From Tribonema minus (lineage: Eukaryota > Sar > Xanthophyceae > Tribonematales > Tribonemataceae): a stretch of DNA of 64,000 bases. Positions 1-64,000 of this stretch are shown here, in pieces. The stretch is taken from assembly GCA_017506865.1 (NCBI GenBank), contig JAFCMP010000006.1, forward strand, positions 62,001 to 126,000, read 5' to 3'. Under the pieces are notes generated by a model that saw nothing but the letters and a program-made list of their open reading frames with translations, had not been told where the DNA came from and ran no database searches. The position numbers and the translations under genes are program-made. How positions within the stretch are numbered: position 1 is the stretch's first letter; every line of letters begins with the position of its first letter.

Positions 1-149
1 CTGCGGTTCGTATCGAGAAACAGCATAGAGAGGAGCAGTAGTCAACGCAAAACAGAGTTCACCATGGTCTCTACGATAATTGTACCTCTTTTAAGAAGCA
101 GCGACTCACCGCTGTTGCAACTCTATCACATGGTGACTCTCCTCCTCAG

Positions 150-3100
150 GCGAGCTCGGAAGATGACAGCGACAGTAGCAGCGAAGGCGATCGAGAAAAG
201 CAAGGAAATCAGCCAGGTACAGCGAACCGCCAGTCTCGTGGCGGCGAGAGAACGGCCAGCAGAGCACGCAGCGGCGCAGGCACGGTAGACGCCGGTGGAC
301 GTCAGACCACCAGCAAGGTATGTATGGCAGCGCATCGAAACTTCAAGTGTAATAATGCACACAGGTGTCAGACCACAAGCAAGGTATGTTTGGCAGCGCA
401 TAGAAACTTCAAGTTCAACCATGCACACCTGCTCAATGATAGGAGGGTGATGAGCGTCGCACATTGCAACCGTGCACCACCCAACCTGTACGTCATGGCA
501 AGGTCCGATCAGCAGTTGACAAGCTTCAACTTAGAGTACGCGAAAGCACCTTTCAGCACCTTTAGCTTAGGGCATCACACGCACATCACCAAGTCATCTC
601 TTACCTCTGCTCGATGACTAGGCTGTTTGTGTGGCTGGTGGACAGGTCATTCCTCAATTGTGCTTTTGCTGATCCACCAGTATCGCTTGGGCAGTGCGCA
701 TAGGGGTTACACTTACAGGTACACAACATGTCGTGGCAGCTAGCTGGGATGGCGCGGCATCACCTACAGGCAGCACAGTTCATTCTGCGCAGGTCACTGA
801 CGAAGCGGATGGGCTTCTTAGCTCGGGTCGTTGACACGGCTTTGAGTGAGACATGGCTGCACGCATTTGACGGGTTCTGTGCATGGACGCTTGAACGCAT
901 GCTGCACCTGCACGGCTGCGCTACCGCGGCAGTCATGAAGTCACACCTGCTGGCCGCCTGCACTGCTGGTGACAATGAGGTAGCCAGCAGTGGCAGCGTG
1001 CTGGTATTGCCGCGCTTGGGCCCGCCAGAACTCACGGACATCGCAGTGCCACTGCGGGCGTCACGGTTGCCGGAGCGACGAGGCGGTCTGGGCATGCCGC
1101 TTTTGGGGCTACTGGCACCAGCCGCATACACGGCCCAGGCATGCACAACACTGCGGCCTGCAATAATTCATGCCACTGTGGCAGCAGGGGCCCTGAGGCT
1201 CGGCACTGACGAACACGGCGCAGTCACCTGGTTCACGCAGCACTCATGCGCAATACGCGAGGACCAGGGACTGCCGCCAATCATCGAGGCCGTGCGACGC
1301 TCTACGCGAGCGCTGACAGCTGATGGCGGCGAAAAATCACGCACAGCTGTGGCCGAGCAGCTCCCAGCATCGTTGCTACGGTGGGCAGCGGATACAACGG
1401 CCGCAGCGTCGACGCTCCCCACTGCGGTGCAAGCGATCTACGCCGCAACTGCCGTCACGGAGACGGGGACCACTGAGCCAGCCCCACACACCCACGGCAT
1501 TGTGCCTGGCGCCGAGGCGGCCGCTGCGGCGGCGACCGTACCTGGCCCTCAAGCCGCTGCCGCGGCTGCCTCTTCCACGCCCGCTAAAACACAAACTAGC
1601 GCGGAAGAAAGCAGCTGCAGCGGCGGGCAGGAGGACGACGACGACGACTGGGAGGCCTATGCTGACGAGATCTGCAGAAAGGTAGTGCCCCGCCGCCGGC
1701 GCGGTCACTTCACGCACGGACTACAAGCCCGCCTTTCAAATGTTCTTCGACGTCAATACGAGGACTGCCTGGTGGAGGACCTAGAGGCTGCCTCGGCTGG
1801 TGCCGTGGGCAAGCCGACGCAGGCTACACTTATTGGTGACTTGCGTGACACCAGCCGCCGCCGCCAACAGGCTAGCGCGCGGGTCCTGGCGCAGCTGCGC
1901 AGCCAGCGTGCGTCCGGGGCAATGGCGTGGATGAGCGCGCCACCCGCTGCCAATGACCGCCCGGGTGCGGCGCCCATGTCCAGTATGGCAGCAGCCACGA
2001 TGATTATGGTTGCGATCTTTATAGACGGGTGGGGCATACAGGGCGAGGTGTGCCCATGGCGGTGCAGTGACGTGAGCCCCACCTCCACGCATGCGATCAG
2101 CTGCCCCAGCCAGCACATACGGGGGCACAACGCGACACACACTGCCCAAAAGCGGTGCCTACAGCGCATCTTGAGACAGCACCATGTCTCTATTGTCCGC
2201 AATGAGGACGCTAGCGTCTTCAAGGTACCGGGGTATCGGGCGGACACAGTCATTGACCCAGGGTGTCTGCACTTTAGCAGTGCATACCGTAACAAGGGAA
2301 TAGTGCTAGACACAAGTGTGCGCGCGCCCACAGCGAGCTCGTACCTGACAGGCAAAACAAATGCCTCGAACACGGACGGCTATGCTGCTGGGGTGGGGGA
2401 GGACGCGAAGGTCAAGCACCACACCGGCACCTTGACGTCATCTTGGGCTTTTGTGCCATTCGTGCAGGAGTCGTACGGACGGCTGGGCAAGCAGACAAGC
2501 CTTTTTGTTAAGGAGTTGGCAATGCACTCAGCACTGTGCTCAGGGGGGGGGAAGGCAGATGTGTTACGCAAGGCCGGGTTAGCTAAGCGTCAGATCCTCA
2601 TTGAGCTGAGCATATCGCTGGCGCGGGAGTTGGCGGAGCGCGTCATGGCATACACACGTGGAGCGCGAATGCTGGGCTGTGTTGCGGCGCCGGTATCCAA
2701 ACTCCTAGGGCACAGCGCAGACTAGGCTGCTGCGTTGACGCAAGCTTTTCGATTGCATAGGCAACCCGGCCTCCCTTGGGCCTTTATAAATACAAGTCCA
2801 TACGTACACAACATGAGAACCACAGAGCTTGATTCTGTGCGAGATAAGAACGCTTCTCATGCTGGTTTGTTGACCGCAATCTCAACAAGAATGTGCAGCA
2901 CGGCGCTCGGCACGGGCGGAGCCACCAGTCTTGAAATACCCAAGTCATCGAGGACCAAAGTTGATTTCGTGAACTCAGTGACAGTACTTTTGAGGCTGGT
3001 GCTGGTCATTGAGCTGTGGTGATGCACATGTACTACATGTAGTGATGAGCACTGCTAACTCCACACATTGGATCATTCAAGTTCATGAATTCACTTATTC

Positions 3101-3565
3101 TGACAGGTTGATGGTTTGAACGTCGTGTGTGCATGTGTGCAGGATGGACCGCGCAAGAGCAGCACCACGCATGACGATACCGCCAGCAGCGGCAGCGGCG
3201 ACAGCGACGGCAGCAGCAGCGATTCAGAATCCCGCAGCACCGGTGGCTCTCAATCGAGCAGCAATAGCGGCAGCAGCAGCGGCGGCAGGAGCGGAAGCGG
3301 CAGCAGCAGCAGCAGCAGCGGCAGCAGCAGCAGGGGTGACCGCGCAACATCCGGCTCTGCCACCGGAACGCGATCAAAGAGCGGCTCCGCTCGCTCCGAT
3401 AGCCGCAGCGAGCAGGCTGGCAGTGGCCGTGAAGCGCACAAGGGGACGCCACTGCCGGGTCTGGCGCTAAATGCTTCAAGTTGGTTTGCGAAGATTAAGG
3501 GGGCGGCGGGCGGGGCGGCGGTAAAGAAGCAGCGGCGGGGCAGCAGCAAGGGGGGCAAGGGGTAG
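150..3565 (+). CDS. Ser/Gly-rich low-complexity protein, 3' part (two exons)
   Basis: I do not recognise this gene. Exon 150-317 follows a pyrimidine-rich acceptor ending CAG at 149 and ends before GTATGT at 318. It encodes an acidic then basic Ser-rich stretch (SSEDDSDSSSEGD). The last exon, 3143-3565, follows GTGTGCAG, is in the same phase (0), and ends in TAG. It encodes a long Ser/Gly/Arg tract and a basic tail (SSWFAKIKGAAGG, then KKQRRGSSKGGKG). Matching phase and composition are the reasons for joining the exons. The start lies upstream of 150, probably outside the window. The intron carries a 5'-truncated retrotransposon and a 66-bp duplication of the exon edge. A nuclear or RNA-associated disordered protein would fit the composition, but no function can be assigned. 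Confidence 0.5.
298..430 (+). repeat. 66-bp tandem duplication of exon end plus donor
   Basis: The sequence starting GTCAGACCAC at 301 recurs at 367. It covers the end of the exon (…ACCAGCAAG), the GTATGT donor and about 45 bases of intron. The second copy has an AG just before it (ACACAG) and an intact donor after it. It could therefore be read as a 19-base mini-exon or an alternative donor. Confidence 0.75.
719..2815 (+). mobile_element. 5'-truncated non-LTR retrotransposon, family 1 copy 1, with 12-bp target-site duplication
   Basis: The 12-base direct repeats at 719-730 and 2804-2815 (GTACACAACATG) bracket an insert of 731-2803. The insert is nearly identical to the 3' 2.1 kb of the element at 54933-59979 on the other strand. 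Both copies end in the same 3' sequence (…CAAGTCCATAC). A 5' truncation with a target-site duplication is the signature of target-primed reverse transcription. The insertion lies inside the intron of the Ser/Gly-rich gene, in the sense orientation. Very few differences from copy 2 indicate a recent insertion. Confidence 0.93.
728..2725 (+). pseudogene. C-terminal part of family 1 retrotransposon polyprotein (no RT core)
   Basis: This open frame of 665 codons starts at an ATG supplied by the target-site duplication, so it is not a natural start. It matches the last 40% of the family 1 polyprotein. It covers the region after the reverse transcriptase, a Cys/His cluster (CPWRC, then THAISC), and a restriction-like endonuclease candidate (GYRADTVID, then IVLDTSV). 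The reverse transcriptase and N-terminal zinc fingers are absent, so the copy cannot act alone. Its frame is intact to the natural stop and preserves 46 C-terminal residues that copy 2 has lost to a nonsense mutation. Confidence 0.9.
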
Positions 3566-5233
3566 CGTGCGGCACCGCGGCAGATGGGCGGGATTGCAGT
3601 GGCAGTTGCCAATGCGCACTGCGCACCCAGGTGTTGATACATTGCATTTCGGTAACTGTACTGACACTGACACTGAGTGTCATACAGGTACCAAGACAGC
3701 TTGTACCGACCGCACCTGTGCGCACAGCACCAGCAGACATTAACTGTGAATCAGAGACTGATGCGGGAGACAGGCGGCGGACGGCATCCTCATCTTGAAG
3801 CGCGCCCTATTGGCCAACTGAAACAGGTTAGCGCGGCAGGGCTAGCAACATCAGCATGGCGCGCACGCACACGCGGCAGCCGGTACACCAACGGCAGTGT
3901 GCGCAATGCCATGGCTCTTTGCAGTCAGCAGCACAGGAGAAGGTGACCACAGGACGTGCACGGCAAAACTGCATTTCTCGGCACACATGTGACCCAGACA
4001 ACCGCCAGGCAGCCAGCTGCTAGGCGTTGAGGCTGCAAGTGCATGAAGCAGTGGCAACTTTCGTTTTGGCAAAACGAAAATCAAACTCCATTGGTCCGTC
4101 GCTCTCTGGGTGCTGGCATACTACTGAGAACATCTTGCCACAATTCACACATGCCACCTTGGCTGAGTTATACAAAGGTCATGCATGTGGTTTGTTGATG
4201 TTTCTCAGATGTATGGTGGTGACACGAATATCGAGAATCGCACGCACATCTGGTCTGCCTGTCCGACAACAGCTTCAGATGTTGTGGTACTGTTGTTGGC
4301 CTGTTTGCTTTGACTTTTTGCTATAAGAAATGCCAAGCTTCGGTTTGACAAGCCTGGCACTTGTGCATAAGCAGCACAAAGTGTGGCGCCCCTGAAGTCA
4401 CTTGAAGTCTTGAATCAATTGCTCTTGACGGTTCTGCTCCTGCAGAGCCACTGATCTATAGTGCTCCCAACAAGTAAGTGCATGTGAGATGTTACAGAGC
4501 TGCTCTGCCCCCTGCAGGAAAGCTGATGGGGTATTGATACAGGTCATGCCGCACCACAATATACGTTTTCGGTGTTACAGCCATAACATCGGCACCATAT
4601 TATGGTGACAGCACCAACACCAGTCCGATTCCTGAAGAGTGTTTTTCACCATGGGCTGAGGAAGTGCCAATTGTTTTGTTGATGACCTGAGTGTCATTGC
4701 TCACATGCATTTTTTGCTTTACGACGTGGTGCTGATGCACGCCGTCTACCCACCAACGACATACATGCGTATCTATCAAAGTGCATGTTTACATTAGCTG
4801 AGCGCTGCGCACCTGCTGAGCAGAGCAGGTGCGTGATATCCATGCTCTGCCGTACCCGTTGCAACAATTACCCGTTAGCGGCACGGTGGGACTGTGAGAG
4901 CCTCGCTGCTGACATGATCACGTAGGTACCTGCAGGATCTACATAGCGCATGATGCAGAATCGCCTTTGTATATATATTATTTACTGGTTGTTCAAAAAA
5001 CTAGAGACACTCGAAGAAATAGACTACTACTGCACAAGGGTGACTTCCCCCCTCACACTAGCAGGAAGAAAGCAAAAGATGACGGGGGTACAAGTGGGAT
5101 ATATTTCGTAGTTGGTAGAGCAAAAATTGGTGTCAAAGTTGAACAATATTGGTCGTTAATTTCACCTTCGACAATAACTTTACTTTTGAAGATGAAGTTG
5201 GAGGAATCGTTGAGCTGTTAGGAGTGTGCGAAC
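3566..5233. other. Intergenic stretch, no gene recognised
   Basis: This 1.7-kb stretch lies between the Ser/Gly-rich gene and the p24 gene. Short open frames occur on both strands, but none has a recognisable domain or convincing splice context. The part from about 4960 to 5230 is AT-richer than its surroundings and should contain the p24 promoter and 5' leader. Confidence 0.4.
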
Positions 5234-8200
5234 ATGCGGCAAAGAGCGCTGCTCCTGCTCATGGCAAGCTGGCTGGAGGGATCTTATGCTCTGAGCGTCG
5301 ATGTCGCAGCTGGAGATAGGTGAGCAAGTCAGAGCACAGAGTGCACAGAGTTGCGCTCTTGTACCTGCTCTTCAGCAAGTTGGCGGTGCTGTGCAAATGC
5401 TGACTTACCTTTTTCTACTCTCACTGATGTTAATCGCAGGCTAGCCCGATGCGGATATTTGTTGTATGATGCAACGCACGGCCCGCCAAACGGCGATTGT
5501 ACTAATTGCCTCTGCACTGCACTGTGGAGCTTACTTGCGGTGTTGCAAGCATTTCATGTTGGCACGCGAGACAATTCGTATTGCTATTGTGTTTCGGCTG
5601 CTGCGCCGTGCGCCTGCAGTCTCGCACTGGCAGCGGTCGACGCGGCCAACAGCGCACCAGCGTGCACTGGCAGTGCTGTAATCTGGCTGCAGTTGTGAGC
5701 AAGCTGATGAAAACGGCTCTTCCCTGTGTGTTGGCGCATTACAGCGAGTGCTTCATGCTGGTGGCGCCTGCAAAGTCCACCGTAGCCGGCAACTTCGAGG
5801 TGCTCAATGAGGATGATTCGCTGGAGCCAGTTAGGTACTTGATGTTGACGCATACTTTATATTTGCAATTCATGTGACACATGCAGCCATTCGCCGAGAC
5901 GCGTGACTTCAAGCAGTAGTGTACAGAGTAGCGCTGACCTGACACGCCAGCGCGCAGATGATGACAAAACATAATGATTGAAACCATTGAACAGGCAAAA
6001 TGGGCGATTATGCATCACCGTCATGCATTCTCATCCAATGTGCACCATGAGAGCCCTGGCAGCGCACTGCATGTCGATGCTAAATCATGTAGCACGAGTT
6101 TGGCCGGGAGATGTTTATTAGGGCTAGGGGCTGTACTCTTATTAATTTGGGCTAGCTGCTGCATTCTCTCGCTTGGCAATCACATGCTGATCGTCACCAC
6201 CAGCTTCCCCAGTGACGACCACCTTCCCCTGCCGCCCTGCTTCTCCCCACCCCAGGGTCGTAGTGAAAGACCTCACTAATCCGAAACTGCCGCCGCGGAA
6301 AGTCTTCAACGCGGAGCCGGAGGGCAAATTTGCAATCGATGTGAAGACCGACAGCGAGATCCAGATGTGCCTGTACAATGGCTTGGACGAAGCGGACGAT
6401 GGCATTTTGCGTACCTTTGGATTTGCGCTCCGGCTGGAGGGGCTCGAGGAGGAAGCGATGGGGGGGGCGGATGCGGACGATGGGGAGGGGGAGATGGACA
6501 AGGTCGAGGTCTGTGGCTGAGCGTTGCTGACACGATTCTATCATCATTGAAATTTGCAATAAGTTCTAATGTTGATCAAGTCAAGAGTGCGCATCAGCCT
6601 ACCTGATTGCTTATGCTACTCGGGCTTGTGCCTGACACAATTGTTCATCTGAGCCAGGTGACACACTTGTTCATCTTAACCAGGCCAAGAGTGCACATCA
6701 ACCTATACGTTGCCTATGCTACTTGAACTTGTGCCTCGCACAACTGTTCATCTTTAATCAAGACAAGAGTGCACATCAGCCTACATGATTGCGTATGCTA
6801 CTTGGGACTTGGGACTGTGGGGGGGACAGGAACGCAAAAGAGCAGAGCAGCTGGACATGGTTAAGGTCAGTGGTTGAGCGTTGCTGACAGCACTGTGCAG
6901 CCAAGACTGGGGCGGGAACGGGCATCAGCTCATGCAATTGCATGGTTCACTTCCGAAGTATATGCATTCTACTGTATATACTTTAAGGTAATACTTGTCT
7001 GTATCTGGGGGGGGGGGGGCGGACGGGCATGAGGGGAGGGGAAAGCTTGTCAAGGCCGAGGCCAGTGGCTGAGCGTTGCTGACAGAGGAATGTTCACTCA
7101 TCAACTCCGGACAAGAGTGGATGCCAGACTACTCAAAAGGCTCTATGCTTGTTGATCTGCCATGCAGGCGATGATTGACGCAAGCGAGGAGCTTGTGAAT
7201 GACCTCTACACCATGGTGGACCACCAGACATATGTAAGCATCCCCTTTTTCACCACCTGGCATGCTTGCTGATTCTGCAATGTGCTGTCAGAGTTGGCCA
7301 AGGGATGTACTGTTGTCATTGTCACGCATGGTGCACCATCGTAATTGCGTTTTTGGCGCTCGCGCTGCGCTGGAAAAGCATCACCATCTGAACTGCATAC
7401 TCGCTGCGCTACAGACTGTGGCTTGACAATCTGCAAATATGTTACCTTCAACAATCACGTCCGTTTGGCTGCTATGAAGCGGCAGACATCTTGCGCACTT
7501 CCATGACCTGGTGTCAGTCACTTAATCAGTAACATGGACCGTGCATTATTTCTGCATGCTCGACCTGATTACGTCTGTTTTTGTTGCATATATGCGGTGT
7601 TCGTTCCTGTCTGCAGATGCGCCAACGAGAGCAGTCGCACCGGGAAAGTGAGTGGTGTGGGCGCCTCTGTCATATGTAACCTGCACAAATTTACATGCCA
7701 AGTGTTTCGGACGAGATCACATCTAGTGGCATTGCGTCTTGCAACAGGATTTTCTGAGATGTTGTGGCGTGCATGTCCATGGTTTCAGGCTGGTTATGTT
7801 AGGGTTCACAGCTTGGGTAAGCGGCATTTTGTTACGGATACTGCGCAGCGTGCTGATGAGTAAGGTAAGCATGCGATGTCATCGGGGGCCTTCAGGTCAA
7901 TGGTTGGTGCAGCAGTTGGTGCAGCAGTTGACATTGGCAGCGGTGGGACTGACAAGCCTGCTGTCTAACTTCGTGCCGAACGCTGCCTACTCTGCCTGCT
8001 CGATGTGTGCAGCAATTGACAGCACCAACCGGCGCCTTCTGCTGTGGACGATCGCGGAGGCCCTGTTGCTAGTGTCCATGGCCATGTGGCAGGTAAACTG
8101 CAAACGCGGCACCTTTGTATTGGCACACCTGCTACTGCAAACCAGGCTATAGTTTGAGGCCATCAGCTCGAAGCCAGCTGAAGGGTCCAACCAGAACCAT

Positions 8201-9331
8201 ATGATTGTCAGCAATGTCACAATATTCTCTGCAGCTAGCAGATCCGGCACACCCGTACTGCACACCCTACTACTGCTAACCAGGCTAATTTTGAGGCCCT
8301 TGGCTCAAAGCCAGCTGGAGGGCGGAACCATATTCATCATTGTCAGCAATGTCACAATATTCTCTGCAGCTAGCAGATCCGGCACACCCGTACTGCACAC
8401 CCTACTACTGCTAACCAGGCTAATTTTGAGGCCCTTGGCTCAAAGCCAGCTGGAGGGCGGAACCATATTCATCATTGTCAGCAAAGTCACAATGTTCTTT
8501 GCAGTCTGCAGCGGAACAGAAGCGTTAGGTAAGGACATTCAAGCATAGTACTGGCTTATCATGCCCTCGTGGCTTGGCTTGGCTAAGTTGTAGAGCTACC
8601 AGGTCTGACTGAGTGCCTCATTCGCAAAGGCAGTTTGACCTCTTCCCTAGACTTCATGCAAGCAGTTCTAGTGCCGCACATGTCAACGTACCTTCTTAAG
8701 CACGTTTTGCTGCAAAGGTTCACACTTGTGCACAGGCTAACACCTCTGGTACAGTTCTGGGCCCATACAATGACAGATGTCATGAGCTCTAGGCAATGTT
8801 ACTGTCCGCGCTCGTGAGTTTCAACCCCTCTGCCAGACCGAATGACGTGGGCCTCGTACTATCCTATGAGAGCATGCTTTACTGCAACGCATGGAATCGC
8901 TAGCCATTGCGCACAGCAGTCAATGTTGTACCAGCATCACAGGTCGCACGCTGGGCGCATGCCCACATGCTTCCACCAGTCACGATGTGATGTTGGTATG
9001 CAGCATGCGCAGTCCTAGTGTTGAAGAAGCTCGGCGGAGTTGACGTGTAACACTTGCTGTGTATGAAAATGCTTGCCTGACCGTAGCGCACTGCAGCGGC
9101 TTGACGCGTGCTGTAAGCCATCTCCACATTGCACTGAACTTCATACCGTGTGTGCAGCGGGTCAGCACTGCTGATGCTGCATCATGGATGCAACATGCAC
9201 CGCCAGCGTCACTGTGCTGCGCAGCCTGCCATCGCTGCTGCACATTGCTCAGCTCTCAATGTGATCCCGCGCGCTCTCCGCTGCAGGTCAGCTACATCCG
9301 CCAGTTCTTTGAAGTGAAGCGAATGATGTAG
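5234..9331 (+). CDS. p24/EMP24 family cargo receptor (GOLD domain), 7 exons, 216 aa
   Basis: p24 proteins are type I membrane receptors cycling between ER and Golgi in COPII/COPI vesicles. Exons: 5234-5319, 5745-5834, 6256-6508, 7168-7233, 7617-7647, 8013-8092, 9287-9331. All have GT-AG borders and compatible phases, giving 216 residues, the usual family size. The product starts with a signal peptide (MRQRALLLLMASWLEGSYA). A GOLD domain follows with the expected cysteine pair (SECFMLVAP and IQMCLYNG). Next come an acidic linker, a heptad-rich segment (SEELVNDLYTMVDHQ), the family motif MRQREQSHRE, one transmembrane helix, and a short tail with the FF export signal (YIRQFFEVKRMM). The intron after exon 3 contains two copies of the end of exon 3, one with a usable GTCAGT donor. 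The subfamily was not determined. Confidence 0.95.
6458..7084 (+). repeat. Outward copies of the p24 exon 3 end in intron 3
   Basis: The real exon end plus donor (GACAAGGTCGAG, then GTCTGTGGCTGAGCG) lies at about 6458-6531. Degenerate copies lie at about 6810-6890 (GACATGGTTAAG, then GTCAGTGGTTGAGCG) and 7004-7083 (GTCAAGGCCGAG, then GCCAGTGGCTGAGCG). Each keeps a G-rich run before it and GTTGCTGACA after it. The middle copy keeps a GT donor and the last has lost it. Confidence 0.8.
6570..6806 (+). repeat. Three degenerate tandem copies in p24 intron 3
   Basis: The phrase CAAGAGTGCRCATCARCCTA recurs at 6582, 6686 and 6764. Each time it is followed by a TATGCTACT segment, and the first two are followed by a GTTCATCT segment. 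Spacings are about 104 and 78 bases. The copies lie between the real exon 3 end and its first decoy. Confidence 0.7.
8107..8510 (+). repeat. 135-bp tandem repeat in p24 intron 6
   Basis: Two apparently identical 135-base units lie at 8204-8338 and 8339-8473. A partial third starts at 8474, and a diverged partial unit precedes them from about 8107. The unit starts ATTGTCAGCAATGTCACAAT. Complete identity of the two central units points to a recent duplication. It is not CRISPR-like, since there are no spacers. Confidence 0.92.
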
Positions 9332-10754
9332 AATGGGGCGTATGGCTGCACGAATGCTGCCCTCAAGCTGCCTTCAATGCTCGACATGCAAGGCTTCCTG
9401 CCCGGTGTGGCTTGTGTAGCTGGGGGAGGTGGGCCAGGGTCCTGCACTCTGCTGCAGACCAGCTGCTTTCATATGTGGGCAGTAGCCCATGACTGGGCGC
9501 TTCTGCTTGCTTGCTGCAACGCTATGGCAGCACAGCGACCGGACGAGCTCTGGAAGTTGCATGGTCAGCAGAGCCCCCCTCCCTCCCCTAATGCATGTTG
9601 TTGTCAGAGACGTTTTCTTGTGCGCGCCATCACATGACCGCCCACCCGCGGTGCACTGACTGCTCCTGCGGGCACAGCAGCAGGGGCATCTCAGCACCCT
9701 GATACCAAGATTGGAGTGCATGCCACTGGCAGCATCCTACTGGATACCCTCAAGGTGTTTTCGTGCACACGAGTGCTTGTCACGCAATAACAAACACATG
9801 AGCAGACTGCATACCTCCAAGTATTTTCAGCATGATGGTGATTTGCTTGCCCTGCTGCTGCTGGTTTTTCCCCCTGTGTGAGGGGTAACCCCTGTCCTGT
9901 GCAAACACCATGCACGAGTGTTTTTAGATGACATTTTTCGTGCATGAGTTTGTCAGCATGTATGTTCGCAAGTGGCATTTCATGCGCCAGGTAGAACCTT
10001 GAATTGCTTGTCAACTTTGTTGAGTTGCTGGTGGACCATGTTGAGTTGCTTGTGCCTTTGTCTGTCCTTGTCCCTGTCCTTCTTGTTGAATTGTTTATAG
10101 ATAAATCACTCTTGGTCACTATGAAAAATGCTGACAAATGGCACGCTTGTCATGGCCTCATGCCTTCCTTCATGAGTTGGAAAAAAAAGAGTAACATGTG
10201 AGTTGGACAAAAAGAGTACAGCACGGAGGCTTCCCACGTGGTCCCCCACCGTAGTACTAGCTCCGCTCAAGGGTGCTTAACTTCAGCGATCGGACGAGAG
10301 CTGGTGCTGTCACCATGATATGGCCGTACCCGACATACGCATTGGTTGCCAAAACTTGATGAGACACCACGTGCACGGTGACAACCCTCAAGCACTGTTC
10401 ACAATCGTAAAGATCTAGAGTTGCAGCAATCCTCATGAGAACTGGATCCGCTGTGTTGGTGCTGCATACTATATGCATACCCTGGCTGGCGTCAGGCCTC
10501 GGCCTCAGCGGTAGCAGCAACTATATGCGAGCTCAGCGCCTGCTTCCAGAATCAGGTCCAGTGCTGGAATTAATCACTCCTGATGGTAGTGCCGCACAGC
10601 CGAGCACTCATTTAGCACAGAAGGTGATGAAGACTATCTTGCATGATGTCCTCAGCTTTTCGATCTGCTGTTGGTTTGCCCTCAATTGAAAAATCGCAGT
10701 TGTTGCAGCGAGAACGGACTCCATCGTTGATTTTTCTTATCAGCACAGGTCTGT
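9332..10754. other. Intergenic stretch, no gene recognised
   Basis: This lies between the p24 stop and the first thiamine-gene exon. I saw no domain-bearing frame. A short T/G-rich imperfect repeat (TTGAATTGCTTGTCAACTTT and relatives) lies around 10000-10100. The thiamine gene may have a 5' leader exon here, because a CAG acceptor immediately precedes its ATG region at 10748. Confidence 0.35.
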
Positions 10755-12219
10755 ATGACCAACTTCCTGTTCTTTACACGACGCCTTGCAAGCATCGTAC
10801 TGCAAGTAAGCGACAGCGAGTGCAATACTAGCTTTCTTACTTGTTTGCACCTTCTGCTACATCACAAGCAGATCCGCGCAGCAGTGAGCGGCGGCGTGCG
10901 CCTGGTGCAGATCCGGGACACAACCTCCTCCGCAGAGAGCAAGCACGCACTCGCCACGCAGCTGCTCCTAGACCTAGCCGCTGAGCCCTGCTGCATAGTC
11001 CTCAACGGCGGCGTGGACGCTGCTCTCGCTTGCGGTGCGCATGGCGTGCACCTCCCGGAACGGCTGCTGCCAGAGGTAACGCGCGCGAGAGAGGCGCTGG
11101 CGGTGGTCGGCTGCTCCGTGCACAGCGTGGAGGCTGCGGTGGCGGCGGCGCGTCTGGGCGCCGATTACTTGCAGGTGCATCCTCAAGTGTGATGCCATGC
11201 GCCCGATGTACTGAAACAGTCCGATGTGGTGGAACAGTCTCAGTGGCTTGATCACACGAAGGCTGGTGGTGGTCATTCAGATGCCATTTAGTTGCAGGCT
11301 TGTCGCCAAGCGTCTGGCGCCATGCGCCTGTCATGGTGGCCGCGTCATTGATACGGCGCCTGAAGCCAGATGGCTTGCCATCATCAGCAGAGGTCAAATT
11401 CTCACGCAAAGAGAAGCCAACATATTACCGTATCCTGACATAAAGCTCTGTGATGGGTGCAGGTGGGCACGATGTTCGCAACGCAGACGCACCCGGGGAA
11501 GGTACCCGAGGGGCCGCAGCTGCTAGCTGCCATCAGGGCAGCGCTCAACCAGGCGCACGCCCGTGGTGAGCTGAGCGACAAGCGCGTCTTGCTGCTTGGC
11601 GTCGGCGGTATCAATGAGGTGAGCGCGGGCCATAGTAACACATTGTAAGTGTGGCATGGGTGATGTTGTCAGTGCAGCGGCGCGCGTGTTTCTGGGTGAA
11701 CTCTTTTTTTTCAAGGAATGACTCGTGGTGCGCGACTTATGTTCACTAACCTTTACCATGACGCTCACGCTGGCAGACAACAGGGTGGCCATAAGACAAT
11801 CATGTGGCAAACCTCATGCAATGGGTCTGGCTTCTTGAGCTCCAGGCAAAATGCAGTGCCGGTTGTATGCAACCGCAGCACAAGCAACTTCTCCGAAGTA
11901 TGATAGAAGTATGTTTTGTCCTCAGTGTACTTTCGTGCGGCGTATCATGCAACAGCGCTGACTGTCAGCTGCACATGGTGTTGTACCGTTGTTGCTGATT
12001 GTACTCTACACTACACTGGACAGCAGCTGACGCTCTCTCTTCGTTTGGTTCACACTGCGCCATCTGCAGGCGAACTGCGCCCAGGTGATCCAAGCCGGTG
12101 GCGACGGTGTGGCGGCGATCCGCTCTCTCTGCGGCGCCGACGGCAGCGATCCACGAGCTGTTGCGCAGGCCCTGCTTGCCGCTCTGCAGAGCGCTGCCAC
12201 CCCAGCTTGCCCTTCATGA
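10755..12219 (+). CDS. Thiamine-phosphate synthase-like protein (ThiE/TenI fold), 4 exons, 219 aa
   Basis: Thiamine-phosphate synthase joins HMP-pyrophosphate and thiazole phosphate. Exons 10755-10805, 10872-11174, 11463-11618 and 12070-12219 all join in phase 0 with GT-AG borders. The 219 residues match a full ThiE domain. Visible motifs are a first beta strand (FLFFTRRLA), GGVRLVQIRD, NGGVDAALACGAHGVHLPE, GCSVHS, GADYLQVGTMFATQTHPGK, LLLGVGGINE, and a final phosphate-binding segment (AGGDGVAAI). Canonical enzymes have Q-x-R-x-K where this protein has Q-I-R-D-T, and T-x-T-K where it has TQTH. A diverged synthase or a TenI-type paralogue is therefore possible. The ATG at 10755 follows a possible acceptor, so an upstream exon is not excluded. 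Confidence 0.85.
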
Positions 12220-13890
12220 GGTCAGGCTGACAAATGACCACCAAGACCGACAAGCCTCCTGCAAATACCACGGTGCATCGGTGTGGCGGTGTCCGCCGTA
12301 TACCACTGGCCGGACACCAGGACTCTGCCCCCGCACGCAGCTGTGACCGCTGAGATGGCCGCCGCTCTCGGTTGATTTGAAGTGAGCCCGCATGCGGCTT
12401 GGAAGTACAAGCTCTGCCGCCAGTACCGCTCAGCCACTGTGTTGAGCTCGAGCAAGCCTGCAGCGCCAATCGGGCTGATCCACAGCGCTCGATGCAAGCG
12501 CTTGCGGACGCTGTTGAGGCCGCTGGCACAGAAGGCCCCACCACGCATTTGGCGCAGCGCCAATCATGCCGGACACGAGGAGGGCGGCGGTGCTGGTGGG
12601 TGGTCATCACAGAGCTGCTGGGCTATGGCGCAAACATGAACAAGCTAACTGCATATACTCAGCAGACAGTCGGCTGGCCTTGACAATTTTACGAAGAATC
12701 AATGGTGTTATGTCGCCACAATTGGCCACATGTTACTACGGTGCAATGCGCGGGTTTGATCACAAGTAGGAGGCGTCATGAGGACGATGCTCCGGATTTC
12801 GTTGCATCATGCGGTGAAGGCGCATGAGTGCGGGGGATTAAACCCTAGTTGCAGTCTGGCAAGTTCAAGACCTAGGCGGAGCGTCACCGCCACAGCCCCA
12901 TGCATAAATATACGATCACTCTCAGTCCCAGCCACAGCAAGCACAGCTGTTGTGGTCCCACCACCATCCAAGATACAAGTGTCGGCTTCCTGCTGCTGTG
13001 CTGTTCGCCTGCAACGACCCAATTACGACACGCATCAGCACAACTACGGGCCCACATTGAGTGCGGTCAATTGAAAGCAGCAAGACAGCAGAAATAGGTC
13101 CACAGGTATGCCAGCACAAGAAGCAGCTCAGCCTATGAATGCTGTACAAGCATCTGCATGCTGCACGGAACATCGATTGCATGTTGAATGCTAGTCAGGT
13201 GCCCACATTAAGACAAGGTTCAAGTGCACATTGCCTCAATTTGACTTGCCTACATGTCGTACTTTGAGCCATCATCCTGCATGGCTTTGGTTCATGTGAA
13301 GGACATGTTTACACAAGCATATTGCGATCTCTTGCACTGGACAGTGCTGTACTGCCCAGCTGCTTGAGCAGACATATACGCCCTCTACCCATATGTGTCC
13401 GCAATGCGCTCGTCAAGGCATGCCTAGGTAAAGTACCACAGAGTAACCCCAGGACAGTGCTGACAGTTATTCATTGCCTGGTGGACTTGAAAGTGCAGAG
13501 CCAAATGATTGGCTGCTTGTTCGAGTACATGTGCGGCCAAATCATGCAGCACCAACAAGAGGCACACGCACATGACCAAACCAAACCTTCTTAAAAGACT
13601 TTGCTTGTTGTATTTTGGAATATATACATGTATGGGTTTGCTTTATGCAGTGAAATGGTATCTTATGTGACTGGTTTACATACTTGGATCAATGTCACTT
13701 GAGCTGTGCTCTCTGAGATCAGGCGCTTGCTTCATGACCATAGCCACAGCTGCTGTCACATGCAATCAACGTAGCTCTGTCAATGAGCATCACTGCGTCG
13801 CCGCACTGAACAGCGTGCCATGCTCCGCGTCTTGCCTAGGGCTGGCAACAAGCATGAAGGCGCTTGCCGCACTGCACAGCGCGCCATTGC
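12220..13890. other. Convergent intergenic stretch; possible unassigned exon at 12380-12640
   Basis: This lies between the stops of the thiamine gene (+) and the DUF4336 gene (-). The part from about 12250 to 12640 is GC-rich and open in several frames on both strands, as coding DNA often is here. No family is recognisable and no splice pair is convincing. The rest, to 13890, shows no coding signal. Confidence 0.3.
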
Positions 13891-16800
13891 CTAGGGCTGA
13901 TCGCCAATGACGCCCCTCCGAAGGAACGCAAAGAACTTGTCCCGCGCCGCCTCCATCACGACCCTGCCGTGGCAGGGCACGACGGTGTTGAAGTTCCAGG
14001 CGTCGATGCGCGCCAGCAATTTGTCAAATTCACGCGCATCTGCCACCAGTAAGTTACGGTAGATGGGCAGGTAGACCACGTCCATGCCAAACTTCCACAG
14101 CTGCGCGCAGCAGAAAAGGGGAAGTTGATGGACGACAGCGGCGCGCAAAGGGAATGCAGATCAGCTGTTGCGTTTGCGCGTCCCTGCGCTGTCAGCACAT
14201 TGCGTGCACGGAACTGCTAATGTAGTGTCAAATTCAGTGAAGCTGACTCAGAGAGCAGCGTGGAAGTAGTGCTGAGCTGAGCACCGCGGTAACATTGCTG
14301 TGTGCAACTGAGCGGTGGTGCAAATTCGCTGGGTAGGTATGCATTCCTGCTCAGCAAGCTGTGTTCGGCGGCATCCTTCATACACATCCGCGGACATGGC
14401 GTGGCAGTGTGCATTAGAATGGCCGTGAGCCAACACGTGCTTGATCACAGTATTTAAATTAAAGCGCTGCAACGTGGCGGAGTACGAGCATCTGCAAGCG
14501 GATGCTCGTTGCTAATTATGAGCAGTGCCACATGCACGGCAGCATCAGATTCCAATGCCCGTCGTTGTGCGGGCATTTGTGCAAATGCAGGGAATGTGGC
14601 CTGGCACAGTTGTGTGTCGCATGCATGTGTGCATGCAGCAGATCGGTACTGTACGAGTTGTTGCCACGGCGGCACGAGGACGCCAAGCAAGCTCAGACAG
14701 CATAGGCAGGCACGATTATCATGCCTGGTTTGGTTCACAAAAAGGCACTAGGCAATCCAGCCGGGTCAGACAGGATGGGGGCGCTTCCTTCTGTTGCTCA
14801 AACAGCAGCAGCGTCAGTGAAGCGCACTTGCTGTTGCCAGATTCAGCGACAAGTGGCTGGTACTTGATGCTTATTAGTATAATGACCGGCTGAAGCGCTG
14901 CAGCACTATCAACTGTGCTGCAGAATCAGAATCTGAAAAGCCGCAGGTGTCTGATTGCAGCTCCAAAGTCACACCAGCCTACTACTACTAAATGCTTAAT
15001 GATTTTGCGCAGGTGTTGGCATCACTTGTGTGCGTTTACGGATCGCCCATGTAGGATTTACAGGGATGCGCACGCTTGTACGTTGAGGCAGGTGCAAGCG
15101 ACTGGACCCATACACCCTACGTACACTGCATCAGGGATGCAGACATTGCATCATAGGTGCAAAAGTTGCATCATGAGTGCAGAAATGGCGCAATACCTGG
15201 GTCTTTGGTGGCGCGCTTCGAGGGTAGTTCCAGTAGACATCCGTGCATAGCAGGCACTGGCTCGGCTCGTGATGAAACACAACCTCACTGAAGAATGCCT
15301 GGTCTGCAGGTGCAAGCGACAGGGGGGGCAAGAGGGGTACACAGGCAGGGAACCTATGATTCAAAGCTGGTGCACATGCCATGGAAGCACATGACCTGAG
15401 CGGGATGTGACAATATGCAACAGGCTTCCCGGAGCAGTGATATAGGGTGCCTGGTCGGCATCTGTTGGAGCACGTACGCAGTGCCTGCTGCTGCCTGATC
15501 TGTCAGTTATGCAGCAGTGCAGTGGGCAAGCATACATGCTGTATTGGCGATTGTGGCGCGCTGCACTGTGACGCGCTTCATGCGTGCCACTTGCTGAGCA
15601 ACGCTGCATAAGTTGCCGTCATGATCTACCTGTCCGAACTGCGCGAGTGCCAAAGCACTGTGGCAGGTTGAACGCTGATAATCAGCTGTGAACGGCGCCT
15701 ACTCGAGGAAATGTTACAATGATGGGAGATGCATGTTGTGTTGCAATGATGGGAGTTTCATGTTGCGACTGAGTCCGTTGGCCCTCGCAGTGATGCTTCA
15801 AGCAATACAACTCAGTTAATGCTGAAACGTGTTGAGCGCATAGGTGTTGATCATTGAGCAGCAAGACTCTGTGTCAACAAAGAAGGTAGCTGAGCGTTCA
15901 CTACAGAGCGACAGGCATGCGCTGTTAGTTTGAATCATACAAGGAGAACTGATGCATGTGAGTGTGCGCACGCAACAGCCGGGCCCCTTTCAGTGAGTGA
16001 GACAAGTTGCGTGTTAAGCACCGGGCGGCATTAAGGGGGAGAGAGGGGACTGAGACGCACTTTGCACTGAGCACTGACTGACAAGCACTGGGTGGCGCGG
16101 AGCACTGATGCACGTCAAGCACTGAGCACTTAATGACACTGCGCTGAGCGCTGAGCACCCAGGGGACACAGTGGAGCACTGACACGCATCAGGCGCCAAG
16201 CGCTCGCACTTGTCACTCGCTGATGGCATGTTGAGCGTTGCGACGAGGGGCGTAGTGCGGCGCGCATCTGACCATGCTTTGGGCGCTGAGCAGTAGGGGC
16301 GTAGCGGAGTACTGACACCCGTAGAGCAACGAGCACTCGTATGCACTGACGCCATATAGAAGGCATGTCGAGCGGGAGCTTCAAGAGGCATGTAGCACTG
16401 ACACAGACGTCGAGCCGTGAGCTCTAAACGTGGTGAGCTCTGAGCAATGAGGAGCATAGACAAGTGGAGCACTGACACACGTCAGGTGCCCAGCACTCGC
16501 ACTCATGACTTGCTGATGGTATGTTGAGCCGTGAGCACCGATCACGTGCTGAGCTCTGAGCAATGTGGAGCAGAGTTGGGCACTGACACGCATCAGGTGC
16601 CCAGCACTCGCACTCATGACTTGCTGATGGAATGTTGAGCATTGCGCTGGAAAACGTAGTGTGATACACCCACTTACCCAAAACAGTGCAACACGCTGAC
16701 ACAGCGCTGCACGCTGAGCAACCAACGGACGTGAGTGTGATATACTTGAGTAGGGTCATGCGTATGAGCCTCCTCAACCTGATCAGAGTGATGCATGTTT

Positions 16801-18988
16801 TTGGTGGAAGGCATGCAATTTGACGGCCAACCACACCTTGTCACCTAGAGCTTATGATCTTTTGATTCGTTTCCATACACCTTAAAGAGTGGGGTCATAC
16901 GTACGACCCTACTCAACTTGATCAGACTGGAGCACTGACGCGCGTCGCGCAGCTATGCAGCACTCACTGAGGACGGGTACGCGCTCGCAGTTCAGCACAC
17001 AAACCCAATCTCGCGCGGCCGATCCGTGGGCGTGTCTGGTGTGGTGTGATATACCGACACACGCGAAACAGTGCAGCAAGCTGACACAGCGCCGCACGCT
17101 GCGGAACAAAGGAACATCAGTGGAGCACTGATAAGCGTCGCGTAGCAATGCAGCACTCACTGAGGACGGGCACGCGCTCGCAGTTCAGCCACACAAACCC
17201 AATCTCGCGCGGCCAGTCCGCAGGCGCATCTGCCGTTGTGCCAATCGTCCTGTCGTAGCCAATGTCGGGCTTCTTGTCCTTCAGGCCCGGGCACGCCCAC
17301 GCGGTGGCGTCGGGGTAGGCATGTATCCACTGCTGCGCGTACTTGACGTGCTCGTAGTTGGGGGACACGACGTGCCGCACGGGGCCCAGCTCCGCCAGCG
17401 CTGCACAGGGGGGGGGGGGGGGGGGCGAGGCGGGGGGGGGGGGGCGTGAGTGCGGGGATGAGCCGTGCTGCGGCCGTGTCGGTGTGGGGCATTTGTCCAA
17501 GTGAGTGAGTGATTTAGAGTATGCTTCCTGGTGTTGAACCTGCGGCCTGTGGATCATGACCGTGACGCGCGCGCGCTACACTGTACGAACTGCTCTATGA
17601 GACGTCTCTGCGAGTTGAAATATTCTGGTGTCGCACGCGTAGCTCATAGTGACCCACGTTTGGTGCGCGTGTGATCGCGCGGAGACATTGCGAACAGCAG
17701 GGCAATTGCGCCAGTAGCATCGGTCCATTACATACAGCGCTTTTCAGTTGCTGCTTGTACATGAGGCTCAGCAGAAACTTCAAGTACACGTCACAAAAAA
17801 CAATGCACGCGCTTTGTGCGACTCCATTAGACGAGGATGTCGTGCCCGCTTATGCTTTGCAGAGTGCTTGTTTGCCGCTGCAGTGCATTCCGATCCTCTC
17901 ATTGCCCTTTCTGCATCAGCTATTCAGCCATCTGCTGCGTTGCAGCTCAGAATTCAGCTATGCAGGGCAGAAAGCGACCTGAAGCACAGTCGCAAACTGC
18001 CCATGGGCCTTCTCAAACGCGCAGGTGCTCTGTTGCCTGCATCGTGTATAGAGGCCAGCACTTCAGACTTCAAATTTCACCATTTTGACAACTTCAACTT
18101 CAACTGTGGTCGTACCCCTCACTTTGTTGCAGTGCGGGGTCCAGCTCCACGGGGCTGTGCACCCACAGTGACCCATCCTCCAGCTTGATCACTGTCATCC
18201 TGCCCCCGACATCGATCGTGTTCCAGATAAATGGCCTGCATGGTACAGGGTCATCAACGTAGTAGTAAGAAGTGCAAGTGTGCGAACTGAAGCGTTGAGA
18301 TGGGTGGTGTGGATTGACACGGGGTTCATGGACAGTGCATCCGATCAACCAGAGTGTGCTGCCAAAAGCTCAACTGCCACTGGTACTGCAGCAGCAAAAC
18401 ATGAAGCTGCATTGATGCTGAGTGTATCTGAGGCTCCATGCCATTCTTTCAGATGCTGAGTGCGCAAAAACACAGCAGAGTACTGCCAAGAGGTTGCCGG
18501 CTGGGCAAGCACTGACAAGACTCTTCAAGGCTCTTTTACTGCCATCAACGCCCTGATAGTTACTGCGTCGACCGGGTAAAACGTTATGTACTTCATGTAA
18601 CAGTTGTGGAGCACAGATAAGCCAAGAGCCGAGCTGTCAGTGGCACACTGTGCAAATGGCCTGGCACCCAATAGCTATATGGCTCCACATAGGTACCTCA
18701 CCAATGACGCACAAATTCACCATATTCGCCAAAGCCAGTTTTCAGCGGTCAATTGCAGGCCGCGATACGTGAGCGTTGCACTCACCTCTCGGCTCCCCAG
18801 ACATTGTGCTTGATGGGTGTAAGATCCAGCCCTTTGGGATTGCTCCAGGTTTTGTCACGAGCGTTCCGTCTTGCAGGTGCTGCCTGTTGTGGTGCTGGCG
18901 TCGCTGTCTGCGACATACGCAGCGGCTTCACGGTCCACGCACCACATATGCATGGCAGAAGCCCCACCAGCGCCAGCGTCAGCTGCAT
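13891..18988 (-). CDS. DUF4336 protein with secretory/plastid-style leader, 5 exons, about 290 aa
   Basis: DUF4336 proteins occur in cyanobacteria, plants and algae; their biochemical role is not established. Exons in transcript order: 18988-18786, 18235-18123, 17400-17161, 15303-15197, 14100-13891. Phases agree throughout. The leader MQLTLALVGLLPCICGA is followed by WTVKPLRMS and a Pro/Ala/Arg-rich stretch, as expected of a bipartite plastid signal in algae with complex plastids. Family motifs are GGRMTVIKLEDGSLWVHSP, GPVRHVVSPNYEHVKYAQQW, YPDATAWACPGL, FFSEVVFHHEPSQCLLCTDV, and VVPCHGRVV near the C-terminus. An upstream in-frame ATG at 19021 would add 11 residues. I prefer 18988 because it begins directly at the hydrophobic leader. 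The exon 4 donor, GTATTG, is weak. Confidence 0.9.
16090..17160 (-). repeat. Complex tandem repeats and exon-3-end copy in DUF4336 intron 3
   Basis: The real end of exon 3 and its donor lie around 17154-17240. A copy about 193 bases away, at 16961-17036, repeats the same exon edge with its GTGAGTG donor (CACTCACTGAGGACGGG on the + strand). Further out, a unit containing GAGCACTGACACRCRTCAGG and ACTTGCTGATGG recurs around 16171, 16464 and 16571. A second unit (CAGCGCYGCACGCTG) recurs near 16700 and 17090. The array extends from the exon into the intron. Confidence 0.8.
16815..16875 (+). repeat. Dispersed repeat fragment (also at 34.3 and 35.3 kb)
   Basis: The text ACGGCCAACCACACCTTGTC, followed by ACCTAGAGC and GATCTTTTGATTCGTTT, recurs in the eL21 gene introns at 34305-34422 and 35250-35365. 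There it is longer and begins GTTTGACTCGTGGCC. It lies in introns of unrelated genes, so it is probably a short mobile or formerly mobile repeat. Confidence 0.75.
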
Positions 18989-19081
18989 GCCAAACAAAAA
19001 ATCTGAACGAACTTCAAGCATCGAGAGACCCCAGAAGTTCGGGTCCGTTAACTTGAGAACTTTTTGGCGATCCAGTCGAAC
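18989..19081. promoter_or_regulatory. Short bidirectional promoter region between DUF4336 and UNC-45
   Basis: The two start codons are divergent and only 93 bases apart (60 if the upstream DUF4336 ATG is used). Both promoters and 5' leaders must lie in this gap or overlap the genes. No TATA box is visible. The gap contains AACTTCAAG, a motif common elsewhere in the window. Confidence 0.6.
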
Positions 19082-22000
19082 ATGGCGGCCTTTGCGACAG
19101 CAGAGGAGGCGAAAGCTGCCGGAAATGCAGCCTTCGCAGCGAATCAGCTCGGAGATGCAGTCGCAGCTTACACTGCGGGACTTAGGCTGGCGGAGTCATC
19201 GACAGACACCCAGGCGGAGGCGACTGCTCTCAAGGCTGCCTTGCTGAACAACAGAGCCATGGCACACTGGAAGGCGGGCAATGACCAGGTCAGCATCACA
19301 GCTAGTCGTCTTTTCTGCTGTTCATGTCATCTGCAGGTGATCAGAGCAGCTTGTCTTGACAGATGATGACTCCAGCAGGTGGAGTCAAAGAGCTGGATCT
19401 CGTGCTAGTATCTGCTCTGCTATGTTGACTTTACACTGACAACTTACACAAGGACGGTAATGAAGGCATGTTTCGGTGCTCTCAGTTCATATATCTGACT
19501 GATGTCGTGCGCCCTGGTGTTCAACAGCTCACCCTAATTGTTCCATAAGCAACTGATGTCTCCCGCACCTCACGTCGACACTGCATGATATCTTGGTCAA
19601 CCACAATGGTGGTTGTGCGGTACCATAACTGACATCATGGACACTCAATTTAGCAACAAGTGTTGCTGGTGCACATAGAGCCACACTGGGCACCTGGCAC
19701 GCAATTTTGCAAGCACAGCAGCGTGCCGCTAATCCAAAGCTGCAGGTGCACATCCTCCCTAGTAATGCACAAGAGATGATGCACAAAATACATCAGAAGC
19801 TGTGACATAGCAGGCGATGCCATAGATGGGCCGTCGTGAATGAGTCATCGCCTAGCATCGCGAGGCAATTGCAACACTACTCTCGCCATCAGCCTTAGCA
19901 GCATGACCCCAGCAGCACTATACCTGTGCGCAATGCTCCAGTTCACAGTGGGCTGAACTGCCACGCACAGACTGCCTGCATTGTCACAGCACAATGACCC
20001 GCAAATGTATACACAGCGATAACCCTAATCAGCTACCAGAATGCTGGCATCGTGCACGGGGCCAAGTGCTTGGCGTCACACAAGACTCGTGTGAGCTGGT
20101 TAAACACCCCCTCCTCCATCACCAGCATAGCCCCTGGAGGGTGGCTGCTCGGCAGGGATGTGCACACTACCACAAAACCATGTGGCCCGTATGACTGCTG
20201 GGCCACCGCAGGGGGGGGTGCTTGCCTGAGGGCTGCATTAATCAGCGGCACTGATCCTGTTGCCAACGTGCTCTTCAACGATGCGCGGCGGCTTTTGTCT
20301 CCGGAGTAGTGTACTTACATGGGGTTGGGGTCAGTGTGAGAGGACCACGCCACCCTACCACCGGCGCCAAACTTCGACTTGGCATGTTGTGGTCTTCTCG
20401 TCTGCACTGTGGGCGGTGCGCGCTCAGGTGTGTATTAGGTTTAACCCGAACCCTACCCTTACCCCAATCCGAAACCTACAAGTGTGCACCGCTGGGGTTA
20501 GGTTAGGGTTAGGGTTAGCCATGCAACACGGCTGTTTCTCAGAGACGTGCGCTTGCACGGAGCACTGCAGTGCCACAGGACCGCAGAGTACCGCGCCACC
20601 AACCTTTGATGAGTGTTTCGTAAACACTTCTTACGACTCAGCCACTACCGAACAAATAACTACATATAGCAGTGGTTGTCACACTCTAGTTTCTAAAGAG
20701 CCCCTTCACTTTTGAACTATATTCCTCTGATGAATCGTGCTCAAATGCTATTTACACACACTCATACACTACCAAATCACTAACTACAGCAATAGTTGTC
20801 ACACTCTATGTAGCTACTGAAGAGCCCACTTCACAGTCGAACTTCACATTTGAACTGTGCTGTTGTCGGCGTCGCGCAGGCGTGCCTGGACGACTGCAGC
20901 GCGGCGCTCGAGCTCGAGCCGCGCCGCGCCAAGGCGCTCTACAAGCGCGCGCAGTGCCACGCGCGCCGCGGCGACGACGCGGCAGCGCTCCGCGACCTCC
21001 ACTGCATCCTCCAGATCGACGCCAAGAACAAGGACGCGGTCGCGATGGCGATGGCCGTCAAAGACCGCGTCGCGCGCGCCGCCGCCGCCGAGACGCCCAT
21101 GAAGAAGGCGTTCACGGAGCTGTCCAGGGCCGGCGCGAGCGCCGCGGACCGCGCGCGCGCGCTGCGCGCCGTCGCCGCAATCGCCAGCGACGATCCCAGC
21201 GCCGCCGCCGCCGCGCGCCGCGAGGGCGGCCTCGAGGCGCTTTGGGCCGTCGCAATGGACGCCGCCGCGGACGCGGAGCTGCAGACGGCGGCGCTCCGCG
21301 CGCTGTCGGAGTGCGTGCAGCACCGCGTCGTCGGCGCGCCGCTCGTCGCGGCGCTGCTGGAGGCCGGCGGCGGCGGCGGCGGCAGCGGCGGCGGCGGCGC
21401 GGCGGCGGCGGCGGCGGGGGCGCCGTTCACGATAGAGGAGGTGGCGGCGTACGCGGCGGCGCCGGCGCGCGCGGAGGACGCCGCCGTCGCCGCGCTCGGC
21501 ATGCTCGTGCGGCTGCTCGCGCACGACGACGACGCGCTGCTGCGGCGCTTCCTGCCGCAGCAGCACCGCCCTACCGCCGCCGCCGCTGCCGCGGACGCGC
21601 CGAAAGCAGCAGCAGCAGCGGCGGCGGCAGAGGGCGGCGCAGCGGACGCGACAGTACCGCCAGCGGCGGCAGCGGCGGCGGCGCCGGCGGCAGTAGAGGC
21701 GATGCCGTCGGAAGGGGTGGTGGGGGACTGGGGGAAGTCGTTAAACGCGAGCGCGGCGCTGGCGTGGGCACGTGCTGTGGCAGCGCCCAGTAAGACGGTG
21801 CGGTCTGCGGGGATGGAGGCATTGGCGCGGTGGTGTGCGGAGCCGGAGGACGCGGCTGTTGTCGCTGCTGCCGCGGGCGCTGCTGCCGGGGGGGGCGGGG
21901 GAGGGAGCGCTGCGGAGGCGGCGGCGCGCAATGAGGTGCGCCACGCTAATTTTGCATTGGTACTTACGGTATCAGAGAAGGCAGCAGGCGATGTGTGTAC

Positions 22001-25000
22001 ACATATCAAGGGCTGCGTCGATACCTACAGCATGTAGCAGACAAGGTAGCGGGCGATGTGTGCACTCATGCGTCAATGGTTGCTGGCTGGTAGCGGTGTT
22101 TGTGGTTGAAACATCACGGCGCGAGTGAGTCAAGGCATGTTGCAGCGACTGAGGAGGTGCATTGCAGGCAGATTAAGGGTTAAGTTAGGGCTAAGGCTAG
22201 GGCTAGGGCTAGGGCTACAATTGGCCCTGAGCCTCACGCAAGCGTGGACTCGCACGGCGCGCCGCATGCGCACCGCCAACGCCGCAGTGGATCATATTCA
22301 TGGAAAAATTCACGACAATCTTCACGAACCTTCAAAATATAGCAATGAAAATGAGACACCCCCCCCCCCCCCCCCTCTTCCCCACCTCAGACACATCAAA
22401 ATACTTTTATGAACTCGAGACCCCCCCGCGCCCCCCCCTTTCCCCCGCTTCTCCACCCGCAGGCGTATCGGCGCAAGCAGCTGCGGTCGTGGGCGGCGCG
22501 CGACAAGGGCCTCGCGGCCGCCAGGCTCGCGTCGCTGCCGCTGTACCGGCTGCTGAGCACTGAGGACGACGCTGCGGAGCGCCGCCGCGCGGGGGCGGCG
22601 GTGTCGCGCGTCGTGCGCTCCGTGGCGGGGGCGCTGTCGCCGGACAGCAGGAAGGAGGCGGACAAGGCGGCGCTGCAGGTGCGCTGCGCTTCCAGGGTTA
22701 GGGTTAGGGCTAGGGAGTTTAGGGTTAGGGTTAGCGCCGGACAGCAGGAAGGAGGCGGACTAGGCGGCGCTGCAGGTGCGCTTGTTAGGTTTAGGGTTCG
22801 GGGCAGGGGTAGGATTAGCGCTGGACAGCAGGAAGGAGGCGGACAAGGCGGCGCTGCAGGTGGGCTTTTAGGGTTACAGTTAGCGGTAAGGTTAGGATCA
22901 GGGTTAGAGCTAGGGTCACATTTAGGGTTGTCTGATGCTCAGGTGGCCTTTGAGAGCTGGATTTAGGGCCACGGTTAGGTTAGGGTAAGGGTTAGGATTA
23001 AGGTTAGGATTAGGTTAGGATTAGGGTTAAGGTCAGGTTCAGGGTTATCTGACGCTCACTGCATGGCTGTTGGCGTGGTGAAAGCGCCTGCCACGATTGT
23101 GCCTGGGAACCTGCCGCCAACAGCTTTGCATGCCAGAAGCCAGAAGCGCAGCGCCACGGTGTGCATCCCTGTTGAGCAGTGCTGACGGCACCCCACGGCG
23201 GCATGTAGTGCCGGTGCTGCTGAGCATGGCTGCAGGCAGCACAACCTATGGCATCCCTTGGCAGTGTCGTTGACCACAACAACGAGGTTGTGTCTGCGCA
23301 TTCTCTCTCCCGGCTTCTACCAGCCCCGTTGTTGCAGTATGTACGTCCGCCTCTGCCACCAAAGCTTCAACATGCAAAAGTGTGCAAAGCGTGAATGCTC
23401 TCTTAAGAGGCGTGAAACACATGTATCTCGCCACCGACTTGACACTATGCAGCACCCTCAACTCTGTGACTTCCGCTGCCGTGCCTGTGCTCCCAGGAGG
23501 CGCTTCAACCGCTGTTGAAGTTCGGCGGCGGCGAAGTTGAACCTGGAGAGTCACGCATCGCAGCGTAGATGCTCAACTCTGTGACTTTCACGCCTTGCCT
23601 GCGCTCCCAGGAGGCGCTTCAACCGCTGTTGAAGTTCGGCGGCGGCGAAGTTGAACCCGGAGAGTCACGCATCGCCGCGGTTATGAGGCGCGTAGCGCTG
23701 GCGACTGCCATTGCGGCAGCGGATCCCGATGTCGGCCAGTGGGCTCTGCGTATGGACAACTGTATTGCAGAGGTGATGACGCTGGCGTCGGCGCGCGGCG
23801 AGGTCGCTCAGGTGAGCGTCGTGCGGATTCATTAATTCATCCATTCATCCATGAATTCATTCAATTGTTGATCAAGTAATGATAGAGGTGATGACGCTGG
23901 CGTCGGCGCGCGGCGAGGTCGCTCAGGTGAGCTGCGCTGAGCGCTGTGCTCATTCATTCATCCATTCATTCATCTGATGATTCGCATTCATTCATGTTAT
24001 TGATCAGATCATGGCAAGGTTTTGTCGCTGGCGTCGGTGCGCGGCGCGGTCGTTCAGCTGAGCTGTGCTGAGCGCTGTGCTGATTCATTCATTGACTCGT
24101 TCATTCATTCGTTCATTGTTGATCAAGTAATGATTGAGGTGGTGACGCTGGCAACAGTGCGCGGCGAGGTCGCTCAGGTGAGAATTGGTATAGGGTGTGC
24201 TCATCTGTACCTATAAGCTTGCTCATAAATTTAATTCATATCCATGAACAGGAAACACAACAGAAGCGGTGTGTGCCGCGGCGCCCTGTGACACCAACCT
24301 TGGATGGGGGCCCGTTCTCAACTCGGTCATCAGCTTTGCGCTCATGGACAGTCCGAGCGCTGCTGCAAGCGACAGTTACACTAATTGTAACCTTCCGTGA
24401 TGATGATTCCCTTGCACCGTGATCTCACTGTATACTTGTGCACACCCCATCTTCTTAACAGGAAATTGCGGCAGAAGCGATATGTGCGGCAGCATCTTTC
24501 GACGCGGGCCGCCCCCTCCTAGGCCCCGTTCTCGAATCAGGCCTCGTATTCGCGCTCATGGACAGCCAGAGCGCTGCTGCGCGGAGCGCTGCTGCGAGCG
24601 GTTACGCCAAGCTCGGCATGGTCAGCCAGGCCCTCAAGGGCGACAGCAACGACATCACCAAGCTGCTGAATGTGTCGCTGGATCTGATTGGCGCGGACGT
24701 GCCGCCTACGGAGAAGGAGCGCGCCGTGGAGGTGCTGACGTTCCTCGTCACCAAGACCAAGGTCAAGGAGGAACTTGGTGAGAGTCGGGGTCAGAGTCAG
24801 AGAGGTTGACTGAGCGTTGCGGTTAGGGGTAACGAGGATCAGAGGGCATGGTCACGGTGATGGATAAGTGTGGTTGGGATCAGATTAGGGTTAGGGGCAG
24901 GGCAGTGCAAGTGTTGTCGTTCCTCATTACCAAGCCCCCCAAGGTCAAGGAAGAACTTGGTGAGTATTACAGTTGAGGTCACAAGCAGGGTCAGGGTTAG

Positions 25001-28000
25001 GATTAGGGCTGGGGGTAAGATTGATTCTAGGGCGGTGGAGGTGCTGACGTTCCTCGTCACCAAGACCAAGGTCAAGGAGGAGCTCGGTGAGGATTGGTAG
25101 TAGGTTTAGGGTTAGCGTTTTGTACCAAAGTTGCTTCCAACAACTAAAGATCCTAACAACTGAAGTACCAGGAGTGTTCCATGTTTCTACAGGCTTCGGG
25201 CGGCAGAGATGCTGACGTTCCTCGTCACCAAGACCAAGATCAAGAAGGAGCTTGGTGAGAATTGGGGGTAGGTAGGGTTAGGGCTAGGGTTGGGAACAAG
25301 GGCGGCAGAGGTGCTGACGTTCCTCATCACCAAGACCAAGGTCAAGTTGGAGCTAGGTTAGGATCAGATTGAGGACTAGGGTTAGGGTTAGGGTAAGGGT
25401 CGGTGTAAGGGCGGTAAAGGTGCGCATGTTTCTCGGTGAGAGCAGGGGCAAAGCAGGGAGGGGCTAACGCTCCTTGTTACCAAGACCAAGACCAAGGACG
25501 AGCTAGGTGATGCTCATGTGCGTCAGTGAGAGATAGGGTTGACATAACCCTAACCCTAACCCTAAAGGCGGGAAGGACCTCACATTCCTTGTTACCAAGA
25601 CCAAGGCCAACCCTAACCTTAACCCTAACCGTGAGCTAGGTGAGCGGTTGGGTGAGGCCACGTAGTGTTTGGCGATAATGTTAGGGTTAGGGCGGTGGAG
25701 GTGCTTACTTGCCTTGTCACGAAGGTCAATGCCAAGGAGGAGCTGGTGAGGCTGAGTTTGAAGCTACGGCTACGTCAGGGTTAGCATATACCATCTCAGG
25801 CAACGATCAGGGCTCAAAATTGCAAATGCCGACCTTCTCCCCCCGTGCAGCATTGCAATGTTCCAAACACGCGTACATCTGTGTGTTTGTCACATTCAAT
25901 ACGGGCCAGGCACCCCACATTGACACGTGCCCAAGCTCTGAACACTCTGCGAAGAACGTACCCAGGCATACTGAGTGCGCCCTTGACACGACCCCCCCCC
26001 CCCCTCCCCCTTTGACATGAGCTCCCCCCCCCCCCAAACCCCCAACACTCCATCGCCGCGCGCAGCATTCGGCAGCGCGCGCTGCAAGGCCAGCCTGGAG
26101 CGTCTGTGCAAAGCCGCCAAGGCCGTCAATGGGCGCAGGCCCATGAGCCCCCTGCCCCCCCTCCCCCCCCCCCCTTAGTGCGCCCTTGACATAGCCCCCC
26201 TCCCCCCCCCCCCCCTCAATCCATCGCCGCGCGCAGCATTCGGCAGCGCGCGCTGCAAGGCCAGCCTGGAGCGCCTGTGCGAAGCGGCCAGGGCCATAAA
26301 CGGCCGCAGCCCCATGGCCTACGGCCTCGCGTCCATCTTTGCGACGCTCGCCGTGAGCCGCGACGAGCTCAAGGCGGAGGCGCTGCGCGACAAGGAAATT
26401 TCCGTGGAGCAGTACGAGCAGCTGCAGAAGGTGAGCTTGGTTGCTGAGCGCTGTGACAGGCAAGGCAGCCCAACCCTAAGTAGCTGCGGGGGGGGGGGGG
26501 GGGGGGGTGAAGGCTGAGGCGCTGCGCGACAAGGAGATCTCCGTGGAGCAGTACGAGCAGCTGCAGAAGGTGAGCTGCTGCTGAGCGCTGCTGCAGCGGA
26601 GCTTTTTTGCCTGAGCGCTGTGACGCAGAGGCGCTGTGCGATGAGGAGATCTTCGTGGCGCCGTACGAGCAGCTGCAGAAGGTGAGCTGCTGCTGAGCGC
26701 TGCTGCAGCGGAGCTATTCTGCCTGAGCACTGTGCCAGGCAAGGCAGCCCTGATCCCTTGCTTACTGCTCGCCGGATCACGGAGAGTCACGAGCAGCTCC
26801 AGAAGGTGAGCTGCCGAACATGGCTGCAACGGAGCTTTGTTGCTGAGCACTGTGATGAGCAAGGCAGCCCTAAGCATTGCTTACTGCTCGTCATTGCAGC
26901 GCAGCGTGGTGTGGTCATTGCTGAGCGCTGTGACAAGCAAGGCAGCCCCCCAGCCCTAGCTGCAGGGCGGGGGGGGGTCATGCGTGATTTGCCTCGGCGG
27001 AGAGGCAACGGCATGCACTGCAAGGCTGCGGCTCTGACCTTGAACCTAACCCTAACCTCAAGTAGGACAGGACATGACAGGCACAGATGTATGTATGTCA
27101 CCATAGCTGCCTTACCTGCCCGCGGTAAGACAAATATTGTGGCGCTGTCGGCAACGTTGTTGTCTTACCTGTCTTATACGGGCGCCAGCTTTTTCAGGTG
27201 ACTGCGGTGGAGCTCTGTTGCTGAGCGCTGCAACAGGCAAGGCAGCCCTAAAACCCCTTGCTTACCGCTCGTCAGATCGCGGAGAGTCACGGGCAAAGAC
27301 CACAAGGTTGGTTCGCTGATCCTAACACAGATGAATGACCCCATCTATACATCCATGTCCCCACAAACTCACTGCTCCCTCTTCTTCCCTTCGTGCGCTG
27401 CGCCCCTGACGCGTCAGATCGCGTAGAGTCACAGCAGCACCCCACAAACAACCCCCCCTTTCTTTCAAGTCCCTTCGAACTCACTGCCCCCTCTTCCTCT
27501 CGCGCGCCGTGCCCCTGACTCGTCAGATCGCGGAGAGTCACGGGCAGGGCCCCAAGGACGACCGTCTGGACCCAGCACAGATGAACGGCCGCACCCTGCT
27601 AGCACACACTGCCTCTTCCTTCACGCACTTCCTCTGCTCTCACGCTTACGGGTTGTCAAGATTGCGGAGAGTCACAGGCAGGGCCTCAGCGACGACCCCT
27701 CAACATCTGAGTCACCCCCAACTTCCACATCCCCACACACTCACTTCACCCTCTTCCCCTCGCGCGCCGCGCCCCTGTATCGTCAGATCGCGGAGAGTCA
27801 CGGGCAGGGCCCCACGGACGACCCGCTGGACGCGGACACGGCGGAGGCGGCGTGCAGGCGCGCGGCAGCGCTCGTCGCGGCGGGCGGCGTGGCAGCGCTC
27901 CGCACGATCGCGGACGGCGCGAGCGCCACCACGCAGCTCGCCATCGCGCAGTGCTACAGGCGCGTGTGCTGCGAGCCGAGCGCGCGCGGGCGCGTCGTGC

Positions 28001-30687
28001 AGCAGGGCGGCCTGAGCGCGCTCATCAACATGGCGGGGGGGGGTGGGGGAGATGGGGGGGAGGGGGGGGAGAAGGGGGTCGCGGGCGAGGCGCGGCACGC
28101 CCTCGCCAAGACGCTCGTCACGACGAACCCGAACCTGCTGACGGAGGCGCAGCGGCTGGGCTGCGTGGCGCCGCTGGTGGCGCTGGCGCGCGCGCACGGC
28201 GCGACGAACCTGCAGCAGTTCGAGGCGCTGCTCGCGCTGACGAACCTGGCGAGCACTGGCAACGCGGTGCGCGCGCGCGTGGCGTCGGAGCGCGGCGTGG
28301 CAGCACTCAGCTATCTCATGTTCTCGGACCACGAGCTCGTGCGCCGCGCGGCGACGGAGGCCATGGTCAACATGCTGCCGCACCCCGACGCGCTGCAGCA
28401 CCTGCGCTCGAAGGACGGCGCGCGGCTGTGGCTCGCGTTTGCGGGTGAGCGGCGGCATCGAGGGTTAGGGTCAGAGCTACTTAGGATGTTGTAGGTGTCG
28501 GGGGGGGGGTAGAGTAGGGGTTATGATCATGCAGTGGCTTGCCGTATGGTTGGGGCTGAATGAGGGGTTGGGGTGAGTGCGAGACGTGGAGTGATCTGCC
28601 GCCGTACGAGTTGAAATTGAGCAGTCATTGCACGACTGGAGTCAGGGCACGGTTGCAGCAAACTCAGGCGCGCTGTTGAAACCGCAGGCGAAAAACCCAG
28701 GCGGCGGCTCTGGCGGCGCTCTGAGCACTGCCTCTTCACTGTGTCTATCATGGAGACCTGTCCACTTGGCTTCGTAGAGTATCGCACGCGCGCTGCGCGC
28801 AGGCGTTGCCGACAAAGACTGCTGTCGCGGCCCTGAGCATTGCCACTTTTTGCATTTTGCCGGCTTCACGCAGAGCTCCCTGACTTCGGCCGCGCGCCGC
28901 TTGCAGACGCTGCCGACGAGGGGTCCCAGGCGCGTTCGACTTGTGCGGCGGTTGCAAGGGGGTCCTCTCTCAGCGGCTGTGCATGCCATACGCACGCTGC
29001 TCGCAGGACCTCGTGACGGTGCTCTGGCAGCACCTGAGCACTGCACCTGCCCGCTTCCACAATGAAGTTTTATTGCTCAAGTTCATCGCTGAGCATTGCT
29101 GCGTGCGCGCTGTGCTGCCCGCAGGCATCGCGGAGGAGGACCGTGCGACGGCGCTCTGGCAGCACCTGAGCACTGCGGCTTCCCTCGTTCAATGAGCACG
29201 CAGCGACCTTAGCCTCAACCTCATGACTTGCCACACGCGCACTGCCCGCAGGCATCGCGGACGAGGACCGCGCCACAGCGCTGGCGGCGGCGGGCGGCAT
29301 CGCCATGGCGTGCGGCGACGAAGGCGTCGCGGCAGCGCTCGTCGAGGCGGGCGCGCCGCAGACGCTGGCGGAGCTGCTGAGCGCTGGCGACGCGGACATT
29401 GCGCACAGGGCGGCGGTCGCGGCGGCGACGCTGCTGGCGCACGGGGGAGAGACCGCGGACGCGATGCGGGGGTGCAAAGGTGCGATTAGGGTGTGTTTAT
29501 CTCAGCGACAAAACTGTATAGTTGAAGTTGGAGTTTATGGTACAGTTGAAGTTCAGTCAGGGCGGTAGATTCGGACGGCGGAGCTGCTGAGCGCTGGCGA
29601 CGCGGACATTGCGCACAGGGCGACAGTCGCGGCGGCGACGCTGCTGGCGCATGGGGGCGAGACTGCGGACGCGATGCGCGGGTGCAAAGGTGCGATGATT
29701 GAAGTTTGATGGGGGTGCTTGTAGAGGGGGGTCACCAGGGGGGGGGGGCGGGCAGTTGCTAAGTGCAGGCGCAAGGTTTGAGATTAGGATTCTGGGGCTT
29801 CTGCACGCGTGTCAAGTGGATGTTGAAGTTTCATGATTGCCGACCAGATGGCGCAATGCGATGCGCAGGTGCGAGGTGCAATGCTCGGCTCATGCACACG
29901 TGAAGCAGATATCAAAGGTCCACGAGTGCCTAATGGAGGGCGTGTGAAGTGACGGTGGCAGAGCTGCTGAGCACTGACGGCGCTGCCGCCTGTAAGCAGC
30001 GGCGGCCCTGCGGCGACGCCCCTCATGTACAGTGGCAAAGCGATTTAATGCAGCTCGCAGTTCCGAAGGGTATTGTGTTGAAAGGTGACGGTGAAGTTCA
30101 ACCCTATCTTCATTGCGTTGAAGGAATCGCGTACTCAGGCGGCGACGCCCCGTGCGCCGATGGACCTGCTCGCTGCGCTGGCGATCTGCTGCGTACCTCG
30201 CCTTGAGCCTCGCAACCTCATGCTCCTGAGCACTGCTGCGGCCAACACGCCTCTGTTCATCAGCCATCGCATTGCCAAATTTCTTGACCGTAATCCATCC
30301 TACCTGTCGCCTCATAGCCAAAACTCATCACCGTAAACCATCTCAACTGTCGCCTCAGTGTGCCAAAACTCTTCATCGTAAGCCATCCCAACTGTTGCCT
30401 CATTGCTACCAAAGCTCTTCGCCTTATACCACCCCAACTGTCGCCTCACTTTTGCCAAAGTTCTTCTCCTTAAACCATCCCAACTTTTGCGTCACTGCCA
30501 AGGTTCCTCACCGTAAACCATCCCAAACTTCGCCTCAGACCTCGTGAATCCAACGTTCTGCACTTTACTTCTTCTTGTTTTTGCCCCAGACCTAGTGGAT
30601 GCGCTGAAGGAGGCCGCAAACGCTGCGCCCACGGGCCACCCCGGCGCCGACGCGATACGCGAAGCCGCCGCAGCCATCAAGGGCTGA
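19082..30687 (+). CDS. unc45: UNC-45 family myosin chaperone (TPR + UCS), 9 exons, 1057 aa
   Basis: UNC-45 folds myosin motor domains and recruits Hsp90/Hsp70. Exons: 19082-19288, 20880-21935, 22463-22678, 23611-23811, 24462-24777, 26237-26430, 27787-28444, 29252-29479, 30590-30687. All phases agree. Residues 1 to about 125 hold three TPRs with the carboxylate-clamp pattern (EEAKAAGNAAF, LNNRAMAHWK, KALYKRAQCHARR). The central armadillo region is interrupted by Gly/Ala-rich loops at about residues 230-252, 300-345 and 393-418, making the protein longer than the roughly 930-950 aa of animal homologues. The UCS region carries the conserved FEALLALTNLAS and LMFSDHELVRRAATEAMVNM segments. It ends DAIREAAAAIKG. 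Almost every exon has outward copies of its edges in the adjoining intron, giving many alternative donors and acceptors. These exon choices are the ones that keep a conserved frame. Confidence 0.93.
20439..20520 (+). repeat. Telomere-like repeat in UNC-45 intron 1
   Basis: Degenerate CCCTAA-type units (AACCCGAACCCTACCCTTAC) are followed after about 30 bases by TTAGGG-type units (GGTTAGGGTTAGGGTTAGCC). The two halves face each other. It is interstitial: coding exons lie on both sides. Confidence 0.85.
22165..23047 (+). repeat. TTAGGG/GCTAGGG-type arrays in UNC-45 introns 2 and 3, with exon 3 end copies
   Basis: Arrays of TTAGGG, GCTAGGG and variants occur at 22165-22215, 22693-22740, 22782-22820 and 22867-23047. 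Between them the end of exon 3 (GGACAGCAGGAAGGAGGCGG, then CGGCGCTGCAG) is repeated twice, at about 22738-22780 and 22820-22862. Each copy is followed by a GTGCGC or GTGGGC donor-like sequence. The first copy has a G-to-T change (GACTAG) that puts a stop in the exon frame. Confidence 0.88.
23497..23577 (+). repeat. Upstream decoy copy of UNC-45 exon 4 start
   Basis: This duplicates the acceptor and the first 80 or so bases of exon 4, which begins at 23611, at a spacing of 114 bases. It keeps the polypyrimidine tract and CAG but reaches TAG in frame after RIAA. Using it would truncate the protein. Confidence 0.88.
23880..24185 (+). repeat. Three downstream copies of UNC-45 exon 4 end
   Basis: The real exon end (GTGATGACGCTGGCGTCGGC, then GTCGCTCAG) with its GTGAGC donor is at 23772-23817. 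It is copied at about 23888-23932, 24016-24062 (degenerate, CAGCTGAGC) and 24138-24184. ATTCATTCATCC-type microsatellite separates the copies. The first and last copies retain functional-looking CAG/GTGAG junctions. Confidence 0.88.
24247..24365 (+). repeat. Upstream degenerate copy of UNC-45 exon 5 start
   Basis: AACAGGAAA, then CAGAAGCGGTGTGTGCCGCG, then GCTCATGGACAGTCCGAGCG match the acceptor and first 120 bases of exon 5, which begins at 24462. Several indels break the reading frame. Confidence 0.75.
24882..25750 (+). repeat. At least seven copies of UNC-45 exon 5 end in intron 5, mixed with telomere-like repeats
   Basis: The exon end (GAGGTGCTGACGTTCCTCGT, then CACCAAGACCAAGGTCAAGG, then the GGTGAG donor) ends at 24777. 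Recognisable copies start near 24901, 25030, 25203, 25306, 25465, 25570 and 25691. A further trace is near 25412. Several retain a GGTGAG-type donor. TTAGGG-type runs lie between many of them (24882, 24985, 25100, 25270, 25377, 25680), and CCCTAA-type runs lie at 25545 and 25610. This is the densest case of exon-edge copying in the window. Confidence 0.92.
26050..26150 (+). repeat. Upstream copy of UNC-45 exon 6 start
   Basis: CCATCGCCGCGCGCAGCATT and the next 80 bases repeat the acceptor and start of exon 6 (26237) at a spacing of about 175 bases. A few substitutions change the peptide, and C-rich tracts flank both copies. The frame stays open for the copied part. Confidence 0.88.
26512..26815 (+). 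repeat. Three downstream copies of UNC-45 exon 6 end
   Basis: The exon end (GTGGAGCAGTACGAGCAGCT, then GCAGAAG) and GTGAGC donor at 26405-26436 recur with donors at about 26571, 26682 and 26806. The first copy includes GCGCTGCGCGACAAGGAGAT. All three keep AGAAGGTGAGC. GCTGAGCGCTG motifs follow the first two. Confidence 0.9.
27268..27710 (+). repeat. Four upstream copies of UNC-45 exon 7 start
   Basis: The acceptor and first bases of exon 7 (CGTCAG, then ATCGCGGAGAGTCACGGGCA) occur at about 27274, 27414, 27522 and 27656, before the real one at 27787. Spacing is 108-140 bases. The copies carry small changes, for example GCGTAG in the second, which creates a stop. The copy at 27522 extends into GACGACCGTCTGGACCC. 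The real acceptor is the last and the only one joined to a long open frame. Confidence 0.93.
28990..29190 (+). repeat. Upstream copies of UNC-45 exon 8 start
   Basis: CTGCCCGCAGGCATCGCGGA, then GAGGACCGTGCGACGGCGCT near 29118-29165 copies the acceptor and start of exon 8 (29252). A more degenerate copy (CGCAGGACCTCGTGACGGTG) lies near 29003. Both are followed by CTGGCAGCACCTGAGCACTG. Confidence 0.85.
29574..29694 (+). repeat. Downstream near-identical copy of UNC-45 exon 8 end
   Basis: About 118 bases repeat the end of exon 8 (from GCGGAGCTGCTGAGCGCTGG to GGGTGCAAAG) with the same GTGCGA donor. Only a few bases differ. It is the best preserved decoy and could act as an alternative exon end if an acceptor upstream were used. 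Confidence 0.92.
30270..30540 (+). repeat. Tandem repeat of about 55-60 bases in UNC-45 intron 8
   Basis: A unit containing CCRTAAACCATCCCAACTGT, CGCCTCA and GCCAAARCTCTTC is repeated about five times with drift. It lies just upstream of the last exon and ends before the T-rich acceptor at 30589. Confidence 0.8.
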
Positions 30688-32822
30688 GCCGTGATGACAT
30701 GCACAGCGCTCAGTTGAAGCGTCACACGTCGATACAGCATGCATGACGCGCACAGCTTGAAGTGGGCACTTGAAGTGGGCACGTCACCATGTTGCGGTTA
30801 GGCATAAATCGGGGGCGGCGAAGTGGCGTCCCCTATGTGTGCTCTGCAGCTGCGCGGTGGTGCACGGGGTCTGCAGCAGCGCTCAACGGCTGCACCGAGT
30901 CGAAGCTGTCACGCACATCATCACTACCTTTTTGATGTGGCCGTATGGTAAGCAACATGGGCAGCAGAAAGGCGTTGCCAGCTTGTGACGCTCACTGAGC
31001 TCCGTCTTGGCGGATTCGACAATCAACGTAATTGAGGGCGTACATCACAGCAGCGCGATGCGAGTGCGTGCGTTGCGCCCTACTGGCGCGACAGTCGCAG
31101 AGGAAGCACTGTGGTCAACAGTGCACCATGCAGCCCCAATAACACACAGCCAGTCACCAGCAGACAAGAGATACCCTGGCACCGCCGCAATGACGTCCTG
31201 GCTTTCCTACGCTGCGCTGAGTGGACCGTGTGCTGGCTTGCATCCACATTGCCAGTCGCGTGCACACATGATGTATTTCTGTGAACATAGCTGTTACTCT
31301 TGCCTGGTAGAGCAATGCGAAATGCTGCAAATTCTGCATCATGCACACAAGTGCAATGAAACTGTGGTGGCAGCGGCTGCCACGGCACTGATGCATGGCG
31401 CAGCGCAGCCTTATGTCGTAATCTTGCTCACTGACACTCTTGCCGGCCTCAGGGCCTTCTCATAAATGAAGGTGCGATGCGGGGCGGCAGCAGGCGCTAC
31501 TGTCTATGACCAATGACGTTGCCTCATGCCTCCCAGCATGCAGGACCTGGTACTTTTTATTTATTCTCGCCCAGGGCGCGAAAAAGCCCAGATGAATGGC
31601 ATCTAACTTGAAGCTTGCTGTCCGGAATCTACACATGTCGTGCAACAGTCTGAAAGTGTCTCAACGACAACCACTCAAAACCTGGTACTTGCGGTCCTCT
31701 CTTATTAGCCAAGGATGCGCCAGTTTTCATCTGCTCCACATGACTACGGAGCGGCTGTTCTGAAGGACATATGTCACAAGAAAGGCCTCAAGAATGGCCA
31801 GATGTTGAGCGGGGCAGTGCAGGCGGACTGAACGCAGAATGTCAGCTCCCTTACGTATATGCTTAAACAATTTGCACACTAGTTTTGCTGCTCCATTAGA
31901 AAGACCTTTTCCGACCCCTTGTCAAGGCCATGACACTTGATCAACACCTTCTATTGCGATAATGTCCCTTCCCTGTCTCATACAGTCTTGTGACAGGACA
32001 GGGTCCCCATCTTCAAATTTGATGCGGGGCGGCTACTAATAAGATGCTTCTGTAACCTGTTACCGGGGGAAAAACGGGGGACAGCGTGTGGCACTTGGCT
32101 TTGGCTTAGCACTGCAGAGCAGCGGTCGCCCCTGTGTTGGTGAAGTCCCGAGGTGAGAGCTAATGCAGCGATGGAGACGCGGTGGTAGTGGTGGCGATCG
32201 CAGTTGCAGCTTACAGGGAAGCTGAGCAGGAGGGAGCCAGGGCGATCGCAGCTAAAACGTGAAGTTGTTGAGAGAGGCTGCAGTGGGCTTGTGTGAAGGA
32301 GCAGTGCGCTTTCCCACGCGTGCATTGCACTGGTGGAAGGTTATCTTCAGTTTGCCGGCGCACACCGGCTTTGAGGGGACAGAGGGGCGGGCGATGCTGG
32401 GTACATGGGTTCACCAAGCAGCGAAAAATACTGTGGCGGTAGGCTGGGCTGCCGCAGCATGGCGCAGAAGGGCTCATGATATGCCATCAGCGGTTTTTAT
32501 TACGGATTTCTCTCGCTGTGACAGCTTTGTCTATCTGACAGTGGTGCCAGGACCGACAAAAGTTTCGAGGTGCACAAGCGAGCGGCAGTTCGCAGGCTCG
32601 GCACTGTCGGTGTCGGTGCTGCAGAAGTCGCAAGCTAGACAGTTGCATTTTAATAAGTTTAACGCTCTTGTACTAGGGAGCGTCAGCCAGCTGCGCTACC
32701 TATCTAGCTCACCTTAGCCGGCAAAACCTCTGCAGCAGCCAGCAGCAGCCATACACATGCAGCGAGAGCTCACCGCTCCGCCCCACCTTTGCCCCCCCTC
32801 CGTGCCCTCTTCCAGTTGAACC
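30688..32822. other. Intergenic stretch between UNC-45 and eL21
   Basis: It contains one ultra-short retrotransposon insertion (31545-31690). Open frames of about 150 codons lie around 31010-31465 and 32260-32717. Neither has a usual ATG start at its listed beginning or a recognisable domain. The last 100 bases before the eL21 ATG are pyrimidine-rich, with a possible 5' UTR acceptor (CTCTTCCAG at 32815). Confidence 0.4.
31545..31690 (-). mobile_element. 124-bp severely truncated copy of non-LTR family 2 with 11-bp target-site duplication
   Basis: The 11-base repeats ACCTGGTACTT at 31545-31555 and 31680-31690 flank 124 bases. That insert matches the 3' end of the family 2 elements at 39.1 and 44.7 kb (CTCGCYCAGGGCGCGAAAAA, then GAAAGTGTC and CAACGACAACCACTCAAA). 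Only the 3' tail was copied, the expected result of early abortion of reverse transcription. More divergence than copy B suggests an older event. Confidence 0.9.
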
Positions 32823-34631
32823 ATGCCTCACTCCTATGGGTACCGCGGGCGCACCCGCCAGATGTTCGCGCGGGGGTTCCGCAAGTCAGGGTACACCCCT
32901 CTGTCCACGTACATGACCAACTACAAACTTGGGGACTACGTGGACATCAAGGTCAACCCCTCCATACACAAGGGCATGCCCTTCAAGCACTACCACGGCC
33001 GCACCGGCGTCATCTACAACGTGACGAAGCGCGCCGTGGGCGTGCGCGTCAACAAGCAGGTGGGACGTCTCTTCAAGTCTCAACTTCAACTGACTGAGAA
33101 TCTGGTGCTGTCAGGCTGCTTTTAACAGTAGTGTATCTGAAGCGTTGCTGGCGTCTGCAGCAGCGATACAAGTGGAACTTGCTTTAATCAATTATGTCAC
33201 CCGCCTGCAACTTGCTCAGTATAGTGCTAGACCAAGCTGCTGCCTGTCTGCAAGGACCTACATGTACTCAGGACGCTGCAGCTTATAGGCGACCCAGTCA
33301 CTGGTTTTTCACCACATCCCTTGCAGTAACATACGCCAAATGCTCATCGAGCAATAATAGAATCAGCTGCAGTGCGTCTAGCCGGCGATGCGTCCGGACT
33401 CCGCTGACGTGGAGCTCAGATGCAGTGCCAGGCAGTGACGGAGCCTGGCGGATTGGAGGAGCGCTTTTCACCACGGCAGTGAAGGGGAGGGGAGGGGGGT
33501 GTGGTGCGGTGCGGGAGAGGAGGAGAACACGAGGGGGGAGAGGGGGCGAGGCGAGGCGAGGCCTTGGGACTGTGGAGCACTGCTGCTGTTAGCAGTGGCC
33601 ATGAATGACTTCGGCGCGGCTTGAAGCTCGTCTCGCCAGTCGGCTGGCGCTCGTGCTGCGGCGGCTGCACGCAGTTGGGCACTGCTGTGCGCACTCCACT
33701 CAACGTCCACGCTCTACGTTGTGAGCTCTGCGTTGTGAGCCGGAGCGCGCGCTGAGCTGTGAGCGCCAGCAACAACAGTCCCCCTTATTCGCGGCGCGCG
33801 GAGTGTTGTGACAGGTGTCGTGGTCGGGCGCGCTTAGCCGTCAGGCTCGCTGCCACAGCGTTGTGGGCAGTAGTACGTCATTGAGCGCTGCGATGTGGGA
33901 GCTGAGCGCTGCTGGACACCTTGAGAGGCAGCGTCGCGGGGCGGCGGATCAGAAATAGGGTTAGGGTTAGGTTTAGGGTTAGGGTTAGGGAGCAAAGACG
34001 CGCTTCGCGTCTCTGCGCTTTGTGCCGTTGTTGCCGCCACAACAGGTCGGCGCCCCACGCACGATGCTGACCATCGCTGCTGCCACTGCCGCTGCTGCTG
34101 CTGCGCTGCGCAGGTGAACGGGCGCATTCTGAAGAAGGCCATCACCGTGCGCGTGGAGCACATCCGCCCTTCCAAGTGCAGGTCAGTGCTCAACAAAGTA
34201 TCTACCTAGGGTTGAGGGTAAGGGTTAGGGCCAGGTGCCACGTGTGATGTCAAAGATGGGGTGGCGGGTGGCGGCAGCAGCGCGCCGCTCGGCCGGCGTT
34301 GACGCAACATTTGACTCGTGGCCAATGACTGCAGCAGCGGCGACCACGGTTATTGGTGGAAGCCACTTGCGGCTAACCATCCCTTGTCACCTAGAGCTCT
34401 TCGATCTTTTGATTCGTTTTTCATTAATGGGCCAGTGATAGCCCAGTGCAGGTCAGTGCGCACCGCACAAACTACCGCAGTTGAAGTCAATGATGGAGTG
34501 GCAGGTGGCAGCAGCGTCGCCGCCGGAACGATGGCAGCCTTGACCCGCCTGCGTTGATGGCATTACGCCTCCACGACGTGCAGAGATGAGTTGAAGCGCC
34601 CGCCGCATGAAGATACGCGGTTGCGCGCGCT

Positions 34632-34669
<38 letters not shown>

Positions 34670-35677
34670 GTCGAGAGTGCTTGGCAGTAGTCATGGGTGG
34701 CCATTTAGCGTCGATACAACGCGTCTCGGTGGCTGTACGACGCTCATGCAGCACATGCGTGTATGCGTGGCGCAAGCGTATCAGCAACAGCTGGGCGCAC
34801 CTCCACCAGCCACACTACCGGACGGTGCTTTCACACCACGCAGGAGTGAGCTCGAACGTCGCTTGCAGGATACCTACATACTGCACATCCTCTGACTGAT
34901 ATATTGTGAACGAGGTACCAGCAAGCCCGTCTCACTTGGTCCTTCCACTATTCACAGGATTGCACGAAAACGGATTGCACGAAAACGTATTTGGTCACAC
35001 AAGTACGGCGTACTTGGGGCGTACTTGGCAATTAGAAATACATCATGAGCAAACTTCAACATCATGAGCAAACTTCAACATGATAACATGCTGCGCAAAG
35101 GGCGTATTTGTGGTGCGTCTGCTCAATTCCGAGCACGCGGTCCACCACGAAAGGGGCACGTGAATTCAGAAATGAACTTCAAAATATGCCTGGAACGCTG
35201 CAAAGCTTGCACACAGAAGTCTTTGGACTATTGTGGACATGATGGCACTGTTTGACTCGTGGCCGATGACTGCAGCAGCGGCGACCACAGTTATTTGTGG
35301 AAGGCACTCACGGCCAACCAGACCTTGTCACCCTGAGCTCTGCAATGTTCTGATGCGTTTCCATAACATGCTGCGCAAAGGGCGTATTTTGGGGTGAGTC
35401 TGCTCGATTCCGAGCGTGCAGTCCACCACGAAAGGGGGGCACTTGAACTCAGAGAATAAACTGCAATATGTGCTTCTGTGCAACTTCAACTATGCGCAGG
35501 GATGAGCTGAAGCGCCGCGTCAAGGAGAACGAGGCGATCAAGGCGGCGGCGCGCGCGGGCGCCGAGCGCCAGAACCTCAAGCGCCAGCCCAAGCAGCCAA
35601 AGGGCGCGTACACGCTGGTCACCAATGGCGCCAAGCCTGAGACCATCCAGGCCCTGCCCTTCGTGGACCTGGTCTAA
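32823..35677 (+). CDS. RPL21: Ribosomal protein eL21 (RPL21), 3 exons, 160 aa
   Basis: This is a cytosolic large-subunit ribosomal protein. Exons are 32823-33059, 34114-34181 and 35500-35677, with consistent phases and a length of 160 residues, exactly the eukaryotic family size. Motifs include [69 protein letters not shown], and the C-terminal QALPFVDLV. The first exon contains the conserved start. Intron 1 carries a TTAGGG array. Intron 2 carries a second TTAGGG array, dispersed repeats, and a short copy of the exon 2 end (GTGCAGGTCAGTGC near 34448). Confidence 0.97.
33955..33992 (+). repeat. Telomere-like array in eL21 intron 1
   Basis: Five to six TTAGGG/TTTAGGG units lie in the intron about 120 bases before exon 2. 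Both the six- and seven-base unit types are present. Confidence 0.9.
34305..35450 (+). repeat. Interleaved repeat pair in eL21 intron 2
   Basis: One unit (GTTTGACTCGTGGCCRATGA, then CTGCAGCAGCGGCGACCAC) occurs at 34305-34422 and 35250-35365, and a fragment lies at 16815-16875. A second unit (ACATGCTGCGCAAAGGGCGT, then CCGAGC and CCACCACGAAAGGG) occurs at 35086-35165 and 35367-35450. The order suggests a segment of about 280 bases was duplicated in tandem. Confidence 0.8.
34632..34674 (+). repeat. Telomere-like array in eL21 intron 2
   Basis: Six to seven TTAGGG units, one of them TTTAGGG, lie in a row. A shorter run lies near 34203-34230, just past the exon 2 donor. Confidence 0.9.
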
Positions 35678-37300
35678 GCAGGAAGGGGGCGCTTTCGCTC
35701 TCTCGCTCTCTGAATGCACGCCCCGGGGTCGCCGCTTGTATCCATCCGCTGAGCACTTTCTCTTTGCCGCTCTGTCCTCTTTGTGTGTGCGCACGGGTAT
35801 GTAGGTATGTTGCCGCTGGTATCATTTGTCGCTGAGCGCTGCTCTCTCTTTTGTGCATGGATATGTGCGTATGTTGCCGCGAGCATTGTCCGCTGCGCGC
35901 TTCTCTCACGCACACTCTCTACCGCTCTCTCTCTGTTCGTGTCCGCAAGGTGTGTAATGTGGTGGTGTCGTGTGCTGGTGTTGTCTTTCAGAAGACTCCA
36001 ATTTGCCAGTGCAGAACACGACGGTGTTCATGCACGAGTGCTGTTGTGGGGTGTTTGAAGAGCAGGCATGGCGTGCAGTAGTGATGGTGTAGGCTGTTGC
36101 CCCTAACTTGATGGGTTTCCAAGTAGCAGCGTGATCGCGCTCTTTTTAAAAGCACATGCATGGTGTGCTCAATGACACCATGAAAGGTGAGTTGATTGCA
36201 AGAAAACCTATCGCTGAAAATTTACATGACTTATTTTGCTGCGCATAAACGCACCTGACATGCAACACGTTGCTTTACAACTCGGATGAACACCCCTAGC
36301 AAATCTTCATTAGATTATTTGCAACATGCCAACATCCATACTTAAAGTCCCAAGGTCTCTGCAGCTCTTGTGCTGCTGCTTGCACGTTCCGTCATGTCGT
36401 CTTCAAAAGAAGTACTGTAATGATATGTAAATTCTGCGCGTGGTCACAAGGCAAAGGCGCAAAGTTTTTCACATACTTGAACTTTGTACTTTTAAGTTGT
36501 GTCTGCCCACACACACACACAACCTCACAGAGTCCACATCAGCAGTGGCACAGCAGGAGGTGCAGGTGGTGCAGGTGAGGTCCTCAGACGTGGCGCTTCC
36601 GCAGCAGCAGCAGCAGCGCAGCAGCCACATCACAGCACCACCTACTGATTGCAGAAAGGCTCTGAAACTATACGCGATCATTGTCACGCAGTGCACGTCT
36701 GCATCCCTTGAAATAGTGCTGTCTTGTTCCCTGTAGCACCAAAGGCATAACTTGTGCCGGCAATGGGCATTTCTGCTAAAAATTGCTTGAAAAATGTGAT
36801 TGTTGTGATTGGCATCTCTTTCCCTAGAGTTCAGACTACATGCCGGAGGTGAATGCTCCAGGAAAAGTCACAGTGCGGTTCAGCGCAATGCAGTCACTTT
36901 ACTTTCAGCACATCAAGTGTGTGAAACTGCATTCCTTGTGCCCCTGCAGCAGGATCGGTTCAAGTAATTGTGTTGCCAGTGTGAAGCATTTGCGCTGTGG
37001 CGTCTCATTATTAGACTCGACGAGTTGTTCCAATCGTATCCTTCACTCAGTCTGGTGTATGCATGGAGTATAACACTAGCTTGCGGCTGCGCTGACCGCT
37101 CTACCCCTCAGGAATGGCATTCGCAAAGAAGCATTTGGTGTGCTTCATCTCGTAGTGTGGCTCGGCTGTATCTTTAGCTTGTGTTCATGGTGCTACCATG
37201 CAACCCATGTGTGCTGCGCATTGCTGTAACAGTTGCCGTGCTATCAATATTTGCATAGACGTCCGAGTTGATTGCCACTACGTGCAATGTTGTTCCTGCA
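35678..37300. other. Intergenic stretch downstream of eL21
   Basis: From about 35745 to 35950 there are three degenerate copies of a unit of about 90 bases, rich in CTCTCT and containing GTATGTTGCCGC. Possible short exons near 36529-36573 (ending before GTGAGG) and 36836-36900 have no recognisable product. A C/A microsatellite (ACACACAC) lies at 36510. Confidence 0.35.
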
Positions 37301-37611
37301 TCTCAGGATGGAGCTGACGGACGAAGACGTCGGTCAACTGAAATCATCATTATGGCAAGAGTGCTCTTGCTCAAGCTTGAGCTCAGCTCGTCGGGCGTTA
37401 CCCTTCCCCGGACTGTTTCGGAAAACTAGAAGCTGCAGTCGCTGACCTTATACGGGTGCGTCATTTGTTGCTAGATTGTCCCACTCTCGTGGAGTGGTGA
37501 GCCTGCACGCACTCTGCTGCGGATTCTGTGCATGTTGGCCTCACTGCTCGTGTGCACACAATTATTGCCCAACGCCACACACACTGACTGCTGACGCTGT
37601 CATTCGCACAG

Positions 37612-38409
37612 GGGCGAAGGACTGACCCACCTGCCAGAGTCATTCGGCAACCTGACAGCGTTGACTGAGCTGCGCATGAGGCATTGCGTGTCGCTCGCCA
37701 GGCTGCCGGACTCATTCAGCAACCTGCTAGCATTGCAGTCCCTAGATCTATCGGGGTTGTACGGGGCAATTCATGGCACTGAGCAGCTTGCCAGATTCAT
37801 TCGGCAACCTCAAAGAGTTGACTAACCTCAACCTGAGATACTGCTAGCGCTGAGCTGCTTGCCCGATTCATTCGGCCACCTGGCAGCGTTTGAGTACACT
37901 GAACCTGGGTTGGTGTGAGAGGCTCACCAGCCTGCCGGAGGCTTTTGGCCACCTGACAGAGTTGACTGAGCTGAACATGCGTCACTGCAAGCGGCTCGCC
38001 GACTTGCCGGAGTCATTTGGCGAGTTGACACTGACTGACCTCAACTTGAGCAGTGCTGCTCAGCACTCAGCAGCCTGCCGGCTGCGTTCGGCAACCTGTC
38101 AGCGTTGACGTCCCTACATCTGTCGGGGAGTTTTTGGAGGACCTCATGGCACTGACCACCTTGCCAGCCTCATTTGGCTTCCTGCCAGCGTTGACGTTCC
38201 TCGACCTGAGCTGCTCAGCACTTAGCAGTCTGCCGGACTCATTCAGCAACCTGACGACGTTGACTTCCCTGGACCTGAGCGACTGCTCAGCGCTCAGCAG
38301 CCTGCCGGACTCCTTCGACAGGTTGGCTGCCGGTTTGACATGCCTGCGCCTGCCGGAGCTTGCGCTTAACAAAGTCACCATGGGCGTGTCCGGTAAGCCG
38401 ATGCACTAG
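37612..38409 (+). pseudogene. Leucine-rich-repeat pseudogene
   Basis: Typical plant/algal LRR units (LTHLPESFGNLTALTELRM, LARLPDSFSNLLALQSLDLS, LTSLPEAFGHLTELTELNM, LSSLPDSFSNLTTLTSLDLS) follow one another. They switch between reading frames and meet in-frame stops, for example near 37825 and 37845. At least eight repeats are discernible. A CAG acceptor precedes the first. No kinase, GTPase or membrane domain is visible. The frame breaks exclude a normal product, although the final three repeats (38145-38409) remain open. An exon beginning with an ATG at 37310 could have been its 5' part. Confidence 0.75.
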
Positions 38410-39042
38410 GTAGCCCATTGATTGTCAACGTAGTACACGTGCCAGTTTTGAGTGAGTTGTTTGCTTATTTCGCAGCTATGGACAAAGTTTAACTCAGGTT
38501 GCTGTAGCCTACTGAGTGAACAGGTAGGGCCTGAGGATTTCGTGCTGCCAGAAGCGACGTGACTGTGTGTTTGGTGCATACTGTGTTCCACTTACGTTCC
38601 CATATACACATATGCATACAGAGAGAGAGAGTGTCCAAGTTTCCACCTACGTATATGAACAAACGAGTGAGCTGCTCTACGGTAGAGCACTGGAGTAGCA
38701 CATCTGTATGGAATAGTATTTGGTGATCTACTGTTCCCTTTCTTGGTCACCGGCCGGTCCTCCTCTTCGAAAATGATGACTTCATTACGCAATATTCTTC
38801 TGCACCAGTCCCGAATGTTTTCTATGTCTGCTACTATTGCAGCAGCATCACACTAAGCTATTATAATAGCCTGGACTCATGATACACCGTGCTTACATCT
38901 GCACAATACAGCAACTGCAACAGTCGTGTGCGAACACTAGTGCCTCCTGCTGAGCAAGCTGACACATCTGCGTACTATTGAGAATCCCACTCAGTCCTCA
39001 ATAGCATGGATGAACTGATCTTACCTTGTCCTTTGGTAGCAA
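38410..39042. other. Intergenic stretch, no gene recognised
   Basis: It holds a short GA microsatellite near 38618 and no frame with a recognisable product. Confidence 0.4.
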
Positions 39043-39164
39043 GACAGTTCAACTTAAGTCAAGTGACAAGGTTGTTGTACTTTTTATTAAATCTCGCTCA
39101 GGGGACAGTTCAACTCAAGACAAGTGACAAGGTTGTTGTACTTTTTATTAATTCTCGCTCAGGG
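39043..39164 (+). repeat. 61-bp tandem duplication at the 3' end of family 2 copy A
   Basis: GACAGTTCAACT, then GACAAGGTTGTTGTACTTTT and the first 20 or so bases of the element's 3' tail (ATTAAATCTCGCTCAGG) occur at 39043 and again at 39104. This is either a plain tandem duplication or a second insertion of only about 20 bases of element sequence at the same target. Confidence 0.75.
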
Positions 39165-39248
39165 CGCGAAAAAGCCCAGATGATTGGCATCTAGCTGTAA
39201 GGAATCTACATGTCGTATGACAGTTGAAAGTGTCGCAACGACAACCAC

Positions 39249-42200
39249 TTAAACGCCACCGCCGCCAAATGGCATCTCGGGGTCCTCCCCTACGTCCTCC
39301 TCCATGTGCCCCCCCCCCCTGGATTCTGCCATGTGTGTCATGACACGGCCAGAGTACGCCATGTGGAGCGCTGCCGACAGTGCCGAGCGTAAGCGCGCCA
39401 GGGCGATGCCCTTGAGAGCTTTAGGGCGCGCTCCTCCGGGCACTGACATCCTGCTGGCATACTCCGTCGCCACAGCCTCCAGCAGCTTCCGCCCCTGCTG
39501 CCCGATGCTGCCAAATGACCCTATTGCCAAAGTGGCAAGTTTGTAGCAATTCTGATCATAATGACCAGAATAGTGGGTAGTCTTGGCGGCCTCCTGGTCG
39601 CGGCAGCATCGCTCAGGGTCTGCTGCAGTCTTCGCCGCCCGCGACGCCACCTGTGCCTCGAAGCAGGTAACGTCCACCATGAGCGGTAGGTGGCGTGTCG
39701 GGTCGTCGTAGCCGGTCACCGGGAAGGCGTCGGCAGGCAGCACGATGTCCATCCTGCGACTCCCCGGCGGCCCGGCGGACCCCAGAAACGGCGTGTAGTC
39801 CTCGTCAACCAGTCCCGTTTTGAGGTATTGCCGCAGGATGCGCTGCGTGGCCCTCTTGACGCTATTATGGACGATGGTGTCGTGCGCCTTGACGCGTGGC
39901 GCTTGACATAGCCGTGCATGCAGGGTGCCGCCCGGCGACTTCCCGCACAGCTTGCAGCCTGTCGTCTGTTCCTCTACTCCGATGGCGCGTTTGACGGCCA
40001 GTTGCCAGGATAGGCCGTCGAGCGAAGCCGTTGTAGAGTACATGGGCTCGTTGAGGAATGCCATGCCGATCGAGTGCATGTGGCGCTGCGACTGGAATCG
40101 AGCAAGTGCTTGCGTGCGTTGCGTGCCCTGCGGCAGCTGTTGCAGGTCCGCCTCCACCTTATCTGCAAGCTCGGTAACGGCGGCATCTGCAAGCGCACTC
40201 TGATTGGGGCGCTTCAGGCTACACTGCAACTGCAGAGCACTGGCGTCAAGTACGCAAACAGCCTCCGCACCAGTGCCACCACCTGCTGTCGGCCGCAGCG
40301 GCGGCTGCTGCGTAGGTGGTTGCTGCTGCAGTGGCGTTAGCGCTGGTGGCAGTGTATGTTCCAGCTTGTCACCTGTTGCTGCACGTAGGGATGCGGCAGC
40401 TGTGGCGATCGTCCGCATGAGGGGCAGGCGTGCCACCTCTGCTGCTGCTGCGCCTTGTAGCATTGCTGGTGTGGAACGCGCAGCGCCTGCATTGACGGCT
40501 GCCGCTGGTGCGTGCGCTGGTGCTGCAGCTGCGCCGCCTGCCGTTGCTGCTGCTGCCAGTGGTGTTGCTGCTGCCGCAGGTGTTGGTGCAGCACCTGCCG
40601 CATTGGCCGCTGCCACCGCCATTGCCGCTGTCGCAGCCGGCATGATTGCGGCGCCGCCTGCCGACGCTGCTCCTGTTGCAGGTGCTGCAGCAGCCCTAGT
40701 AGGGCCTGGAGCAGCTGTGTTGCCTATGCCCGCAGCAGCTGTTGTTGATGCTGCAGTTAGTGATGCCGCCGAGGCCACTTGAGGTGCAACATGTGCTGCA
40801 GCTGCTGCAGCAGCTTCTGATGCTGGAGCAGCTGCTGCTGCCGCCGCCGCTGCTGCCGCCGGAGTAGGTGCGCCGTGCGCCGCCGCTGCTGCTGCCGCTG
40901 GTGCCGCCTGTGCTGCCGGCACGGCCCCTGATCCAGCGGCAGCTGCGTCGTGTGTTGCCAGAATGGCTGCGCCATAAGCGCGGCCTGCCGCTGATGCAGT
41001 TGCCGCTGCCGCAGCGGTCGCGCCTCCACTGGCAACCGCCGCTGCCGCTGTAACAGTTGCCGCTGCTGATGCTGCTGGTGCTGGTGCTGCCGCCACTGCT
41101 GCCGGTGCCGCTTGTGTTGCCGCATCCTCAGCAGCGTTGTCTGCAGCCGCTTGAGGAGCCGCCTGCTGCAGCACCGCCGCCCATCCAGAGAGTGCTGGTT
41201 GCAGCGCTTGCAACGTGCCCGCCACATACGCAGCATCAGCGATGTCGCAGGCGCTGGTAATGCCAAGGCCGCCATGCCGTGTTGGGAGTCGCGCTTGCTG
41301 TAAGGCTGGGCCGTGCGCTGCCAGATGGAAGTGGGCCCCACTTTGCTCAAACTGGTGCCAGGTCTGGCCTGGTGGCTGCAGGCCCATTGAGTGCTCAAGC
41401 ACCCACTGCGTGACACGATCCCACTCCTTGGCGGCTGGCGCTGTCTGCGTAGTGGGAATGGTGCGCAGGCAGTACGTCATGCGAGGCACCACGCAGTAGC
41501 GCAGTAACCTGAACATAGCCCTCGGAGATGTCAGGCGCGCGCATCGCTCTGCGAATCGAGCCCCTGCCCCGCCTGCACCCGCTTCCCTGCGCAGCCATGC
41601 GTCCACAAAGCTGCTGTGGCCCACCTGCACCCCCAGCAACACAGCTCCGCGGTTCTGATTTTCATCCGTATCCCCCACTAGCTGAACGCCCAGCTGCTGC
41701 AGCAGTTGCCGCTCGTGGTCTGTCACCACATGCCCCCTGCCAGGCAGCGCGCGTGACTTGGTGAGGTTTAGCTCCAGCCCCACCTCCGCAAAGTGTTGTT
41801 TGAGCTGCGCCACCGCCTGTATGTTATCCTGAGTCAGCGTGCAAGCGCATGTTCGGACGTTGGCATCGTCCATGTAGGCGCCCATCCGCCTCCGCGCGCG
41901 CTGCGCGGCCGCCGCCTCATTGAACCGTTTCAAGCACTGAGCAATGGCGCCGCAGAAGAGCATCGGTGCTGCGGGGTCCCCCTGCTTGAACCCGCGCTGA
42001 GACATGATGATGCGCGTGGAGCCGTCGACGTGCTGGAACAGCAGGCGTGGCCGAGTGCGAACGTATGTGCCGATGAAGTAGTCGAGGACGTCCGGCAGCT
42101 GTGCTGCTACCCATTCCGCTGCCGCCAGGACGAACACCATGTTGAAGGCATTCTTGAGGTCCAGCATGAACTGCCAGTGACCAAGCTCATACGCGAGTTT

Positions 42201-42335
42201 GCCGGCCATGGCCGCTTTCTTCGCTCCTGCTGAGACGGCTACCCCATACTGCCCGTCTGGCTCAAGGAGCTCCGCCAGTCTTTGCGGTCTGCCACGTACA
42301 CCGAAGTGCATAGTCGCTGCAGCACCTCGCCGCAA
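39249..42335 (-). pseudogene. Family 2 copy A, reverse transcriptase core to endonuclease
   Basis: RT motif A (FMLDLKNAFNMVF, about 42132-42170), motif B (RGFKQGDPAAPM, about 41951-42000) and motif C (AYMDDANV, about 41853-41885) are intact. A stretch of roughly 250 residues, mostly alanine, follows (about 40430-41200). Then come a CCHC cluster (CKLCGKSPGGTLHARLC, 39906-39956) and an endonuclease candidate (RRMDIVLP, then LMVDVTCFEA). The start codon given is only the first Met of the open frame; the protein really continues from the frame upstream. Confidence 0.9.
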
Positions 42336-43228
42336 ACGATGGGCCGCTGCTTAGCTGTACCATCTTCCTGTTGTTCTGCAAGTGGCGTCAGGCGCCCCGC
42401 GCCATGCAACTGCCGGAAGGCATCCGGCAGCCGCGCAGCCTCCCGCATAACGGCCTGAAGCCACCGTGTGAGGACAGCAGCAAACTCATGCCGTCCCCAG
42501 CTTGTGCGTAGCGCATCCTGCAGGTGGCTGTAGCGCAGCCCCGATGGGCCTGCTCCACTGTAAGGGCTTGCTCGCTGGATGAGCTTGGCAACCGTCTCTG
42601 GCTCAATTCCCTCCCCCTGTAACAGGCTGAGTTCTGCTGGCATGTCGGCTGCTTTCGCCACAAGCTGATCAACCATGCCAGATAGCTCATGGAGTTGTTC
42701 CTCTGGCGCAGCGGGGGGGTGCTTGGACTGCATGGCGGCAAAGCAGTCATCATCAGGTATCGCCACCGTTTTGGGCTGAAGGAAACGCGCTGCCTGCTGT
42801 AGCCCCCCCCGTGTGCCCATGCACTGTAGGACGTAGGCGTTGATCGCTGCCTCCGTTTGCTGGCGCGCGCGCCAGCGCCGGTGCGCACGCGCGTGTGCGA
42901 GGAGCGCTGGCACCAACCGGTCAAGCTCACCGCGTGCCAACATTCTGATTCTGTCGGAGCGAGTGATGCCAGGTGCGCCATCGGTGGAGGTGATGAGTGA
43001 TGGCATGAGGTGGTGTAGAATCATGGATCTTTGCAGGCGCTGCACCCGCCCTGCGGAATCTGGCTCCCGCGCCGCATTGACGAAAATCGTCATTGTGTGT
43101 GCCAACACATGTGTTGCTACGTTCTCCAGTGCAGCTGCTACATTGCGGCGATTGCGTGGTCTAGCAAGGCTTCTAGTTGTCGCGAACTGCAGCTTGCACA
43201 GCTCATCGAGGCTGATGCTGTCAAGCAC
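42239..43228 (-). pseudogene. Family 2 copy A, start of reverse transcriptase
   Basis: This is the middle frame of the broken polyprotein. It carries the N-terminal RT segment (ASPYSGAGPSGLRYSHLQDA) and the RT0-2 motif region ending RPIVCGEVLQRLCTSVYVAD. The frame then breaks: reading GCAAAGACTGG one base back restores RLAELLEPDGQYGVAVS in the next frame, so one A of a run seems to be missing around 42286. Confidence 0.8.
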
Positions 43229-44433
43229 TGCTGCGACTGCAGGGGTTGAGATGGTCCACGTGAAAAGCCCACCTGCCCCACTTGCTGCGCCTGCAGGCGC
43301 TGCCGCTGCTGTCGCCGCACCTGCCGCTCGGGGGCCCCCTCCGCCGCCGCCGCGGCTGCCACGACCACAGCCTCGTCCACCGCTGTCGCTGCTGCGACCG
43401 CTGCCACGGCCACCGCGGCCGTTTTGAGTTCGCGCGCCACTGCCGCTGTTGCTAGCACCGCCGCTGCGGCTGCTGGCATCACTGCTGCGGCCGTTGCCAG
43501 CGCCGCTGTCCTTAGTACCGGCTGCACTGCCGCCGCCGGCACCGCTGCTGCTGCCGCCTCCGGTTCTGCTGCCGCTAGTCGCTCTGTTACTGCTGATGTC
43601 TGCATCATTGCTGCCGCTGCGAACACGTCCTCCATTGCCACGTCCGCGCCCTCCACTGCGACCCCGACCCCCTCGTGTAGCACTGCTGCCCCCGCGTTCC
43701 GGCCTCGTTGAGCTGCCGGAGGAGCTGCTGCCACCAGCCTGAGCAGCAGGTGCCTGCTGCGCGTGCGCTGGTCCCTTTGCGTAGGGGTTGCCGATGGGCG
43801 TGCACGCCGGTTGCTGCTGTGGCAGCGACGTGGTAGCTGTGCCGTCGATGTATCAGGTGCTAGCGGTGCTGCTGATGCTGTTGTTGACAATGTTGCCGCC
43901 ACTGCAGCGGGTGAAGTGATAGGCCTGCAATTGCGGCAGCGCTTGCCCACGCTGGGATCGCTGCTGTCCACCCTGAATGTCTTGTTGGCATGAAACAGGT
44001 TTTTGCACAAGGCACACTCGGTGTAGATGGTTTGCAAGTGCGAGGTGCTGAGGTCGGAGCGCTCCAGGAACGTTGCTGCTGTCCCACTGTGGTGTTCGCG
44101 CTGGTGCTTCGCCGCGATGTGGGCGTTTAACCTCTGCTGTAACGAGAGCAGCGACATGCCCTTCGTCACCACGAGGTCGCATAAGTTGCACTTGTACTCC
44201 GGGTCCGCACTGCCTCCACCTCCAGCTTCGTCGTCTAGCATCAGACGTTGCTGTTTCAGACTGTTGTGACCTGTTCTAGAGCGCTTGACTGCACTTTGCC
44301 CGCCCGTGTGCTCCCCTTCGCCTGTTTGATCGGAAATTGACCAACCGTCATTCTGTACCCTCTTGCGTTTGTGCGTGTACGTCCGTCTCCAGTTGCTCTG
44401 CTGCTGCCACTCGTGCCATCGTCCTGTTGACAA
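43138..44433 (-). pseudogene. Family 2 copy A N-terminal region with zinc fingers
   Basis: This 431-codon frame contains a C2H2-like finger (YKCNLCDLVVTKGMS, then LNAHIAAKH) and a Cys cluster (CALCKNLFHANKTF, then KRCRNC), probable DNA-binding modules of the retrotransposon. An Ala-rich region follows. It overlaps the next frame (43138-43228). A -1 shift near GGCTTTTCACG, around 43255-43265, would restore continuity (FTWTIS, then VLDSISLDEL). Confidence 0.75.
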
Positions 44434-44679
44434 GCGCCATTGCCATCTGCAGCACTGGTGCTAATGTCCTGCGCTTGTGCGCACTGCGGCGCGCTAGATC
44501 GGATTCCTTGCATTACTGCGCTGATTCAGAGTTGGCAATACGGGCCTCCCGCCGCTGCCATGATATCCTTTTCATGATCTCTGCTACGCCATGGTGCTAC
44601 ATGCTACAGCTACATACCTGTCCGCATCTCTATAGTAGTACATGCAGCAAGTACTCTCACCCTTGGCATACATCATGAT

Positions 44680-45391
44680 GTTGTACTTTTTATTAATTCT
44701 CGCTCAGGGCGCGAAAAAGCCCAGATGATTGGCATCTAGCTGTAAGGAATCTACATGTCGTATGACAGTCTGAAAGTGTCGCAACGACAACCACTCAAAC
44801 GCCACCGCCGCCAAATGGCATCTCGGGGTCCTCCCCTACGTCCTCCTCCATGTGCCCCCCCCCCTGGATTCTGCCATGTGTGTCATGACACGGCCAGAGC
44901 ACGCCATGTGGAGCGCTGCCGACAGTGCCGAGCGTAAGCGCGCCAGGGCGATGCCCTTGAGAGCTTTAGGGCGCGCTCTTCCGGGCACTGACATCCTGCT
45001 GGCATACTCCGTCGCCACAGCCTCCAGCAGCTTCCGCCCCTGCTCCCCGATGCTGCCAAATGACCCTATTGCCAAGGTGGCAAGTTTGTAGCAATTCTGA
45101 TCATAATGACCAGAATAGTGGGTAGTCTTGGCGGCCTCCTGGTCGCAGCAGCATCGCTCAGGGTCTGCTTCAGTCTTCGCCGCCCGCGACGCCACCTGTG
45201 CCTCGAAGCAGGTAACGTCCACCATGAGCGGTAGGTGGCGTGTCGGGTCGTCGTAGCCGGTCACCGGGAAGGCGTCGGCAGGCAGCACGATGTCCATCCT
45301 GCGACTCCCCGGCGGCCCGGCGGACCCCAGAAGCGGCCCGGCGGGCCCCAGAAACGGCGTGTAGTCCTCGTCAACCAGTCCCGTTGTACTT
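44680..45391 (-). mobile_element. Non-LTR family 2, copy B (5'-truncated, 0.7 kb)
   Basis: GTTGTACTT at 44680-44688 and 45383-45391 flanks an insert almost identical to the 3' 0.7 kb of copy A. It encodes only the end of the polyprotein (44836-45297; RRMDIVLPADAF, LMVDVTCFEAQ). Compared with copy A it has a small internal duplication of about 20 bases (CGGCCCGGCGGGCCCCAGAA near 45334). Copy A sits immediately to its left in the same orientation, apparently inserted at the same target. Confidence 0.9.
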
Positions 45392-46621
45392 GTAGAGGGT
45401 ATTTTTCGACTTCAGCAATGAATTGTACCAAAAAGGGGCGGGCACATGATGAAACTGACAGTGGCGTTGTCGTCTGATGTGCCTTGTTGGTGTGAATATA
45501 CATATGTGAGCACATTGATCGATCTTTGTCAGCAACTTGTTGAACAGGTGTCACTGCCACCACCATCACACAGAATATCCAAAGGGCAACATTCAAGTAC
45601 TAAACTGTGTGTTTGACTATGTGTTGTTGCACTCACATCGCTGATGCGCAGCACCGCGGACACACCAATCCCATACTCGACACCGCAGTAGGTTTTTTGG
45701 TCGACCCCGTAGTCGCTCATCTGGGTCGAACTCGAGCTTTGGCGACATGGACAAGTACAACTCGGTCATCAGCGACGGATTATTGGGGAGCAGAGCAAGC
45801 AGGAAACTGCGAAGCAGCCTGCAGCAACTGCAGGTGCTAAATATGTGCCATCCTTCACGTCCTCACGCAGAGCAACTTCGAGCCTGAGCCGCTGCCATCA
45901 TTGACGCATGTCATTGGTGTTGGGAAGTACGGCCTGTGCAGGCACTGGCCCCTAGGCTACATCGTGCAAACTGAGGCTAGGAGCATGAAGCGATCATCAT
46001 TCGGAGGGCGTGTAGTTTCAAGCATCAGTGTCGGATCAGAACGCATGCTGCGAGTACTCTAGTTATCTGAGTTTGAGCTGACATCGCCACTATGGCGAGG
46101 AAGCTGAGCCTTGTTTGTGCCGCTGATTTCCTACTTCCTACATCGTGTCAACACCCATGGAAGTCGCTTCAACAGGGCATACCTTGTTAAAATGGCGTGC
46201 AAGTCCTGTAACTGCAGCTTTCTTGGCTGCTTTGAGTCCTAATTAGTAATTAATTGTCCAAAGGTTGAAGTAGACTGATCGTAGTGTTGCGCGTTGTTGT
46301 AAACAGAAACCATCGCATAACACTCATCTGCCTTCCAAGGGTCTCGAGCCAGTGCAGCTCAGTTCCGAAGCGGACGCAGAATGCTAGGCCGGCTGAGCTG
46401 TGTAACCCAATGCAGCCGAGCTGGTCAGTGCCGATTCGCAACACACTTGTTTGTACACGACAACATGCTGGCAGCAGCTAAATGATGCTTAAAAGGGCAA
46501 GCACCAATAATTCCAGTGTGCACCTGCTTTTTACTGTCACGTATACGACCATATGCAAGCATGTTTGGCAGCATGCATGGCTCTTGCTTTTCGCTCACAG
46601 CACGGTCCGCATTGGTACAGG
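45392..46621. other. Host stretch with possible exon fragments
   Basis: Two weak coding candidates exist. On the minus strand, 45717-45634 encodes a short ATG-initiated exon (MSDYGVDQKTYCGVEYGIGV) ending at a perfect GTGAGT donor. On the plus strand, 45871-46062 follows a CAG acceptor and stays open for 63 codons (SNFEPEPLPSLTHVIGVGKY). Neither has a recognisable domain, so I do not call genes. Confidence 0.3.
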
Positions 46622-46658
46622 TGTAGTGAGGCAACCCTCAGGCTAGGTGGAGCAGTAG

Positions 46659-47330
46659 TTGAAGGAGCTTGAAGTGCTGTGGAAGGAGATAGATTTTTTG
46701 ATTAAAAAAGGTGTGATTGAACCGTCAAATTCGCCTTGGAACTCCCCTTTGATAATAATACCCAAGCCGGATGGGGGACTGCGAGTAGTGCAAGACTTGA
46801 GGGCGGTTAATCAAGCGGTCAAAGAAAAGGGCAGCGGCCAGGATGGTTTTCCGTTGCCACGCATTGATGAGGTGCATTCAGCGTTGAGTGGCTCTGAGTG
46901 GTTCAGCTCTATGGACGCGGTAGCTGGATTCTGGCATGTTGAACTTGATAGAGAATCCAGGCCGCTAACAGCATTTCAGATCAAATGGGGGTGCTACCAA
47001 TGGAAGATTGGACCCATGGGGCTCATGAATATGCCATCTACTTTTCAGCGTCTGATGCAGTTGGCCATGGGACATGATGCGTTGTGGGTGTATGCATTAG
47101 TGTATGTGGACGATATTTTGGTTTTCAGCAAGACTTTCGAGGAACACATGAAGCATTTGAAGGTAGTGCTGAGCCGCTTGCTCTCAGTTGGTATCAAGCT
47201 GAAGCCATCAAAGTGTCATTTCGCAATGAAAGAGGTCAAGTTTCTGGGCCACATAGTGGATGCGCGAGGTAAACGTGTGGACCCATCAAAAGTGGCAGCC
47301 ATCGACAAATACCACTTCCCACTGACCTCC
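46659..47330 (+). pseudogene. Gypsy reverse transcriptase fragment
   Basis: It starts within the RT domain (LIKKGVIEPSNSPWNSPLII) and contains FSSMDAVAGFWHVEL, the GPMGLMNMPSTFQRLM segment, and the catalytic YVDD box (ALVYVDDILVF, near 47100). The preceding pol and gag parts are missing. The frame is lost near 47310, where YHFPLTS replaces an expected continuation into DVRSFLCMAAYYRQY. A single missing base accounts for this. Confidence 0.9.
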
Positions 47331-47335
47331 ATGAT

Positions 47336-49936
47336 GTGCGTTCCTTTTTGTGTATGGCAGCATATTATAGGCAGTACATTTCCAATTTTTCTACAATCAC
47401 GGAGCCCCTGGTAAACCTCACGCGCAAAGGTGTGCCGTTTGAGCTTTCTGATGATTGTGTAGCAACTTGGCAGGTTTTGAAGGAGGCGCTAAAAGCGTCC
47501 CCTGTGCTAGCTCATCCAGACTTGAAAGGGATCCTTAATGGTACAGTCAAGCTGGTATTGCAAACAGATGCTTCAGACTATGGAGTTGGAGCAGTGCTGA
47601 CGCAAATTTGTCCTGTCAATGGTGAGCATCCCATAGGATATTATAGTAGGACTTTAAAAACTGCCGAGCGCAACTACGGCACCTATGATAGGGAAGCGCT
47701 AGCGCCCGTGGAAGGGGTTCACTACTTCAGGCAGTTTTTGCATAATGGCAACACGTTCACTCTACAAACTGATCACTCTGCGCTAGCGCATCTCATGGGT
47801 GGCTCAGAACCGCGAACTAAGCGGCAAGAACGTTACATATCAGAACTGCAAGAATACAACATGGATATAGTACATAGGCCTGGTAAAGAGAATGGTAATG
47901 CAGATGCTCTCTCTCGTATCAGGGACGGTGCTTATGTCATGATGTCTGCAGGTGTTGACCTCTCTGTGAATGCAGCGCAGACCTCGCTGCATGGGGGCGT
48001 GCAGAGGCCCACAACTGACACCAAAGAAAGAATTGCAGTGCCTGTTCTTGCTTTTAGCGACCTTGAGAAGACAGGTGGAGTGCAGTGCTCGAGAGTGCAG
48101 GTCAGCATGACAGCGGTGGCGCAATTGTGGCCAGAGGGCGAAGATGATCACCTAGGAGAACCAACGCTGGACGATGGAGACGAGTTTGACAGTGACGAAG
48201 AAACAGGTGGTTCATTAAAGTTTAAGAAGCGGCAGCGTCCAGTTTTTCAGTCGAGTGACTTAGCAGATTCTTTGGGCAGCGATCCAGTGCTTGGCAAGGT
48301 TGTGAAATACCTCCAAGCAAAAGCCAGTAGTAGGGCTCATGGTCTAACCCCAGTTGAAGTTGAAGAGGCGCGTGCTTTTGAACGTGCAGGTTATTATATG
48401 CGCGAAGGAAAGATGTATATTGCTGCAGGGGGAAGGTCACACAGGGCAGGGACAGACTTGTTGGTTATACCAAAGGCTCTGCGCGAGCGCGTGTTGCTTG
48501 AGTGTCATGACGGTGCAATCGGGGGAGGCCACAGTGGTTTTGCTCGCACCTATGACAAGGTTAGGCGCAGGTACTTTTGGCCAGGCATGTATGCGGATGT
48601 TTTTCATTGGGTGCTTTCTTGCATGGCGTGTCAGAAGCGCAAGTCAAGGCGTGATGCACGAATTAGGGTACATGGCTTTGGAGATATTGATTTGCAACAT
48701 GCATTCCAGTTGGTAGGGTTTGAGATAGTAGGTCCTCTGCCAACATCAGACGATGGCAACCGTTTAATTTTGGTTTTCACGGACTACCTCACTAGGTGGC
48801 CGGAGGCCTTTGCAATCCCTGATAAGTCAGCCCAGACGGTAGCGCGCATCATCGTTAGTGAAATAGTACCTAGGCATGGGTGCCCGCAGATGTTCCTGTG
48901 TGATAATGCGAAAGAATTCAGGGGAGCGTTGATGAAAGAGCTGACCAGATTGCTGGGCGTTGAGCAACGTTTCACTTCACCCTACCACCCCGCATGCAAC
49001 GGTCTCACTGAGCGCACCAATGGCTCACTTGTGAACATTTTGTCCATGCTTGTAGAAGACAATCAACGCAACTGGGATCGTGTGCTCCCGCAGGCCCTCT
49101 TCAATCACCGCGCTTGCACTAACACCACCTATGGCATGTCACCTTTCCGCATATTGTACGGTCGCGAGCCGTTGTTGCCGTTTGAGGCTATGCTAGGAGA
49201 TATACGTGTGTCTAAGTTGTCCAACAGGTGGCGTACTGCCGCGGAGCACCTGGAGGCTTCCCATGATGCTATACGGGAGGGCTACCGCCTGGTCCAATCA
49301 TCGCTTCAAGAGCAGGAGGAGAGGCTGCGCGAAGAAGCAGCAAAGGAGCAGGGCTACGCGCGGCGCTTCCAACCCGGTGATACAGTACTAGTCCATTATC
49401 CGCCTGTGCGCAAAGGTCTAAGCCGCAAGTTGAAGGCAGATCGGTGGCTGGGCCCCTTTGTAGTAGAGAGGCGTATACCGGGCTTAGACACTTATGTCTT
49501 GCGTGCAACGCATCAGGGTTAGGTGATGTTGAAGTACATCCACTGCAGTAGACTGAAGCTTGTGAAAGAGAGGCATGCAGTGGTGGAAACACCCCCTTTT
49601 ACAAACGTTCCACAGGAAAAGCGAGTTACCTCCACCCGTGACGCAGCTGACAAGCCAGTAACGCCAGCAGCCTCAACGCTGCCACGCACTCCATGCCGCT
49701 ATGCCAAGGGTGATATTGTGAAGGTGTCTCTGAAAGCTTGGAATGAGACATCAACTGACAGTTGCGATGGCTATGTGGTGCATGTACAGGCCAATGGTAT
49801 GGTGGAGTTTATTTGCCCAGGTGACGCTCCCGAACCAGATGAGCTGATTGCGCAATTGCAGGATTTTGCCGGACGCTATCGAGGAAGAGCCATGCAGGGG
49901 GCGATTGTAGTGAGGCAACCCCAGGTGGAGCAGTAG
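47336..49936 (+). pseudogene. Gypsy RNase H and integrase region with an in-frame stop
   Basis: RNase H residues are present (LQTDASDYGVG, YDREALA, LQTDHSALAHL, NADALSR). The integrase has an HHCC finger (ECHDGAIGGGHSGF, then CMACQKRK). In the catalytic core the first Asp is replaced by Glu (VGFEIVGPLP, codon at 48722). The second Asp (LCDNAKEF, 48902) and the Glu (LTERTNGSL, 49010) are in DD35E spacing. A GPY/F-like module follows (RWLGPFVVERR). TAG at 49520 interrupts the frame, which otherwise continues without shift to 49936. No chromodomain is recognisable. Confidence 0.9.
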
Positions 49937-50409
49937 TTGAAGTAGGGCTTGCAGTGCGAATGCCTTTTGTGCTATATATAACACCTTACACCATGACCTC
50001 CTGACTGGACTTCTTTCCACTGCCTTGGCTGCTGGCATTGCTTCCATTTCATATGGGCTTGCACACAGTACACGGGCATCAGGTCGAAATGCGTTGCATT
50101 AACCACCTGGGCGCACACAGGGATTGTGATGATCGATACAATTACTGTGTGTGCAAAGGTAGTCGTGACCATTGGGCAGCAAAAGAGCTACTGTGGTAGT
50201 AGTGATTTGTGTCCTTCTGAAGTTGATTGCATTGTACGTCATCTCATGAAAGGTATTGCTGCTCTCCCGATGGTCATCAGCCGCATGGCCTCAGGACTGA
50301 CTCTTGTAACCACCATGCCTGCACCGACACACATTGAGTGTACACGCAATGACTGATCGGCGCACCCTGACCATGGCATTGCGTACATGCTGCTGCTTTC
50401 TTCTGTCAG

Positions 50410-51590
50410 CTGCTTGTGGGGGACCTGAATTTCAAGGGCCGCCTCGTGGCATTGATAATTGCGGCGATCGCATTGAACCTCACGGCAAATGCCGTTCGTC
50501 TTGCCGTGCGCCTCTGCTCATACGTGTTTGGGGTGTGGGCGCCTGCTGCAGCCTCAGAGGTGCGTTGCAGCGGCCATTGATTTCATACACATGTTTGCGG
50601 TGCAGCATGTTAATGCCAGGCAGTCAAATGCGGGTCAATGCAAACATATACCTGGGACAGTCAGCCACAACGGTGACATTGCATTGGCTTATGATGCGGT
50701 CCCTGCGTAAAGTGCACTCAATGTGGCATCATTGTGCGGGCAGCATTGCTTCAGCAGAGTAGCTGCTAAAGACACGCAATATAAAGGAGAAGTGGCAGGT
50801 ATCAGGCGATGCATCCATCGGCACCTGAGCTGGGGCAGCGCGATAGATGCCGGTGCTGGCACCTAGGTTTTGCCAAGGCTCTCTGTGCCAGGTACCAGGT
50901 ACCAAAATGTGCAGCCTGTTTGTTTGTTGCGCCCGCACAGAAACATATATATATATACATCTGTGTGTATGCCTAGCTTGACGTCAGGGCCATGTGCGCA
51001 ACGGAGGCTTCTTAAACCCCATTCATCAACATTTTCTTTTTTTCCAGCCAGAAGGGTATCCTGTACGTTCACTGTTGCGGTTGAGATGATGCAGACATTA
51101 AAAAGTGCTGTTTAAGAAGATGCTACGGTAGTCTGGTGTCTCATGCTGGCAGCAGCGATTCTCCAGCTTGACAACGGTGCGCTCGATATCGACAAGACCG
51201 GCGGTTCAACACAACCACAACAAGTGCAGGCAATAAAAGAAGGTGTAGGTGCAGCTTCATGTCAAACACTGCCAGTGGAGCACTGCGGTGTAAGGACAAG
51301 GGGATAATGACACTGGAAGCTGAAGCTTCACTCAGGAGTGCATCTCAATAAGAGCAGTCATTGAACTGGTTCAACAGTGTTAAACTTTGTTTGCCATACA
51401 GGGCAGGGTTCATCGGAGTTCTTTCTCTGACATTTAACTGTGGTGTCATGTTCTTCTTGGATTGCACTCGAATCAGATCATCACGACAGTGCTGGTGGCT
51501 ATCATTCCAGTGGTGGTTGCAGTGGCTGCACTGCACGGCATGGTGTGGTTTGGCTCATGGCGGTGGTCACGTGTACATGGCCATAGACGG
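50410..51590 (+). CDS. Unidentified membrane protein, two exons (partial)
   Basis: Exon 50410-50559 lies between TTCTTCTGTCAG and GTGCGT. It is open for 50 codons and encodes a hydrophobic helix (RLVALIIAAIALNLTANAVR) and then RLCSYVFGVWAPAASE. Exon 51477-51590 lies between CGAATCAG and GTGAGT. It is open for 38 codons and encodes a second helix (IITTVLVAIIPVVVAVAALH) followed by basic residues. Both are in phase 0 and join cleanly. The rest of the gene is not visible. The gypsy element directly upstream may sit in one of its introns. No family was recognised. Confidence 0.45.
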
Positions 51591-53030
51591 GTGAGTTATA
51601 AGTTGCAATATGGCTCATGAAAATGTAGAAGTCACTGGGGTACATGGGGTTATCAGAGCCTCCTACATAAGCAAGCCAGCTTTGTGTTTACTGTCGCTCA
51701 CAGCAGGTCACATTTGTGAACCCTTCAAATGGACTTCTGCTTAAGTGTGGTGATATATATGGGTGTGATGATCATGCGTAAAAAGAAATCATGTAGCAAA
51801 AAGTTATTCTACGCTCAGGATCTTGACATGTTATGTCCAACTTGGACTTGAACTCAACTTTGAGCTTCAAGTTCCTGCTGAGAAGGAAATTTTAGATCCA
51901 AGTTGGAGCTTAAAAAGTACTTATTGTGCTTGTAAGAAATCTTAACATAATTCAAGACTGGTCCGTCCACCTGATAACCTGAAAATCATTGTGAAACTTT
52001 ATTGCAGCAGCGAACGCTGGCATGGTTCAACTTAAATCATGCAGACTTTGCCAACGTGAAAGTGGTTTGATGCTGGGTCCTGTTTGCCCAGTTCGGGTCC
52101 CGTTTGCGCAATTCAAACCTTGTACTGTGCTATGAAGCACACCGCTGTGCTCCACAAGCCTTCACTGCTTGAGAAATTGTCGCAGTACGTTGCAGCACAC
52201 TTGTAACATTTAGAATCCGTTTTTTCAAGTCCTCACATGATCTCGAACAAGTACATGGCCACCGTACACCAGTTGAAAGGTGAAAGTTTGTCCTGTTAAA
52301 CAAGTGTTCCGCTGCGGTTATGCAAAAGTAGGGTTGTTCCTTTGATAAGTCCTGAGAAATTCAGCAAGTGGTGAATTGTAATCGTAACATACCGTACTCA
52401 AGCCATAAGTTGCCGTCATCTATTTCAACCGTAAATCGTAATCATCTAACCAGTTCGTGAAAACACGAATGTGTTTCACAGTTGAAGAGACCTGAAGATG
52501 CTGCCAACTTGTGCACACGCGGGAGCGTGCATTCGGAGAGGAGCGCCTTGCAGGCAGCGTTCGTTGCGTTGGATGCAGCTACCACCTTGCAGCAAGCAGC
52601 CTGGCAGTGCCCTCGCGTGAGCAGCATCAAAAATCTGCAGCTATAGCATACTGCTGCTGCTGCATCGGCGGCAGCAAACAGCAAACACACACACACACGT
52701 TGCAGGCAAAGATGCAAGCGCTACATGCTGTCTGCATTCCAATGAGGCCCTTGAAAGCCTTACGTGGGCTCAGTACCACAACAGCAGCCACCAAGGCTGC
52801 AGCGGCTGACTGCAGCTTACAATAGGAAACGAAATACAATACCCCCCCCCCTTGAATAAGACCCCCTCGGAAAGGAAACGAAATATAATACCCCCCCCTT
52901 GTATAAGACCCCCTCTCTGTATAAGACCCCCCCTGTCTTGTCGGGGGGCGTCCCGGTCCGCAAGCAAGTGCGAGCAAGCGCGCGCCGTTCTACTTTGTGT
53001 GGGACTAAGGGATGGTGAACAAAGCTTTTC
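51591..53030. other. Non-coding stretch downstream of the membrane-protein exons
   Basis: AT-richer sequence without recognisable coding content. At 52825-52935 a unit of about 47 bases (GGAAACGAAATAYAATACCC, then GTATAAGACCCCCTC) is repeated twice and followed by a partial copy. An imperfect ACACACAC run lies at 52690. Confidence 0.4.
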
Positions 53031-53069
53031 AAGTATGTGTGTCATCAAATGGTGAACTTTGAAACCAAA

Positions 53070-53600
53070 ACCCTGAACCAAGCAGAAGCGAGAGAGCGAG
53101 GCAAGGCACAGTCACTGTGTCGGCGACAGTGGCAGCAGCAGTATCAGCAGCCGCAGCGAGCAGCAGTAGCACTTTTGAATCATCAGACGTTGCATCAAAG
53201 CAGCAAGAACGCAAGCGAAGTGGTGCAAAGAGTGGCTAGTCGTGGACAGCGCGATAGAGCAGCGTGAGCAACAACTTGCTGTTGACCGTGCTAGGCAGTC
53301 TGTGCGAGAGACACCAGCGCAACGTGAGCAACGGCTTGCTGTTGATTGTGCTAGGCGGTCTGTCACAGTGCAAGAGACACCAGAGTAATGCGAGCAACGA
53401 CTCGCTGTGAAGCGTGCAGGCAGTCTGATGCTCGTGCGCGAGAGACGCCACAGCACCGTGAGCAGCGACTTGCTGCAGATCGTGCCAGGGCGGTTGCTTG
53501 TAGAGTTAACAATGCTTCTCTGGACCAACGCGCACAGAGGGTGGCGGCTGAACGCGAGAGGCAATCCAATCAAAGAGCTGCAATCATTTAAAACATTGGA
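53070..53600 (+). pseudogene. Decayed repeat-coding region resembling the N-terminus of Helitron-type proteins
   Basis: A peptide unit of roughly 25-30 residues is repeated with frameshifts and stops. Readable pieces are EQQLAVDRARQSVRETPAQ, REQRLAVDCARRS, RETPQHREQRLAADRARA and QRVAAERERQSNQRAAI. Charged ETP-x-QREQRL-type repeats are, from memory, often found before the helicase-like domain in Helitron replication proteins and related elements. No helicase or Rep motif was seen here, so the link is an inference. Confidence 0.4.
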
Positions 53601-54916
53601 GACCATTGCAACATATATGACACGAATGCGTCAGTGAATGCCTTACCCAAGGACGCATTCAGTCCTGGTAATTTATCACATGCGGAGCCTCAAAGTGATG
53701 TACAATTGCCGCATGGGCAATGAGGTACAGGGGGATGGGCTGCCACCACTGGCACATGCAGATTTGCTCAAGAGTCCTCCCTCATGTGTTGACGTTGACG
53801 AAGGAGTTCTGTGACTGCTGTATTCCTACGAAATCATGTGTGTGTCGTGATGCGTTGCATTGTGCCGCCATATGGCCTGCTCAGTGCTATGCCATACGCT
53901 CTCACATGGCAACCTGAATTGCTTCATATCTTGCTGTTTGCTGCAGCGCCAATCTCCTTTCATACTATGGCATACGCACCACATTAATGCTGCACAGTCT
54001 GCATAACTGCAATGTCGAAAAACATGCGTGCTAGTTTGGCACTCAGCCTGGTGACGCATGACCTGCATCGAATTCTTCCTGATTGATTGAAGGTTAAGTT
54101 ATCACCACGTGCCCTCCACACCCCATCAACACCCTGCAGCATTGACCGCAGCCTGCATGAGTTCGGGTTTCAGTAGCGTGTGACGCCCGCCGTCGAAGAT
54201 CATTTTCTAAATGGTTTGTGCTTCTCGTTGCTAAGACAGGGGCCACTTTGTATGAGACCCCCCCTTTTGTTGTAAGCTGATGCATGAGACCACTGCGGCA
54301 GAATGGTATGGTGTGTTTTTTAGCTTCTTCGCTTTTTGTTGAAGTTTGTGGGTCTCTATTAGTGACGCCCGTGCCAATGGGAAACTCTGTACAAGAGGGG
54401 CTACTTTGTCATGTACCCCCCCGTCTTAGCAACACGGGCCTGAAACTGCAAGACGGGGGGGTATTCAAGAATAATCCATTTCCTGCGGTAGAGCTTTCAG
54501 CAGGATGCATCCATGGCTTCCTCCAAAAACGCTACGACGGCCGTAACGGTTGTTTGAGCGAACAGGCAGCACACCTTGAAAGCCTCACGTGTCAGGCGTT
54601 GAGTATGTCACCTCCATGACATGCTTCCTACACTCCAGGTATAGCGATTTTTTGAACCACAGAGACACTTGAAGATGTTGCTGAAAAGCCAGCTTGAGCG
54701 CGCAGTGCTTATGAAAGGAAGTGGGACCTACTGTGGCAGTTTCACCATGCGGGTTTGCGCAGTGGCTGATGCCGATACTGCGACCATACTGTGTGTGCGA
54801 ATGGTCACTGCACGGTTTAGCATGGCATGTTCACACACACTTTTGATAGCAATTACTGTGGAACATCACAGGCAACACAGCGGACATGCATGACTACTAA
54901 TATTCGTTGCTACAGT
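53601..54916. other. Stretch upstream of family 1 copy 2, no gene recognised
   Basis: Probably intron or intergenic sequence. The exons of the surface protein that begins again at 60066 may extend somewhere upstream, but none could be identified. Short C-rich pieces (GAGACCCCCCC near 54256) resemble the 52.8-kb repeat. Confidence 0.35.
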
Positions 54917-57900
54917 GCTGCCAGTACTGTACGTATGGACTTGTATTTATAAAGGCCCAAGGGAGGCCGGGTTGCCTATGCAATCGAAAAGCTTGCGTCA
55001 ACGCAGCAGCCTAGTCTGCGCTGTGCCCTAGGAGTTTGGATACCGGCGCCGCAACACAGCCCACTGGCAGCAATCGCGCTCCACGTGTGTATGCCATGAC
55101 GCGCTCCGCCAACTCCCGCGCCAGCGATATGCTCAGCTCAATGTGGATCTGACGCTAAGCTAACCCGGCCTTGCGTAACACATCTGCCTTCCCCCCCCCT
55201 GAGCACAGTGCTGAGTGCATTGCCAACTCCTTAACAAAAAGGCTTGTCTGCTTGCCCAGCCGTCCGTACGACTCCTGCACGAATGGCACAAAAGCCCAAG
55301 ATGACGTCAAGGTGCCGGTGTGGTGCTTGACCTTCGCGTCCTCCCCCACCCCAGCAGCATAGCCGTCCGTGTTCGAGGCATTTGTTTTGCCTGTCAGGTA
55401 CGAGCTCGCTGTGGGCGCGCGCACACTTGTGTCTAGCACTATTCCCTTGTTACGGTATGCACTGCTAAAGTGCAGACACCCTGGGTCAATGACTGTGTCC
55501 GCCCGATACCCCGGTACCTTGAAGACGCTAGCGTCCTCATTGCGGACAATAGAGACATGGTGCTGTCTCAAGATGCGCTGTAGGCACCGCTTTTGGGCAG
55601 TGTGTGTCGCGTTGTGCCCCCGTATGTGCTGGCTGGGGCAGCTGATCGCATGCGTGGAGGTGGGGCTCACGTCACTGCACCGCCATGGGCACACCTCGCC
55701 CTGTATGCCCCACCCGTCTATAAAGATCGCAACCATAATCATCGTGGCTGCTGCCATACTGGACATGGGCGCCGCACCCGGGCGGTCATTGGCAGCGGGT
55801 GGCACGCTCATCCACGCCATTGCCCCGGACGCACGCTGGCTGCGCAGCTGCGCCAGGACCCGCGCGCTAGCCTGTTGGCGGCGGCGGCTGGTGTCACGCA
55901 AGTCACCAATAAGTGTAGCCTGCGTCGGCTTGCCCACGGCACCAGCCGAGGCAGCCTCTAGGTCCTCCACCAGGCAGTCCTCGTATTGACGTCGAAGAAC
56001 ATTTGAAAGGCCGGCTTGTAGTCCGTGCGTGAAGTGACCGCGCCGGCGGCGGGGCACTACCTTCCTGCAGATCTCGTCTGCATAGGCCTCCCAGTCGTCG
56101 TCGTCGTCCTCCTGCCCGCCGCTGCAGCTGCTTTCTTCCGCGCTAGTTTGTGTTTTAGCGGGCGTGGAAGAGGCAGCCGCGGCAGCGGCTTGAGGGCCAG
56201 GTACGGTCGCCGCCGCAGCGGCCGCCTCGGCGCCAGGCACAATGCCGTGGGTGTGTGGGGCTGGCTCAGTGGTCCCCGTCTCCGTGACGGCAGTTGCGGC
56301 GTAGATCGCTTGCACCGCAGTGGGGAGCGTCGACGCTGCGGCCGTTGTATCCGCTGCCCACCGTAGCAACGATGCTGGGAGCTGCTCGGCCACAGCTGTG
56401 CGTGATTTTTCGCCGCCATCAGCTGTCAGCGCTCGCGTAGAGCGTCGCACGGCCTCGATGATTGGCGGCAGTCCCTGGTCCTCGCGTATTGCGCATGAGT
56501 GCTGCGCGAACCAGGTGACTGCGCCGTGTTCGTCAGTGCCGAGCCTCAGGGCCCCTGCTGCCACAGTGGCATGAATTATTGCAGGCCGCAGTGTTGTGCA
56601 TGCCTGGGCCGTGTATGCGGCTGGTGCCAGTAGCCCCAAAAGCGGCATGCCCAGACCGCCTCGTCGCTCCGGCAACCGTGACGCCCGCAGTGGCACTGCG
56701 ATGTCCGTGAGTTCTGGCGGGCCCAAGCGCGGCAATACCAGCACGCTGCCACTGCTGGCTACCTCATTGTCACCAGCAGTGCAGGCGGCCAGCAGGTGTG
56801 ACTTCATGACTGCCGCGGTAGCGCAGCCGTGCAGGTGCAGCATGCGTTCAAGCGTCCATGCACAGAACCCGTCAAATGCGTGCAGCCATGTCTCACTCAA
56901 AGCCGTGTCAACGACCCGAGCTAAGAAGCCCATGCGCTTCGTCAGTGACCTGCGCAGAATGAACTGTGCTGCCTGTAGGTGATGCCGCGCCATCCCAGCT
57001 AGCTGCCACGACAATCGCCATGTCCCTGCGTCAACAAGATGCTTGCTCATGGCAGCATGCACATAGGCTGGGTGCCCTACCGGTACCCCGACCGACGTAA
57101 AGCCCTGACTGGATTCTGGCATGGTGGTGTCCACAAACGGTATGTCAAGGGCGCGCAGGCGTGCTCTGGCCGCTTCATCAAACACTGTGCCGCGCATGGC
57201 AATGGCCAGCGACTTGTCTGGTCGAACGCGTAGGCCCCCTGCCGCAAGCCGACGGATCACCTCTGCCACCCCAGCGGCCGCTGCATCGTCGAAGTAGGCA
57301 GCTTGCAGCACGTTGAGGTCATCCAGGAAAGCGCAGTGCGGGGCTGGCGGTTCCGCTGTGCTGTGGCCGTAGGCCGGCATACTGCCGGGCGTCGCATTCA
57401 CTCCATCAGGGTAGAAGAGTAGGAATGCCGCTGCCACTGCAAAGTACAGCGGCCCTAGAGGGTCCCCTTGCTGGCACCCTAGGTGGGAGCAGATAATGCG
57501 AGCTTCACCGTTCACCTCCACTCGCATCTCTGGGGCAGTGTCACCACAGTATACGGACTCAAAGTGCGGGAGCAGCTCCGGACAGAAGAGCATAAGTCCC
57601 CACACAATGGCGGCGCGATCCACACTGTTAAATGCGTTCTCACAGTCCAGCTGGATTGTGGTGCCATACAGCTCGTGCCACACGCGCGCGCGCGCTGCCA
57701 CATGCTCGACGCCAGACCGGTATCCTACGCCAAACTGCGACATGGAGGCCAGCAGCCCCGATATTTTGCCCTTGACACCCCGTGCCGCTGTGGACCCGAG
57801 GAGTCTGCGCCAGACACTGGAGCAGGCGATCGGACGCCGCTTCTGTCCTATGCCTGAGAGGGCCGCGGCGCGGAGAAGCCGTTGCGATTGCTCCGGCAGC

Positions 57901-59995
57901 AGTTCGGGCTCAACAAGCAGCGTCATGAACACCTTGGCCAGGTGATGGGCGAATGCCGGTTCCATCACATCCGATTCTGAATCGCCAGCTAGTCCTGGCG
58001 AGGCACTGCCCACGGGGCGGGTGGCTGCTTTCACTGGTGCACCAGGCCCAGCGGCCATCAAGAGGTGTTCATAGCGTAGGCCGTCCAGCCCTCCTGCCTT
58101 CCCCGCCCCTGCTGCGGACAAGGTCGACAGTATGTCTGTCGCCTCCACCTCGAGGCGCCGTCCGGCTGCGCTGGCAGCATCCTCAGGCCTATCGCTGCGA
58201 TCATGCGCCTGACCCGATCCGAAGACGGGACTGCCGCTGCCAGCGGGCCCGGCGGTCGTTGCCACCCCTGCGCCGTGCAAGCAGTGCCGCCGGGCGTCGC
58301 GTACCAGGCCGCGCACTTGCTCCATTGGCGTATCGACTACCCCGGGCCGGGTGCCTGTTTCAGGGTGCTTTGCTGCCAGCACCTGTGCCGTGACCTCGTC
58401 TGCTGGGGCGCATGCTTCACGCGCCTCTAGTCGTGCGGCAGCCAGGCCTACCCCCCGTCGCTTGCCTGAGAGGGCAGCGCATGCTGTTTGCTGCCTGGAG
58501 TCAGCCTCCGTCCAGTCGGCATCGAAGTTCGTTTGTGCCGACGCCGTAGCTGCGTTGTTTGGTTTGGGGGCCCGCAGCGCCGCTGCTGCTGACAGCGTCT
58601 TTCTCAGTAGCTCCGCAAAGTCGCCAGACAGCAACGCTGCCAGCCGGGCCGCAGGCGGCATACCGGTTCCCTCCGGTTGCCTACCAAAGGCCATTGCTGC
58701 TAGCAGGTGCAGCAGCCTGTAGCCGCGCTGCACTAGAGTCTGAGAAACCTGATGAGCAAACGCCCCGGCACCATGGTGGAGGCGCACCCGTGCCGCCTCA
58801 CGTGCACTGTCTGTGGCGTCCGCCAGTAGTCGTGTGGCGTGCTCCACTAGCCGTGCCCACTGGGTGCACTGCAGCTGAGTGCGGAAGGGGTTGGCAGTCG
58901 TGGTGAACCGTAGCAGCAGTAGATCCGCCTCATTGGTCTGGTCAAGTGCGTGGACGACCGAGGGCGTCGAGAGGTCCCAAGCCAGGGATGCTCGTGACTG
59001 GGGCTTTGAGGGCCTGCCACTGGTGGTGGTAGTCGGGGGGGGCGGTGACGCGGCATCGTCCGGCGGGTCCAAGTCCATGTCCGCCCATCCCACGGCCGTC
59101 CCGTGGGGGGGGCTGCTGTCCTGCAGCCTTAGGCTGTTAGACTGAGTGCGGCTGCCGGCGCTGCCAGGCGGTGCCGCAGCAGCTGCCGTTCGGCGCCGGC
59201 GTTGCGCGCCGGTTGCCGTGGCCGCCGGGCGTTTCTTGCTGGACTTTGAGTTGGCAGCGCCACTAGCCGGCACCGCCGGTGGCTTTGGAGGTGTCGCTGC
59301 GGCAGCCCCCGCCGCCGCGGCCGCGCCGTCGCTACCCGCACCCCCGCCCTCGGACTGGCCCGGGGGTACTGCCGGGCGTGCGCGCGTGGGGGCGCTTCCA
59401 TTCCGTCGACACGTGTGGCATGGCGAGGTCAGCGCGCATTGCCTCTGCCCCGCGCTGGCTGACATATGGACCAGACCGCAGGCACCTGTGCATGCACTCA
59501 GCTTCCTTACCGCCCGTAGGAAGTCTTCTGCCGTGCAACCATACATGGTGCTCATCTCCTGCACACGCTTGGCATGGTGTGCCCCAGTGTTGCAGGTACT
59601 GCTGCCTGAAGGGGCACGGTCACCGGATGGGTCGTGATCAACCTGCTGCCGGATGCCCTTGGCGTATGCTGCCGCCAGATTTTGCTGACAGTGTGATGTG
59701 CTCGCCTCAGGGTTCAGCATCGACCTCGTGCAGCTACCACCGTTGAAGTGGGCCACTACCGGTGCCATGCGGCTCGCAGCTGACAGTTTGCCTCGCTGTT
59801 TGCTGTCCTCTTTCTGACCAAGCTGCCAAAATGCCAGTGTGCATAAAGGACACCTCAGTGGCTCAGGCTGCTGTGGCAACTGCAGCGCAGTACGGGGCTG
59901 TGTCCGACTCGGAGCCGTGATGTGGGTGCTGTTAGCTTGAGTGGTCGCCGACGCTGTCATAGTGGTTGGCAAGGGCGGAGCTGCCAGTACTGTAC
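54917..59995 (-). mobile_element. Non-LTR retrotransposon family 1, copy 2 (nearly full length) with 16-bp target-site duplication
   Basis: GCTGCCAGTACTGTAC at 54917-54932 and 59980-59995 flanks an insert of 54933-59979. The insert has one long ORF on the minus strand and shares its 3' terminus exactly with copy 1. The first in-element ATG is at 59960, 20 bases inside the 5' boundary, so little or nothing is missing. It is inserted in antisense orientation about 70 bases upstream of the acceptor of exon 60066-60257. Confidence 0.95.
55155..59960 (-). CDS. Family 1 retrotransposon polyprotein: zinc fingers, RT, CCHC, restriction-like endonuclease
   Basis: The frame also reads upstream into flanking DNA (to 60044), but the element begins at 59979, so I use the ATG at 59960 (1601 codons). 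N-terminal Cys/His clusters (RCPLCTLAFW, then VVAHFNGGSC; CHTCRRNG) are probable zinc fingers. RT motifs: GGLDGLRYEHLL (about 58070-58115), motif A DCENAFNSV (about 57620-57645), motif B GCQQGDPLGPLYFAVA (about 57436-57480), motif C FLDDLNV (about 57310-57335). Later come the Cys/His cluster CPWRC with THAISC (about 55640-55695) and the endonuclease candidate GYRADTVID with IVLDTSV (about 55425-55512). A TAG at 55155-55157 replaces a lysine codon of copy 1 and removes the last 46 residues. Otherwise the frame is intact. Confidence 0.92.
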   Translation of the reverse strand: MTASATTQANSTHITAPSRTQPRTALQLPQQPEPLRCPLCTLAFWQLGQKEDSKQRGKLSAASRMAPVVAHFNGGSCTRSMLNPEASTSHCQQNLAAAYAKGIRQQVDHDPSGDRAPSGSSTCNTGAHHAKRVQEMSTMYGCTAEDFLRAVRKLSACTGACGLVHMSASAGQRQCALTSPCHTCRRNGSAPTRARPAVPPGQSEGGGAGSDGAAAAAGAAAATPPKPPAVPASGAANSKSSKKRPAATATGAQRRRRTAAAAAPPGSAGSRTQSNSLRLQDSSPPHGTAVGWADMDLDPPDDAASPPPPTTTTSGRPSKPQSRASLAWDLSTPSVVHALDQTNEADLLLLRFTTTANPFRTQLQCTQWARLVEHATRLLADATDSAREAARVRLHHGAGAFAHQVSQTLVQRGYRLLHLLAAMAFGRQPEGTGMPPAARLAALLSGDFAELLRKTLSAAAALRAPKPNNAATASAQTNFDADWTEADSRQQTACAALSGKRRGVGLAAARLEAREACAPADEVTAQVLAAKHPETGTRPGVVDTPMEQVRGLVRDARRHCLHGAGVATTAGPAGSGSPVFGSGQAHDRSDRPEDAASAAGRRLEVEATDILSTLSAAGAGKAGGLDGLRYEHLLMAAGPGAPVKAATRPVGSASPGLAGDSESDVMEPAFAHHLAKVFMTLLVEPELLPEQSQRLLRAAALSGIGQKRRPIACSSVWRRLLGSTAARGVKGKISGLLASMSQFGVGYRSGVEHVAARARVWHELYGTTIQLDCENAFNSVDRAAIVWGLMLFCPELLPHFESVYCGDTAPEMRVEVNGEARIICSHLGCQQGDPLGPLYFAVAAAFLLFYPDGVNATPGSMPAYGHSTAEPPAPHCAFLDDLNVLQAAYFDDAAAAGVAEVIRRLAAGGLRVRPDKSLAIAMRGTVFDEAARARLRALDIPFVDTTMPESSQGFTSVGVPVGHPAYVHAAMSKHLVDAGTWRLSWQLAGMARHHLQAAQFILRRSLTKRMGFLARVVDTALSETWLHAFDGFCAWTLERMLHLHGCATAAVMKSHLLAACTAGDNEVASSGSVLVLPRLGPPELTDIAVPLRASRLPERRGGLGMPLLGLLAPAAYTAQACTTLRPAIIHATVAAGALRLGTDEHGAVTWFAQHSCAIREDQGLPPIIEAVRRSTRALTADGGEKSRTAVAEQLPASLLRWAADTTAAASTLPTAVQAIYAATAVTETGTTEPAPHTHGIVPGAEAAAAAATVPGPQAAAAAASSTPAKTQTSAEESSCSGGQEDDDDDWEAYADEICRKVVPRRRRGHFTHGLQAGLSNVLRRQYEDCLVEDLEAASAGAVGKPTQATLIGDLRDTSRRRQQASARVLAQLRSQRASGAMAWMSVPPAANDRPGAAPMSSMAAATMIMVAIFIDGWGIQGEVCPWRCSDVSPTSTHAISCPSQHIRGHNATHTAQKRCLQRILRQHHVSIVRNEDASVFKVPGYRADTVIDPGCLHFSSAYRNKGIVLDTSVRAPTASSYLTGKTNASNTDGYAAGVGEDAKVKHHTGTLTSSWAFVPFVQESYGRLGKQTSLFVKELAMHSALCSGGGKADVLRKAGLA

Positions 59996-60065
59996 TGGTA
60001 ATGCACCACTGCATTGCATCACCTTGCACCCTTCTGAGGATCATCTGTGTCCCCTACTGCTGCAG

Positions 60066-63000
60066 TCAGCCTGGCCTTCAGCGATTACAGCAGCCACGGA
60101 GCCGGAGGCGCCATGTATGTGTCATCGCATTCGACACTGCGTCTGTCCAACGTTGTGTTTGAAAACAATGCTGGTTCCGACAAGTCTGCGGGCGCACTGT
60201 ACCTGGCGGCGGCGACGACGACCACCATCACCAACTGCAACTTCACCTCTAACAGAGGTACGTACCACGGTCCTGAAGTACACTCTGGCCTTACTCCAGT
60301 ATTGCTTGCGCCTTCATCGGCATGCGTACGAAGTTCCTTGAAGGTTGTGCGTGTCTAAGCCATTCGCAAGATAAAGTCACTTGTGAAGCAGCGACACATA
60401 CCAATTCTCACAAATGTGGGCTTCAAGACCCTGCGCTTCAGGCCCCACACTGTCAGTTCAAGTGCTGAGTCCCTGCTCACACGCCCTGATCAGTCAACTT
60501 CAAGAGTGACATGGCGCACACTGTGAGTTCAAGTGCTGCTCCCTGCCCATGCGCCCCGATCAGTCAACTTCAAGAATGAAATGCCGCACTCTGTCAGTTC
60601 AAGTGCTGCTCCCTGCCCACATGCACCCCAATCAGTCAACTTCACGGGGGACATAAAAAACTCCATCATCAGCGGATTGCACATCTATGGCTTTTTCAAC
60701 ACCCGGCCTGCATCCCATTCCCATCCCATGTGTATGTCGCTGTTTCTGCCATGTGTTCGTGCACCAGCGCCCCTTTCCGCACACCCACAGTATCGCCTCA
60801 AACACCACTCTGACACCCTGCGCGCTGCTGCTGCTGCCGCGACACCGCGCTGCATTCCGCAGTCGACGTCCTGGACTACATGAACACCGGGGCGGATCCG
60901 CGCAGAGGCGGCGCCATCTTCATCTACACGGGCGAGGCAGAAAGCGGCGATCGCATGCCGCCCGTTGTCACCATTACCGCCTCCAGTTTCGACGGCAACG
61001 CCGCAGACGACGGCGGGTCGGCGATATACATAGGCACCGAGGCCGGCGACGAGGGCACAGACCTCGCGCGCAATTTTGACTACGGTGCCAGCGTTACCAT
61101 AGCCGACACGGTGTTTACGGGGTGCTCGTGCCGCGGGAGGGTGGCAGAGATGGACACCGGCCTGATCGGAACAAAGTATGGTCTGGGAGGGGCGATCCGC
61201 ACGGACGATGTCAACGTGGTGCTGACACTGCAGCGCTGCCGCTTTACGGGCTGCACGGCTCAATTGGACGGGGGCGCGGTCAGCATGCTCGGCACCGCGC
61301 TCACAGTTGAAGATGGCGTGTTCGAGGGCTGCACTTCCACCACCGGCGGTGCCATATCGTCGCAGATCTATGGCACCCAGGGGAATGTGAGCGTCAGCAA
61401 CACCACATTCAGCGGCTGCAAGGCGGCCTCCAACGGGGGCTTGGGAGGGGCGGTATCGGTACAGCGCGTCGACTCTGGGGTCACGTTGAGCGTGCAGGAC
61501 TGCACGTTCACGCAGTGCTCCGCAGGGCAGGGGGGCGCGATATCCCTCCTACCCGCTGGCAGCGGCTTCGACTTGGATGCACCCGACGACAGCGCGGTGC
61601 TCATTGCCGACTCCACGTTCGACGGCAACGCGGGCACGAATCTCGGTGGCGCCGTGTTTGTGCAGGCCGTGAACGCCAGCATACTGCGCGCGTCATTCGT
61701 CGCCAACCGCGCCGCCGGCGGCGGCAGCGTCGCCGTCGTGGGCATGAGCACGGGGCACGTTACCTTTGAAGGGGGTATGTATCAGAACAACACGGCGTTG
61801 AACGGCGGAGGGGCAGTGTTTTTGAGTGGGAATGCTTCATCGGTGGAGTTTAAGGCGCCTACTGTGACGTTTGAGGCAAACTCGGCGCAGCATGCGGGCG
61901 CCGTGCTGTCGACGATGCCCCTGCAGACAGGTGAGAGGTACCAACTTCAAGTTGAACTACTTATCTTGTGTGTGCCGCCAGGTCAGGCGCTTGCCATGTA
62001 GCATTGTAATCGTTGTGAGCGCTTGTGGGCATGAAAGCCTTTGATCATAACGGTATTACCTGATGCTGGGTTTCAAGGACCCGCATGCGCATGGCAGATG
62101 GTCGTGATTCTGTGATGCTCTTTGTGTTCAACATGACCCTCAGGAACACGTATAGGTCAAGTTCAACAATTAACTTCGTCAACAAAGCTTTGACTCTGAG
62201 CTGGCTGTCTCAACAGCGTTGCGCTCATGCATTACTTGACAAGTCTTTCTCTTGCGGCAGCCAATCATTGCTGCAAGTTGGGCGGCCCTTGCGGCCCAGA
62301 CGCAAATCAGGAAGCCAAGAAGTAACACAGGCAGTCATGCTTGAGTGAGGTCTGTCAAGATGAGCAAACCATTCAAGTGGATTTGTAGCGAGTTGCTTGC
62401 CTGACTCACTAACGCGCACCTGCCAATTCTTTGTCTGTTTTCGAAGGTAGAAGTACGTTGAGCTGTGATACTGCACGTCAATTGAGATTGAAGTTCAAGT
62501 CACCAACAGCAGGGAATTGAAGTTTACGTGACACCATTGGAGTATGATGTCAAATGGGAATCAGTATCATTTTCAGGACATGAGCACTCAGCAGGTGCCC
62601 CTGAGATAGGGCTGCAACATGACATCGCCCTGGTGACTTCACTACTGGACACTGGTCTGGTCGCACTTGGGCTTTCAGGGCTGCATTTGGGCTCTCAGGG
62701 TTGCAGTTAGGCTGAGCGAGCCCTAAGGTCCTCACAGAGCGATCATTTGCAATTTCCGTGAAAGCACAAGCTTTGTGTGCATACTCCCGTTTGCATGTAC
62801 CCAAGTTGTACTTGTAAGCTTTATGTATGGCCGTATGGTCAGATGCGCTGTGTTTCAGGTCATATTAGTGGAGATCTACCCTTGATAGAGCAATGATCCA
62901 TGTTGTTGAACTCTCCCGAGGCGCGCATGCGCACTTCATGAATGAACTTGTTCAACCACAGGACCCGTGAGCGCACACACTCTGGACGGCGCCCGTGTTG

Positions 63001-63811
63001 TACTTTTTACGATGTTTTGTGCAACATCAACAATCGGAGAACTGCAGTGAAGACGGCAGTGAAGCACATCCCGCTTTGACACCAACCCGTTGAATGGTGC
63101 GATCAACAACATTTTTCTAAAGGCGATTTCTCGTCGTCAAACTTCACATCCTAGCCCGCAGATCGCTGGCAATGCGTTGTGTTCCTCACTTTGACCATTG
63201 CTCGGTGACCTGCACTGCACCAGACATTGCCCCTTGCTCAAGCTTACCGTACTTTGCTGCTTACTTTGTAGCGATCAGTGTCATCATTAAACCAGCAGGA
63301 CCTCTTACTTGAACAAGTTATAGTCAAACAGTGTTCATCGAATGCATCACAACGCTGCTGCACACACTGTCAAGTGTGGCTTATGTAGTCTCATGATCAT
63401 GTCGAAAGCAGACCTTCTGATCCGAAACCACATGCTCCTTTGTGTCCGTTGGACCACTTGTTTACAGTCATGCCAGGTCTGGCTGCATCGGACACCGCCT
63501 TCAGCGGCAACGCCGCCACGCTGTGCTTCCAAAATGGCTATGGCTCCTCCCCCGCATGGCTCGACCAAGGCCGCTCCTGTGCAGACGTTGACGACATCCC
63601 TGGCTACGCCGCGACCACCGACGCAAACGCCTACATCACCGCCGACCTGCCGTTGTTCATCTGCTGCGGCATTGGATACTACTCCCCTGACGGCCAGTCG
63701 TGCAAGCTGTGCACCGAGGGCGGAGGTCAGGGCCTGGACTGCACACAGTCGGGCACCACGACGGCGACGCTGTCGCTGCAGCAGGGCTACTGGCGCGGCG
63801 ACGACTCGCAG
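60066..63811 (+). CDS. Pectin-lyase-fold surface protein (polymorphic outer-membrane-like repeats), partial
   Basis: Exons 60066-60257, 60863-61930 and 63477-63811 have matching phases and GT-AG borders. Both ends of the gene are missing. The product is a right-handed beta-helix type repeat protein. GGAI/GGAV and F-x-G-C or F-x-x-N motifs recur every 30-40 residues (AGGAMYV, RRGGAIFIYTG, GLGGAIRTDD, LDGGAVSML, TGGAISSQ, QGGAISLLP, LGGAVFVQA, NGGGAVFLSG). The third exon ends in a Cys-rich module (CCGIGYYSPDGQSCKLC) of the kind found before membrane anchors in such proteins. Secretion and a role at the cell surface are inferred from the family. The antisense retrotransposon lies in the intron just upstream of the first visible exon. 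Confidence 0.85.
60440..60655 (+). repeat. Three tandem copies of about 70 bases in the surface-protein intron
   Basis: A unit with GTCAGTTCAAGTGCTG, CCCTGCYCA and GATCAGTCAACTTCAAG begins near 60452, 60523 and 60593. Unlike the UNC-45 repeats it does not resemble the adjoining exon edges. Confidence 0.85.
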
Positions 63812-63924
63812 GTAGGGTTGCACATAATCATATTTGGCCACACAAATAGGGGGCGTCTTTAGGGCTGGTGACATAGCACGGCGCGTCGCGCTGGTGCAGC
63901 GGGCTCACGCAGATGGGGCATGGC

Positions 63925-63962
63925 TGTGACCCTAGGGTTAGGGTTAAGGTTAGGGTTAGCGC
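63925..63962 (+). repeat. Telomere-like array in the last visible intron
   Basis: About five TTAGGG-type units (CCCTAGGGTTAGGGTTAAGG) lie about 115 bases past the 63811 donor. The next exon probably lies beyond the window. It is therefore likely interstitial, not a chromosome end. Confidence 0.85.
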
Positions 63963-64000
63963 GGTGCGCGGACCTGCAGCTCAGCACGCGCCCCCCGGTC

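What the first reader, a model, noticed from the sequence alone, without database searches (positions are those of the whole stretch)
150..35499. General rule: exon edges are copied outward into introns in several unrelated genes
The pattern appears in the Ser/Gly-rich gene (300/367), p24 (6458/6810/7004), DUF4336 (17154/16961), UNC-45 (exons 3 to 8), and more weakly eL21 (34168/34448). Where an exon's donor side is copied, the copies lie downstream. Where its acceptor side is copied, they lie upstream. The real splice site is always the one nearest the exon body. I know of no named intron class with this property. It may be a genome-wide mode of intron expansion, or a buffer of decoy splice sites.
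Basis: partly seen in the sequence, partly recalled or inferred. Interest (0 to 1): 0.9.

Follow-up and report, generated by a model that had tools for sequence, protein, structure and literature searches.

The report
Exon edges copied outward into introns
In this green-alga-like genome many introns carry tandem, decaying copies of the ends of their neighbouring exons, which suggests that introns can grow by repeated duplication at the exon-intron border, with the living exon refreshing its copies.

Summary
In 55 introns modelled in 15 genes or loci (window plus chaperonin and kinesin genes elsewhere), 33 of 110 exon edges have a same-strand match in their own intron. Exon-intron pairs from different genes give 12 of 5488, and the reverse strand 0 of 110. 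Donor-side copies lie downstream and acceptor-side copies upstream. eL21 is not supported at this threshold.

The repeats are direct and local, with a main spacing of 100-199 bp. The one intron tested is not a dispersed element. Repeat clusters touch splice junctions more than uniform placement predicts (32 of 46; 13 expected, or about 21 allowing for slower decay of exon copies). Copies show only weak coding constraint and no extra retention of splice sites, so a decoy role is not supported. 'The real site is nearest the exon' follows from protein continuity and selection.

The surprise is that exonic parts of copies look much younger than their intronic flanks, and nearer copies tend to resemble the exon more. 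I favour recurrent duplication at exon edges, with the exon as a conserved master that re-copies or converts its copies. That mechanism is inferred; no transcripts or relatives were available.

The parts
301..428 (+). Ser/Gly-rich gene: donor region 301-362 and its copy 367-428 (period 66)
6256..6508 (+). p24 exon whose donor edge (6508) is copied downstream
   Evidence: EMP24_GP25L E=4.8e-32 for the spliced protein; edge score 26
6816..7084 (+). two copies of the p24 donor edge, junction equivalents 6865 and 7060
16921..17240 (-). DUF4336 gene: donor edge of the exon predicted at 17161-17400 and its copy 16921-17046 in the downstream (minus-strand) intron
   Evidence: 86%, period 195; this exon itself had no Pfam match; two neighbouring exons match DUF4336 weakly (E 2e-5 and 0.0017, below the Pfam cut-off)
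22463..22678 (+). UNC-45 exon 3, donor edge copied
   Evidence: edge score 39
22735..22859 (+). two copies of the exon 3 donor edge (junction equivalents 22775, 22859) separated by TTAGGG-like DNA
23497..23565 (+). copy of the exon 4 acceptor edge (69 exonic nt, 97% to the exon)
23611..23811 (+). UNC-45 exon 4, copied at both edges
   Evidence: acceptor score 58, donor score 44
23877..24177 (+). three copies of the exon 4 donor edge (junction equivalents 23926, 24057, 24177)
24462..24777 (+). UNC-45 exon 5, donor edge copied
   Evidence: edge score 49
24897..25746 (+). six copies of the exon 5 donor edge found (junction equivalents 24959, 25086, 25254, 25356, 25506, 25746)
   Evidence: the 1459-bp intron matched nothing else in the genome search apart from a TTAGGG-like piece
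26066..26163 (+). copy of the exon 6 acceptor edge (98 exonic nt)
26237..26430 (+). UNC-45 exon 6, copied at both edges
   Evidence: acceptor score 51, donor score 54
26510..26805 (+). three copies of the exon 6 donor edge (junction equivalents 26569, 26681, 26805)
27276..27698 (+). four copies of the exon 7 acceptor edge (starting near 27276, 27418, 27527, 27661)
   Evidence: a fifth, weaker match lies 1011 nt upstream
27787..28444 (+). UNC-45 exon 7, acceptor edge copied
   Evidence: edge score 40
29125..29155 (+). copy of the exon 8 acceptor edge
29252..29479 (+). UNC-45 exon 8, copied at both edges
   Evidence: acceptor score 24, donor score 52
29577..29689 (+). copy of the exon 8 donor edge: 113 exonic nt at 95%, homology ending 7 nt past the junction

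Best explanation
Shown: short direct repeats (main spacing 100-199 bp) recur at exon-intron borders, and exon-edge fragments with a splice site lie in the intron, often as arrays, in introns that are longer than average. Also shown: copies closer to the exon tend to resemble it more; copies resemble the exon more than each other; their exonic parts look much younger than their intronic flanks. Inferred: a duplication that spans a junction leaves the protein intact only if the inner splice site is used, so the extra copy ends up in the intron, and repetition at the same border lengthens it. The exon edge, held constant by selection, acts as a master sequence. Unequal exchange or gene conversion between exon and copies keeps spawning or refreshing the exonic part. 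The flank, with no constrained partner, drifts out of homology and stops being converted. The copies themselves are a neutral by-product. The initiating lesion is unknown; repair of staggered breaks or replication slippage are candidates.
For: Same-strand, own-intron matches at 33 of 110 edges against 12 of 5488 shuffled pairs; outward direction. Direct 14-mer pairs 4798 vs 33 inverted, 2241 of the direct ones at spacing 100-199 and a second mode near 300. 32 of 46 repeat components straddle a junction against 13.2+-2.6 expected; P=0.0013 against a simulation that includes slower decay of exon copies. In 19 arrays with two or more copies the nearer copy is more exon-like in 61 of 82 pairs (0 of 5000 permutations as high; the nearest is the best or joint best in 12 of 19); exonic identity copy-exon 0.866, copy-copy 0.803. 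For 21 copies with 0-6% exonic divergence the flank score is 0.35 against 0.85 expected at equal age (0.70 even with as many indels as substitutions); the correlation over 73 copies is -0.22 against -0.94. Flanks score above the null 95% quantile in 58 of 76, so most arrays arose from units that included intron. Differences in copies are clustered and rarer near the junction, as recombination tracts would give. All 5 positions where the exon alone differs are third codon positions, while copy-only differences fall 31/18/37.
Against: Conversion is inferred from the contrast between exonic and intronic parts, not seen in alleles or relatives. Copies were picked by exonic similarity, which could exaggerate that contrast, and flanks may mutate faster than modelled; for copies over 20% diverged the flank scores slightly higher than predicted (0.27 vs 0.16-0.21). 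In 19 of 81 copies homology ends within 10 nt of the junction, which fits exon-only copying as well. Intron-interior segments also match nearby DNA (roughly 0.1-0.3 in each direction), so edges are not the only repeated DNA. Junction enrichment after the detectability correction is modest (46% expected, 70% seen) and depends on the null. Copy-only differences are unevenly spread over codon positions (P=0.037) with a synonymous excess (36 of 86; P=0.035 after allowing for mutation spectrum), so weak constraint is not excluded. Seven of 15 genes or loci show no edge at score >=20, which the model does not explain.
Confidence: 0.55

Rival explanations
1. Ordinary tandem duplication at uniform positions in genes. 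Duplications inside exons are purged, exon-containing copies stay recognisable longer because the exon half does not change, and everything decays neutrally.
For: Direct, local units; exonic 0.87 vs intronic 0.78 identity over all copies is roughly one against two mutating lineages; 14 of 46 components do not straddle a junction; intron interiors are repetitive too.
Against: Junctions are hit more than uniform placement predicts. Exonic and intronic ages are decoupled, most of all in the youngest-looking copies. Most copy differences are unshared (136 vs 33 positions).
Confidence: 0.25
2. Copies are kept by selection as decoy splice sites or as exonic splicing signals.
For: Exonic parts and the first intronic bases of copies are conserved relative to flanks, with a sharp step at the junction.
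Against: Splice dinucleotides are kept in 68 of 81 copies, no more than neighbouring exonic bases predict; copies carry indels and a few stops; 7 of 15 genes or loci have no edge at score >=20.
Confidence: 0.1
3. Copies are used as alternative partial exons.
For: A simple gene finder trained here predicts some copies as strong exons, for example 25041-25086 and 26513-26569 in UNC-45, and far more introns than were modelled.
Against: 16 gap events in 50 copies, 4 of 50 with an in-frame stop; codon-position bias of copy-only changes is only weak; proteins are continuous without them.
Confidence: 0.05
4. A mobile element or introner inserts next to splice sites and duplicates the border.
For: TTAGGG-like and other simple repeats lie between some copies (read).
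Against: The 1459-bp UNC-45 intron with six copies found no relative elsewhere apart from a TTAGGG-like piece (a search that skips simple repeats and very common words); low-complexity flank is not significantly associated with copies (P=0.19); inverted repeats are nearly absent.
Confidence: 0.03

Closest known systems
Small tandem duplications from staggered breaks (CST/Pol alpha-primase fill-in and end joining; PMC8355091, passages seen)
   Same: Direct, local, small, homology-independent duplications; a plausible initiating event
   Different: The passages seen tie it neither to exon edges nor to arrays with refreshed exonic parts; no size comparison was made
Intron gain by tandem genomic duplication of an AGGT-bearing exon segment (recalled; not read)
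   Same: Tandem duplication near splice signals
   Different: There the intron start resembles the downstream exon and a new intron is made; here existing introns appear to grow, and copies carry exon end plus donor, or acceptor plus exon start
Introner elements (Amoebophrya, PMC7789003, passages seen)
   Same: Repeats tied to intron borders
   Different: Introners are repeated families with inverted repeats and 3-5 nt direct repeats at borders; here the one array tested is locus-specific and matches are nearly all direct
Tandem exon duplication / mutually exclusive exons (recalled)
   Same: Exon sequence repeated in a neighbouring intron
   Different: Exon edges (nearest copies: median 59 nt) are copied and copies decay with little coding constraint
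Concerted evolution with a constrained master copy (recalled)
   Same: Copies would track a functional master through conversion
   Different: Here the master would be the edge of a single exon and the copies intronic debris

Membership tests
Introner elements | same element dispersed at many loci | tested here: not met
   one array-bearing intron searched against the own genome: itself, its own exon edges and a TTAGGG-like piece on other contigs; other introns not tested
Introner elements | terminal inverted repeats | tested here: not met
   local inverted matches 0 in the window, 3 in 16 stretches; very short terminal repeats and target-site duplications not tested
Local tandem duplication | same strand, local, with a main spacing class | tested here: met
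   but 19 of 81 copies lose homology within 10 nt of the junction
Local tandem duplication decaying neutrally | all parts of a unit are the same age | tested here: not met
   exonic parts much less diverged than flanks in young-looking copies
Tandem exon duplication | whole exon copied with an open, conserved reading frame | tested here: not met
   edge fragments; 16 gap events in 50 copies; weak codon signal
Gene conversion with a master copy | copies follow lineage changes of their own master | not testable with these tools
   no relative of this genome is held; indirect support only
Decoy splice sites | splice signals kept better than surroundings | tested here: not met
   68 of 81 dinucleotides kept at about 0.91 per-base exonic identity
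Intron gain by tandem duplication | intron start resembles downstream exon start | not tested
   no comparison of this kind was made on its own; two searches asked only where exon-edge matches lie

The most novel reading that the evidence does not exclude
Exon edges are perpetual master sequences. A junction-anchored duplication process with a unit of about 100-200 bp keeps copying them into introns, and recombination with the exon keeps the copies young, so introns lengthen outward from their exons across the genome. This would be a new engine of intron growth in green algae, driven indirectly by purifying selection on exons.
Probability: 0.35. Interest if true: 0.85.

Novelty: new variant of a known kind. 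Interest (0 to 1): 0.64.

Why it matters
[quoted passage not shown] passages seen). A process that builds introns from the edges of their own exons is testable from sequence alone and would give one answer. It would also mislead gene prediction: a simple gene finder trained here takes some copies for exons. And it would show a way in which selection on exons shapes neighbouring non-coding DNA. Six searches touching on such a process (two listed only part of their hits) showed no paper describing it by title and abstract start. Subscription journals are mostly not held.

Tried and rejected
Introner or transposon: rejected for the intron tested. Inverted or hairpin repeats: nearly absent. Simple repeats as driver: flank low complexity 0.046 vs 0.025, P=0.19, despite TTAGGG, ATTC and poly-G between some copies. 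G+C: exon edges with copies are richer (0.680 vs 0.633, P=0.004) and intron length differs more (P=2e-5); cause and effect not separated. Coding or decoy function. Plain neutral decay was my first model and failed. A characteristic exonic length near 59 nt (6 of 31 best copies at 58-60 nt) is post hoc and left open. Organism: not identified. A search for 18S rRNA gave no answer. Haematococcus lacustris (151 Mb), CCCryo 101-99 (122.5 Mb) and Limnomonas (260 Mb) differ in assembly size. Arbitrary stretches: in L043-L046, 7 of 17 repeat components straddle a strongly predicted exon edge, all outward, and 10 do not; the gene finder misses weak exons and no null was computed. It finds 52 of 55 donors and 51 of 55 acceptors, in part its own training data. 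The adaptin family search did not complete twice; HSP70 hits were looked over, not fetched.
Full report
What was checked. The window lies on contig C6 of a 158-Mb, 554-contig genome. The organism was not identified; 'green-alga-like' rests on composition, TTAGGG-like repeats and recall. I modelled 55 introns: 37 in chaperonin (PF00118) and kinesin (PF00225) genes, from exon-by-exon profile matches joined by splice signals and profile continuity, and 18 in the window's UNC-45, p24, eL21 and ThiE genes. One of 38 automatic junctions was dropped and one poor one kept. Of the kinesin genes only two were fetched. Spliced proteins are continuous and match known families, so the inner splice sites are the real ones.

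33 of 110 exon edges score >=20 in their own intron, 12 of 5488 in introns of other genes, 0 of 110 on the reverse strand. Donor edges match downstream (35% vs 4% upstream) and acceptor edges upstream (31-36% vs 4%). The effect is patchy: 8 of 15 genes or loci have at least one such edge. At a stricter cut, 31 of 110 edges qualify: CCT theta (L037) 8 of 12, the kinesin L047 6 of 8, UNC-45 9 of 16, L036 none of 14.

What the copies are. Local matches are direct: 58 to 0 in the window, 144 to 3 in fetched stretches, 4798 to 33 by 14-mers, with 2241 at spacing 100-199 and a second mode near 300. A third search, anchored on the junctions, gave 81 copies at 34 edges. The nearest copy is a median 150 nt away and carries a median 59 nt of exon. 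A few of the 81 are weak or over-extended alignments. In 19 of 81 homology ends within 10 nt of the junction, which is odd for a plain tandem unit. GT is kept in 33 of 40 and AG in 35 of 41 copies. The intron with the longest UNC-45 array matched nothing else in the genome apart from a TTAGGG-like piece.

Are exon edges special? 32 of 46 repeat components, found in 34 of 55 introns, straddle a junction, with 13.2+-2.6 expected from uniform placement. Exon-containing copies decay more slowly and are seen longer; a simulation with that effect expects 46%, against 70% seen (P=0.0013). That simulation gave equal weight to all introns long enough for the drawn unit. Intron interiors are repetitive too. 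So an excess at junctions remains, but it is moderate.

Age structure. In 19 arrays the copy nearer the exon is more exon-like in 61 of 82 comparisons (0 of 5000 permutations as high), and the nearest is best or joint best in 12 of 19. Copies resemble the exon (0.866) more than each other (0.803), and most differences are unshared (136 vs 33 positions). At the splice junction identity drops sharply. For 37 copies with exonic identity >=0.9 it is 0.93-0.97 over the 40 exonic bases next to the junction and 0.91 over the first five intronic bases (null 0.74), then about 0.6-0.7 (null about 0.54). For 21 copies with 0-6% exonic divergence the flank score is 0.35 where equal-age neutral decay predicts 0.85, or 0.70 with as many indels as substitutions. 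43, 32 or 23 of 73 copies fall below the simulated 5% quantile at indel ratios 0.2, 0.5 and 1.0. Flanks nevertheless exceed the null 95% quantile in 58 of 76. The simplest reading is that arrays are old and their exonic parts are refreshed from the exon. Selection of copies by exonic similarity and fast flank mutation are the main caveats.

Function. Over 50 copies the difference rate by codon position is 0.080, 0.054 and 0.127, with 16 gap events and 4 copies with an in-frame stop. In arrays of three or more, positions where one copy alone differs fall 31/18/37 (P=0.037 against even); 36 of 86 are synonymous, against 0.27 expected at random (P=0.003) or 0.31 after correcting for the mutation spectrum (P=0.035). 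All five exon-only changes are at third positions. Splice dinucleotides are kept no better than neighbouring bases. I see no good sign of function, though weak constraint is not excluded.

Consequence. Introns with edge copies are longer (mean 1087 vs 632 nt) and more repeat-filled (45% vs 8%). In two paralogous chaperonin genes the same intron position holds 357 nt without copies (L035) and 2382 nt with four (L041). In the hit tables I also noticed partial profile matches just downstream of full exons in two further kinesin genes (C511:562024-562092 and C246:701357-701488), in the predicted orientation; this was not a systematic count.

Verdict. A real and widespread association of exon-edge copies with intron borders and longer introns. 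Local direct duplication over the junction is well supported as its source. Refreshing by recombination with the exon is the best-fitting inference. The trigger, the gene-to-gene variation and the phylogenetic spread are open.

Noticed in passing
L031, L037, window UNC-45: The exonic part of the best copy ends 58-60 nt from the junction at 6 of 31 edges, at both donors and acceptors; unexplained and post hoc.
   Followed up: partly
window 22700-25750; also 34635-34670: Interstitial TTAGGG-like repeats inside introns, in UNC-45 several times at the seam between exon-edge copies.
   Followed up: partly
L035 2284-2642 and L041 1540-3923: Same intron position in two chaperonin paralogues: 357 nt clean versus 2382 nt with four acceptor-edge copies.
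   Followed up: partly
window 39252-42347 (-), 47276-49519 (+), 55158-60050 (-): Retrotransposon-like open frames: reverse transcriptase at the first and (below the Pfam cut-off) the third, RNase H and integrase at the second.
   Followed up: no
window 8100-8511: Tandem repeat starting 8 nt after a p24 donor but without exon sequence; 88-91% identical.
   Followed up: no
G000:C179:221650-223642 and C90:846742-848762: Two HSP70 loci with identical profile scores for their first matched exon: recent duplicates or alleles that could test copy turnover.
   Followed up: no
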